Under the pieces are notes generated by a model. It was not told the origin of the DNA. It saw only the letters and a list, made by a program, of their open reading frames with translations, and did no database searches. The position numbers were made by a program, and so were the translations under genes. From the NCBI GenBank assembly GCA_949361645.1, contig OX442416.1, forward strand, positions 2,658,146 through 2,722,145: 64,000 nt of DNA, in the 5' to 3' direction. Below, piece by piece: positions 1 through 64,000 of this stretch (position 1 is its first letter; each line of letters starts with the position of its first letter). Source of the stretch: Spongilla lacustris. Its lineage: Eukaryota > Porifera > Demospongiae > Spongillida > Spongillidae.

Positions 1-402
1 GTTGGCAGACCCTCTTTCCATGGAGTGAGAATCAGGGATTGTGATCAAGACTGTAGGCTTGATACACGACTTTCCACCAAAACTCAAAGGTCGGGCTATG
101 CCCAAGTAATTATTCCCTATACAGTACATGTATGTGATGTTATTGTACTGCACTACATGTACTATACAGTACTTGTACCCAAATGTCATTATTCCACTCG
201 ACTTTGTGTTGTAATATTTCCTTGGCTCCATTTGCATAGTTGATGTTTCTGATTAAGTATATAATAATAATAATAAATGAGGCCCTTCACAGTCAGAACA
301 TTCTGTTCATACCCATGGCAGTAGAAACATTTGGTGGATGGGGGTTGGAGAGCAGACCAGTTTTTGCCACTCTTGCGGACAGAATTTCGGGTCGCACTGG
401 CC

Positions 403-727
403 AGGCAAAATCGTGTGTTATCAATCAGCTGTACCAAAGATTGGCCATCACTTTGCAGAGGCAACATGCCTGTGCAATGATTGCCAGGCAGCCATTGTAA
501 ATAAGAACTTGAACATGAACTTTTCTTTTTAAAATGTATTACGTATTCTGTATGCTCATAATAATAATAATAATAGGCAAAATCGTGTGTTATCAATCAG
601 CTGTACCAAAGATTGGCCATCACATTGCAGAGGCAATATGCCTGTGCAATGATTGCCAGGCAGCCATTGTAAATAAGAACTTGAACATGAACTTTTCTTT
701 TTAAAATGTATTACGTATTCTGTATGT
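403..727. repeat. Two-copy direct tandem duplication, period 172 bp
   Basis: Copy 1 (about 403-555) and copy 2 (about 575-727) are nearly identical over about 153 bp. Both start AGGCAAAATCGTGTGTTATC and end ACGTATTCTGTATG. They are separated by an ATA/AAT microsatellite, which may have mediated the duplication. No coding function is seen. Confidence 0.85.
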
Positions 728-849
728 ACCGTGTTTTTTCATAATTTAAAACAGCACCAAACAAAATAATAATAATATTATTATATTTGTGTTGTGTACA
801 TGTACACATATTTCTATGCATTGTAAGCATATATAAAATAATTGACATT

Positions 850-851
<2 letters not shown>

Positions 852-885
<34 letters not shown>
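852..885 (+). repeat. (CA)n microsatellite forming the 3' splice site tract
   Basis: An uninterrupted CA dinucleotide run of about 32 bp ends in CACAG, the AG being the acceptor of the V-ATPase exon at 886. The usual T-rich polypyrimidine tract is replaced by alternating CA. Confidence 0.8.
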
Positions 886-2020
886 CTCCCTACGCCATCA
901 TCACCTTCCCTTTCCTGTTTGGGGTCATGTTTGGAGACATGGGTCACGGACTCATGATGCTCCTGTTTGCCAGTGTGCTCATCCTCTTTGAAAAGAAACT
1001 GGCCAAGACAAAGGAAGGAGGAGAGGTGGGCACTAATTAGGATGCATGCCACTACATTGTCTTGCATTCAAATGTCCCCTCCTCTGCGCAGTTCCTGTCA
1101 ATTGTCTTCTCCGGTCGCTACCTCCTGTTCTTGATGGGTCTGTTCTCCATCTACACCGGGACCATCTACAACACTATCTACTCCAAGACCACCAATGTGT
1201 TTGGGTCGTCATGGAGACCATACTACTATGGAATAAACCGAACTACTTTCTACAATGCCTGTACCCCGTAAGTACTTCACAGTTACGTGTACTTGTACAT
1301 GTATGGATGTGTATTGGATGCATGTATGTTGCATGGTGTTGATGTACATTGTACATGTTTGTAACTGTACATTTACACCTTATGCCTGCATGCATACACA
1401 TACATGTATATGTATGGTAACTGTACACACACGTATATGGTAAATCTGGGTTTACAATGTGATGCTTGCTGAATGTTGCGTCAGTGTTGCTGAATCGTCA
1501 TATTGTACACAATTATTGTTCTATACCCCAGCTGATGTGACATGACACTGGAATAGACTCGAGTTCTATTCCAGCAGCGTCGGCATCACGAATTGCAATT
1601 GCTGATGCAACATTCAGCTAATGTGACATTGTAAACCCAGCTTAACTGTACACACACGTGTATGGTTACAACTGTACACATCCATGTATGTAGCTACATG
1701 TATACACACACGTGTATGTGCAGCATTGTTGAGGTCACAAAGTGCTCTTGTACATGTACATGTACATGCGTAATTCACAATTACCGGAGGTGAAATTTCA
1801 GAGAAGTTACAGTTACATGTACACCATGTACGGTTATATTATACTTTCAGCACTAACAGAACGTGCTACCATGATGGCCTTATTGACCCTGCTGCCTGCA
1901 ACTTGGTCTACTGTATACCTCCTGAAGCTACACCTGGAACGACAGCATGCACATTTCCAACTGAAGCACAGCTCTCCTATCAGCCCTACCCTTTTGGACT
2001 TGATCCAGTAAGTGGTGTGT

Positions 2021-2084
<64 letters not shown>

Positions 2085-2959
2085 ATGCACATGTTTGTGT
2101 GTGTGTACAGGGACATTTTCATAACTGATGATTAGAATTTGTTGATTGCCTCAATATCTGTCTTGCCACGGCTCAATACCGACATGTGGTCTGCATACAT
2201 GTATATGTCCGATTTTGGTACCAAGTGTTGCTTATTTTGCATGTAGGGTTATGCCTCAGCTTGTACATGGTTGGGCAAACTAAATGTGTACCCTTTATTA
2301 TGTTCAGTACAAGAACACAGTTTAGTGACATCGGAGACATACAAGATGTTTACTTTTGTTATCTTGTTGCTCAATACTTGTAAAGAGCTGAATGATCTGG
2401 TTGTCGATCACCACACACCCCACTATGGGCAGGTTGAGTGTTTGGCGACATTACTTTACCAACTCCATACCTGCTCCTGCACAATGACTGCTGCTGTGAA
2501 TAATTGCACTCGCTAGAATACATGTATGTTTAATTAAAGCAAGCACAATGTTGTAATCAAATAGGTATATACATTTGTGTGCTTCTTTTCTCCCCATATT
2601 TAACCCTCTCCTTCCCTCCCATATTAACCCTCTCCTTCCCTCCCTCCCACACCTTTCCTCCAATATTAACCCTCACCTTCCCTCCCTCCCATATTTAACC
2701 CTCATCTTCCCACACCCTCTCCACAGATATGGCTGATAGCTAAAAACAAGCTGACCTTCTCCAACAGCTACAAGATGAAGATGTCCATCATTTTGGGCCT
2801 CTTCCAGCTGATGTTTGGTGTGATCCTCAGCATAGCGAACCACATGTAAGTGGGGACATGTACATAGCCTGGTGGTGTGGGGGGGACATGTACATAGCCT
2901 GGTGGTGTGGGGGGGACATGTACATAGCCTGGTTGGACATGTACATAGCCTGGTGGTGT

Positions 2960-2998
<39 letters not shown>

Positions 2999-5900
2999 AT
3001 GTACATAGTCTGGTGGTGTGGGGGGGGGGACATGTACATAGCCTGGTTGGGGGGGGGGGGGGGGGGGTGGACATGTACATAGCCTGGTGGTGCCACTTTT
3101 TGAAATACTTTACATGTATACATTAACGTGAGACATAAAATAAACATGTAGAATGTACATGCATGTCCATGTACATGTACATGTACATGTACAAGCCCGT
3201 AGCCAGGGGAGGATTGTAATGATCCCCCCCTCCCCCCCCCCCCCCCCCCTTCCCCATCACCGTTTGACTGCTTCATTGGATACTTTTTTTTCTTTTTCAA
3301 GTTAGTGCACAATATGTAGTTAGCCGTTTTTTTCGGTACTAAATCACCATAATAAATTAGCATACAATAACAATTTCGACATAATTTGAAAAAAAATCGC
3401 TTTATTCTAACTGGCCCCCCAAACCATGAGTTCCACTGTCCTAGTTATAGATCCCCCCCACCAGACTTCCAGGCTATGGGCCTGATGTACGTAACAGTCA
3501 TTGTTTGCCTCTATATGGTGTGTGATATTAAAATGTCCCCCTCCCCTCCCCTCCCCTCATGTTTCCACAGCCAAGCCAGGAGCTACATCAGTATCATTGG
3601 TGAATCTGTTCCACGAGTGAGTCTCACACTTACATGTAGTAGAATGTACATGTACATGCTTTTAGTATACTGTTGGTGTGTACAAATAATTATTGCCAGT
3701 CGCATACGGTGTAGATATCCTTCTGTTCATGTGTGCCTATACCCAAAACACCATGTTATACAGGTCCTCTTCCTGATGGGCCTGATTGGATGGCTAGTCT
3801 TCCTCATGTTCTACAAGTGGGGCAGTTACTACTTTGATGCTACTAAGGTGTGCATTATTTGGAAATGTTCTTTTTTCCTTGCACTAGTGCATACATTTAC
3901 ATGTACATTGTGCTTACTGCATGCACATGTAAGTTAAGACACATGTACATGTAATTCTTAACTGATCAGGGGAACTCATCCCTGCCATGCTGTAACACAC
4001 TGTATAATATTATATCCAACTGACCATCCTGAAGAGAAACGTTGATAGCCATAAATGTGTTTTGCTGCCTGCAGGAAGTTAACAGTTAGTGAAGGGAAGG
4101 CATCTGCAGGTTGTTGGTTATTTCTGGGCTACCACTAACCGAGCCTTCTGTCATAACTGTGCACAATATCGAATCTTCATGTAGTATGCAGTGTCACGCA
4201 GACTTTGCATACATGTATCTAGAATATGCAGACGCATATCATTAAAGTGCCCATATGCAGATGTCTGTACATTGTACATGTATATAACTCTGCACACTAC
4301 ACCTGTACATGTATATGCTGTCACACAGTGAATATTAAGAAGGCACCATTACTCTTGTCCCCCTTTCGCAGGCCCCCAACCTCCTCCTGACCCTCATCTA
4401 CATGTTCTTGGCCTTTGGTAGCTCTCCCAACACAGCGGGGTCACCTGTGTACTCTGTGTTTGGTACTGGTGAAACCGAAACAGCTGCTCAGGTGAGCTGG
4501 ATATGAGCCTTATGACCTGTGTGTAGTCTTTTACATGCACTTTCACTTTCAGCGTACCATTCAGGTTGTCTTGGTGATAACTGCAGGGGTGTGCATTCCC
4601 TGGATGCTCCTGGTCAAGCCAATATATGTTATCACCAAGATGAAGAGAGCTGAAAAGGTGTGACATTTTGTGGGAGGGGGGGAAAAAAATTGGAATGTCT
4701 AAATGGTGCATGTATGTACATATACATACATGTATACCCAAAGTTAACACAAAACTGAACATTAGTGCATGTACGTGTACATTTAATTCTGAAATCTTAT
4801 ATACATGTACTGTACGTAAAGTGAAAATTATTATACACTACATGTACCATGTACGTGTATGTATTTATTTACTATTTGAATATGTGTGTACCCCTCTCCT
4901 CCTCTTCCCTCTCACTCCCCTTGGAATCCTTTCCTCATCTTGTCCCCTTCTCTTCCCAGAAAGCCAAGAAGATGATGATGGCGCCTGAATCCATGACTGA
5001 CTCCATGACTACTCCCATGATAACCCTTGAAGGAGGTGCGGGGCATGACACCACCATGATGTCAGAGAAGGCAGACATGGCGGCCATGATGGAGAAGGGA
5101 GAGATGAAGGAAGGGGGCAAGGAGGCCCCTCCCCCTGCCGATGCCGGTCATGGAGCACATGGGGTGAGTGCTGATGTGTGTGTACTGGGGTGAGTGCTGA
5201 TGTGTGTGTACTGGGGTGAGTGCTGATGTGTGTGTACTGGGGTGAGTGCTGATGTGTGTGTACTGGGGTGAGTGCTGATGTGTGTGTACTGGGGTGAGTG
5301 CTGATGTGTGTGTACTGGGGTGAGTGCTGATGTGTGTGTACTGGGGTGAGTGCTGATGTGTGTGTACTGGGGTGAGTGCTGATGTGTGTGTACTGGGGTG
5401 AGTGCTGATGTGTGTGAATATACAATTTGCATACATTCATTGTACATGTACATGTGCAGGGGTGTATTTATGTGTCCCCTCTGTATGCGAGTACATGTAC
5501 TGTAAAGTGACCATGTGGTTTTATTGTTAAAGAGATATCCCCTCCTAGATGATTCTTAAGCATTGAAAATCTGACTTTCACATGATTCAAAGACTCAGTT
5601 GCAAGCATTACAGTGTACATGTGTTTACAAGAACAAGTATATTAATGCTTGCATTAATGGAAATGTACTGCCAATTAATTTTTAGGTCTCCATGTACATG
5701 GCAGTGGTGAAAGTTCCATTTACACATGTAGCTGTCAGCTTTTTACACTGCATATCATTATATAGTTATGCAGACTCTGCAAATGAAGAATGTGCAGATG
5801 CAAGAAGTGAACATATACTGTACAGTATAGCCTCCCATGACTGCGTGAAGGAATTTAGTATACAGTGCCATGCAGATTCTGCATATGAAGAATATGCAGA

Positions 5901-6798
5901 CACATATCATTGAAGTACCCATATGCAGACATCTGCATATGGGTACTTCATAGATGTTGCATGTAGGGTTGGTACTACATGTATACATATACATAATTTT
6001 ACACGGGTGATATTTTCTCCACAGCACACACCTAGTGAGATACTGGTGTTCTCTGCTATCCACACCATTGAGTACTGCCTGGGGACCATATCCAACACAG
6101 CCTCCTACCTCCGACTGTGGGCCCTCAGTCTTGCACATGAGCGTATGTGTCATATAGCATGCATCACATGACCTCCATGTGGTCTGATTCCTTTTCTGCA
6201 GAGTTGGCTGAGGTGCTGTGGTCGTATGCCATCGCACAATACAACATAGCCATGTTTGGATCCCAGGATCCTGGCTTTGGGTTCATTGTGATGTGGGCTT
6301 TGTGGGCTGTGTGGGCAGGTGAGAGGGTGGAGGGAGCGGGGAAGGTGTGAGGACCTTTAGGTGGTGGATGATGTGGATGTGACCTTGTACCCACAATGTG
6401 CTGAGTGCAGTACAGCAGTTTCTCTAGATTTAATAGCCAGATTTACTCAAAAGCTGTAACTTTAATGTATAATTTTAATGTAACTACAATATAACTTTAA
6501 TGTAACTTTAATGTATAATAATAATCTCATCTTGCTATGTGCAGCACATGTATTATGTTAACATGTTCCCCTGCAGTACTGACCGTTGGGATCCTCCTGG
6601 TGTTAGAAGGACTGTCTGCATTCCTCCATGCTCTCCGTCTGCACTGGTATGTCTCCATGGCAACATAATGTGTCCACAATGCTACTGTATATTGCTCCTT
6701 TCAGGATTGAGTTCCAGAACAAGTTCTACGAGGGAGAGGGCAAGAAGTTCAAACCTTTGTCCTTTGCTTCTGTCCTTTCGGACAAAGACGATGAATAA
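886..6798 (+). CDS. ATP6V0A (paralogue not resolved): V-type proton ATPase V0 subunit a, C-terminal half, 13 exons
   Basis: Subunit a forms the two proton half-channels of the V0 sector beside the c-ring in endomembranes. Exons by splice sites and unbroken frame: 886-1025, 1092-1267, 1851-2007, 2727-2845, 3571-3616, 3764-3847, 4372-4491, 4553-4657, 4960-5163, 6025-6142, 6202-6318, 6577-6646, 6704-6798 (TAA). Family landmarks, in order: [45 protein letters not shown], then [12 protein letters not shown]. The last contains the family's essential channel arginine; [14 protein letters not shown] and EFQNKFYEG close the protein. All splice sites are GT-AG and all phases agree. The exon at 4960-5163 replaces the usual variable cytosolic loop with a methionine-rich one. 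The roughly 400 N-terminal residues (cytosolic domain) lie outside the window. Family identity is certain; the paralogue is not. Confidence 0.95.
1446..1640. mobile_element. MITE in V-ATPase intron (195 bp)
   Basis: Terminal inverted repeats of about 39 bp start CTGGGTTTACAATGT on the left and end ACATTGTAAACCCAG on the right. The inner parts (GCTGAATGTTGCRTCAG) also match. There is no coding capacity. It lies in the intron between 1267 and 1851. The superfamily was not determined. Confidence 0.8.
2014..2106 (+). repeat. (GT)n microsatellite at the start of a V-ATPase intron
   Basis: A GT/TATGT run begins within about 8 bp of the splice donor at 2008 and continues with a few interruptions to about 2106. 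It is one of several simple repeats abutting splice sites of this gene. Confidence 0.85.
2846..3085 (+). repeat. Minisatellite with long poly-G tracts at an intron start
   Basis: Beginning at the splice donor (2846), GGACATGTACATAGCCTGG recurs about seven times, separated by GTGGTG plus G runs of varying length. One G run exceeds 35 bp (about 2960-2996). The differing G-run lengths suggest slippage. The G-rich strand is the coding strand, so the pre-mRNA could form G-quadruplexes. Run lengths may be unreliable in the assembly. Confidence 0.85.
3195..3481. mobile_element. Short TIR element with internal C-runs, in a V-ATPase intron
   Basis: The ends are inverted: GCCCGTAGCCAGG at 3195 and CCAGGCTATGGGC ending 3481. 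Just inside the left end lies a long poly-C stretch (about 3225-3250), and C-runs also lie near the right end. The architecture resembles the elements at 46151-46440 and, more weakly, 48921-49200. It is non-coding. Confidence 0.65.
4170..4262. repeat. Dispersed ATGCAGAC repeat, copy 1
   Basis: This copy contains TATGCAGTGTCACGCAGAC, AATATGCAGACGCATATCAT and CCCATATGCAGATGTCTG. The same word order recurs at 5752-5955 and 7118-7235. It is probably a small mobile or MITE-like repeat; its ends are undefined. Confidence 0.6.
5164..5416 (+). repeat. 26-bp minisatellite that iterates the 5' splice donor
   Basis: Ten head-to-tail copies start at 5164, 5190, 5216, 5242, 5268, 5294, 5320, 5346, 5372 and 5398; the last is partial. 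Each begins GTGAGTGCTGATGTGTGTGT. The first copy's GTGAGT is the donor of the intron after exon 4960-5163, so each unit duplicates a consensus splice donor preceded by GGG. Confidence 0.95.
5752..5955. repeat. Dispersed ATGCAGAC repeat, copies 2 and 3
   Basis: Two adjacent versions (about 5752-5815 and 5870-5955) share GCAGACTCTGCAAATGAAGAA / GCAGATTCTGCATATGAAGA. The second ends in a short perfect hairpin, CCCATATGCAGA...TCTGCATATGGG. They lie in the intron before exon 6025. Confidence 0.6.
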
Positions 6799-7327
6799 CC
6801 GCATGTGCTAGACTTTAACATAACACGCTGCATAGAAGGAATGTGAATGTGATATTTTTTATCTACCTACACACGTAGGTGTACTGTGTGAAATTATTCA
6901 TTTTTAGTATTGGCTCGGAATGGGCACATCTTACAGGTCCATGCAGATCTGCTACTGTATGTGTCCCCATGACATGCTTGATCCCCCAGGTCACCATGCT
7001 GTAACATGTTAATTAGGTGGGGATGTAGTGTCTCAGCACAATCAGCTAAGGGATACCTTTGTGCAAACATGCCATCTTGCAGACTAGAACATGAACACCT
7101 GCACACCAGACCTGCTGGTGTCTGAAGAATATGCAGATGCATATGTAGACTATCATTCGTTCAAAGTGTTCATATGCAGACGCACCAAATGATATGAACT
7201 TAATATGCAGAGTAGTCCGCGTGACGTATACTACATTCTGTCACACATGCATGCAGTGCTAGGATACAATTTTTATAAAGAAACGGTACCGCAGCTATAG
7301 AGAACCGGCCCCATGATAGATATTATA
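6799..7327. other. 3' flank of the V-ATPase gene, no gene seen
   Basis: Sequence after the stop codon probably contains the 3' UTR, but no AATAAA poly(A) signal is evident close to the stop. A further copy of the dispersed ATGCAGAC repeat lies at about 7118-7235 (GAATATGCAGATGCATATG ... CATATGCAGACGC). No convincing reading frame was found. Confidence 0.5.
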
Positions 7328-8154
7328 CCGGGTGTCCACGAATGAACGCAACGCTTTTAAATCACTATAGCTCAGGATTACAGTTAACTAACCATTTCAT
7401 TTTTTGAACATATGTTACAGTACTTAAGCAAATACTACCAGTTCAATTAGATTTAAATTATTCTAAGCGGTTAAGTAATTATATCAAAACCCTTGTTTAT
7501 CAAAATATTCAAAACCCTCGATTATCAAAATTATTCAAGATTAAGGTTAGAGATAATTGATTTTAATAACCATTAATAAGTAATGGAAGATCTGAATATG
7601 CAGTGGACCAGCATTGATTTCAAGTTACTAAGTACAATAGTGAGTTATTATCATTTAAGACCATAATTTGCTTATAAATTATTAAGGTTAAAGCTGCTAA
7701 GGTTTAACCAAATTTAATCACCACCACTAATTATTCAATTATTAAATGAAGCAGGAAACACCATTTTATTTTGTATTGAATTATGTAGTGGTGAGTTATT
7801 AAAACTCAAAGTTCATTAAAATTGTAGTGGTCTTTTAGCATTTTCAAGTTTTGATGATTTGTTTTGAATATTAACTAGTAAAACACCAATGAAATTTCAT
7901 ACTTTTTCAAACTTCCATCAAAGTTTATGTGCAGTTTATAAATCTCACACTTATTAAAAAGTTGTCGTACATTATTGTGTTACATTAATTAATTGCAAGT
8001 TATTTGATTTTATCTTTCGAATTATTAATGGTAATCCAATTTTAATAATGCAGTTCGTATTTGCCTTCCTTAGTCACTGTATATTCATAAATTCATTACC
8101 CCATTAAGGAATTATATTCTTTTAAAAGCGTTGCGTTCTTTCGTGGACACCCAG
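7328..8154. mobile_element. Non-autonomous DNA transposon (827 bp) with TA target duplication
   Basis: Inverted ends: CCGGGTGTCCACGAATGAAC (7328) and the reverse complement of CTGGGTGTCCACGAAAGAAC (ending 8154). The match extends about 33 bp to GCAACGCTTTTAAA. TA dinucleotides flank both sides (7326-7327, 8155-8156), consistent with TA-targeting families such as Tc1/mariner. The interior is very AT-rich and carries no transposase. It directly abuts foldback element A. Confidence 0.85.
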
Positions 8155-8696
8155 TATATACCGGTATATATATGGAACGTTCTATGAGATTTTGATGCTT
8201 GTGAATTATATATATATAGCATCCAATTCAAAGCGCTATATCTTCAAAAGGGTTTGCACTATTGACTTCCTATTTTCAGCACTTCATACTACACCATTTC
8301 TCTATGCCAAAATATATTTTGGGGTCTTGCACTTACTCCGTGCCAGGATTGCAACGTCCGATACCACACCGGGTTCAAACCCGACATAACTTTAGGTAGG
8401 AGTAATCAAATCGCTTCAAATTCGGTTTGTAGGTAGAGAGGTCCTATACCTATCGATCTGTTCTGTTCGTTAATTTTCATACAAACCGTTACGGAGAAAC
8501 AGCTGTGCAAAGTAAGTACACGTTTCCCGCTCGAATCGCGCCTTTATATGTACACGGAACAGTTTCCATTCTCCGGAGCGTATGAATATTCAACTATTCC
8601 TATAGGGCGTGATAACCACACCTATAAGGTCACCAAACAAACGGGCGGCTGAATTTTAGTGCTTGTTACGGTTGTTTTTCGGTGTAGATAAACGAT

Positions 8697-8945
8697 ATGG
8701 TGACGTATAACACGAGTGAAGGCGAGCTCGTCGAGTCACTGAATCAGTCGGCGGATGAGTTCGAACTGTACGAATACGACGATCGATATTCAAGCTCGAT
8801 ACATTGGACGAGGATGGAGAGATTGAGAAAAGTAGCGATGGCGGTCGTACCACTGACGTTGGTGGTTGTATTAGTGATAGGGAGTGAGCAGCCCCTGAAT
8901 TACCAAAAGAGCCACCAGCCCCACCCCCACATAGCCAGGGGCTAA
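8697..8945 (+). CDS. Subterminal small ORF of element A, left arm (predicted single-pass membrane protein)
   Basis: 82 codons from ATG. Residues 1-40 are acidic and tyrosine-rich (SADEFELYEYDDRYS). A basic patch (RMERLRK) is followed by a hydrophobic stretch at about 46-62 (VAMAVVPLTLVVVLVIG) that could be a signal anchor. The tail is proline/histidine-rich and may be read-through into repeat sequence. The right arm encodes an identical protein at 15893-16141, with at least one synonymous difference. Frameshifted homologues occur at the same place in B and C. I recognise no family. It could be an element gene or a captured first exon. Confidence 0.5.
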   Translation: MVTYNTSEGELVESLNQSADEFELYEYDDRYSSSIHWTRMERLRKVAMAVVPLTLVVVLVIGSEQPLNYQKSHQPHPHIARG

Positions 8946-9199
8946 TGGGGCTAGGCCCTTCACTACAAGTTCGCTCAGCAGCCCTGGGGCCAAAGAGGCC
9001 ATCCCCACACAGCAGAACCACAAGCCCCCTCACTGCAAGTGCACACTATATACCTTTGGAATCATTATGCCTCATGCTGCAATTTAAATTAATGGCCTCA
9101 CATTCCAAATAGTGGAGCCATCAAGTGGAATTAACAGGCCCCATAATTCCAGCAAGGGAGCCACCAGCTAACCTGGCCAATGGAGCTAACATCCACAAT

Positions 9200-12100
9200 G
9201 CCAGTGGAGACACCAGCCCTCTCGCAGATAGATCATCAGACACCCACACTGCCAGCAGGGATGTGGCCCCCACAATAATGCCAGTGGAGATGCCAGCCCT
9301 CAGGCTGCAAATGGAATCAGCATCCCCAACAATTTCAGGGGAGCAAGGAACTACATGTACCAACAACACGTGATGACCTCACTACCAGATCAATCATTAA
9401 CCCTCACTCCGCAAGTGGTCTTAACAGGCTCCACACACTGGGACCAAACCCCCACCCCTCCCCCCCCCACTACCTTTCTTTCAATGCAAGTTGAGTCAGC
9501 TGGGATCCCCACACAGTAGAACCGCCAGCCCCCTCACCCCAAGCTCATGAACAATACCAGTGGAACCTGTAAAGTCTACACTGCAACTGAACTTAATAAA
9601 TAAAGCCTCACACTGCAGCCAGCAGCCCATGGAACCATTCTTACAGAACACCCTCAGCTACCCAGGGCCAATGGGGTAGCCTCCACAAAGTCAGTGAAGA
9701 TGCCACCCCAAGTTGAGTCAGCAGCCCCCACACAAACAAGGGCCAATAGGGCCAGCCCCACACAGTACAACCACCAGCCCCTCTCTGCTCACTTCAAATA
9801 GAGCCACTAGACCCTCTACCAGTACACACTGCAAGTCCAGACGGCAGGCCACATGAGTGGAGCCCTCTCACCGATGGAGCCCAGCAAGGAAGTACCAGCT
9901 GCCACACAACCAGTGGTTAATCGAGCCCCCAGAATAATGCCAGTGGAGAAACCAGCCCTCGCACTGCAAGTGGATTCAGCAACCCCAAAAATTTCAGGGG
10001 TACATGTAAATGTACTTGAGGGGGAAAAGAAAACCACACAAGCCCTCTTCAAACACTACAACAGAACAAGTGGAACTTTAAGCCCTCATAGTTAATACGT
10101 AGCAGTCCCCACAGCCCCCCCCACCCCCCCACCCCCCGCCCACCCCCGCTACTACCTGTCCTACATGTACAATGAAAGAGGGGCCAATCAGCCAATGGGA
10201 CAGTACAACCACCAACCCTCTTCATTAGTCAGGGAACATGTACCAAGAACACATGCCGTCACTACAAGTTGAACCTCAATGCAAGTGGACTTAACAGGCC
10301 CACCACACACTGGTGCCAGCCCTCGCCCCTCCTCCCCCCCCCCTCAGCCCCCCTCTGCTCACTACGTGTCCTTCACTGCAAGTTGCGTCAGCTGTCCTTG
10401 AGCCAATGGGGCCCATAGAACTACCACTCCGCCTCACTGCAATCACACACTACCTTTGGAACCAACCATTAACCCCCATACTGCAAGTGAACTCAATACT
10501 GCAAAACCTGACCCCCACACTGCCAGCAAGGGAGCACCAGCTGTCACACAACCAGAGTGTCAATGTGGCCCCCACTTAATGCCAGTGGAGAAGGCAGCCC
10601 TCACACTGGAAATGGAGTCAGTAGCCCCAACAATTTCAGGGGACATGTGCATGTACGCACATGTACCAATGGAATAACACATGTCCCACCAATGGAACCA
10701 TGCAGTGGAACTTTTAGCCCTCACAATAAGTGGACTTATTACTTAGCAGCCCCCACAACCTGTCTTTCACTGAAAGAGGGGGCTAATGGGACCATCACCA
10801 CACAGTACAACTACCAGCCTTCCTCATTGCAAGCCAATGGAACCTCTGCTCAAACATTGGAGCTACCAGTCTTCTCACAAATAGAGCTATCATACCCCCA
10901 CACTGCTAGCAGAAATGTGGCCCGCACAATAATGCCAATGGAGATGCCAGCCCTCAGGCTGCAAATGGAATCAGCATCCCCAACAATTTCAGGGGAGCAA
11001 TGAACTACATGTACCAACAACACGTGATGACCTCACTACCAGATCAATCATTAACCCTCACTCCGCAAGTGGTCTTAACAGGCTCCACACACTGGGACCA
11101 AACCCCCCCCCCTCCCCCCCCACTACCTTTCTTTCAATGCAAGTTGAGTCAGCTGGGATCCCCACACAGTAGAACCGCCAGCCCCCTCACCCCAAGCTCA
11201 TGAACAATACCAGTGGAACCTGTAAAGTCTACACTGCAACTGAACTTAATAAATAAAGCCTCACACTGCAGCCAGCAGCCCATGGAACCATTCTTACAGA
11301 ACACCCTCAGCTACCCAGGGCCAATGGGGTAGCCTCCACAAAGTCAGTGAAGATGCCACCCCAAGTTGAGTCAGCAGCCCCCACACAAACAAGGGCCAAT
11401 AGGGCCAGCCCCACACAGTACAACCACCAGCCCCTCTCTGCTCACTTCAAATAGAGCCACTAGACCCTCTACCAGTACACACTGCAAGTCCAGACGGCAG
11501 GCCACATGAGTGGAGCCCTCTCACCGATGGAGCCCAGCAAGGAAGTACCAGCTGCCACACAACCAGTGGTTAATCGAGCCCCCAGAATAATGCCAGTGGA
11601 GAAACCAGCCCTCACACTGCAAGTGGATTCAGCAACCCCAAAAATTTCAGGGGTACATGTAAATGTACTTGAGGGGGAAAAGAAAACCACACATGCCCTC
11701 TTCAAACACTACAACAGAACAAGTGGAACTTTAAGCCCTCATAGTTAATACTTAGCAGTCCCACAGCCCCCCCCCCCCCCCCCCCCCCCCCTGCTACTAC
11801 CTGTCCTACATGTACAATGAAAGAGGGGCCAATCAGCCAATGGGACAGTACAACCACCAACCCTCTTCATTAGTCAGGGAACATGTACCAAGAACACATG
11901 CTGTCACTACAAGTTGAACCTCAATGCAAGTGGACTTAACAGGCCCACCAAACACTGGTGCCAGCCCTCGCCCCTCCTCCCGCCCCCCCCCCCCCCTTAG
12001 CCCCCCTCTGCTCACTATGTGTCCTTCACTGCAAGTTGCGTCAGCTGTCCATGAGCCAATGGGGGCCATAGAACTACCACTCCGCCTCACTGCAATCACA

Positions 12101-12530
12101 CACTACCTTTGGAACCAACCATTAACCCCCATACTGCAAGTGAACTCAATACTGCAAAACCTGACCCCCACACTGCCAGCAAGGGAGCACCAGCTGTCAC
12201 ACAACCAGAGTGTCAATGTGGCCCCCACTTAATGCCAGTGGAGAAGGCAGCCCTCACACTGTAAATTGAGTCAGTAGCCCCATGCAGCAATTTCAGGCGA
12301 CATGTGCACGTATACACATGTACCAATGGAATCACACATGCCCCCTTCAAACACTACCAATGGAACCAGTGGAACGTTTAGCCCTCACAGCAAGTGGACT
12401 TATTCCTTAGCAGCCTCCACAGCGCCCACCCTCACCCCCCCACTACCTGTCCTTCACTGAAAGAGGGGGCTAATGGGACCATCACCACACAGTACAACTA
12501 CCAGCCTTCCTCATTGCAAGTCAATGGAAC
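9200..12530. repeat. 1.66-kb tandem duplication within the left arm of A
   Basis: Copy 1 spans about 9200-10860 and copy 2 about 10860-12530, offset by about 1660-1690 bp. For example, GATGCCAGCCCTCAGGCTGC occurs at 9288 and again near 10945. Copies differ by small substitutions and C-run lengths. The right arm has only one full copy (about 13900-15560) plus a partial one, so the duplication arose after the inverted structure formed or was lost from the right arm. Confidence 0.8.
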
Positions 12531-12779
12531 CATTAACTCCCAAGCTGCAATTGAACTTAGTAACCTCACACTGCAAGTCCAGTCAAAAGCGCTGCACAAC
12601 CAGTGGAGCCACCAGCCCTTCCACATGTGGTGTTATCAAACCGTTCACTGCCAGCCGTCAATGGAGCCCCCATAATAATGCCCATACTCTACAAATGGTT
12701 CCCCTTCATGTGTGGATTACACTGGTAGTGAGGAGGCTGGTGACTTTGCTGACAGTGTGGGGTCTGCTAACTTCACTTG

Positions 12780-13140
12780 GGAAGGTGTGATGCATAATAT
12801 TGTTGCCTTTATGGACTGTGCCTACGTGTGCAATTTACATGCAGTTGTATATTCCACATGTTACTTTTATGACATTTAAAATGGTACTTATTGCTCCATG
12901 TACATAAAGCACTAGTTTCCAGCAAGAGGGTACATGTACATTTTAGATGTACAACTCAAACCTTGTATGCCTTGCTTGCCTATATAAACCAACTACCACC
13001 CTAAATTAGTACTGATAGGGCAGGTAATGATATTCACCCACCAATAACAAGGCTTCACTTCACCTCAGATAAAATTGTGTGCACAGAAAACAGGTATACA
13101 GTGGCTCCAATAGGGACTGGTAATTTACACATAGTGTGGG
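12780..13140. other. Centre (hub) of foldback A
   Basis: This is the unpaired spacer between arms. It holds one copy of the core sequence (near 12975-13090: CTGATAGGGCAGGTAATGAT and ATTCACCCACCAATAACA) that occurs as two inverted copies in elements B and C. It is otherwise AT-rich with TACATGTA words and no reading frame of note. Confidence 0.6.
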
Positions 13141-15892
13141 GGCTAGTAGCTCCACTGGTAGATGATGGCTTGCCTAAAACTGTCGGGGTGCCAAGTCCAT
13201 ATGCAGTTTGGGGGGGGGGGGGGGGGGGGGCTCTGGACCGTTGATTGTAAAGGACAGGAGCTGGCCCCAGTGCTAATATAAGTCCAATTGCAGTGAGGGC
13301 TAATGGTTCCACTGGTTCCATGTGTTGTGTTAGGAGCAGGGAATGTGTGGGTCCATTGGTACATGTAGTTCAGAGGGCTGGCATTATTGTGGGGTGACGC
13401 CTGGTTATGTGGCAGCTGATGGCTGACTGGACTTGCAGTGTGCCTAGTGGCTCCATTTGAAGTCAGCAGAGAGGGGCTGGTGGTTGTACTGTGCGGAGCT
13501 GGCCCTACAGGCTCCTGTTTGTGTGGAGGCTGCTGACTCAACTTGGGCACTGGCTTTGTGGAGGCTACCCCATCGGCTCTGGAATGGTTCCATAAGTTGT
13601 GCATGGGCATGGACATGTGAGGCTATTAAGTTCAGTTGTAGGGAACACTTTACAGGTTCCACTGGTATTGTTCACGAGCTTGAGGTGAGGGAGCTGGTGG
13701 TGGCCCCTCAAATGCTGACTCAACTTATATGCAGCAATAGAAAGGTAGCGGGGGCGTGGGCTGGCCTCAGTGCGTGGTACCTGCTAGGTCCACTTGTGGA
13801 GTGAGGATTAATGGCTCATCTGGTAGTGAGGGCATGTGTTATCGATACATGTAGTTAGTGGCTCCCCTAAAATTGGTGGGGATGCCGACTCCATTTGCTG
13901 TGTGATGGCTGGCATCTCCACTGGCATTATTGTGGGGGCCACATTTCTGCTAGCAGTGTGGGGGTATGATAACTCTATTTGTGAGAAGGCTGGTAGCTCC
14001 GATGTTTGAGCAGAGGTTCCATTGGCTTGCAATGAGGAAGGCTGGTAGTTGTACTGTGTGGGGATGGTCCCATTAACCCCCTCTTTCAGTAAAGGACAGG
14101 TAGTGGGGGGGGGGGGGGGGGGGGGGGTGGGCGCTGTGGAGGCTGCTAAGGAATAAGTCCACTTGCTGTGAGGGCTAAACGTTCCACTGGTAGTGTTTGA
14201 AGGAGGCATGTGTGATTCCATTGGTACATGCACATGTCCACTGAAATTGTTGCATGGGGCTACTGACTCAATTTACAGTGTGAGGGCTGCCTTCTCCACT
14301 GGCATTAAGTGGGGGCCACATTGACACTCTGGTTGTATGACAGCTGGTGCTCCCTTGCTGGCAGTGTGGGGGTCAGGTTTTGCAGTATTGAGTTCACTTG
14401 CAGTATGGGGGTTAATGGTTGGTTCCAAAGGTAGTGTGTGATTACAGTGAGGCGGAGTGGTAGTTCTATGGCCCCCATGGCTCATGGACAGCTGACGCAA
14501 CTTGCAGTGAAGGACACGTAGTGAGCAGAGGGGGAGGAGGGGCGAGGGCTGGCACCAGTGTGTGGTGGGTCTGTTAAGTCCACTTGCATTGAGGTTCAAC
14601 TGGTAGTGACGGCATGTGTTCATGGTATATGTCCCCTGACCAATGAAGAGGGTTGGTGGTTGTACTGTCCCATTGGCTGATTGGCCCCTCTTTCATTGTT
14701 AGTAGGGGGGAGGGCTGTGGGGACTGCTACATATTAACTATGAGGGCTTAAAGTTCCACTTGTTCTGTTGTAGTGTTTGAAGAGGGCATGTGTAGTTTTC
14801 TTTTCCCCCTCAAGTACATTTACATGTACCCCTGAAATTTTTGGGGTTGCTGAATCCACTTGCAGTGCGAGGGCTGGTTTCTCCACTGGCATTATTCTGG
14901 GGGCTCGATTAACCACTGGTTGTGTGGCAGCTGGTACTTCCTTGCTGGACTCCATCGGTGAGAGGACTCAACTGGTGTGGCTTGCTGTCTGGACTTGCAG
15001 TGTGTGTACTGTTAGAGGGTGTAGTGGCTCTATTTGAAGTGAGCAGAGAGGGGCTGGTGATTGTACTGTGTGGGGCTGGCCCTATTGGCCCTTGTTTGTG
15101 TGGGGGCTGCTGACTCAACTTGGGGTGGCATCTTCACTGACTTTGTGGAGGCTACCCCATTGGCCCTGGGTAGCTGAGGGTGTTCTGTAAGAATGGTTCC
15201 ATGGGCTGTTGGCTGCAGTGTGAGGCTTTATTTATGAAGTTCAGTTGCAGTGTAGACTTTACAGGTTCCACTGGTATTGTTCATGAGCTTGCGGTGAGGG
15301 GGCTGGTGGTTCTACTGTGTGGGGGATCCCAGTTGACTCAACTTGTATTGAAAGAAATATAGTGAAGATAGTGGGGGGGGGGGGGGGGGGTTGGTCCCAA
15401 TGTGTGGAGCCTGTTAAGACCACTTGCGGAGTGAGGGTTAATGATTGATCTGGTAGTGAGGTCATCACGTGTTGTTGGTACATGTAGTTCATTGCTCCCC
15501 TGAAATTGTTGGGGATGCTGATTCCATTTGCAGCCTGAGGGCTGGCATCTCCACTGGCATTATTGTGGGGGCCACATCCCTGCTGGCAGTGTGGGTGTCT
15601 GATGATCTATCTGCGAGAGGGCTGGTGTCTCCACTGGCATTGTGGATGTTAGCTCCATTGGCCAGGTTAGCTGGTGGCTCCCTTGCTGGAATTATGGGGC
15701 CTGTTAATTCCACTTGATGGCTCCACTATTTGGAATGTGAGGCCATTAATTTAAATTGCAGCATGAGGCATAATGATTCCAAAGGTATATAGTGTGCACT
15801 TGCAGTGAGGGGGCTTGTGGTTCTGCTGTGTGGGGATGGCCTCTTTGGCCCCAGGGCTGCTGAGCGAACTTGTAGTGAAGGGCCTAGCCCCA

Positions 15893-16141
15893 TTAGCCCC
15901 TGGCTATGTGGGGGTGGGGCTGGTGGCTCTTTTGGTAATTCAGGGGCTGCTCACTCCCTATCACTAATACAACCACCAACGTCAGTGGTACGACCGCCAT
16001 CGCTACTTTTCTCAATCTCTCCATCCTCGTCCAATGTATCGAGCTTGAATATCGATCGTCGTATTCGTACAGTTCGAACTCATCCGCCGACTGATTCAGT
16101 GACTCGACGAGCTCGCCTTCACTTGTGTTATACGTCACCAT
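15893..16141 (-). CDS. Subterminal small ORF of element A, right arm
   Basis: Inverted copy of the 8697-8945 frame, encoding the same 82 residues. At least one synonymous change is visible (ACG versus ACA for a threonine near residue 6). Identity of the two proteins implies recent duplication, gene conversion between arms, or selection. The hydrophobic segment and acidic N-terminal part are as in the left copy. Confidence 0.5.
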   Translation of the reverse strand: MVTYNTSEGELVESLNQSADEFELYEYDDRYSSSIHWTRMERLRKVAMAVVPLTLVVVLVIGSEQPLNYQKSHQPHPHIARG

Positions 16142-17224
16142 ATCGTTTATCTACACCGAAAAACAACCGTAACAAGCACTACAATTCAGCCGCCCGTTTG
16201 TTTGGTGACCTTATAGGTGTGGTTATCACGCCCTATAGGAATAGTTGAATATTCATGCGCTCCGGAGAATGGAAACTGTTCCGTGTACATATAAAGGCGC
16301 GATTCGAGCGGGAAACGTGTACTTACTTTGCACAGCTGTTTCTCCGTAACGGTTTGTATGAAAATTAACGAACAGAACAGATCGATAGGTATAGGACCTC
16401 TCTACCTACAAACCGAATTTGAAGCGATTTGATTACTCCTACCTAAAGTTATGTCGGGTTTGAACCCGGTGTGGTATCGGAAGTTGCAATCCTGGCACGG
16501 AGTAAGTGCAAGACCCCAAAATATATTTTGGCATAGAGAAATGGTGTAGTATGAAGTGCTGAAAATAGGAAGTCAATAGTGCAAACCCTTTTGAAGATAT
16601 AGCGCTTTGAATTGGATGCTATATATATAAAATTCACAAGCATCAAAATCTCATAGAACGTTCCATAATTATATGGGACAGTTCACGACAAAATGAGCCT
16701 TCGTATATATATATAAAATGTTATAAAATTCCCTTATGTTTGAATCGCTATAACTTCTGAACGGTAAAAGCTATCGACTTCCTATTTTCAACACTTCATA
16801 CTACACCGTTTCTCTATTTTAAAATCCATTTTGGAGTCTTGCACTTGCTCCGTGCCAGTATTGCAATGTTCGATACCCCACCGGGTTCACACCCGCCATA
16901 ACTTTAGGTAGGAGTAATGAAATCGCTTCAAATTCGGTTTGTAGGTAGAGAGGTCCTATACCTATCGATTTGTTCTGTTCGTTAATTTTTATGTCATCCG
17001 TTACGGAGATACAGCGGCGCAAAGTTGGTACACGTTTCCCGCTCGAATCGCGCCGTTGGACGTGCGAGGCCCGCTTCCATTCATCAAAGCACATGAAATG
17101 CAACTACTTCCTGTGGGCCGAGACTTTGATAACTTATAGCCACACCCATACTGCGCTAGCTAGATCTGATGGGTAAGTATTTAATGTATCGTCCCTGTCA
17201 CAGTTGTTATTCGTTATCTCCTAT

Positions 17225-17420
17225 GTAGATAACGGATATGGCGACGTCCACTGAAGACAACACACTCGCAAGAGTTTCAATCGGCGGACGAGTTTGAGCG
17301 ATACGGATACGACGATCGATATTCAAGATACATTCGACGAGGTGGGGAGATTGAGAACGGTAGTGACGGCGGTTATACTACTGACGATGGTGGTTGTAGG
17401 GAGTAAGCAGCCCCTAAATG
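17225..17420 (+). pseudogene. Decayed copy of the subterminal small ORF, element B left arm
   Basis: It aligns with 8697-8880 of element A. The SADEFE-Y-YDDRYS segment is still readable, but indels shift the frame before the hydrophobic part (VVTAVILLTMVVVG, read in another frame). The inverted counterpart is at about 29820-30020 on the minus strand. Confidence 0.6.
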
Positions 17421-17741
17421 ACTAAGAGCCAGCAGCCCTAGTCTCGTACCCAGACCCTGATTCCCACAGCTGCGGATGGACACCAGCCCCACCCCCACAT
17501 ATTCCTCGCTACATTGCAAGTCCAGACAGCAGCCCCGCATAACCAACAGCAGACGCCACCAACCCGCACTACCTATGGAACCACCTGCCCATATCAGACC
17601 CTTATACACACGAGCCACAAACTAACCAATGGGGTCAGCCTCCACAATAGTATACCAGTGGAGACACTGCTATCCCTCTTGCTGCAAATGGAGTTGGCAG
17701 CCCCCACAATTTCAATCAAGGGAAGCCACACATCCCAATGA

Positions 17742-18620
17742 ATGGACTTACAGCAGAACCTAGCTGACTGTGTCCGGCAGTGTGGCCAGGATGTCACTTG
17801 TGTGTCACAGCTGTACCAGGACTGGAATGCCTTCTTGGGCCAGTGGTTTGGTCCTCTGGTTGGCCTAGGACACTACCGCACATTTGAGTTTGATCAAGAC
17901 CACCCTGGTGTCGTGAGGATGGAGACCTTGCCATGGGACACAAACCCCACCGAGGTAACCATGCTGAGGGCTGGAGTGGCCATAAAGGACATTAGGCTTA
18001 TCAGAGCCAAGTGATGCCACCTGTTATTACCCCCAAGTGGATTGTCCCTGACACGGTCACTGTACCTGTACGAGAAGGTGAGGGAATACGTTCGTGACCC
18101 CAAGAAAAGGGACAAGGTGTGTCCAAAGCCTTCACAAAGCTCAGAGGCCAACTCTTCCTATACATGCGGTAATGCTTCATCCCATGCAGTAGCAAAAAAT
18201 GACAAACCAAGACCTTCCTCACTTACCTACTGTTGAGGGTCATAAGTATGCAGATGACACTCACAGTGAATTGCAAGGTGAAGGCAATAGCTGTGTTTCT
18301 GGCAGGAGGAAATGCAGACCCAGGTCTGAACTAATCCTTGCCTACCAATGCACTGTACATGTATGTGGCAAGAAGTATGCCAGTAGCCAGGCCCCCTGTC
18401 CCTGCACAAAAAGAACACTCACAAGCAGCCTGCTGTTCCAGGTGACGAACACGGATTCCAGTGTCGACAAAGGAAGCCAGGGTCCACCCAAGCGCAGGCC
18501 GCGAGGCGTACGCTAAAATCTGAAATTGACAGGCCATTTTCCTGTTCGGTGTGTGGCATGACGTACAGCACCCCAGCCGCACTGTATACTTACAACAAGA
18601 CCAACAATGGTTCATGACAA
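17742..18620 (+). pseudogene. Captured gene fragment with zinc-finger-like segments, element B left arm
   Basis: A 90-codon frame (17742-18014) is followed, in shifted frames, by lysine/arginine-rich and cysteine-rich segments. These end in finger-like sequences: QCTVHVCGKKY near 18350 and FSCSVCGMTYSTPAALYTY near 18540. The second resembles a C2H2 finger whose histidines have become tyrosine or been lost. Codon-like composition and lack of repeat words set it apart from its GC-rich surroundings. I do not recognise the parent gene. Capture of host or transposon sequence by the foldback is the simplest reading. An inverted copy lies in the right arm. Confidence 0.55.
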
Positions 18621-18659
18621 ATGAACCATATTGTGAGATGCATGCTTTTTATATAGTTT

Positions 18660-20375
18660 AAGGTCACCTCTGCAGTGTACACCATACATCTGTGTCGTTA
18701 AGGGGTTAACTCTGTATACCATACATCTGTGTCATCAAGTGGTTACCTGTACACCATGCATCTGTGTTGTTAAGGGGTTACCTCTGTACACTTTGTGTAT
18801 GTGTTGTTAAGGGGTTAACTCTGTATACCATACATCTGTGTCATCAAGTGGTTACCTGTACACCATGCATCTGTGTTGTTAAGGGGTTACCTCTGTACAC
18901 TTTGTGTATGTGTTGTTAAGGTATCACCTGTACACCATACATCTGTGTCATCAAGGGGTTACCTGTACACCATGCACCTGTGTTGTTAAGGGGTTACCTC
19001 TGTACACTTTGTGTATGTGTTGTTAAGGTATCACCTGTACACCATACATCTGTGTCATCAAGGGGTTACCTGTACACCATGCATCTGTGTTGTTAAGGGG
19101 TTACCTCTGTACACTTTGTGTATGTGTTGTTAAGGTATCACCTGTACACCATGCATCTGTGTCATCAAGAGGTTACCTGTACACCATGCATCTGTGTTTT
19201 TAAGGGGTTACCTCTGTACCTATTGTGTATGTGTTGTTAAGGTATCACCTGTACACCATACATCTGTGTCATCAAGCGGTTACCTGTACACCATACATCT
19301 GTGTCGTACCTCTGTATACCTTATGTATGTGTTGCTAAGGGGTCACCTGTACACTGTACATCTGTGTCGTTAAGGGGTTACCTCTGTAAACCTTATGTAT
19401 GTGTCGTTAAGGGATTACCTCTGTACACCATACATCTGTGTCATCAAGGGGTTACCTGTACACCATACATCTGTGTCGTTAGGGGGTTACCTTTATACAC
19501 CTTATGTATGTGTTGTTAAGGGGTTACCTCTTGTGTGTACCCCATACATCTGCGTCATCAAGGGGTTACCTGTACACCATACATCTGTGTCGTTAAGGGG
19601 ATACCTCTGTAAACCTTATGTATGTGTTGTTAAGGGTTTACCTCTGTACACCATACATCTGTGTCGTTAAGGGGATACCTCTGTACACCTTATGTATGTG
19701 TTGTTAAGGGGTCACCTGTACACCATACACCTGTGTCGTTAAGGGGTTACCTCTGTACATCTTATGTATGTGTCATTAAGGGGTTACCTGTACACTGTAC
19801 ATCTGTGTCGTTAAGTGGTTAACTCTGTATACCATACATCTGTGTCATCAAGGGGTTACCTGTACACCATGCATCTATGTCGTTAAGGGGTTACCTCTGT
19901 ACACTTTGTGTATGTGTTGTTAAGGTATCACCTGTACACCATACATCTGTGTCATCAAGGGGGTACCTGTACACCATACATCTGTGTCGTACCTCTGTAT
20001 ACCTTATGTATGTGTTGTTAAGAGGTCACCTGTACACTGTACATCTGTGTCGTTAAGGGGATACCTCTGTACACCTTTTGTATGTGTTGTTTAGGGGTCA
20101 CCTGTACACCATACATCTGTGTCATCAAGGGGGTACCTGTACACCATACATCTGTGTCGTACCTCTGTATACCTTATGTATGTGTTGTTAAGGGGTCACC
20201 TGTACACTGTACATCTGTGTCGTTAAGGGGATACCTCTGTACACCTTTTGTATGTGTTGTTTAGGGGTCACCTGTACACCATACATCTGTATCGTTAAGG
20301 GGTTACCTCTGTACATCTTATGTATGTGTCATTAAGGGGTTACCTGTACACCATACATCTGTGTCGTTAAGGATT
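18660..20375. repeat. Satellite 1 (35-37 bp units), element B left arm
   Basis: Roughly 45-50 units follow the pattern CACCATACATCTGTGTCRTY + AAGGGGTTACCTSTGTA, alternating with a variant CCTTATGTATGTGTTGTTAA. Open frames through the array are by-products of the near-36-bp period. The right arm has the inverse array at 26515-28590, which is longer. Confidence 0.9.
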
Positions 20376-20455
20376 TTTTACTTTTCACGTAGTGGTGATG
20401 TAATCCATCCGATGCTGTGAAAATCTAAGTCTGGGTACAAGACTAGTAACGACAG

Positions 20456-21285
20456 TGGTCCCATTTACACCCTTTACTAGTGTCTGCTGTGGGATCAAAT
20501 CCATGGTCCCATTTACATCCTGTATGTGTGTATTTTGGAGTCAAATCCATGGTCCCATTTACACACTGTAGGTGTATCTTTGTGGGGTCAAATCCATGGT
20601 CCCATTTACACCCTGTACTTGTGTCTGTTGTGGGGTCAAATGCATGATCCCATTTACATCCTGCACTTGAGTCTGTTTTAGGGTCAAATCCATGCTCCCA
20701 TTTACACCCTGTACTTGTGTCTGTTGTAATGACTCAAATCCATGGTTCTATTTACACCCTGTACTTGTGATCAAATCCATGGTCTCATTTACACCCTGTT
20801 CTTGTGTCTGTTGTGGGGTCAATTCATTGGTCCCATTTACACCCTGTACATTTGTCTGTTGTGGGGTCATATCCATGGTCCCATTTACACCCTGTACTTG
20901 TATCTGTTGTGGGGTAAAATCCATGGTCCCATTTACACCCTGTTCTTGTGTCTGTTGTGGGGTCAAATCCATGGTTCCATTTACACCCTGTACTTGTGTC
21001 TGTTGTGGGGTCAATTCATTGGTCCCATTTTCACCCTGTACTTTTGTCTGTTGTGGGGTCAATTCATTGGTCCCATTTACACCCTGTACTTTTGTCTGTT
21101 GTGGGATGAAATTCATGGTCTGATTTACACCCTGTACTTGTGATCAAATCCATGTTCCCATTTATACCCTGTACTTGAGTCTGTTTTAGGATCAAATCTA
21201 TTGTCTCATTTACACTCTGTACATGTATGTGTGTCTGTTGTGCGGTCAATGCATTGGTCCCATTTACACCCTGTAATGGCCCAGG
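20456..21285. repeat. Satellite 2 (about 48 bp units), element B left arm
   Basis: About 17 units contain TGGTCCCATTTACACCCTGT and ACTTGTGTCTGTTGTGGGGT. The inverse array in the right arm (25885-26430) has only about 11-12 units. Copy number therefore differs between arms in the opposite sense to satellite 1. Confidence 0.9.
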
Positions 21286-22019
21286 GTCCAATCAGGTCAG
21301 CTCCCTCACTGCTAGTGGACAGAACCATTAATGCAAGTTGACTTAATAGCCCCACACTACATATCCAGACAGTTAGCACCAGTGCATGGAGCAATTGCAG
21401 GTGGAGTTATCAGACTGTCAGCAAGGGAGCAATCAGGTGCTAAAAAATCCTACAGGGTCATTGGGGGTCCCCACGACAATAATGCAGCTCTCACACTGCG
21501 ATAGGAATCGGCACCCCCCACAATATTAGAGGAGCCATCAACTGGATTCACACATGCCCCATTCATCCCCATGGCCCTATCTCCCACTACCTATCCTCCT
21601 CTACTGCAAGTTGTATCCGAGGCCCAGGCCATCCCCTACTCAATAGCACTCTCAGTCCCCACACGACCAGCCCTCCCACCCACCCCTAAACACCCCTCTT
21701 ACATATGGTGTAATCATACTACCAACAGGCCGGAGAGCTGCCAGCTGCCACATTACCAGGGTTGAATGGGGTCGAGACAGCTAGACCTCAGCATGTGGAG
21801 TGGAACCTTGAACTGCAGCCAGCCCCAAACACTGGGGCCAACCACAATGGCCTTCTATCCTAGCCCCACATAGCTCCTCACTGCAAATGCAAATGAAGCC
21901 ACTACATATGAAACCATTATCCCCCACACTACAAGAGGACTTACTGGTAGGGGAACCATCGTGGAGCTACCAGCCCGCATTGGACAAATGGGGATACCAC
22001 CACTGGAGCAGCCTCCATT

Positions 22020-22930
22020 TGTAGAGTGTACATGCCTACGTTTTTCTCTTCACACATTTTGTGTTGTACATGTAGATCTGAACTACTGTAGACATGTAGA
22101 TCTACGTGTTTTGTGCATGTACAGAGTAAATCTTATCTGGTGTGAAGCCATGTTGTTAGTGGTGAATATGGTTACCTGCCCTATCGGTACTGATTGCGGT
22201 GGGTCTGCACCCGTGGTTGGTGTAATAGACAACCAAGGCTTGCAGAGGGCGTTTTGCCTACATGTACTGAGAACTAGTAGCAAAACATGTAAGTGCCATT
22301 TTGAATGTCACATAAATTGCATGCACAGTCACAGCTACAATGTGGCACGATGAAGACATCAGAATTCATGATCACACAAGTGGAGTTAGTAGACCCTACA
22401 CTTTCAGAGATGTCACCAGACATTACCAGTGTAACCCAGTTTCACCTGTGCCCCACGGCCACTATACACTACCCGCGCACATACATTTTTGCAGAAACAC
22501 CAGCCTAGGGCTAGGTATAACGTAGTTGATGAATCCATTAAATTTGTAGGGTCTATTAACTCCACTTGTGTGGTCATGAATTCTGATGTCTTCATCGTGC
22601 CACATTGTAGCTGTGACTGTGCATGCAATTTAAAATGGCACTTCCATATTTTGCTACTCGCGTACAGTACAGTAGGCCTATGTAGTTCCCAGTAGGCAAA
22701 ACGCCCTCTGCAAGCCTTGGTTGTCTAAATACACCAACCACGGGTGCAGACCCACCGCAATCAGTACCGATAGGGCAGGTAACCATATTCACCACTAACA
22801 GCATGGCTTCACACCAGATAAATTTTACTCTGTACATGTACATGTCTATAGTAGTTCAGATCTACATGTAGATCTACAACACAAAATGTGTGAAGAGAAA
22901 AATGTAGGCAGGTACACTCTACAAATGGAG
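22020..22930. repeat. Core palindrome of element B
   Basis: Inverted copies (about 22020-22400 and about 22545-22930) contain TGCCCTATCGGTACTGATTG and GAAGACATCAGAATTCATGA. The centre is near 22475. The same core occurs inverted in element C (about 37930-38640) and in one copy in A (about 12975-13090). Confidence 0.85.
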
Positions 22931-24175
22931 GCTGCTCCAGTGGTGGTATCCCCATTTGTCCAATGCGAGATGGTAGCTCCACGATGGTTCCCCTACCAGT
23001 AAGTCCTCTTGTAGTGTGGGGGATAATGGTTTCATAGGTAGTGGCTTCATTTGCATTTGCAGTGAGGAGCTGTGTGGGGCTAGGATAGAAGGCCATTGTG
23101 GCTGGCCCCAGTATTTGGGGTCGGCTCCAGTTGAAGGTTCCACTCCACATGCATGCTGAGGTCTAGCTGTCTCCTCTACATTATTCTATCCTTCCATGCA
23201 TCTCTCTGTACCTAATCCACATTACTCCTACACTTTTGAGTTCTTTGATATGCCCATGCACAGATTGCTAATACACAATACCTGACACCATTCCATAAGA
23301 GTGTGCATTCCAATAGGACTATAGTGAATCAATCACTAGACATTGCCTTTTGATTACAAGTTGAGTTAAAAATCGGTAGAGATGGGGGTGAGTGTTACGT
23401 ATGAGTAACTGTTGAGGGCTTATAACACACTAGCATGCATGGCTAACCCTTGTTTCATAGACTAGCCAGGCTTTTATCCTTTCCTACCCTGTCCCCTCTC
23501 AATCCTTCAATCATTCCATGCACCTCTCTGTACCTAATCACTCATGCTCTTTAAAATTTGTAGGAGCATTGCTATACCATGCACATACACAAATACCTAA
23601 TACTCGACAGCAATCCACATACATGTGTGCTTCTAATGAATCGATCACAAGACTAGACAATTGTCTTTTCATAACAAGTTCAGTTTTTAAAGATCAGAAC
23701 ACATGAGATGTATACGTGATTCAGAGTTATCTGTCAGTGTTACTAATGCTCCAGTATGCATAGCTAAATCACCCTGCTATAACACAGGCTACCTTCTAAA
23801 GCTACCCCTTCCTGTCCTACCGTGCAACCTTGTGTGTTTGATGTGTGGGCTGAGGGCCCAGTATAGCTAACCCTCTTTTCATTGCCTAACACAGGCTAAC
23901 TTCTAAACCTACCCCTTCCTGTCCCCTCTCGATCCTTTAACCTTACCATACAATTCTCTGTGTTTGATGTGTGAATTTTGCTTATGAGAACTACCTGTTG
24001 GGGGCCCAGCGTGTCCCCTCTTGATTGTTCAATCCTAACATGGAATTTTCTGTGTTTCATGTGTAAGTGTTGCTTATGAGTACCACCTGTTGAGGGAACC
24101 CTCTTTTCATGCTTAACTCAGGCTTCCTTCTTTCCTACCCCTTCCCCTCTCGATCTTTCAATATCCTACCATGCA

Positions 24176-24338
24176 ACTCACTCACTCACTCCCCCTCCCT
24201 CCCTCCCTCCCTCCCTCCCTCCCTCACTCACTCACTCACTCACTCACTCACTCACTCACTCACTCACTCACTCACTCACTCACTCACTCACTCACTAACT
24301 CACTCACTCACTCATTCACTCACTCACTCACTCACTCC
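24176..24338 (+). repeat. (CTCA)n microsatellite
   Basis: A tetranucleotide array, CTCACTCACTCA, is preceded by a (CCCT)n patch. It lies at the hub of the nested palindrome. Serine/histidine/threonine-rich open frames across it are artefacts. Confidence 0.95.
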
Positions 24339-24469
24339 CCCTCCCTTCCTCTTTCTGTTATGTGTGCTTTTGGAAAGCATTCTTTCATCACTAAAATATA
24401 GCTATGTAATATTCCAGTTACAGTCCATAATTGCCATTGAGTTTTTAGTTCCAGATCTATGATGTTGCT

Positions 24470-24690
24470 CTCCTGATCATGGCTGGGTTGGTGATAACCA
24501 GCTGCAGGTCTTGCAGGGTCATTGACTTGAGAGTTGGGTCACAGCCAAAAAAAAATCTACGGGCATCAGATCGGTACTTCATGCTGGCTACTGCTCTTCG
24601 TCCTCTTACTCCTATAAACAGTGGGCAGGTGCTCCATCTTCCAAATATTGGTCTTGCAGCATCCAGCATAAATCAAGATCAATTCCTTTT
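24470..24690 (-). pseudogene. Relic of a mariner-type transposase
   Basis: Read on the minus strand in one frame, it gives EDGAPAHCL and, after stops and frame damage, STDLMPVDFFLAV. These match the second aspartate motif (DGAPxH) and the third motif (WPxRSPDLxPLDFFLW) of mariner/Tc1-like DDE transposases, with spacing of about 35 residues. In-frame stops disrupt the region between the motifs. It sits in the hub of the nested palindrome and may be what remains of that element's mobiliser. Confidence 0.55.
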
Positions 24691-25884
24691 AGCAATGAGT
24701 ATGCCATGGTCCATGCACCAATATTTAATTAGTTACCTAAACTGTTGGTTTAGGAATGAAAAATTAGCTACACTAAACAATGAGATGCATTATTCATGCA
24801 CATGGTCCTAGGGTTTACATGTAAATGTATTCAAGAACAAACAGTGCACCCCCTACATTCTGTCTCTCTTATTCAGACCTTGGTCAAACTGTGGATGAAG
24901 GCAAATCCACATACTGCAGTCCAGAACAAACTCTACTAGGTGTATGATAGTAATGCTGCCATGTTCATGGGCAGTTTATGTGGTGCATGCATGAAAGGAC
25001 TGAAGGATTGAGAGGAGTACGGAAGAAAGAGGCCTGGGTTAAGCAATGAAAAGAGGGTTGACTCTACTGGGCCTTCAACAAGTACTAGTACTTATAAGCA
25101 ACATTCACACATCAAACACAGCGAACTGTATGGAGGATTGAGAGGGGACAGGAAGAGATAGGAAAGAAGGAAGCCTGTACATGTTAAGCAACCAAAAGAG
25201 GGTTAGCCATACTGGGCCCTCAACATGAAGTACTCATAAGCAACACTCACACAGCAAACATAGAGAGTTGCATGGTAGGATATTTAAAGATTGAGAGGGG
25301 ACAGCGAGGAGGAAGAAAGAAGCTCGGGTTAAGCAATGAAAAGAGGGTTACCTACATTGGGCCCTCAACAGGTAGTACTCATAAGCACCACTCACAGAGA
25401 ATTGCATGGTAGGATATTGAAAGATCGAGAGGGGAAGGGGTAGCAAAGAAGGAAGCGTGAAAAGAGGGTTCCCTCAACAGGTGATACTCATAAGCCACAC
25501 TTACACATCAAACACAGAGAATTTCATGTTAAGATTGAACAATCGAGAGGGGACACGCTTGGCCCCCAACAGGTAGTACTCATAAGCAAAACTCGCACAT
25601 CGAACACAGAATTGTATGGTAAGATTCAAGGATTCAGAGGGGACAGGAAGGGGTAGGAATGAAGGAAGCCTGTGTTAAGCAATGAAAAGAGTGTTAGCTA
25701 TTCTGGGCCCTCAATAGGTAGTACTCATAAGCAACACTGAGTGTTAGGATATTTAAAGATCGCGAGGGGAAGGGGTAGGAAAGAAGGTAGCTAGCTGGGT
25801 TAAGCAATGGGTTATTTAGCTATGCATACTGGCATGTTAGTCACTGGCAGATAAATCGCGTATACATCTCATGTGTTCTGATCT

Positions 25885-26430
25885 TACAGGGTGTAAATGA
25901 GATCATGGATTTGATCACAAGTACATGCAGGGTGTAAATGGAACCATGGATTTGATCTCACAACAGGCACAAGTTTAGGGTGTAAATGGGACCATAGATT
26001 TGACTCTAAAACAGACTCAAGTACAGGGTGTAAATAGGATCATGCGTTTGACCCCACAACAGACACAAGTACAGGGTGTAAATCGGACAATGGATTTGAT
26101 CCCACAAATATCCCACAATAGACACAAGAACACGGTGTAAATGAGACCATGGATTTGATCACAAGTACATGCAGGGTGTAAATGGAACCATGGATTTGAT
26201 TTCACAACAGACACAAGTTTAGGGTGTAAATGGGACCATAGATTTGACCCTAAAACAGACTCAAGTACAGGGTGTAAATAGGATCATGCATTTGACCCCA
26301 CAACAGACACAAGTACAAGGTGTAAATGGGACCATGGATTTGACCACACAATAGATACACATACAGGATGTAAATGGGACCATGGATTTGATCCCACAGC
26401 AGACACAAGTACAGGATGTAAATGGGACCA
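25885..26430. repeat. Satellite 2, element B right arm (inverted)
   Basis: About 11-12 units of the 48-bp repeat in inverse orientation (ACAGGGTGTAAATGGGACCA). Some units are fused or truncated, for example near 26100. Confidence 0.9.
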
Positions 26431-26514
26431 CTGTCATTACTAGTCTCGTACCCAGACTTAGATTTTCACAGCATCAGATGGATTACATCACCACTACGTG
26501 AAAAGTAAAAAACC

Positions 26515-28590
26515 CTTAACGACACAGATGTATGGTGTACAGGTTACCCCTTAATGACACATACATAAGATGTACAGAGGTAACCCCTTAACGACACAGA
26601 TGTATGGTGTACAGGTGACCCCTTAATAACACATACATAAGGTGTACAGAGGTATCCCCTTAACGACACAGATGTATGGTGTACAGGTAACCCCTTGATG
26701 ACACAGATGTATGGAGTACAGGTGATACCTTAACAACACATACACAAAGTGTACAGAGGTAACCCCTTAACGACACAGATGTATGGTGTACAGGTAACCC
26801 CTTGATGACACAGATGTATGGTGTACAGAGGTAATCCCTTAACGACACATACATAAGGTTTACAGAGGTAACCCCTTAACGACACAGATGTATGGTGTAC
26901 AGGTAACCCCTTGATGACAAAGATGTATGGTGTACAGAGGTAACCCCTTAACGACACAGATGTACAGTGTACAGGTGACCCCTTAACAACACATACATAA
27001 GGTATACAGAATTAACCCCTCAACGACACAGATGTATGGTGTACAAGTAACCCCTTAACGACACATACATAAGGTATACAGAGGTACCACACCAATGTAT
27101 GGTGTACAGGTAACCCCTTGATGACACAGATGTATGGGGTACACACAAGAGGTAACCCCTTAACAACACATACATAAGGTGTACAGAGGTAACCCTTTAA
27201 CGACACAGATGTATGGTGTACAGGTAACCCCTTGATGACACAGATGTATGGTGTACAGAGGTAACCCCTTAACGACACATACATAAGGTTTACAGAGGTA
27301 TCCTCTTAACGACACAGATGTATGGTGTACAGGTACCCCCTTGATGACGCAGATGTATAGGGTACACACAAGAGGTAACCCCTTAACAACACATACATAA
27401 GGTGTATAAAGGTAACCCCTTAACGACACAGATGTATGGTGTACAGGTAACCCCTTGATGACACAGATGTATGGTGTACAGAGGTAATCCCTTAACGACA
27501 CATACATAAGGTTTACAGAGGTAACCCCTTAACGACACAGATGTACAGTGTACAGGTGACCCCTTAACAACACATACATAAGGTATACAGAGGTACGACA
27601 CAGATGTATGGTGTACAGGTACCCCCTTGATGACACAGATGTATGGTGTACAGGTAACCCCTTGATGACGCAGATGTATGGGGTACACACAAGAGGTAAC
27701 CCCTTAACAACACATACATAAGGTGTATAAAGGTAACCCCTTAACGACACAGATGTATGGTGTACAGGTAACCCCTTGATGACACAGATGTATGGTGTAC
27801 AGGTGACCCCTTAACAACACATACATAAGGTATACAGAATTAACCCCTTAACGACACAGATGTATGGTGTACAGGTAACCCCTTAACAACACATACATAA
27901 GGTATACAGAGGTACCACACCGATGTATGGTGTACAGGTACCCCCTTGATGACGCAGATGTATGGGGTACACACAAGAGGTAACCCCTTAACAACACATA
28001 CATAAGGTGTATAAAGGTAACCCCTTAACGACACAGATGTATGGTGTACAGGTAACCCCTTGATGACACAGATGTATGGTGTACAGAGGTAATCCCTTAA
28101 CGACACACATAAGGTTTACAGAGGTAACCCCTTAACAACACAGATGTACAGTGTACAGGTGACCCCTTAACAACACATACATAAGGTATACAGAGGTACG
28201 ACACAGATGTATGGTGTACAGGTAACCGCTTGATGACACAGATGTATGGTGTACAGAGGTAATCCCTTAACGACACATACATAAGGTTTACAGAGGTAAC
28301 CCCTTAACAACACAGATGTACAGTGTACAGGTGACCCCTTAACAACACATACATAAGGTATACAGAGGTACGACACAGATGCATGGTGTACAGGTAACCG
28401 CTTGATGACACAGATGTATGGTGTACAGGTGATACCTTAACAACACATACACAAAGTGTACAGAGGTAACCCCTTAACAACACAGATGCATGGTGTACAG
28501 GTAACCCCTTGATGACACAGATGTATGGTATACAGAGTTAACCCCTTAACGACACAGATGTATGGTGTACACTGCAGAGGTGACCTTAAA
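26515..28590. repeat. Satellite 1, element B right arm (inverted)
   Basis: About 57 units of the 35-37-bp repeat (GACACAGATGTATGGTGTAC) in inverse orientation. The array is about 360 bp longer than its left-arm partner. Higher-order repetition of several hundred bp is visible. Confidence 0.9.
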
Positions 28591-28609
28591 CTATATAAAA
28601 AGCATGCAT

Positions 28610-29505
28610 CTCACAATATGGTTCATTTGTCATGAACCATTGTTGGTCTTGTTGTAAGTATACAGTGCGGCTGGGGTGCTGTACGTCTTGCCACACACCG
28701 AACAGGAAAATGGCCTGTCAATTTCAGATTTTAGCGTACGCCTCGCGGCCTGCGCTTGGGTGGACCCTGGCTTCCTTTGTCGACACTGGAATCCGTGTTC
28801 GTCACCTGGAACAGCAGGCTGCTTGTGAGTGTTCTTTTTGTGCAGGGACAGGGGGCCTGGCTACTGGCATACTTCTTGCCACATACATGTACAGTGCATT
28901 GGTAGGCAAGGATTAGTTCAGACCTGGGTCTGCATTTCCTCCTGCCAGAAACACAGCTATTGCCTTCACCTTGCAATTCACTGTGAGTGTCATCTGCATA
29001 CTTATGACCCTCAACAGTAGGTAAGTGAGGAAGGTCTTGGTTTGTCATTTTTTGCTACTGCATGGGATGAAGCATTACCGCATGTATAGGAAGAGTTGGC
29101 CTCTGAGCTTTGTGAAGGCTTTGGACACACCTTGTCCCTTTTCTTGGGGTCACGAACGTATTCCCTCACCTTCTCGTACAGGTACAGTGACCGTGTCAGG
29201 GACAATCCACTTGGGGGTAATAACAGGTGGCATCACTTGGCTCTGATAAGCCTAATGTCCTTTATGGCCACTCCAGCCCTCAGCATGGTTACCTCGGTGG
29301 GGTTTGTGTCCCATGGCAAGGTCTCCATCCTCACGACACCAGGGTGGTCTTGATCAAACTCAAATGTGCGGTAGTGTCCTAGGCCAACCAGAGGACCAAA
29401 CCACTGGCCCAAGAAGGCATTCCAGTCCTGGTACAGCTGTGACACACAAGTGACATCCTGGCCACACTGCCGGACACAGTCAGCTAGGTTCTGCTGTAAG
29501 TCCAT
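28610..29505 (-). pseudogene. Captured gene fragment, element B right arm
   Basis: Inverted copy of 17742-18620; the translated segments I compared are the same, including the 90-codon frame (29505-29233) and the finger-like cysteines. Near-identity of two broken copies shows capture and decay happened before the inverted duplication, or that conversion keeps the arms alike. Confidence 0.55.
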
Positions 29506-32500
29506 TCATTGGGATGTGTGGCTTCCCTTGATTGAAATTGTGGGGGCTGCCAACTCCATTTGCAGCAAGAGGGATAGCAGTGTCTCCACTGGTATACTAT
29601 TGTGGAGGCTGACCCCATTGGTTAGTTTGTGGCTCGTGTGTATAAGGGTCTGATATGGGCAGGTGGTTCCATAGGTAGTGCGGGTTGGTGGCGTCTGCTG
29701 TTGGTTATGCGGGGCTGCTGTCTGGACTTGCAATGTAGCGAGGAATATGTGGGGGTGGGGCTGGTGTCCATCCGCAGCTGTGGGAATCAGGGTCTGGGTA
29801 CGAGACTAGGGCTGCTGGCTCTTAGTCATTTAGGGGCTGCTTACTCCCTACAACCACCATCGTCAGTAGTATAACCGCCGTCACTACCGTTCTCAATCTC
29901 CCCACCTCGTCGAATGTATCTTGAATATCGATCGTCGTATCCGTATCGCTCAAACTCGTCCGCCGATTGAAACTCTTGCGAGTGTGTTGTCTTCAGTGGA
30001 CGTCGCCATATCCGTTATCTACATAGGAGATAACGAATAACAACTGTGACAGGGACGATACATTAAATACTTACCCATCAGATCTAGCTAGCGCAGTATG
30101 GGTGTGGCTATAAGTTATCAAAGTCTCGGCCCACAGGAAGTAGTTGCATTTCATGTGCTTTGATGAATGGAAGCGGGCCTCGCACGTCCAACGGCGCGAT
30201 TCGAGCGGGAAACGTGTACCAACTTTGCGCCGCTGTATCTCCGTAACGGATGACATAAAAATTAACGAACAGAACAAATCGATAGGTATAGGACCTCTCT
30301 ACCTACAAACCGAATTTGAAGCGATTTCATTACTCCTACCTAAAGTTATGGCGGGTGTGAACCCGGTGGGGTATCGAACATTGCAATACTGGCACGGAGC
30401 AAGTGCAAGACTCCAAAATGGATTTTAAAATAGAGAAACGGTGTAGTATGAAGTGTTGAAAATAGGAAGTCGATAGCTTTTACCGTTCAGAAGTTATAGC
30501 GATTCAAACATAAGGGAATTTTATAACATTTTATATATATATACGAAGGCTCATTTTGTCGTGAACTGTCCCATATATATATATATATGGGACAGTTTCC
30601 GAGAAAATGATACTTCGCATATATAAATATAAAGTTATAAAAATGCCTCGCGTTTGAATCGCTATAACTCCCGAACGATAAACGATATTAACTTCCTATT
30701 TTCAACACTTCATACTACACCATTGCTCTATAGTAAAATACATTTTGGGGCCTTGCACTTGCTCCGTGCCAGTATTGCAACGTTCGATACCCCACCGGGT
30801 TCTAACCCACCATAACTTTAGGTAGGAGTAATCAATTCGCTTCAAATTCGGTTTGTAGGTAGAGAGGTCATATACCTATCGATTTGTTCTGTTCGTTAAT
30901 TTTTATGTCATCCGTTACGGAGATACAGCGGCGCAAAGTTGGTACACGTTTCCCGCTCGAATTGCGCCGTTGTACGTGCGTGAACCGCTTCCATACCAAA
31001 TTACATGAATATGCAACTACTTCCTGTGGGCTGAGACTTGGATAACTTATAGCCACACCTATGTATACTGCGCTAGCTAGCTAGCTGGGTAAGTATTTAA
31101 TCTATCGCCCCTGTCACAGTTGATATTCGTTATTATCTGTGTAGATAAACGATATGCATAGCGACGTCCACTGAAGACAAGCTCGTAAGAGGTTCAATCG
31201 GCGGACGAGTTCGAGCCGGTACGGTTACGACGAGATATTCAAGATACTTTCGATGAGGATGGGGAGATCGAGAACGGTAGTGACGGCGGTCATACCACTG
31301 ACGATGGTGGTTGTAGGAAGTAAACAGCCGCTAAATCACCACCGGCCCCGCCCCCCACATATGGGCCATTGCAAGTCCAGACAGCAGCCCTGCAAAACCA
31401 ACAGATGCAATGCAGAGCCACCAACCCGCACTACCTATGGAACCACCCGCCCATATCAGACCCTACACAGGAGCTACCAACTAACCAATGGGGTCAGCCT
31501 CCACAGTACAAGTAGAGATACTTATACTAACCCTCTCCCTGCAAATGGAGTTGGCAGCCCTCACAATTTCAGGGCAGCCATGAACTACATGTACATGTAC
31601 CAAGGGAAGTCACACATGCCCCCTCCCAACACTACCAGTGGAACTACATGTATTAGCCCTCACTGCAAATGGCCTTACATGTACATGTAAGCAGAACCCC
31701 ATTGGTCCAGCCCCCTCCCCTCCCCACCCCCACTATTGATTATTCTCTGCAAGTTCAAGGGACCATTGGCGCCATCCCCACACAGCAAAACCACCAGTCC
31801 CCATCACTACAGCCTTGCAAACTTTCAAAATAATACCTCCCCACCAGCTCTCTTACGGATGTGGTTACCAGACCCTGCACTGCCAGTAGGGGAGCCCTCA
31901 CATGCAGGGGTCAATAGATGCCAGTGGAGATGCCGCCCTCACTCTATAAGTAGTCCCCATAAAGTACTGTACATACACCCGCCCCTCTCCAAACAGTGAA
32001 ACCATAAGCCTACACTGCAAGTGCTCCACACACTGAGACCAGCCATCTGGACCAATGGGGTCAGCTCCCTCACTGCAAGTGGACAGTATCATTGGACCAT
32101 TAATGCTAGTGAACTTAATAGCCACACGATACAAGTGAACTAACATTTAATACCTCCCGCACACTGCAAGTACTGGAGCCACCATCTCTCTTACAGATGG
32201 GGTTACCAGACCCTGCACTGCCAGCAGGGGTGCCCACACAAGCTGGGGTCAATACAATGTACATGTAGGTATGATGCCAATGGAGATGCCAGCCATCACA
32301 CTACAAGCGATTAAGCAGTCCCCAAATTTCAGGGGAAGCCATGAACTACATATGCACTGAACGTACACCCGCCCTTTCACTGCAAGTGCCCCACAAACTG
32401 GGACCAGCCCCCCACGGCCCTCCTGCCCACTACTAGTCCTTCACTGCAAGTAGAGTCAACGGCTCAGGGACAAATGGGGTCAGCTCCCTCACTGCAAACA

Positions 32501-33433
32501 GACGGTAACATTGTAACTATTAATGCAAGTGAACTTAAAAGCCCACACTGCATTCCAGTTAGCACCATTGGAGCCATATTCCAGATGGAGTTATCAGACT
32601 GCCAGCAGGAAAGCCACCAGCTGCTAAACTCCCCGGAGTCATTGGGGGGTCCCACAATAATGCATACTGGTGGATGGAGTCACACTGCAAGTGGAAATGG
32701 CACCCCGCACAATTTTAGGGAGCCACGAACTGGAGCCACACATGCCCCCACTATCTATGGAACCATTTCACCCTCACTTAGCAGCCCCCACACACTACAA
32801 GTACAGTCCATACCAGTGACCATTCACTGCAAGTTCAAGGGGCCAATGGTCACACATCAAAACCACCATCCCCCATTGATCACTGCAAGTGAACTCAACA
32901 GCCGCACGATGCAAGTGAATTTCCATTAAATGTAAATGCCTCCACACTCCACACTGCAAGTAGTGGAGCCACCAGCTCTGTTACAGATGGGGTTACCAGA
33001 CCCTGCATTCGATCAATGCCAGCAGGGGTGCCCACACAAGCTGGGGTCAGTAGGTATATGATGCCAGTGGAGATGCCAACCCTCACACTACAACCCATGA
33101 ACTACATGTACTGTACGTACACCTGCCCATCTCAAAACACTACCAATGGAACCATTAGGCCTCCTGCCCTGCACTACCTGCATGTCCTTCACTGCACGTT
33201 GAGTCAACATACGGCCCAGGGACCAATGGCGTCAGCTCCCTCACTGCAAGCGGACAGTATCATTGGAATCATTAATGCAAGTGAACTTAATGGCCCCACA
33301 CTGCAGGTCCGGTTAGCACCAGCGGTTCTTGGTCTGTCAGCAAAGGAGCCACCAGCTGCTAAACACCCCAGGGTCATTGGGGCCCCCAGAATAATCATGC
33401 TGGTGGAAACTCACAACAGTGGAATTGGAATTG

Positions 33434-33438
33434 GTAAC
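33434..33438. repeat. 5-bp target duplication GTAAC (left copy)
   Basis: GTAAC precedes the TG of the LTR at 33439 and recurs directly after the terminal CA at 36487-36491. The uninterrupted site in the other arm of element C (near 39345) reads GGTAAC followed by CCCCACAATATTAG, with a single GTAAC. Confidence 0.9.
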
Positions 33439-33572
33439 TGTAGTATATGGAACTATTATATGTATGCTGCGCATGCGTGATTAGGAGTATTTAATAGTGT
33501 GATATCGAGTGATTATTAGTTGATATACTCATTTTGTCAGACTCAACGATAGGCCTACGGGGGTATATCACA
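33439..33572 (+). repeat. 5' LTR of the Ty3/Gypsy element
   Basis: 134 bp, beginning TGTAGTATATGG and ending GGGGGTATATCACA. Its last 17 bp recur as the only remnant of the 3' LTR at 36470-36486. Confidence 0.85.
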
Positions 33573-33589
33573 TTGGCGACGAGGGTGGG

Positions 33590-34960
33590 ATGGCTGCGGT
33601 ATCCGTAGGCCAAATATCGGAGTTTCAGTCGGAACTGGAGTCTATCACGGTGTATTTGGAAAGACTTTCGCAGTTTTTCATTGCTAACGAGATACCAACA
33701 GCTAGACGAGCGGCAGTGCTTCTCAGCGTGATTGGCAGTCGGACGTATACCTTGCTCAGGAGTTTGCTGCATCCGGAAGTACCTGGAGATAAGACGTATG
33801 AACAGCTGGTGACTGCCCTTACTGAACACTTCGAACCGAAGCGTCTGGTCGTAGTCGAACGTTTCCATTTCAACCGGCGTAACCAAGGTAATGGAGAGTC
33901 AGTTTTGGAGTATGTAGCAGAGCTTAAACGATTAGCGGGTACGTGTGCGTTTGGAGCATTTTTGGCAGAGGCGTTGAGAGACCGTTTCGTATGCGGACTG
34001 GCAAACGAAGTTATACAAAGGAGGCTACTGTCAGAAGCGAACCTGGACTTTGAGAAGGCAGTGCAAATAGCTCGAGGCATGGAAGCAGCTCAGAAGAGCA
34101 GTCAAGAGGTTAAAGTCTCAGAAGTACCGGTACAGAAGATTCAGGAGTACGGTAATAGTCCGGCACAACGGGGGCGGGTGTGTTGGCATTGTGGGAAAAA
34201 GGGGCATCAATCTGAGCATTGTCGTTTTAAAAATGCAGTATGTTATAGGTGCCACAAGAAGGGCCACATTGAAGCCAACTGTAAGGCAAGACAGGAAAAA
34301 GAAGAGCTAAAATGGGTGGATAAACAAGGTGAAGATGATATCAAAGGTCACGGGTATCATGTAATTGATACATTGTGTGAGGGAACAATGGGCTCATTGT
34401 TTAAGTCACAGGGCACCTCGGAAACGAGTGCATACATGGTGAAGATGGAAGTCAATGGAGAAAGTTTGATGATGGAAATAGACACGGGGGCCGCAGTGAC
34501 TATCATTTCCGAAGAGGTCTATAGGGAAAAGTTTCCAAAACTACTGCTGACAGAGTCTGCACTGAAGCTTGCCACATATACAACTCAGAGAATACAGGTA
34601 TGCGGAGAAGTTCGGGTAAGGGTCAGGCTGGGAAAGCAAGAAAGGCATTGTAGATTAGTTGTGGTAGCTGGAAAAGGTCCTAGTTTGCTGGGCAGAGATT
34701 GGCTGAAGATGTTTAGAATACAATGGCATCAAATAAATGCACTTGTAACTCCTCCCATAATAAACAGCAAGGGGATTAGAGAGAATAAAGGAGTAGCAGA
34801 TAAGGTGGAAGCTTTGGTAAATGGTTTTCCAGAAGTGTTTAATGACAACCTAGGTGAGATACATCCATTTAAAGCAAGGCTAGTGCTGAAAGAGGGAGCT
34901 CAGCCCATTTTTTGTAGACCTATAGGTCAGTATACCCTTTGCAATAAAAGAACAGATTGA
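33590..34960 (+). CDS. Gag-protease part of the Ty3/Gypsy polyprotein, frame broken at its end
   Basis: 456 codons from the ATG 17 bp after the LTR. Residues 1-170 are a retrotransposon gag-like helical region. Two CCHC zinc knuckles follow (CWHCGKKGHQSEHC near 197, CYRCHKKGHIEANC near 218), typical of nucleocapsid. An aspartic protease follows, with EIDTGAAVTI near 300 and LLGRDWL near 362. The frame then enters the linker before reverse transcriptase. It is lost by a small indel near 34917-34940; the downstream pol sequence continues in the +1 frame. No envelope gene is present. Confidence 0.9.
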   Translation: MAAVSVGQISEFQSELESITVYLERLSQFFIANEIPTARRAAVLLSVIGSRTYTLLRSLLHPEVPGDKTYEQLVTALTEHFEPKRLVVVERFHFNRRNQGNGESVLEYVAELKRLAGTCAFGAFLAEALRDRFVCGLANEVIQRRLLSEANLDFEKAVQIARGMEAAQKSSQEVKVSEVPVQKIQEYGNSPAQRGRVCWHCGKKGHQSEHCRFKNAVCYRCHKKGHIEANCKARQEKEELKWVDKQGEDDIKGHGYHVIDTLCEGTMGSLFKSQGTSETSAYMVKMEVNGESLMMEIDTGAAVTIISEEVYREKFPKLLLTESALKLATYTTQRIQVCGEVRVRVRLGKQERHCRLVVVAGKGPSLLGRDWLKMFRIQWHQINALVTPPIINSKGIRENKGVADKVEALVNGFPEVFNDNLGEIHPFKARLVLKEGAQPIFCRPIGQYTLCNKRTD

Positions 34961-36560
34961 AAGGGAGCTTGAGCGGCTTGAGAAAACAGGAGTTATCTGT
35001 CCAGTCAATCACAGTGAATGGGCAACACCCATTGTACCAATTCCAAAGCCAGACCGAAGTATAAGAATATGTGGGGATTATAAAGTAACGGTGAATGCTG
35101 CCCTGCATGTAGACCAGTACCCCCTACCGATTCCTGAGGAATTATTTGCTACGCTGTCTGGGGGGAAACAGTTCACAAAACTTGACCTGTCTAACGCGTA
35201 TCAACAACTTCCTCTGGATAAAGAATCAAGAAAAATGTGTACTATTAATACACACAAGGGTCTGTATCAATACTCCCGATTACCGTTCGGAATTGCATCG
35301 GCTCCCGCAATTTTCCAGAAACTCATGGACTCCGTGTTACAAGGCGTACCAAGAACGGTTTGCTACATTGATGATATTTTGGTAACAGGAGGTAGTGAAG
35401 AAGAACACCTGAGAAATCTGGAGCTAGTTTTGGAGCGTCTGAAGACTCATGGCATTACTGTGAGAAAGAGCAAGTGTGTATTCATGGCCAACTCTGTTGA
35501 ATTCTTGGGGCATAGGATTGACGCAGAAGGTTTGCACCCGCTTGAAAGCAAAATAGAAGCTATGGTGAAAGTTCCACAACCGAGGAATGTGGCAGAATTA
35601 AAGTCGTTTTTAGGAATGGTGAATTATTATTCCAAATTTCTGCCTAACCTGTCGACAACTATTTCCCCGTTATACGCATTGCTGAAGAAGAACAGCAGAT
35701 GGCAGTGGTCGAAAGAATGTAGTCAAGCCTTTTTAGCAGCTAAAGGCATGTTGACATCTTCCAAGGTTCTAGTACATTATAATCCCAAGTTGTCTTTGAG
35801 ACTGGCTACAGATGCATCAAGTTATGGTGTAGGGGCAGTGTTAACGCAAGTGAGTGAAGAAGGAACGGAAAGGCCAATAGCGTTCGCGTCGCGGACATTG
35901 TCGGATGCAGAACAAAATTATGCACAGATAGAAAAAGAGGCCCTAGCTATCATCTTTGGGGTAAAAAGATTTCACGTGTATTTGTATGGACGAAAATTTC
36001 TTTTGTTAACGGATCACAAACCATTAACAACCATTTTTGGTCCAAAGACCGGATTACCTGTGGTGGCAGCGTCCAGGTTACAAAGATGGGCATTAATACT
36101 TTCAGCGTATCAGTATGACGTGAAGTTTAGGCCAACGGAAGAACACGGAAACGCAGATGGGTTGTCCAGACTGCCGTTGAAAGGTGAAGAAAACGAAGAA
36201 GAGGAAACAGAAGCTAGCATGTTCAACATGGTACAAATAGAAACGCTCCCGGTAACTACGGGACAGTTACAAAATGAAAGCCGACATGACAAGGATCTGA
36301 GCAAGGTAATGATGTACCTTCAAAAAGGATGGCCAGAAAGGGTCGCAGCAGAGTTACAACCATATGAAGACAAGAAGACCGAACTAACCATGGAAAATCA
36401 CACCTTGCTGTGGGGAATGCGAGTTGTGATACCTCGAAAGTTACAAGAGAAGGTCTTATCGGAATTATATACGGGGGTATATCACAGTAACCCCCACAAT
36501 ATTAGGGGAACCATGAACTGGAGCCCCCCGCTATCCATGGAACCATTAGCCCTCACTTAG
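34941..36560 (+). pseudogene. Reverse transcriptase and RNase H part of pol, truncated before integrase
   Basis: Open frame continuous from about 34941. RT motifs include FTKLDLSNAYQQLPLD, LPFGIASAPAIFQ and the catalytic YIDDILV near 35370. The RNase H part has LATDASSYGVGAVL near 35810 and LLTDHKPL near 36005; DGLSRLP near 36155 closes the connection region. The protein ends by running through the LTR remnant at 36470-36486 into element C sequence (stop 36560). The H2C2 zinc finger and integrase core are absent. It is separated from gag by the frameshift near 34930, so it is non-functional as it stands. Confidence 0.9.
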
Positions 36561-37929
36561 CAGGAGTACCTCCCACTACATGTACCTATCCTTCACTGCA
36601 TGTTTCATCAGTCAAGATTACCAGCCATATCACTACAAGTGCACCATACCCGTGAACATTTACCGCAGGTTCAAGGGGCCAATGGGACCACTGGAGCCAT
36701 TCTCACACATTAGAACCACCATCCCCCATAACTGCAAGTGAACTTAACAGCCGCACAAGACAAGTGAACTTACATTTAATGCCTACACACTGCTAATAGT
36801 AGAGCCACCAGCTCTCTCACAGATGGGGTTACCAGACCTGCACTGCCCACATAAGCTGGGGTCAATATGTATATGCCAGTGGAGATGCCAGCCATCGCAC
36901 TACAAGTAGTCCCCAAATTTCAGGGAAAGCCATGAACTACATGCACTGAACATACACCCGCCCCTCTCCAAACACTACCATTTGAACCATTAGTCCTCAC
37001 TGCAACTACCCTACACACTGGGACCCGCCCCCACAGCCCTCCTGCCCCTTCACTGCATGTTGAGTTATTGGCCCAGGGGTCAGCTCCCTCACTACAAGCG
37101 GACAGACGCATTATTGCAAGTGAACTTAATAGCCCCATACAACAAGTCCAGTTAGCACCTGTCCAACGAGGGAGCCACCAGCTGCTAAAACCCTCTGCAG
37201 GGTCGTTGGGGGCCCCCCACAATAATGCATGCTGGTGGAGACTCCAGCTCTCACACGGCAATAGGAATTCGGCACCCCACACAATATTAGGGGAGCCATC
37301 AACTGGAGTCACACATGCCCATGGAACCATTAGCTCTCACTTAGCAGTCCCCACATACGGGGCTAGCCCCCACGGCCCTATCTCTCACTACCTATCCTTT
37401 ACTGCAAGTTGTATCCGAGATCTAGGAGTGAACGTGCAATGCCACCCCTCACTCACTAGCCCTCTCACTGCAAACACACAATACCAGTGGAACCAGACTC
37501 ACCCAGCACCCACCCCCAACAGCCCTCTTACGTATGGAGTAATCAGACTGCCAGCAGGGGAGCCACCAGCTGCCATATTACCAGTCCTCACAAAACTAGA
37601 CCCCATCATGAGGAGTGGAACCACACATGCAATGGAGCCATTAGCTCTCACTGCATGGGGACTTACATGGTGTAGGCCCCAAACACTGGGGCCAGCCACA
37701 ATGGCCCCCTATCCACTTAACCCCACACAGTACAACCACCAGCTCCTCACTGCAAATGAAACCACCAGACCCACTACCTGTGAAACCATTAACTCCCTAC
37801 CTGTGAAACTGGTCATTAACCCCCACACTACAAGAGAACTTACACTGTCAGGAGAACCATCAACTACTAGTGGAGCTACCAGCCCGCATTGGACAAATGG
37901 GAACACCATGCACCACTGAAGCAGCCTCC

Positions 37930-38640
37930 GTTTGTAGAGTGTACATGTGTACGTTTTGAACACATTTTGTGTTGTAGATCTGAACTAAATGTTTGTGCAT
38001 GTACAGAGTTATTTTATCTGGGGTGGAAGTGAAGCCCATGCTGTTAGTGGTGAATATAGTTACCAGCCCTATCGGTACTGATTGCGGGTGGTCTGCACCC
38101 GTGGTTGGTTTATATAGACAAGCAGAAGGCTTTTTGAAAAGAAAAAAGCCTACTGGGAACTGTGTAGTGTTGAGATACATGTACAAGTTGCAAAACTTGT
38201 AAGTGCCACTTAGAATGTCACATAAATTGCATGCGCAGTCACAGCTATAATTTGGCACGGTGAAGACATTGGAATTCATGACCACCAACTTCACTTGTGC
38301 GGTCATGAATTCTGATGTCTTCACCGTGACACACATCCAAAATGGCACTTACATGTTTTGCTAAGTGTACCTCAACAATGTAAAGCACTACATGTAGTTC
38401 CCAGCTGTAGGGGTTTTTTTTTATCTTCCAAAAAGCTCTCTGCTTGTGTATATAAACCAACCACGGGTGCAGACCACCCGCAATCAGTACCGATAGGGCT
38501 GGTAAATATATTCACCACTAACAGCATGGGCTTCACTTCCACCCCAGATAAAATAACTCTGTACATGCCTCTGTACATGCACAAACATTTAGTTCAGATC
38601 TACAACACAAAATGTGTTCAAAACGTATACATGTACACTC
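37930..38640. repeat. Core palindrome of element C
   Basis: Inverted copies meet near 38290, where the words GACATTGGAATTCATGACCA and GCGGTCATGAATTCTGATGT face each other. The flanking core (CCCTATCGGTACTGATTGCG) matches that of B. Confidence 0.85.
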
Positions 38641-41600
38641 TACAAACGGAGGCTGCTTCAGTGGTGCATGGTGTTCCCATTTGTCCAATGCGGGCTGGTA
38701 GCTCCACTAGTAGTTGATGGTTCTCCTGACAGTGTAAGTCCTCTTGTAGTGTGGGGGTTAATGACTGGTCAGTTTCACAGGTAGGGAGTTAAAGGTTTCA
38801 CAGGTAGTGGGTCTGGTGGTTCCATTTGCATTGAGGAGCTGGTGGTTGTACTGTGTGAGGTTAAGCGGATAGGGGGCCATTGTGGCTGGCCCCAGTGTTT
38901 GGGGCCTGCACCATGTAAGTTAGTCCTCATGCAGTGAGAGCTAATGGCTCCATTGCATGTGTGGTTCCACTCCTCATGATGGGGTCTAGTTTTGTGAGGA
39001 CCGGTAATGTGGCAGCTGGTGGCTCTACTAGTAGCAGTGTGTAGGCATTAAATGTAAGTTCACTTGTCTTGTGCGGCTGTTAAGTTCACTTGCAGTTATG
39101 GGGGATGGTGGTTCTAATGTGTGAGAATGGCTCCAGTGGTCCCATTGGCCCCTTGAACCTGCGGTAAATGTTCACGGGTATGGTGCACTTGTAGTGATAC
39201 GGCTGGTAATCTTGGCAGATGAAACATGCAGTGAAGGATAGGTACATGTAGTGGGAGGTACTCCTGCTAAGTGAGGGCTAATGGTTCCATGGATAGCGGG
39301 GGGCTCCAGTTCATGGTTCCCCTAATATTGTGGGGGTTACCAATTCCAATTCCACTGTTGTGAGTTTCCACCAGCATGATTATTCTGGGGGCCCCAATGA
39401 CCCTGGGGTGTTTAGCAGCTGGTGGCTCCTTAGCTGACAGACCAAGAACCGCTGGTGCTAACGGGACCTGTAATGTGCGGCTATTAAGTTCACTTGCATT
39501 AATGATTCCAATGATACTGTCCACTTGCAGTAAGGGAGCTGACGCCATTGGTCCCTGGGCCGTATGTTGACTCAACGTGCAGTGAAGGACATGCAGGTAG
39601 TGCAGGGCAGGAGGCCTAATGGTTCCATTGGTAGTGTTTTGAGATGGGCAGGTGTACGTACAGTACATGTAGTTCATGGGTTGTAGTGTGAGGGTTAGCA
39701 TCTCTACTGGCATCAAATACCTACTGACCCCAGCTTGTGTGGGCACCCCTGCTGGCATTGACCAAATGCAGGGTCTGGTAACCCCATCTGTAACAGAGCT
39801 GGTGGCTCCACTACTTGCATTGTGGAGGCATTTACATTTAATGGAAATTCACTTGCATCGTGCGGTTGTTTAGTTCACTTGCAGTGATCAATGGAGGATG
39901 GTGGTTTTGATGTGTGACCATTGGCCCCTTGAACTTGCAGTGAATGGTCATTGGTATGGTGCACTTGTATTGAGAAGGCTGAGAAGGCTGCTGAAACTTG
40001 CAGTGAATGATAATAGGTAGTGGGAGATAGGGTGTCATATGTGGGGGCTGCTAGTGAGGGTGAATGGTTCCATAGATAGTGGGGGCATGTGTGGCTCCAG
40101 TTCGTGGCTCCCTAAAATTGTGCGGGGTGCCATTTCCACTTGCAGTGTGACTCCATCCACCAGTATGCATTATTGTGGGACCCCCCAATGACCCCGGGGA
40201 GTTTAGCAGCTGGTGGCTTCCCTGCTGGCAGTCTGATAACTCCATCTGGAATATGGCTCCAATGGTGCTAACTGGAATGCAGTGTGGGCTTTTAAGTTCA
40301 CTTGCATTAATAGTTACAATGTTACTGTCTGCTTGCAGTGAGGGAGCTGACCCCATTTGTCCCTGGGCCGTTGACTCTACCTGCAGTGAAAGACAGGTAG
40401 TGGGCAGGAGGGCCGTGGGGGCTGGTCCCAGTGTGTAGGGCACTTGCAGTGAAAGGGCGGGTGTACGTTCAGTGCATATGTAGTTCATGGCTTCCCCTGA
40501 AATTTGGGGACTGCTTAATTGCTTGTAGTGTGATGGCTGGCATCTCCATTGGCAGTGCAGGGTCTGGTAACCCCATCTGTAAGAGAGATGGTGGCTCCAG
40601 TACTTGCAGTGTGCGGGAGGTATTACATGTTAGTTCACTTGTATCGTGTGGCTATTAAGTTCACTTGCATTAATGGTCCAATGATACTGTCCACTTGCAG
40701 TGAGGGAGCTGACTCCGTTGGTCCAGGTGGCTGGTCTCAGTGTGTGGAGCACGTGCATTGAGGGCTTATGGTTCCACTGTTTGGAGAGGGGAGGGTGTAC
40801 GTACAGTACTTTATGGGGACTACTTGTAGTGTGAGGGCGGCATCTCCACTGGCATCTATTGACCCCTGCTTGTGAGGGCTCCCATACTGGCAGTGCAAGG
40901 TCTGGTAACCCCATCCGTAAGAGAGCTGGTGGCTCCACTACTTGCAGTGTGGAGGTATTGTTTTGAAAGTTTGCAAGGCTGTAGTGATGGGGACTGGTGA
41001 TTTTGCTGTGTGGGGATGGCTCCATTGGCCCCTTAAGCTTGAACTTGCAGAGAATAATCAATAGTGGGGGTGGGGAGGGGAGGGGGCTGGACCAATGGGG
41101 TTCTGCTTACATGTACATGTAAGGCCATTTGCAGTGAGGGCTAATACATGTAGTTCCACTGGTAGTGTTGGGAGGGGGCATGTGTGACTTCCCTTGGTAC
41201 ATGTACATGTAGTTCATGGCTGCCCTGAAATTGTGAGGGCTGCCAACTCCATTTGCAGGGAGAGGGTTAGTATAAGTATCTCTACTTGTACTGTGGAGGC
41301 TGACCCCATTGGTTAGTTGGTAGCTCCTGTGTAGGGTCTGATATGGGCGGGTGGTTCCCTAGGTAATGCGGGTTGGTGGCTCTGCATTGCATCTGTTGGT
41401 TTTGCAGGGCTGCTGTCTGGACTTGCAATGGCCCATATGTGGGGGGCGGGGCCGGTGGTGATTTAGCGGCTGTTTACTTCCTACAACCACCATCGTCAGT
41501 GGTATGACCGCCGTCACTACCGTTCTCGATCTCCCCATCCTCATCGAAAGTATCTTGAATATCTCGTCGTAACCGTACCGGCTCGAACTCGTCCGCCGAT

Positions 41601-42222
41601 TGAACCTCTTACGAGCTTGTCTTCAGTGGACGTCGCTATGCATATCGTTTATCTATACACAGAAGATAACGAATATCAACTGTAACAGGGACGATAGATT
41701 AAATACTTACCCACTCCAGCTAGCTAGCTAGCGCAGTATATATAGGTGTGGCTATAAGTTATCCAAGTCTCAGCCCACAGGAAGTATTTGCATATTCATG
41801 AATTTGGTATGGAAGCAGTTCACGCACGTACAACGGCGCGATTCGAGCGGGAAACTTGTACCAACTTTGCGCCGCTGTATCTCCGCAACGGATGACATAA
41901 AAATTAACGAACAGAACAAATCGATAGGTATATGACCTCTCTACCTACAAACCGAATTTGAAGCGAATTGATTACTCCTACCTAAAGTTATGGTGGGTTT
42001 GAACCCGCTGGGGTATCGAACGTTGCAATACTGGCACGGAGCATATGCAAGGCCCCAAAATGTATTTTATTATAGAGCAATGGTGTAGTATGATGTGTTG
42101 AAAATAGAAAGTTAATATCATGTATTGTTCTGGAGTTATAGCGATTCAAACGCGAGGCATTTTTATAACTTTATATTTATATATGCGAAGTATCATTTTC
42201 TCGGAAACTGTCCCATATAATT

Positions 42223-42480
42223 ATGTCCCTACAGCTATTCACTGACATTTTTTACACTGGACACTACCATTGGGTTACAGTAGTGTGCACAGAAGGAAAG
42301 CTGTATTTATGTGACAGCCTGGGCAGTAAAAAACTGACACAGACCTTGGAAGAATCATATTTCAGAACACTTTTTAGGATAAGAATACTGACATGCCCGT
42401 GCAACAGCAAAAGAAAAAGAATGTATAAATTGTGCATGGAATCTTAGCTATTGCTTTGGCCACTCCAATATTATAAGATT
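42223..42480 (+). pseudogene. Fragment of an Ulp1/C48-like cysteine protease
   Basis: FYTGHYHWVTVV carries the family's catalytic His-Trp and LYLCDSLG the catalytic Asp. After a frame change near 42395, PVQQQ gives the oxyanion-hole Gln, followed by a stop and then HGILAIALAT. In the family the Cys-Gly nucleophile should stand there (DCGLFAIAFAT-like), so the cysteine position is not preserved. The fragment begins within a few bases of the right end of element C and lacks its N-terminal part. Such proteases are common cargo of large DNA transposons. The host gene or element of origin is unknown. Confidence 0.5.
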
Positions 42481-42636
42481 CCTTGTTTTCAATTTCCCGA
42501 TCGCATCATTATTAGCAAGTGTCAAATACGTCACCGTTTATATAAGCACACCTTCAAAATATACGATAGTGTATTCTTAAGAGTATATTTGAATATACTG
42601 TAGTGAGTTATACTACTGCGTATATTTCATACCATA

Positions 42637-44387
42637 CAGTGGAAACCATGATACATGACATTAAAATTTTTTTCCTGCTCTTCAATGTTTGGAATTGGTT
42701 TTAACAATAATGGTATGAACTAACGAAATTCAAATAATGCATTTTGGTTGGCAAACTAGTTGTCAACAAGAGTTTGAAATTGAAACTTGTCACGTGACGT
42801 CTTGGTTTCTATTTTTGGAAATGTGTGCCCCTCGTTCAGCAAAAGTAATTCTAGCTCATTTCTCCTCCGTTCGGAAACGGATGAGGCTGAACGTTGGCAT
42901 ATAACTACCACGCACATAACTACATCACTTGGTCGGGCCAAATGTTGAATGCGGTAAACAGTTTGAGGACCGCGGCTGCAAATGTGCTGTTTTAGGGGGA
43001 GACGCGTTTAGCTGTTTGTCTCGTATCGCGTTGTGTTTATGCTACCGTAAGTTCACAGTACATAGAAAACAGGTATTTCTATCTGAAACGCTCCTTTAAT
43101 GTCAACTTTCGTTTACTTTGTCGCAAAAAAGTTTGCCTCGAAAGGTTGGGTCCTAAAAGTCAGCCATTTTCGGATGAATAACATTACAATTATTTACATT
43201 ATTGTGGTTATCGTTGTTATGAGTGAAGTTGGAAGAAGCGAACAAGCGGATAACGGTACTTTTCAGAACCAAACGGAAGGTCCAGTATTACGCGGGCTAC
43301 TACGAAGAGCTAACAAAGAGGTACTGCCACTTTGGGAAAGTTTGAAAGAAAAAAAAAAGTGCTCCAAGGGGAAATCCCAGAGCTGCAGGTTTGAAGAGGC
43401 AATCGTTAAATCTATCAAGTTGACGAGTCGAATTCAAAGGACTGCATCTTATTACTCAGAAATAACGAGCAAGGAACTAGAATCGTTAGCCCAGCACATG
43501 CCAAACCTGTCTGACATTGATGCTAGGATCGATGCTCGCATTGAGAATGTACTACATCGAGCTGAGCGAGGTAATTTCTCTGATTAATGCAAAGAGTGCT
43601 CAGTTCAATGTAGTACATTCTCAGTGCGAGTGCCCTAGCATCAATGCTGAGCTAACGATTCCAGTTCTTTGCTCACTATTTCTTAAAACCTGCAGCTTTG
43701 GGGTTTCCCCTTGGAGCATTCCTTTGTTTCAAACCTTCCCAAAGTGGCAGTACCTCTTTGCTAGCTCTTCGTGGTAGCCGTTTTCAGCTTGTTCGCTTCA
43801 CTCATAACAACGATAACCACAATAATGTAAATAATTGTAATGTTATTCATCTGAAAATGGCTGACTTTTAGGACCCAACCTTTCGAGGCAAACATTTTTG
43901 CGACAAAGTAAACCAAAGTTGACATTAAACGAGCGTTTCAGATAGACATATCTGTTTTCTAGGCACTGTGAACTTACGGTAGCATAAACACAACGCGATA
44001 CGAGACAAACAGCTAAACGCGTCTCCCCCTAAAACAGCACATTTGCAGCCGCGGTCCTCAAACTGTTTACCGCATTCAACATCTGGCCCGACCAAGTGAT
44101 ATAGCTATGTGAGTGGTAGTTATATGCCAACGTTCAGCCTCATCCGTTTCCGAACGGAGGAGAAATGAGCTAGAATTACTTTTGCTGAACGAGGGGCACA
44201 CATTTCCAAAAATAGAAACCAAGAAGTCACGTGACAAGTTTCAATTTCAAACTCTTGTTGACAACTAGTTTGCCAACCAAACTGCATTGTTAGAATTTCA
44301 TTAGTTCATGCCATTATTGTTGAAACCAATTCCAAACATTGAAGAGCAGGAAAAAAATTTTAATGTCATGTACCACGGTTTCCACTG
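42637..44387. mobile_element. Foldback element D (1.75 kb) with TA target duplication
   Basis: The whole element is an inverted repeat centred near 43590. Ends are CAGTGGAAACCATGATACAT and its approximate complement, CGGTTTCCACTG. TA flanks it on both sides (42635-42636, 44388-44389). The left arm (42637-43590) carries an open 162-codon frame; the right arm has small deletions that break the mirrored frame. There is no DDE transposase. It is unrelated in sequence to elements A-C. Confidence 0.85.
43099..43587 (+). CDS. ORF inside foldback D, predicted secreted protein
   Basis: 162 codons. The second methionine (43174, residue 26) begins a typical signal peptide (MNNITIIYIIVVIVVMSEVG), so initiation there is likelier than at 43099. 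The mature part has N-glycosylation sequons (NGT, NQT), a basic cluster with two cysteines (KKCSKGKSQSCR), and a helical acidic/basic C-terminal part ending at the palindrome centre. No family is recognised. It looks like the 5' part of a gene captured and mirrored by the element. The inverted right-arm copy is frameshifted. Confidence 0.45.
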   Translation: MSTFVYFVAKKFASKGWVLKVSHFRMNNITIIYIIVVIVVMSEVGRSEQADNGTFQNQTEGPVLRGLLRRANKEVLPLWESLKEKKKCSKGKSQSCRFEEAIVKSIKLTSRIQRTASYYSEITSKELESLAQHMPNLSDIDARIDARIENVLHRAERGNFSD

Positions 44388-46150
44388 TAAAATCCTACTG
44401 TTTACATAAGTATACCACAGAATTAATTCATGAGTGGTCAGACCCGTACCCGGACCCACGTGAGGTAGGAAGGTGTGTAGGCATCGAAGTGAGTGCTACT
44501 TTGCTTCTATTAATGCTGCTGGACGTCAAAGGTTAGCTATATACATGTATGTCTGCTTGGTGTACCCGTATATACGGCGGTAAATTTTGTGAGCGGTAGG
44601 TCGGGCCCATGGTGCATGGCTATGGCCTATGCTAACTCGCCAGTTGAGTTTAGTCATGATTTCATCGGATCCCAGTAAATGCTACAATGGAAGCAGTAGA
44701 ATGCCTACACATTAGACCTCTATTGGACCCCTGTACAAATGTTTGTGTAGTACGATACAAAAGTGCTCCAATTAGAAATGTGGTTAACTAACCGTGCATG
44801 TGATTTGTAGATTTTAGGCGGGCTATTTCATGGTCGTGTTGCTTTTGGTATGAACAGACAGAAGGACTGTAAGAATCGCGCTGAGATCAGGGTTTTGATC
44901 GTTAAATGGCAATAGTTCGTCTTTCCAGAGTGTACAAGTTACTGGTATTATGTGTTGCAGTTGTTAAAGAATGAATTCACCTTTCTCTATTTGCACTAGG
45001 TTGGCAAGTGTCCTAAGTGTTCCCGTTCGGTTGAACAACCGAAATGATAGAACAACAGGCATGCACAATGGAGCGCAATATAAGAAGGTATAGGCCTATT
45101 CATTTGTTGTGTTTTGCTAAGGCTTGTTTTTAACTTGCAGACTCCGACCGGACGGTACGGTAGGTGTTTAACCCGCACTGTTCCATTGTTTTAAGTCAAA
45201 CATCGGAGATAGGAGACAAGAAAGGTAAGCTTATCACTTACCCGATAATGTATCTGTTGCTTTATATATAGAATCATGTATAAACAGAACGAGGATATGA
45301 TATGTGGTGAGTGAAATATTTTTTTTTTTACGATATGAATTTATTGTTCGTATTCTGTACAGGTGCCTTGGATCGAATATATGCAGATTGCCGCCTCGGA
45401 CTGTTAGTTTGTTGTTTTGTTGTACTTGTGCAAAATTATTAAAAATTTTAATTGACTAAACTGGATCGGGAACGAGGGGTAGGAGTGGTAGGAGGATAAT
45501 ATACGGAATATGAAGCACTTAGTATACGGTGACCGACAACGTAGCCACAAAGTGAATTCAACGGTTTGCTAAGCAACCATAAATATCGCGTGATCGGTTA
45601 TATTTGAATATACGCACCTGCGTATATGGTTCTATACGCTGGTGTGTATATTTAAGGTGTATATTCAAATATACGCTATAGAATACGCTATCGTATAACA
45701 AAGTTTTTGCACAGTGATTGGCATAGCAAAATTATGGCTATCTTGAAAGTATCAGTTGTGATTGTGTGTAATCCTTCCGTGAAATATAGCATATTTGCCA
45801 GTGAATCAAAACGTTCCTTTCGCCATTTTTTCAATCTATTCGACCAAGTACATCGATAGTGCCATTGATAATAGTTAAAGTGGAGGTGGGCACTAGCAAG
45901 GATAAACTGGACTTGGTCGACTTGAACTTGGTAATCGGACGAGTTGTTGAGTCATTTGGTAGGTTTGTTAAATACTCTGTACGAGAAAAAGAGCACGTAA
46001 CAAGAAATGTCCTTATAGACTCTCAACGATCAGTACAAACAACAAATTGCCTGATCCTGTAGAAGAAAGGACTAGGAAGGAGAGGTTGTATAACTATACA
46101 TTACACTTGCTACCGTTCAAAAGGCTGCTCTTTATATTAATAACAAATAA

Positions 46151-46440
46151 CATGGGCGTCCCAAGCTTTTCTGAAAGAAGGGGGGGGGGGGGGGGGGGGG
46201 GGGGGTTGCTGGCCGTTTTCGGCCTATTATAATGCACTTTGCGTATATGCCCCAGTCCCAGTACGCGCCCGTTAGTACGCGATACTGAATTAACTTGGGC
46301 CCATTTTGGCAAAACGAAGTACACTGCACTGTTAATACTTTCACTTTAATTAGAATGGGGGGGGGGGGGGGGGGGGTTTCAGTACCGAAGGAGGGGGCCA
46401 TGCCCCCCCCCCCCCCATTCCCTTCCTGGGGACGCCCATG
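46151..46440. mobile_element. Short TIR element with internal poly-G/poly-C runs
   Basis: Perfect 11-bp inverted ends, CATGGGCGTCC / GGACGCCCATG. Runs of G (about 46181-46205 and 46358-46376) and C (about 46403-46416) lie inside. It is non-coding; G-run frames giving polyglycine or polyproline are artefacts. Confidence 0.7.
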
Positions 46441-48920
46441 AATAAGGAATAATGAAAATGAACCGCCCGCCCCCATAACTTGAGTGTCCTATTGAAATGG
46501 GAAGCAAGGAATTTTATTGGAGTGGCCTAAATATGCTTGTCATAATGCTAAAAAGGTGTCGATTTATGTATGCTAAGCCATTTCCACTAACTAGTGAGGT
46601 ATATGCAGAGGAAAAGAATCTGTTGGTGAATTAAAACACTCATTCCTCGCGTTCAGTGTTCAGATGTGTACCTTTTTATGAAAATAAAAGTGGATTTTAT
46701 AGCGACATTTTGAAACACCTGGTCATAAAAAGGTGTCTGATATGTGACTCCACGTCCACGACAAAGTCGCTAGCTATATTAAACGTAATTTTCCCCACTC
46801 TTTCTTCAACCTCAGATCCGATGCAATTTGAATGATACCCGGCATCGTCCTAGCAATATTACTATAGAGACCAGATACCGGTGTCGGAGGCATGGCTGTC
46901 CCCCTGGAAAAAATGTCTCCCCGGACATTGGTGCCTGTCCTCCTCTAAATGATATGCATGTATTTTTCATCATTTATAATGTAACTATACTAAGCTGAAA
47001 TTAAACAACATGCATGCATGCAAACTTACACATGCATATAGTTAGCAGGCGTTTGTTTCACACATGCATACACGACGCAGGCTCGATAGATGGAGAGAGC
47101 GGATTCGAAGCCGCTCACATGGTCCTAGCTCGAGGGCAGCCTTGAAGTAATGTTCCTCTTGCATAGTCCTAATCAGCGGAGAGTATTTTCTCTCCTTTCG
47201 TGGCCATAAGGTGCATGTACCTCTACTGCAGATGGTGGTTTAACTACATATAACTCTCTTATCACAGCTATTGACTTGACATGCACACCTATAAATTTAA
47301 TGGAATTATTTGCATGACATGACTTATACTTCTCTTAATATACAGACCGGTGATTAATGCAGACCACACAAATTACTTGCCAGGTTATATTTATATAATA
47401 ATTTATATAATAATTATATCTATAAGCATGCATTATATAAGTTACAGAGTGGAATGTAATATGAGAAGACCATATATACCCAGTGCAGCCACTTCAAGCT
47501 CTTGTATATGAAGATATACATTCGCGATTCTGACCAGCATCTACAATCTGATCACCATGCATGCACTTTAATAGTAATCACTTTATTATCTTCTGTTGTC
47601 AGCCTCATTATACCCATGCAGTGTTGGACTTCATCTTTCAGATCTAGAGCCATGCAGAGGAACATAACTTTCTCCTTCAATTGGTAGTCGACATGCATGG
47701 TACAGTTTTACATTTATTATTACTATTTTGTCGCATCAGTTTAGCAAGAACAATTTTATTTAAAAAGTATTGCACTTTGATTGAATTTAGTTCCCTGTCT
47801 CCTAGGAAAAAATTCTGCATGGAGAATGCTTAGGCTTCTCGATGAATACTGAAGTTCTTGCAGTAAATTTTGCATCCATTGCTAGCTATAGGAATTAAGA
47901 AAAAGCTAATGTATAGGATCATCGTTTATAGGTGATATAGAGACGCAGCTAGCTGATCATGGTGATACATGGGGTACCTAATGCATGCAGGTGATCTATG
48001 TCAGGAGATGGACAAAATAATGTATCAGAGGTTGATGGTGATTATAAAGTGAAACATATAGGTTGTGTGGTGACTCTTTTTTTCATTGTTGGTATTCAAA
48101 ATATCCCCTCAAGTAAAGACGACCAGGTCTTTGTTTTCATCTGCACGCATTTCTCTAGTATATTCTGATGCATATATGTGCTTTCACATTATAAATGCAC
48201 GCGCTTTGCGTAGGACCGTTTGTGGCGGGGGCGGACCAAATATGCTGACATTTATAAACTGCTATAAATGGCTAACAGCTTTCTAATTGCGCATTCCATA
48301 CAGAAAATACCAGGTAGTAGTCAAGTAAATTTCGGCTTCAGATGATGCATGCAGAGTTTTCTACAGGTGCCTTGTACCCAGTGAGGACATACATTAACAG
48401 GTATAACTTGTATAAGTATTACTGATTATATCGCATGCAGCTAAGTATTATATATTTCGTACATTGTTTTTTTTTTTTTCATAAGAAGAACCGATAGCAA
48501 ATTTGCTGAACGTGTGTAACACTTAATTGACTATAAAAAGTCTAATCAATTTTTCAGGTTTATGGCTGCTGCACAATAGGGGCACCAAAATACTAAGAGG
48601 GAAAAATTAACCTATACATGTGCAGCAAAGCTCCCCTCCCCCCCCCCCCCCCCCCCCCCCCCCCCAACCATGCACACACACTTTTAGCTTCGCCTAACTA
48701 AATAATACACTGTACAGCCCTATGCATTTTGATGAGGTGATGGCGCATGCATGGATTTTTGTGGACTTTATGTCCGTGCAGTACGGGCGTGACGTAGTTA
48801 GAAGTTACGATTATAGGTGGTGCAAGACTATAGGAAAAGCGAAAAAGGAAATCGATTTCCAACCGATTTCTGCATATGAATAGTGATTATTTCGATAAAA
48901 CGAAATTCTGAAAGCGGTTG

Positions 48921-49200
48921 ATCTCAGTAGCGGATCTAGGCGGTTTAATTCCTCCTCCCCTCTCCCCACAGGCCCTTACATGTACCTTGTGCATATACCT
49001 TTATTTGTGTGAGACTGTGAGTGTGTGTGTGTGGGGGGGGGGGGGGGGGGGGACCACGGGGCCCCACTGAAGTACTATACCAGAGATAACATATTTTCTC
49101 TGCACCCTCCAATCGGCGGACGACACTTTTTGTATCGAGCCTCAGCGGACAGCAACAAATTCTTCCAATATAAAATCGTATATCCGCCCTAGTACTCAAT
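48921..49200. mobile_element. Possible degenerate TIR element with poly-G run
   Basis: The left end AGTAGCGGATCTAGGCGG faces a right end whose complement reads GAGTACTAGGGCGGATATAC. A G-run at 49032-49051 lies inside. The inverted match is imperfect, so the call rests partly on the same layout as 3195-3481 and 46151-46440. Confidence 0.35.
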
Positions 49201-49392
49201 GCATATATAGTCGAGCGAATAGATAACAGTTAAAACATAAAAAAAACGTACATTCAACTTTGTCGTCAAATTTACTAGACAAATTACATGCATGAAATTA
49301 TATCACATGGGATTTATCTCTTCACGTGATCAGCAAAATTACACCTACGTATCACATGGTTCACCACGAGGTTGAATTATTGCGCGAACAAG

Positions 49393-52300
49393 ATGGAAAA
49401 GAATGGTGCCGAAGCAGCTTTTTATCAAACCTTAAAAGACCTACTTCATTCTTATGAAGATTTCAAAAACAAGGTTTGTGCATGCATGAATTGCCATTCG
49501 GAAAATAACTGGTCAGATGAGTAAGAAAGGCCGGTATAGTGCATGCTTCACCCGCTGCATAGCACGCGCATGCATGCATGCATGCGCTTTTTAAATGCTA
49601 TAGTAAATTATCAACTGACGTGCTTGTATCTGCTTTTTTGCTAAACGGCATGCACGCGCGCGTGTGAACTGCTGATAAAAGTAAAAGGCGAGTGTTTTTT
49701 TTTAGCTGTATTATAGCGTGGTGACATACGCAGGAATCAGCAGGACTAGAGAAAACAATTTGTATAAGTGCATTGCAGGCAGTGGGCACATTTGGGACGA
49801 CTTCCTGCCGAGTTGTCGCATGAACTCATGATCAATTAGTATGGTAAAAAGTTAAGTAACCCTTTGCGATGATTTGCGAAACTTTTAGCCGGCCTCGAGA
49901 CATTTTTGAAAGTTGCCACTATTTAATATCGCATCATGTAGCAGTCTTGATCTTTATCTCTACGCTTGGGGAGGGATATTCTCAGATATTATTCATACAT
50001 GCGTGTAAGTTAATTTTATTACGCATGCGTGAAAGATGGGGGGTGGTCCACGGGGAGGTACTGTGGTAACTCTAATATTATTCATACAAGCGAACTGTAT
50101 GAGTAAACAAGTTATTTACGCGTACATGTAAGGGTCATAGTCTCGGCCCCAGACCCTTCGCAGCAGTGGATGCATGGATTACATCACAGCTACGCGAAAA
50201 CAGGTCTTCGAGCATGCGGGTTCACCTATTTTTCATGTGATATCTCACGTGAGTTGTACTTGAAAACAACAGTTTTTCAGGATCGAACAGGTGCATTTGC
50301 CAGTCTTCTCACCGGCAGCGGCAATTGATTGTGCTTTTGGGTTTTACTCGCTGTGAGAAATAGGTACGCATGCATACACGTCAGAGATAGACAGGAGGTT
50401 TTGTTGTGCTTAAGAGCTTGATTAGCACCTGAGGCAGGATTCTTTCACCCTAAGCGGTTTTAGTGAGCGATTTGAGCATGCAAAACAGCTAGTTTTGACC
50501 TTTTGCGCTAAATTTCGCCTATAACGTTGTTAACCTTGCACTTTGTATTTCGCTAAAAGCTATACATTATTTGGCCTTATTTTTAGATTCTAGCGAGAAT
50601 ACATGTAGAATCTACATCAGTTGGGTTAAACGCCTCGTATAGAAATAGGATTGAAACGTTGCCGTCGTTGGCAGAATGTGACAGGTAGAAATGATTAAGC
50701 TAAAATCATACGGCGCAAGCGAATTGCGCATTAATTTATATTCCTGGTCGCATTGTTGTGATGTAATCCATCCGCTGCTGCGAACGGGGATACCTCTACT
50801 TTTGTATGAACTTGCTAACACGTATTTATACTTGCTTGCATGCATGTATAAATAAAAGTTGCATGCCAATATACACTGCTAAAAACAAAGAGTGGATTTA
50901 ATCTATTGAAGATTAAACCACCATCGTAAATTGATTAGATTAAATCGTTTTTGACTGTGGTTTAATCTTCAATAGATTAAATCTCACTCTTTGTTTTTTG
51001 CAGTGTATAGTTTTTTAGCCTATACTTTTACATGGTACAAAACATGCACTGCATGGTTCTTTATTTAATAGAGTCAGAATCAATTGGAATCACTGCCTCT
51101 GGAAAGAGCTGTGCAAGAGCCTTCTGGTTCTCAGGGATCACTAGATCCTTCCAGGCCTATGCAAAGTCCTTCTGGGCCCATGCAAGGTACTTCTGGGCCC
51201 ATACAAGGTCCTTCTGGGTTCATGCAAGGTCCTTCTGGGCTCATGCAAGATTCGTCTGGGCCCAACCAAGGTTCTTCGGGGCTCATGCAAGGTTCATCTG
51301 GGCCCATGCAAAGTCCTTCTGGTATGCAAGGTTCATCTGGGCCCATGCAGGGTTCTTCTGGGTTCATGCAAGGTTCTTCTGGGCCCATGCAAGGTTGTTC
51401 TGGGCTCATGCAAGGTCCTTCTGGTATGCAAGGTTCATCTGGGCCCATGCAGGGTTCTTCTGGGTTCATGCAAGGTCCTTCTGGGCTCATGCAAGGTCCT
51501 TCTGGGCTCATGCAAGGTTCATCTGGCCCCATGCAAAGTTGTTCTGGGCTCATGCAAGGTCCTTCTGGTATGCAAGGTCCTTCTGGTATGCAAGGTCCTT
51601 CTGGTATGCAAGGTCCTTCTGGTATGCAAGGTCCTTCTGGTATGCAAGGTCCTTCTGGTATGCAAGGTCCTTCTGGTATGCAAGGTCCTTCTGGTATGCA
51701 AGGTCCTTCTGGTATGCAAGGTCCTTCTGGTATGCAAGGTCCTTCTGGTATGCAAGGTTCATCTGGGCCCATGCAGGGTTCTTCTGGGTTCATGCAAGGT
51801 CCTTCTGGGCTCATGCAAGGTCCTTCTGGGCTCATGCAAGGTCCTTCTGGGCTCATGCAAGGTCCTTCTGGGCTCATGCAAGGTCCTTCTGGGCTCATGC
51901 AAGGTCCTTCTGGGCTCATGCAAGGTTCATCTGGCCCCATGCAAAGTTGTTCTGGTATGCTAGGTTCACCTGGGCCCATGCAGGGTCCTTCTGGGTTCAT
52001 GCAAGGTCCTTCTGGGTCTCAGGGGTCACTGCCCAGGAAAGATCCATCATGGTCGCAGAAAAGGTCAAATCTTAAGAGCCCTCACCAGGAGATTGGGAAA
52101 GTGTTCGGTTATAAAAGGCACCAATTGTCCACACTTGTACCAGCAAAAAAGACTGCAAAAGCATTGTATTGGAAAAAGTTAACCACTTTGCTTACATCAA
52201 CGCAGCAAGATGTATGCCCTAACACTGCTGAGAAAATCAAATTAGCATCAAAAGGGATGGCAAACATTGAGTTAACATTTGAGATTGACGGTGATGTTAA

Positions 52301-52997
52301 CCATATACACGAAATCATCATGAATACTTTTCCTGCTCTGCAGGATTGTGGAGGTTATTCATTGTTGGTGGCCAGTGGTTGTAGCCTGATAATGATTAAG
52401 CCACCCGAAAGTGGCTATACAGTTAAATATTTAAGAGATATTATCCATCGTGGAATACTCTACATTCGGCCCCTGCAGAAGAACATTTATGATGACTCCG
52501 CAGAACCAAGCTCTGAAATGGTAAGTTTATTCAGTTAACTGACTATGGCTACTGACTTTATTTTTAATTAAAGGCTATCTCTCACCAACCAAAAGAGACT
52601 TGTTTCAAGTGCCACATAGAAATGGAGATTGGAGATTTGCATGAACATCTCAAAGCATGCTCCAAATCACAGTAGGTTGATGCAAATTTAATTAAAATGG
52701 TATAATCAACAGCAGATAGGCACTTGGTAATGAAGAATAGTTAACCTTATTTTGTCAATTTCCCTTTAGAAGTTTATGTGATTCGGATGATGATGATTGT
52801 TTCCCAAATATTTTCAAACCAAAAGGGGTAAGATTTGTACATAGCTGAAATGTGAAATGAAATGTTAAGTGCATGGATATTTGTATAAATACATATTTTT
52901 TTAGGATCATATGAGGACACTGTTTCATTATGATATATTTTTACAGAATCAACAAGAAAAAATCAATACCTCACATTCTACAAGGACTCCGACTATC
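49393..52997 (+). CDS. HECT-type E3 ubiquitin ligase, N-terminal part (block 1 of 3)
   Basis: Exons: 49393-49473, 51072-52520, 52574-52671, 52770-52827, 52947-52997, all GT-AG with agreeing phases. Exon 1 encodes MEKNGAEAAFYQTLKDLL. Exon 2 encodes about 290 residues of PSGLMQG/PSGMQG repeats, probably disordered. A conserved region follows: LASKGMANIELTFEIDG, then PPESGYTVKYLRD and ILYIRPLQKN, resembling the segment before the HECT domain in G2E3-like ligases of invertebrates and fish. Exon 3 has a UBZ/C2HC-type finger, CFKCHIEMEIGDLHEHLKAC. The frame leaves exon 5 in phase 0, matching the UIM exon on the opposite strand. E3 ligases of this class transfer ubiquitin through a catalytic cysteine, here encoded at 57.4 kb. 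Confidence 0.8.
50872..51007. mobile_element. Palindromic MITE in HECT intron 1
   Basis: 136 bp with about 50-bp near-perfect inverted halves: TACACTGCTAAAAACAAAGA on the left and its complement ending 51007. It is probably flanked by TA. It has no coding capacity. Confidence 0.9.
51149..52018 (+). repeat. Coding minisatellite of 18- and 21-bp units
   Basis: Units GGTCCTTCTGGTATGCAA (18 bp, PSGMQG, about 12 in a row from 51560) and GGTCCTTCTGGGCTCATGCA-A (21 bp, PSGLMQG), with TCATCTGGGCCCATGCA variants. All units are multiples of three, so the array stays open in more than one frame on both strands. Length is likely to vary between alleles. Confidence 0.95.
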
Positions 52998-54928
52998 GTA
53001 AGGTGAGGACATTACTAAGTCTACTTACAGTGTTATGCCCCCCTCCCCCCCCCCCCCCCCCCCAGCAAACTGATATTGCTTTACCATAGAGTATGTACTA
53101 AGCCCCCACCTTGACCTGCACGAAAAAAATGGCTCATATTTAAAGGAGTATTGTCGTAATTACTAAGACTCGAGTGTACATGTTGGGAAAGAAATGGTAC
53201 TCTGGCAGCACGCATGTTGAATGCAACTCAATAAACTAGAGTTTTAGATTGTTTGGTATTTGCTTAACTAGGTTAAAAAATTAAGTGTTTAATTAACTTT
53301 AGTTATTTAAAAGTGTTGTGTTCATTTGTATACACCCGATATATGACACCCGTAACGACTGCCCAAGATGAGGAAAAGCTAGCACATTTCATGACAGCTG
53401 TTGACTCGATGATACTAGTTGAAAACAAGAAGCACCCAAAGTCAGTTACTTATCTCTGAGCTCGATGTGTACTTAAAATCAACAAATGAGGACAGGAAAA
53501 TCTGTGCCTTTTGAATATGGTCACTACACCCAAATTAACCAAGCAGCTGGAATAAAGCTTTCACTGTTTTTATGTTTTTAAATTACATTTTCTACTCTTA
53601 TGTCATGTTTATTAATATTGGTACCCGACCTTAGTAAATTCAGTTGGTTTATGGTAAAATTCATAATACCTCTAAATAAATTGCATTAGATTTCCAAAGA
53701 TAATATGACAGTTTGTTTCAGTCTTCATATTAAATTAACAGAAAGCATAGTTTGAATAATACATGGATAATTTTGAAATAGAAAAAAAAATTCATCAGCC
53801 GCATGTAGTTTTTTAACATTCAAATGTGTTGTTCAGTTTACATTGTCATATATTAAATGTTCCATTTAATAGGCATGACAGGAAAGACAATTGGCCTCTT
53901 CATACCACAGAACCGCCCTGTATCACCATATCAGATGCAAGTTTAAGATGCATGTCATGTATAAGATTTAATTATAATTTCATCCTACCTGTAACATTAT
54001 CATCATCCAAATTAGATGATAAATTAATATCATTAAATGCTTTTTCAGTCATTTATAAACAATGTGTTATCAAATTATTGACTTCACTCAAAAACCTTTA
54101 ACACTATGAATTAGCTACCATCAGAGGACATATACATAACAAATTTTGTAATTATCCACATGAATGTTTATTTGCTCCTAGCTTGTCCATGTAGTCATTT
54201 ATAAATTCAGGTAATTAACGCCTATTTCTCCAGTCAGCAATTTAAATGGAACAACCCCATCAAGGGTTGAGATATAGAATACCCCTATTAAGTGTAAAAG
54301 TTGTGGATTTTTTTAAATAGGAGAACATATGTTATTTCCTGCACTTGGGTGTGAAAATGAGAATTTTCTACAGATATTAAGGACCCATGCATTCTCGAGG
54401 ATGGATTACATTACCACTATGCTTATTTCAGCATGGATTATAATGCATTTATGCTATTAAAGCAAGCATAGCAGTAATGTAATCTATTTGCTTCTGCTAA
54501 CTGGTCCTGGGGTATTAACTAGCCTTGAGAGTACAGAGGTTTAGCATTCTCATTTTCATATCCAAGCAAGGAAAATAACATTTTTTTTGTGGAAGCTATT
54601 AAAAAATTATAGCTTTGTATAAAAAAATCCACAACTTTTTTTTGCTTCATTGGGGGTATTCTATATCCAATCCCTTAACAGGAATTTTTAATTTAAATCG
54701 CTGATTGAACTAAAGAGAAGTAGGTCTTGGTTACTCCACTTTATAGATGACTGTGGACAAAGAGCAAAAGAACATATCTTTATGTCCAACCTTAAATTAA
54801 AGGTTTTAGACTTGCAATATGCATGTTACAGAGAAATGCGATATTTTATAGCTACATCAAAATTATAATCGACAATGTAACAATTATGTCTTTATTACTG
54901 ATCATGGTTTGTGCTTTTATATACATAC
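52998..54928. other. Left breakpoint interval of the HECT gene inversion
   Basis: The interval lies between the last + strand exon of block 1 and the nearest minus-strand exon. It contains a poly-C run (about 53040-53062) and a 477-bp palindromic element (54231-54707), and is otherwise AT-rich non-coding DNA. One junction of the inversion should lie here; I could not see a repeat shared in inverse orientation with 56895-57164. Confidence 0.5.
54231..54707. mobile_element. Palindromic MITE-like element (about 477 bp)
   Basis: Left half (CAGCAATTTAAAT ... GATATAGAATACCCC ... AGTTGTGGATTTTTT) and right half are inverted copies around about 54460. The centre includes a variant of a dispersed word (GGATGGATTACATTACCACT) facing its complement. 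Confidence 0.75.
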
Positions 54929-56894
54929 CTGCACTGGGTTCCTTCGTGTTTAATGTGAATGTCTCTTGAAACAGTGTAGCATGACTGCAAATGGTGTTGT
55001 GCACGTTCAGTGCTCTTAGTCCCTCCACAAGCTGATCCAATTCAGCTTTGGCATTTAAGATGACATTCTGCATTGCAAATGTTTGCATGATTGATTCCTT
55101 TTCTGCCATGTTTATTTCAGTGACATAAATCCCACATTTATTCAATAGATTTACAAGCCTATCAGCATCTGTCAAACTGTTCAGATTCGCTATCTAAATG
55201 TACATAAAATGACCAAATATGAAAATTTGTATAGTAATTTTTTTAACAATAAGCTATATTTGTACACAATACATAATATGCATATATCCTCCCCCTCCCC
55301 CGTCCAAAAAAATATTACCCCCAAAGGCACATACCTCGCTATATATTGTTTTACATTAGAAGGTAGGTCGTCAGTTTGAAAACAATTGTTGCCAGCTCAC
55401 TACCACAAATGTATTTGTATATTGGAACAGACATTAGATTAAATCCATTGCCACTTGATACAAGAGAGATGGCCATATATTGTCCCATTCGAAAATAAAC
55501 CCGATCCTGTGAAGAATTTATATTAAATGACAGTACACCTTACATAAGGGTAACAGTAGTATTTTAAAACATGGGGCAGTTTCGGAGGTGTTGTATTACA
55601 TACATAAAATTCCCTTAAGCTCTGTGCCAATATTGCTACATCCAATGCCTCATGTGGAAAAAAAAACTACCATAACTTTCAGCTTGACGACTTCAAATTC
55701 GGTTTGTGGGTAGAGAGGTCCTGCAACTATTGGATGTTTTTAATTATTGTCATGCGTGATTTGCATCAATGAATCTGGCAAATCATTTCCTGCTCAATGT
55801 ATCGGACAGGTGGTGATTATATGATTGGGGAATATTAATTGTTGTATTACCTTTCCTCTGGAAATTTATGGCAGGTTTGAACCCCTTAGGTAATCAGACA
55901 TTGTGATACTCCCATAGCAAAAACGCCCACATGCAATTTTAAAAACTTTCTTCTCAATTACCTTCCAGATCTGATAAGATACATTTCACTAGCATAAGAG
56001 GTTTATTGTATTGTACCTTCATCATATTTGAAGCATGTTAGTGGTTATGCACACAAAACAACAAGTTAGAAACGTCTCTAGCTTAATTGTATTAGTAATG
56101 CACACAACAGATTTTATCAGGCTTAGGAGTTGACAGCAGTTGTCATTGTGGACAGAAAACATAGAAACACTCTTCAGAGAGTAAACAGGCCTACCCACCT
56201 CACTATTTAAACACATGCATCATGTCATGGATGTAGGATTTTAGTTGAGTAAAAAGTAAGACAAGTGATTAGGGAAATTATATATTACTGGCCTACATTT
56301 AGCAAGTTTAGCCAAGTTAAGTAATATTTTATGAATACAATTTTTGTAATTACTTGCTTTTTACTCAACTGAAATCCTAAATCATCGGTTTTATATATCT
56401 TGTAGTAAATACATACCTTCAATGCAATAACATTGTGCCGTAAGGTCCCATTATTCCAAAAAGCATCTCTGAATTCTTTCCTCAATATAGTGAAAAATTC
56501 ACGTGTTAGTCCTCCAGCATCGATTCCCTTCTCTGAATCAAACTGAACCTATAAACATAAAACGAACCTTTTCAGTGGCACAATCTGGCAATGTACTTTG
56601 CCATTTAAAATCAATGCTCCAACAACAGAGAACAATGTGATTAGTACATACCACCATATTTTTTGTGGGAGTTACGTTTTGCTTAAGAGCATCCTCCAGT
56701 AATTGATTCCTTCTAACTTTAATCTCGAAATCACCATCTTTTATAAGACTTTTGAGGTTGTTTATGATATCTGCCATACTATAATGCAAGTTTAGGAATA
56801 ATATATATATGTACACATGCTATAATATTTACCATGAACTGTAATCTTCCTGCCTGCTAATCATTAACGCATATTTTAATTCACTGTCTTCATC
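54929..56894 (-). CDS. HECT-type E3 ubiquitin ligase, UIM and most of the HECT domain (block 2 of 3, inverted)
   Basis: Minus-strand exons in coding order: 56894-56833, 56778-56653, 56548-56417, 55506-55404, 55189-54929 (edges within 1-2 bp). The first encodes a ubiquitin-interacting motif, DEDSELKYALMISRQED. The next begin the HECT domain (VRRNQLLEDALKQNV, then GIDAGGLTREFF, a hallmark of the N-lobe). MGQYMAISLV and PIYKYICG continue the N-lobe, and the last exon covers GLRALNVHNTI and the run-up to the E2-binding and hinge regions. The catalytic-cysteine lobe is missing from this strand. Entry phase 0 fits the exit of block 1 and exit phase 1 fits the entry of block 3. Confidence 0.85.
55571..55960. 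mobile_element. Short, decayed relative of the giant foldback family A-C
   Basis: It starts ATGGGGCAGTTTCGGAGG, close to the end of element C (ATGGGACAGTTTCCGAG). It then has TTCAAATTCGGTTTGTGGGT and AGAGAGGTCC, hallmarks of the terminal block. From about 55858 a partial inverse terminal block follows (TTTATGGCAGGTTTGAACCC ... ACATTGTGATACT). About 390 bp are left, lying within an intron of the inverted HECT block. Confidence 0.7.
56234..56379. mobile_element. Small MITE in a HECT intron (about 146 bp)
   Basis: Inverted ends of about 24 bp: TAGGATTTTAGTTGAGTAAA on the left and the complement of TAGGATTTCAGTTGAGTAAA ending 56379. It lies in the intron between the minus-strand exons 56548-56417 and 55506-55404. 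Confidence 0.75.
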
Positions 56895-57164
56895 CTGAAA
56901 ATTGAACAGAAATGCAGATTTGGAACACGTATTGCAGAGCTACACTAGTTTAGTCTTTATTTATAAACTGCATACAATGTCAGTAAAACTGCTTACTGTA
57001 ATTATGTACCTAATGACATGCATTAATGGATCAAATGGTTAACAAGGGCACCAAATATGAATGTATTTTAATCTCTTACTATAATAACACTTACAAGTAT
57101 AAGAGCTGCATGCTATATAAGATTAAAGTGACTTGCAGCATCTTTTTAATTTTATTTTTTTTAG

Positions 57165-57484
57165 ATCAGATTCAAAACTTATTTGAAGTTAAATTTTCGA
57201 GTAGAAAAAGTAGCAGACAAGTAGAAGAAATAACCTATTTATGGTTTCAACAATACATCAGCAAGAGTGAAGGTAAATCATGATTGTGTTTGTGTAATAT
57301 TTATTCATACCATATTTATATATTCATAGGAGGCAAACTTAAGAACTTATTGCAATACTTCAGCGGTGATGACCATTTACCTACACCTACTGTTAAACCA
57401 ACACTCACGTTTTACGACACTGGGATATTTCCCACTGCTTCAACCTGTTCAATGGAACTTACACTGCCAACAGCCCTACACTGA
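57165..57484 (+). CDS. HECT-type E3 ubiquitin ligase, C-lobe with catalytic cysteine (block 3 of 3)
   Basis: Exons 57165-57272 and 57330-57484. The first supplies FEVKFSSRKSSRQVEE and YLWFQQYISKSE; the second YFSGDDHLP, PTLTFYD and FPTASTCSMELTLP. The TASTC cysteine is the thioester site of HECT ligases. A TGA stops the frame at 57484 just after LPTALH. The expected tail (EFESAMDKALEW, GGFG) is readable in the next frame up to a TAA at 57540-57542. A single-base indel near 57471-57477 has therefore removed about 24 residues, including the conserved near-terminal Phe. The acceptor phase matches the minus-strand exon ending at 54929. Confidence 0.85.
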
Positions 57485-57542
57485 ATTTGAGTCAGCAATG
57501 GACAAAGCTTTAGAGTGGAATGGGGGTTTTGGATGTCCTTAA

Positions 57543-59985
57543 TCCAGGAATCTAGTCTGGTCACAACTCAAGTTTTTCCTCAAGTTTTTTTAGTTTTTAT
57601 GTTTGCATGTATGCGTGTATGTTGTGGTGGTGGTGGTGTGTGCGTGTGTGTACATATATTCGATTAAAGTGTCTTTAATAAAACGAGAAAGGGCATTTTG
57701 TGATGCATACGTACCTCGCAGTAGTAGAAAATGGGTATTTTCATTAGCTTTCATGTGTCAACCCCCGAGCCATAATTACTGTCGCGCACGCATAAAGGTG
57801 CTTCGTGCTTCGGTGTAATGTTCCTCGAGACAAATCGTTTTTAAAAAGCGCCGGTACTTTGTGTATCGTAAGCGTAATTAGGAAATATAACCTGGGGGCG
57901 GAGTATGTATGCATCTGTACAATGATATCGTATATACATGTACGTGATGATGCATGCATAGGGGGGCGGAAACGATTATCCCGTATAGTTCCTTTGATAC
58001 TTGCGCCACTTAAAATTTGCATCATATTCAGATGACCTACTTTAAGCATGCAGCTAGTGAACAGTATCATTCAGTGCGCGCTTGTCACTGGCTAGGATCG
58101 CTAGATAGTTATTGCATGTGACGTCACGCGCGTCTTACATCACTGTATGTTGCTATAAATATAGACCGCGTGGGTACGAGATAAACAATAGCCGGACGGG
58201 AGCGAACGACGGAGGAAAGAAGGCGGTGTCATACGCTCACGTGGTATTATCCGTATAAATAAATATAACATACATATGACGTAAGTTACGTAACTAAACA
58301 ATACAAGACGCGCGTGACGTCAATGCAACTCCTCCATTACTTACTTATACCAGTTTTTTTTTGGCAACATAAGAGAACCCCTCTACAGCATGATAGGACG
58401 GTTTATGTGTTGGTTCTTTTGTCGCTGCCGCAACAACGTAGCCTCAACTGTGTGACTTTATAATTGCTCAATGAATATATACTTTTAAATATCCGGCGCG
58501 ATTTACTCAAATCGCGATACGTAGGGATATGAATCTAATGCCTAGTCGCAAACAGCCATGTGTACATATACAAACATTAATAATGACGACATGAATTTAT
58601 TGCAGCTTCCACTTTATGCAATAATTGCAACGGACTGTGTACAGTTTTGTTCCAGATAGTGGCAATAAATACATGTATATTACAACAATGCACTTATTCA
58701 CGCACAAATAATAGTCTAGCTTTTCAGCAGTTTGCTCTAAAGGGATGTGATGATATGTATATGAGCTTGTACATTAATGAATGGTGGGAGCCAGTCATAG
58801 ATGTTAAGGAGACTGAGTAACTTATGCTGCTCTTAAGTCCCACTTTGGTCAGATCCATGCACATGCACACACATGCATACATTTTAGAAAGTTGTAAGAG
58901 AACTAGAATACTACCTATGTGTCAACTATTAACAGGCAGAGCATGAACCAAATTGAGACTCCCAATCGTACAACATTGATATATTATTTGATATATATTA
59001 TTTGATATTTTACTAGCTTTATTGCATGAAGCAAGAACATTGTGACAGTTAACACGACATCAGATACAACATAAAGTGCCAGTGTCCATGGCCAATCATG
59101 ATTAAATCCACATTTTCAAATCCTCAATGTTTTGAGCAATTTCTGCCTCATCAGGAACACAGCTAGCTTCTCTACATACTAGAGGCACCGTTGTACAAAC
59201 TATATGTAAACCATGATAGCATAAAGATTCTGTGACACACACAGAGTCAGAGTAAGCCCCTCACCTGGCACTTATATAGCCTCATCTTATTCACAGAGCC
59301 ACCTTCCGCAGGGAACAGGCATCAATGGCAGACAGATTTCTGTTCCATGATGCCAGAAGGGTTAAATTTTTTTAGCCCATTCGACGAATCCAGCCGTGTT
59401 CGTCACCAAAAGTCCACAACCCGGTAACAACCTTCTGCTAGCTGCGGGAAAATAGGCCTATTAAGAATCAGGAGATGGCAGCGCAGAGCTGGTGGAAGGC
59501 GGGCGGCCTTTCCTTTCATAACACAAATAGAATTCTCTAGCGCACGAAAATACAGCAGCCCTAGCAGAAACCGAAGCTTAGTTCCCCCCCCCCCCCCCCC
59601 CCCCAATACTTCAACTTTAATGTATCGTGATTACCGAGCGCTACACAGATACAACATAAAAAAATTACAAAATAAGCCTACATTGTTCGACATTGAAGTG
59701 GGGGGCGCTTAACAATCTCTCGCCTAGACATGATGATCTCAAAGTGCACACGCAAGATCTCTGTTCCGTATTCTATTTGTAGAGCACTATAATAAACAAT
59801 TGTTAATTCGTTCAATTTCGAGCCTTAGATATACGGTATGAGATACGCCCATCGAAATTTGTACTCCCACGCAGCTAATTACTGCGCGTGCAGCACGCAC
59901 AGTGCGGTTTGTGGTGTGTTACGCACCCGCAAAGGAATGAATCAATTTTGGCACAAATCACATCCCATACTTTCTTGCCCAAACA
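57543..59985. other. Intergenic stretch, no gene recognised
   Basis: Contents: a short GT-rich patch (about 57620-57650), a TATA-like TATAAATATAG near 58153 followed by GC-richer sequence (58190-58240) that could be a promoter and first exon but lacks a recognisable frame, and a C-run at 59583-59604. Nothing coding is supported. Confidence 0.4.
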
Positions 59986-59987
59986 CC

Positions 59988-62074
59988 AGGGTATTCCGGA
60001 GGAGATCATCGGCCGTCGAACTAAGAAAGGACAGCCAGAGTACGAGATTAAGTGGGTAGGTTGGACTGCGGCACACAACACTTGGGAACCCATCACTAAC
60101 CTTGCTGGCTATGAAGGAATGGTCGCTGCGTTTGAGAAGGTTTGGCAAGAAAATTATGACAAGAAGTCAGCAGAGGAACTAATTAGGAAGGCAGCGATTA
60201 AATTAGTCACCGCGACCCCACCAGCCGTACAACCTACTGGGTCGCGAACACCAAATGATACTATAGATGACAACAGTACAGAAAGTATCATAGAGGTAGA
60301 CGCAAGTAAGGTGAACGAAGTGATGGATGGCAATGGTGTTCCAAAGAAAGTCAAAGCAAGAGCACAGCGCAGTATTTTGTGGAACGTAAATGTAACGGGT
60401 TTCAGCTGTCTGTCAAATTCCTGTCACTGGCAAAGCATGTGGTGTCATAATCACAACACCAGGAGGTACCACCAAACCTATTTGGAATCATTTGATGACT
60501 GCTCATAAAAGGGATTATTGTGACCTCAAGGCAAACAGGGTATGTGCAGAATTTCAGTGTGCATGGTATTGTATTATTATTTTTAAAGCATAGTTGATTG
60601 TGTATGTGATAGTTTCATATTATGTACAACATTTGTTCTACTCAGATTCCAGAATCTATCAAGGCATCTGCTGGCCAGTCCTCAATTGCTGATTTCCACT
60701 CCTCACCTTCCATCAGCTTTCCTGTTCCAGTCATGCGACCTGAACTTCGAAAGGAGACCGCCCCTGTCTGCAACATGTTCTTCAGAATTTCATGACTATA
60801 TTTCATCAGCTTCAAGAGGTTCATACAAAGGAGCATGTTATGACACTAACATTGGAATTGCCCATCAGCTTGGGAGTGTGGGAATGTCAATAGCCACTCA
60901 GTTTATTTCTGATTTGAGAGATGATGGCATCAAGATCTCAATAGCTGGGGATCTGTGGAGTGACAACGGAATGGCTATTTATGGAATATGTGGCCATGGG
61001 ATTACTCGCAACTGGGAGATGAAATCTGTGCTTCTTTCAGCCTCTCCTTGCGGTCATGAAAGGCATACAGAGAGTACATTGAGGCTCAAACAACAACCCT
61101 TCTAGCTAGAGTCGGCATAGAGTCTACATCTGACAGTGTTTTCAAGCGTGTTCGTGATAATGGTAGCAACATGGTGCTTGCGTGGGATAAGGATGGAACC
61201 ATTCGCTCTCTGTCAAAAAGTTCACAGATGAATTAGAGACAACCCTTTCCAAGGTTCGAGGATTAGTAGGGCACTTTAATCATTCTACAATAGCAAAGAA
61301 TACACTGGCAGACATACAGAAGGAAATGAATAAGCCCCAACAAATGATGATCAGGATGTTAAGACTCGGTGGTGATCAACATTCAAAACTTGCAAAGTAT
61401 TGCACGAGAATCAAACCCCAGTGATGTTTTATGATGTAAGAAATGGTAGAAATGCTGGGGATACATACAAATCGAACAAGCTTAATGTTGATGAGTGGAC
61501 AGAAGTTGAAGAAATAGCAGGATGTTTGCAGGTGGCTGCAGATGCATCACAGATTATGGAAGGTGGCAAATATCCAACATCAAGCTTGGTACAGCAGAAT
61601 GGTTGGCAAAAGCAACCAATTGTTTCAAGGTAGAGTTTCATCGCCTATGGTCAATTGAGGGAGTTGAGGTGCCAGAACTTGCTAGAAGCTATTATTGCAG
61701 AGGATGTTGGGACTTCTTTTTCTACCAAAAAAGAGCATGGTATTAGCGTAGAAGGTTTTTTTCAAGATGATGCTGATAAGATAGCCTCTAAACCCATTAT
61801 GTCATACAAAGAGTAATGTGACCAATATTTAAGCACCCTTGCAGTTTCAGCTAGGAGTGATCTATTGGTTTGGTGGCAGCAAAATGAGAATAGATTTCCT
61901 CATATTGCAAAAATGGCAAGACAATATCTTGGAGTTCCTGCCACTAGTGCTTCAGTTGAACGAATCTTCAGTGGCGTTGGACTGACATTTGCTGATCTTC
62001 GACAAAACGTGAAAGATTCTATACACTTGAATCAATTTGTTGGATCTAATACAACTTGTTGGCAGCTTGCGTGA
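59988..62074 (+). pseudogene. hAT-family transposase with N-terminal chromodomain and BED finger, decayed
   Basis: A chromodomain lies at about 59995-60140 (EIIGRRTKKGQPEYEIKWVG ... NTWEP, with the usual aromatic residues). After an acidic linker, a BED-type finger is readable in another frame (CGVIITTPGGTTKPIWNHL, H, near 60445-60515). An exon-like segment from 60645 holds the hAT catalytic core (ISIAGDLWSDNG near 60940), and 61865-62074 the C-terminal dimerisation motif (LGVPATSASVERIFSGVG). The core frame breaks near 61065-61105 and others follow, so no full-length protein can be read. Introns could explain part of this (GTATGTGC at 60540, TTCTACTCAG before 60645), but not all. No terminal repeats were found. 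Confidence 0.75.
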
Positions 62075-64000
62075 TTGCCCACATAGTTATGTGTATATAT
62101 GTATATCTGACAGTTTGTTTGTAATCAATACTACAAAAATGGAGAATGCAGTAGTAGATGTGCATGTTAGAAAAGATGGGAGTGACTCATAACCTTTGGA
62201 CACGCCCTCTTCCTTAGCGGTAATCATTACCATTCAGTAAGAAAGCTTATCGGTAAGTTTATTATCGATAGCGAAGAGATATTTCAGTAAATAATCGACA
62301 AGAGGTATTTACTTACTGATAAACTCAATAGTTGACCCTAATTTTCTTGCAATGTTATAATTAGCTCCATATTTATCATGTTTTAAATGCCACTGATGTC
62401 ATGCTATAATACACTTGTGGTTGCACAATCTGAAGTCAATAACGGCACTAAGTTGGAAAAACTGATAATGGTGACCTCATGGCCAGAGAGTTACGGTTCT
62501 AACTCTATGATAGTATCATGAATGTCATTAAAATTACGTATATACCGAGAAACGGATAGTTTAGCTCTTTGTTGCTATCGAATCAGAAGGCAAAGACCAT
62601 CATTTGTATGTTTTGTTCAAGTCGCCAGACCCTTTGCTTTAACGTACTTAGCTCGTTTCCAGACCCATATTATAAAAGAGCGCCAATTACACCAATGGCT
62701 TTAGACTTTCTTACAAGATAATATATACGTAATAATTACGTAGCATGAAGAGCGTTCATGTTTCACGTATAATAAGCCGGTGGTAACGAAAGATGACAGC
62801 TAGATCTCTGATGTAAACACCACTTTTCTCGTAGCGGTGATACTGCTAGGAAAATCTGGGTCTGGGCACGAGAGTAAGATGTAAACGAGAGAGGACTGCG
62901 AGACGATGGATTACAGGGTACAACATGGATCCTGAACAAAAGCGGCCGTCTGCTTGTGTCGCTAGCATGCAAATGTTGAATCGAACCGAGCTGTGAGCAA
63001 GGCAGCGAATGAAACTTGGCACGCGAGTTAATATAACAGAACTGTAAACGTTGTGTTGCTAGGCAATAAACAGGGTCCTGTCTGCATGGTAATTACTTCG
63101 CTATTCAGAAGTAAAAGCACTGTTTGGATTTAGATTCTTATCAGTTACAGACTTACCCATGCTTATTACATGCAGACTTACCCATGCTTATTACATGCAG
63201 ACTTGCACATGCTTATTACATGCAGACTTGCCCATGCTTTTAACTTTGCTGGCATAGTATACCTCACCGGTAGATTACTTTCTATTTATCTGCTGGTATC
63301 GGTGAAGTGAAATTGATTTCATGACTGTTTGTGTTATTGGCAGTGTTAGAATTGCAAGTATTCTGGTATTCAAATTAATGGATTATAAAAAACTATATAT
63401 GCAGGCCCAACCCCATTTCAGTGTCAAGTGTTCCACACCACATGTATCCTGATACATATTGCTGCAACTACCACTGAAACATGTTTATGGGTTGGAGGGG
63501 AGGGGATGGTGGGGCAATTCTGAACCCTATTAGATGTGCTTCAAATGTTGTGCATGGGTTACAGATTCTTGTTCCAAGTGATTAACATGTACATATATCA
63601 TTAGTGAAGTCATGCTAGTCTAATGCAGTTCTTTAGCATGGTCAGTTGTGATCAGGACTCTATTTGTAATAACAAAAAACACGTACTTATATAAGGTTGA
63701 AAGCGCAGCTCTTGCATGGAGTTCTGATCAACACTTTACTTATTATGAGTGGTGGTGACACAGATAATCACATGTATGGCACTCTTGACATATATTGTAA
63801 GCGCATGGAGCCTTATTAGCTTTTACATGTCAGTATTGTTCGTTGTGGGCGAATACAATAATAATACAACACAATCCAAAACATGCCTGTGTCACGTCGG
63901 AGGGGCGAGCTTGTCTGGTGTCACAAAGTATATTTTGTATTGCCGCAACTTCACTAATTGTGATTGTTTTTCTATGGTTTTTAGTTTTCCTGAAATCCAC
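62075..64000. other. Intergenic stretch to the window end
   Basis: No gene was recognised. It contains a partial copy of the dispersed CTCGTACCCAGA word in inverse orientation (near 62850-62875) and the 25-bp tandem array at 63148-63240. Confidence 0.45.
63148..63240. repeat. 25-bp tandem repeat, about 3.7 copies
   Basis: Units CAGACTTACCCATGCTTATT-ACATG, with third and fourth units carrying ACTTGC. Function is unknown. Confidence 0.9.

Follow-up and report, generated by a model that had tools for sequence, protein, structure and literature searches.

Three giant palindromic elements, here called A, B and C, lie end to end in the window, the stretch of 64,000 nucleotides of the Spongilla lacustris contig OX442416.1 that was analysed (Table 1). 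Each of them is bounded by TGG..CCA. When the window was compared with itself, inverted arms were found in A (8165-11479/16673-13428, 90.4% identity) and C (30584-32835/42219-39995, 92.8%), and a further inverted match (15968-20372/31315-26800, 88.5%) crosses both the A/B and the B/C junctions. Compared alone, in within-element coordinates, A matches at 1-3309 versus 8497-5258 (90.4%), B at 1-3699 versus 13900-10127 (91.9%) and C at 1-2248 versus 11628-9408 (92.8%). Inverted repeats therefore occupy most of the length of every element, which is the structure of a fold-back transposon. An earlier sequence-only reading had described three giant inverted repeats placed end to end, and the self-comparison it proposed as a check bears this out. 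Its view that they share one family and one fold-back plan is also supported. Terminal blocks of about 750 bp can be aligned among A, B and C, contain TTCAAATTCGGTTTGTAGGT, and show identities of about 75% for A versus B and 88% for B versus C.

Table 1. Features of the array, in coordinates of the window
Feature	Coordinates	Strand	Remarks
Giant palindromic element A (8.5 kb)	8173..16665	.	ends TGGAACGTTC...GAACGTTCCA; from self-comparison and copies
A terminal block, left	8173..8921	+	TIR, 5' region, exon-1-like sequence to donor-like GTGAGC; donor by eye
A terminal block, right	15917..16665	-	99.3% to left block
Spacer A/B	16666..16673	.	TAATTATA
Giant palindromic element B (13.9 kb)	16674..30573	.	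ends TGGGACAGTTCACG; from self-comparison and copies
B terminal block, left	16674..17438	+	exon-1-like frame 17275-17403
Decayed C-terminal part of DUF7869 protein, B left arm	17742..18614	+	P0003 residues 578-875
35-bp minisatellite array, B left arm	18676..20372	+	
48-bp minisatellite array, B left arm	20456..21275	+	
48-bp minisatellite array, B right arm	25886..26430	-	
35-bp minisatellite array, B right arm	26513..28571	-	
Decayed C-terminal part of DUF7869 protein, B right arm	28633..29505	-	P0003 residues 578-875
B terminal block, right	29809..30573	-	100% identical to left block
Spacer B/C	30574..30587	.	(TA)7
Giant palindromic element C	30588..42215	.	11.6 kb; 8.6 kb minus nested Ty3; ends TGGGACAGTTTCC
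C terminal block, left	30588..31339	+	N-terminal transposase remnant 31195-31305
Nested Ty3/gypsy retrotransposon without integrase, C left arm only	33441..36486	+	limits by eye
Palindromic core of C	37544..39041	.	self-inverse at 85.6%
C terminal block, right	41458..42215	-	96.2% to left; N-terminal remnant 41602-41492

The arms of B and C contain debris of a transposase-like gene. The possibility that a 90-aa segment of B is a captured host exon was rejected, as many copies carry frames of 889-896 aa. Substitutions among copies of this segment fall on all codon positions (e.g. 2,2,2; 2,3,4) and are mostly non-synonymous; therefore, no coding constraint is visible. The transposase remnants of C correspond to P0003 residues 12-41 (E 7e-4). 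These decayed pieces speak against the initial statement that no transposase lies inside the elements, and so does the existence of a relative that carries the gene together with a family end. Moreover, C carries a Ty3/gypsy insert with matches to gag, aspartic protease, RT and RNase H. Two copies of its GTAAC target duplication surround this insert, a single GTAAC is present in the mirror arm, and the insert is absent from all three other fetched copies of C.

The family ends are present throughout the genome far above chance, as indicated by counts greatly exceeding those of control sequences: the terminal 20-mer occurs 1173+1175 times (control 0+0) and TATGGGACAGTTTC 854+841 times (control 1+0). 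Thus, the terminal blocks are not confined to this site, whereas confinement was what the sequence-only reading had named as fatal to its proposal; the 20-mer alone has 2,348 occurrences. The exon-1 motif, found 480 times, corresponds to a few hundred giants. Copies of A at C15, C2:8.09 Mb and the second C24 element are 98-99% identical over most of their length, and those at C4, the first C24 element, C21, C2:18.8 Mb and C3:1.03 Mb are about 95-98% identical, in pieces. A copy of B (C22:2341543) matches at 99.8% across 13.9 kb in a single alignment, and the three fetched copies of C match at 98.6-99.9%, in two pieces in C1_8 and C6 and in three in C16. Such dispersed copies with defined ends are a further property of fold-back transposons. 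A, B and C are members of a large, recently active transposon family, which would explain why three of them are stacked end to end.

Among 19 flank rows of giants and their neighbours, 16 are TA/TA, two AT/AT and one AT/TA (C24a3). Flanks agree for exactly 2 bp in 3 of these 19 rows and in 8 of 21 MITE rows, the latter having been selected for TA; longer agreement in the remaining rows consists of (TA)n or a few bases. The target site duplication (TSD) of the family is probably 2 bp, in TA and mostly within (TA)n, where its length is ambiguous. The flanks do not show the 7-8 bp TSD of the P superfamily (Galileo), nor the approximately 8-11 bp TSD of Mutator, with one ambiguous case. This is ATAATTAT, present on both sides of B plus C, which could be read by eye as an 8-bp duplication.

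The gene-carrying relative, known here from one family end, the 5' region and the gene, has its family end joined to the gene, and shares ends and 5' region with A, B and C. The terminal blocks of the giants are only 82-84% similar to the corresponding block of the gene-carrying copy in L010. The protein of about 890 aa encoded by the relative has an acidic N-terminus, C-terminal C2H2 fingers and a DUF7869 domain, which contains three conserved aspartates and is predicted to adopt an RNase H fold. PF25273 was matched at 52-58 bits (cut-off 26) in all six proteins (P0002, P0003, P0005, P0008, P0013 and P0019), and P0005 is identical to L068 along 204 residues. The predicted fold may resemble the RNase H-like catalytic fold of Mos1 mariner and retroviral integrases in the PDB; mariner elements have TA targets and a DDD triad. 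The 50 listed VIA rows consist only of integrases, Mos1 and IstA. Sequence searches of the PDB gave no similarity to Mos1 or retroviral integrases and no relative of the protein core, returning three chance-level matches for a fragment and otherwise zinc-finger and chance-level matches. None of the Foldseek matches reached E<=0.001, and the top rows were unrelated; NCBIfam gave nothing above chance.

The reading favoured here, with a probability of roughly 0.8, is that all three giants are fold-back transposons of the non-autonomous kind, which originated from, and are moved in trans by, their DUF7869-carrying relatives. One or both ends of a gene-carrying element, together with the gene start, would have become inverted duplications; in B, the C-terminal part of the gene would also have been taken in, with further growth through minisatellite expansion. 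The catalytic middle of the gene would have been lost from the giants, and the DUF7869 protein of intact copies may cut and paste them in trans. Insertion into TA, mostly (TA)n, would produce the probable 2-bp TSD. Because such an insertion leaves (TA)n at both sides, later copies could join earlier ones, giving end-to-end arrays.

It is unlikely, though conceivable, that the giants are real fold-back transposons moved by another transposase with TA or AT targets, such as a pogo/Tc1-type or ISL2EU enzyme. In its favour, duplication of TA is the hallmark of Tc1/mariner. The genome is rich in intact pogo-type (DDE_1) frames of 552-567 aa, and the copies examined carry TIRs of great length (389 bp, at least 484 bp and at least 540 bp), with 100% identity in every case; an intact ISL2EU-like frame of 600 aa is present as well. 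As outlined in PMC4482050, ISL2EU is defined by a THAP/HTH/DDE transposase, in most cases accompanied by a YqaJ partner, and by AT as target duplication. However, the family terminal blocks match neither pogo (three families) nor ISL2EU (one copy) sequences, and it is the DUF7869 gene that is physically attached to a family end, with pieces of it remaining inside B and C. ISL2EU was rejected as a partner, the TIRs of the one copy examined being unrelated to the family. Likewise rejected was the pogo at C1:7923767, a separate insert with its own 389-bp TIRs; among the listed MULE, DDE_4, DDE_3 and DDE_1 matches, it alone lies, by eye, inside a family element on C1 0-11 Mb. Genome-wide searches, scoring at most the best 150 candidates, gave at least 8 MULE, 139 DDE_4, 79 DDE_3 and 157 DDE_1 matches. 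Pfam scans of 13 relatives, which show DUF7869, contained no MULE domain, no DDE_1, DDE_3 or Transposase_1 (E up to 0.01 and up to 1), and no THAP/HTH/DDE or YqaJ domains of ISL2EU. No transposase-like frame appeared in the frame lists of the 4.8-9 kb pairs L049, L050 and L051+L052 (with a Pfam scan for L049 and L050), of the unpaired ends L053-L055 (L055 outside its 4,507 N) or of L057-L062, which cover the interiors of six long elements.

That the array grew through recombination or through duplication, tandem or segmental, rather than by serial insertion, appears less probable still. Equal spacing of neighbours at C3:835243/840269 and 881617/886643, and at C1:3557161/3578279 and 3605399/3626517, suggests segmental duplication, but A, B and C belong to different subfamilies, as their terminal blocks indicate, and almost identical copies of each occur at other sites, where several have different neighbours or stand alone. 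Assemblies are known to suffer from hairpin artefacts at long palindromes, and read-through might have created one arm of every palindrome. This is extremely improbable, as the arms diverge by 7-10% in their outer aligned parts, identical left/right differences are seen again at other loci with other flanks, and Ty3 is confined to one arm of C.

FB, FARE and sea-urchin TU elements are likewise fold-backs whose arms contain repeats. FARE is named in PMC4486113, where MuTAnT (Mutator) of Medicago truncatula is described as short fold-backs in TA microsatellites with a gene-carrying relative; MuTAnT differs from the sponge family in its 9-bp TSD, mudrA-like transposase and size, which ranges from about 200 bp to more than 1.6 kb. 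The initial reading, supported on family, plan and end-to-end placement, is not supported on the absence of a transposase or in supposing that nothing comparable was described. Galileo (P superfamily) of Drosophila willistoni has a giant fold-back copy, its longest, of 9,021 bp, whose TIRs measure 4,246 and 4,680 bp and which lacks a transposase segment (PMC4168063). Galileo shares with the sponge family the fold-back plan, subfamilies and long TIRs, likewise extended by tandem repeats and recruited internal sequence, even an ORF piece; by that account, however, three copies have extended TIRs, one of them that long, the TSD is 7-8 bp and the transposase is of the P superfamily, in contrast to a few hundred giants, a probable 2-bp TSD and a DUF7869 protein. 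Tetris/DAIBAM of Drosophila virilis is also a fold-back with tandem repeats in its TIRs, with a MITE sharing its ends and one presumed autonomous source, but, as reported in PMC4079207, that source was not found (the transposase was guessed from the TSD), the TSD is 8-10 bp and three copies are structurally complete. The same source cites the idea that fold-backs evolve via transposase loss and TIR lengthening.

Unlike orphan fold-backs, the sponge family has a probable source gene joined to a family end and gene debris in its arms. For this reason, such a course of evolution can be traced in one genome, through gene-carrying copies, 0.8-kb MITEs and giants of 8-15 kb. A function is also suggested for DUF7869, an unnamed domain family. 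The odds seem even that a superfamily of eukaryotic DDD transposons with TA targets, not described before, is defined by DUF7869, and that the sponge palindromes of 8-15 kb and more are a long-lived, diversifying lineage, recently amplified by the hundred, which makes its own target sites and stacks into arrays. Literature searches found no publication on DUF7869 and, among the papers listed, no sponge fold-back family; the superfamily may bear a name in Repbase or Dfam. Multi-kilobase palindromes are generally considered unstable, and this one genome has hundreds of them. Rfam gave no match at the gathering threshold. At one MITE tip, with no conservation seen in A, B and C, a DNA hairpin folds well (z -3.75).

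The three giant palindromes A, B and C (Table) are visible when the window is compared with itself. The window corresponds to positions 2658146-2722145 of contig C2, in an assembly that comprises 248.6 Mb in 51 contigs. The self-comparison confirms the end-to-end placement proposed in the sequence-only reading, with TAATTATA as the spacer between A and B and (TA)7 between B and C. Terminal blocks of ~750 bp can be aligned across all three elements, with ~75% identity between A and B and 88% between B and C. Within B, ARAGORN reports a tRNA-His at 21791-21881, where Rfam gives none at its gathering threshold; a GGTTCAAACC-like box, resembling a pol III B box, is also present in the family's terminal blocks.

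Table. Coordinates in the window of the giant elements and of features within their arms
Feature	Position	Location	Remarks
Element A	8173-16665		ends taken at TGG..CCA
Element B	16674-30573		ends taken at TGG..CCA
Element C	30588-42215		ends taken at TGG..CCA
Open piece of DUF7869 gene	17742-18011 and 29236-29505	one in each B arm	
Ty3/gypsy retrotransposon	33441-36486	one arm of C	gag, protease, RT, RNase H matches; ends by eye

The family is large. Genome-wide, TTCAAATTCGGTTTGTAGGT occurs 1173+1175 times (control 0+0), TATGGGACAGTTTC 854+841 times (control 1+0) and the exon-1 motif TCGGCGGAYGAGTTYGA 233+247 times (control 0+0). Within the first 100 exact ends of the list, which fall on contig C1, 37 neighbouring convergent pairs lie less than 25 kb apart, 23 of them spanning 548-857 bp and 14 spanning 8.3-23.3 kb; some of the longest spans may enclose nested elements or copies that carry a gene. 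The exon-1 motif forms 31 convergent pairs spaced 4.8-29.8 kb among 100 places listed. Short members are fold-back MITEs with arms of ~385 bp. B-like giants have 35- and 48-bp minisatellites and a core in common, which the core of C matches at ~70%, and the core of A gives short matches only.

Thirteen other places were fetched, from which 16 elements (14 giants and two MITEs) were cut out; they are named here by contig. B aligns with the C22 element over 13.9 kb in a single alignment at 99.8% identity, and C with C1_8, C6 and C16 in two or three pieces at 98.6-99.9%, C1_8 and C6 lying in the opposite orientation. C15, C2_8 and the second C24 element are 98-99% identical to A along most of their length, whereas C4, the first C24 element, C21, C2_18 and C3_1 align with it piecewise at ~95-98%, their inner parts being rearranged; B matches C12 and C1_15 at ~94-95% in parts. 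On this evidence, the palindromes are not assembly artefacts. The Ty3 insert in C, in which by eye the integrase is missing and the 3' LTR is mostly gone, is absent from all three fetched copies of C, and the mirror arm carries a single GTAAC at the corresponding site. Nested inserts of other kinds are present in two relatives of A, and by eye one of these inserts encodes a Penelope-like RT.

From the flanks of family members, a target-site duplication of 2 bp is likely, with (TA)n preferred. TA at the MITE flanks arises by construction because the selection pattern included it; the informative result is flank agreement of exactly 2 bp in 8 of 21 MITE rows, although L037, L039 and L044, and partly L029 and L048, have closely related flanks. 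One MITE, L040, lies inside a 45-bp perfect palindrome, CCTA|TAGG. In the 19 rows for giants or their neighbours, the flanks read TA/TA in 16, AT/AT in two and AT/TA in one. B and C, taken as one block, are bordered on either side by ATAATTAT; in DNA so rich in AT this may be a coincidence, or else a duplication of 8 bp.

Stacking extends beyond the window. Among 100 exon-1 places listed, a plus end follows a minus end within 1.5 kb in 10 of 50 cases (0.07 expected at random placement), and among 100 exact ends listed, within 60 bp in 6 of 49 (0.01 expected). Since A, B and C belong to different subfamilies, each with separate copies elsewhere, the array is most simply explained by successive insertions into (TA)n. 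Local segmental duplication has probably acted in the family besides serial insertion. On C3, two gene-carrying copies at 835243-840532 are calculated to stand apparently back to back, and this pair recurs with equal spacing 46 kb away, at 881617-886906; on C1, family motifs at 3557161/3578279 and 3605399/3626517 show an identical 21,118-bp spacing, a probable segmental duplication.

The probable source gene encodes a DUF7869 protein. A search with the open piece of B scored 150 places out of 326 candidates. Of the last 31 scored, at 81-85% identity, 29 sit in frames that stay open for 889-896 aa (894 aa in 27 cases), a lower bound given the 150 scored, and the remaining two in frames of 342 and 500 aa. 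One 889-aa frame (C1:9024830) lies 2.4 kb inward of an exact family end (C1:9022450). A padded protein search returned 26 proteins, 22 with PF25273 (DUF7869); two are listed under Ephydatia muelleri, while the ids of eight begin with Em and are taken as the same species. The nearest named proteins are from this sponge (58-86% identity), those of Amphimedon being further off. Although many of the closer matches are nameless, a demosponge is on these grounds the probable host. The stretch L068, from this C1 copy at 9024830, is identical to residues 672-875 of protein P0005 over 204 of the 215 residues of its frame, and the others extend beyond a probable splice site. P0003 starts MATTNDELVVYHSADEFEW.. 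and P0005 MAKSDDELVVYHSADEFEW.., with recognisable likeness to the exon-1 frames of the giants. In stretch L010, a family TIR leads within 572 bp to an ATG and 71 codons; position by position, P0007 shares 66 of these residues, P0003 57 and P0005 33. By tblastn, P0003 residues 578-875 match in both B arms and residues 12-41 in both C arms; for A, and for the exon-1 frame in B, homology is based on DNA alignment with C together with a separate comparison.

Common ends, gene debris in the B and C arms, a gene joined to a family end, dispersed near-identical copies and stacking are established for the family. The TIRs would have grown by inverted duplication and, in B, also by minisatellite expansion; the source protein would act in trans on the giants, and the family would create its own target sites. 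Galileo (PMC4168063), Tetris (PMC4079207) and MuTAnT (PMC4486113) each follow part of the same plan; in the passages considered, none of the three combines giants by the hundred with a known source gene of the DUF7869 type.

Other features lie in the window. Directly right of C, 42216-42400 resembles by eye a piece of an Ulp1-type protease. Another fold-back element, at 42635-44389, has ~760-bp arms at 88.7%, ends CAGTGGAAACC and, by eye, TA flanks, and in this resembles non-autonomous elements of the Tc1/pogo type. Minisatellites occupy 5160-5416 (26 bp, 9.9 copies, 100% identical) and 51159-52021 (21 bp, 43 copies, within frames open for 347 and 484 aa on the plus strand and for 289 aa on the minus strand), and a chromodomain (E 7e-14) is encoded in a 206-aa frame at 59888-60508. 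Elsewhere in the genome, pogo-type elements (L063 294-3376; L064-L067) appear to have been active recently, since their long TIRs (389, at least 484 and at least 540 bp) are each 100% identical. An ISL2EU-like element, L056, carries a DDE_4 frame of 600 aa and, besides it, another long frame that is YqaJ-like by eye, and many open DDE_4 frames of ~608 aa occur across the genome.
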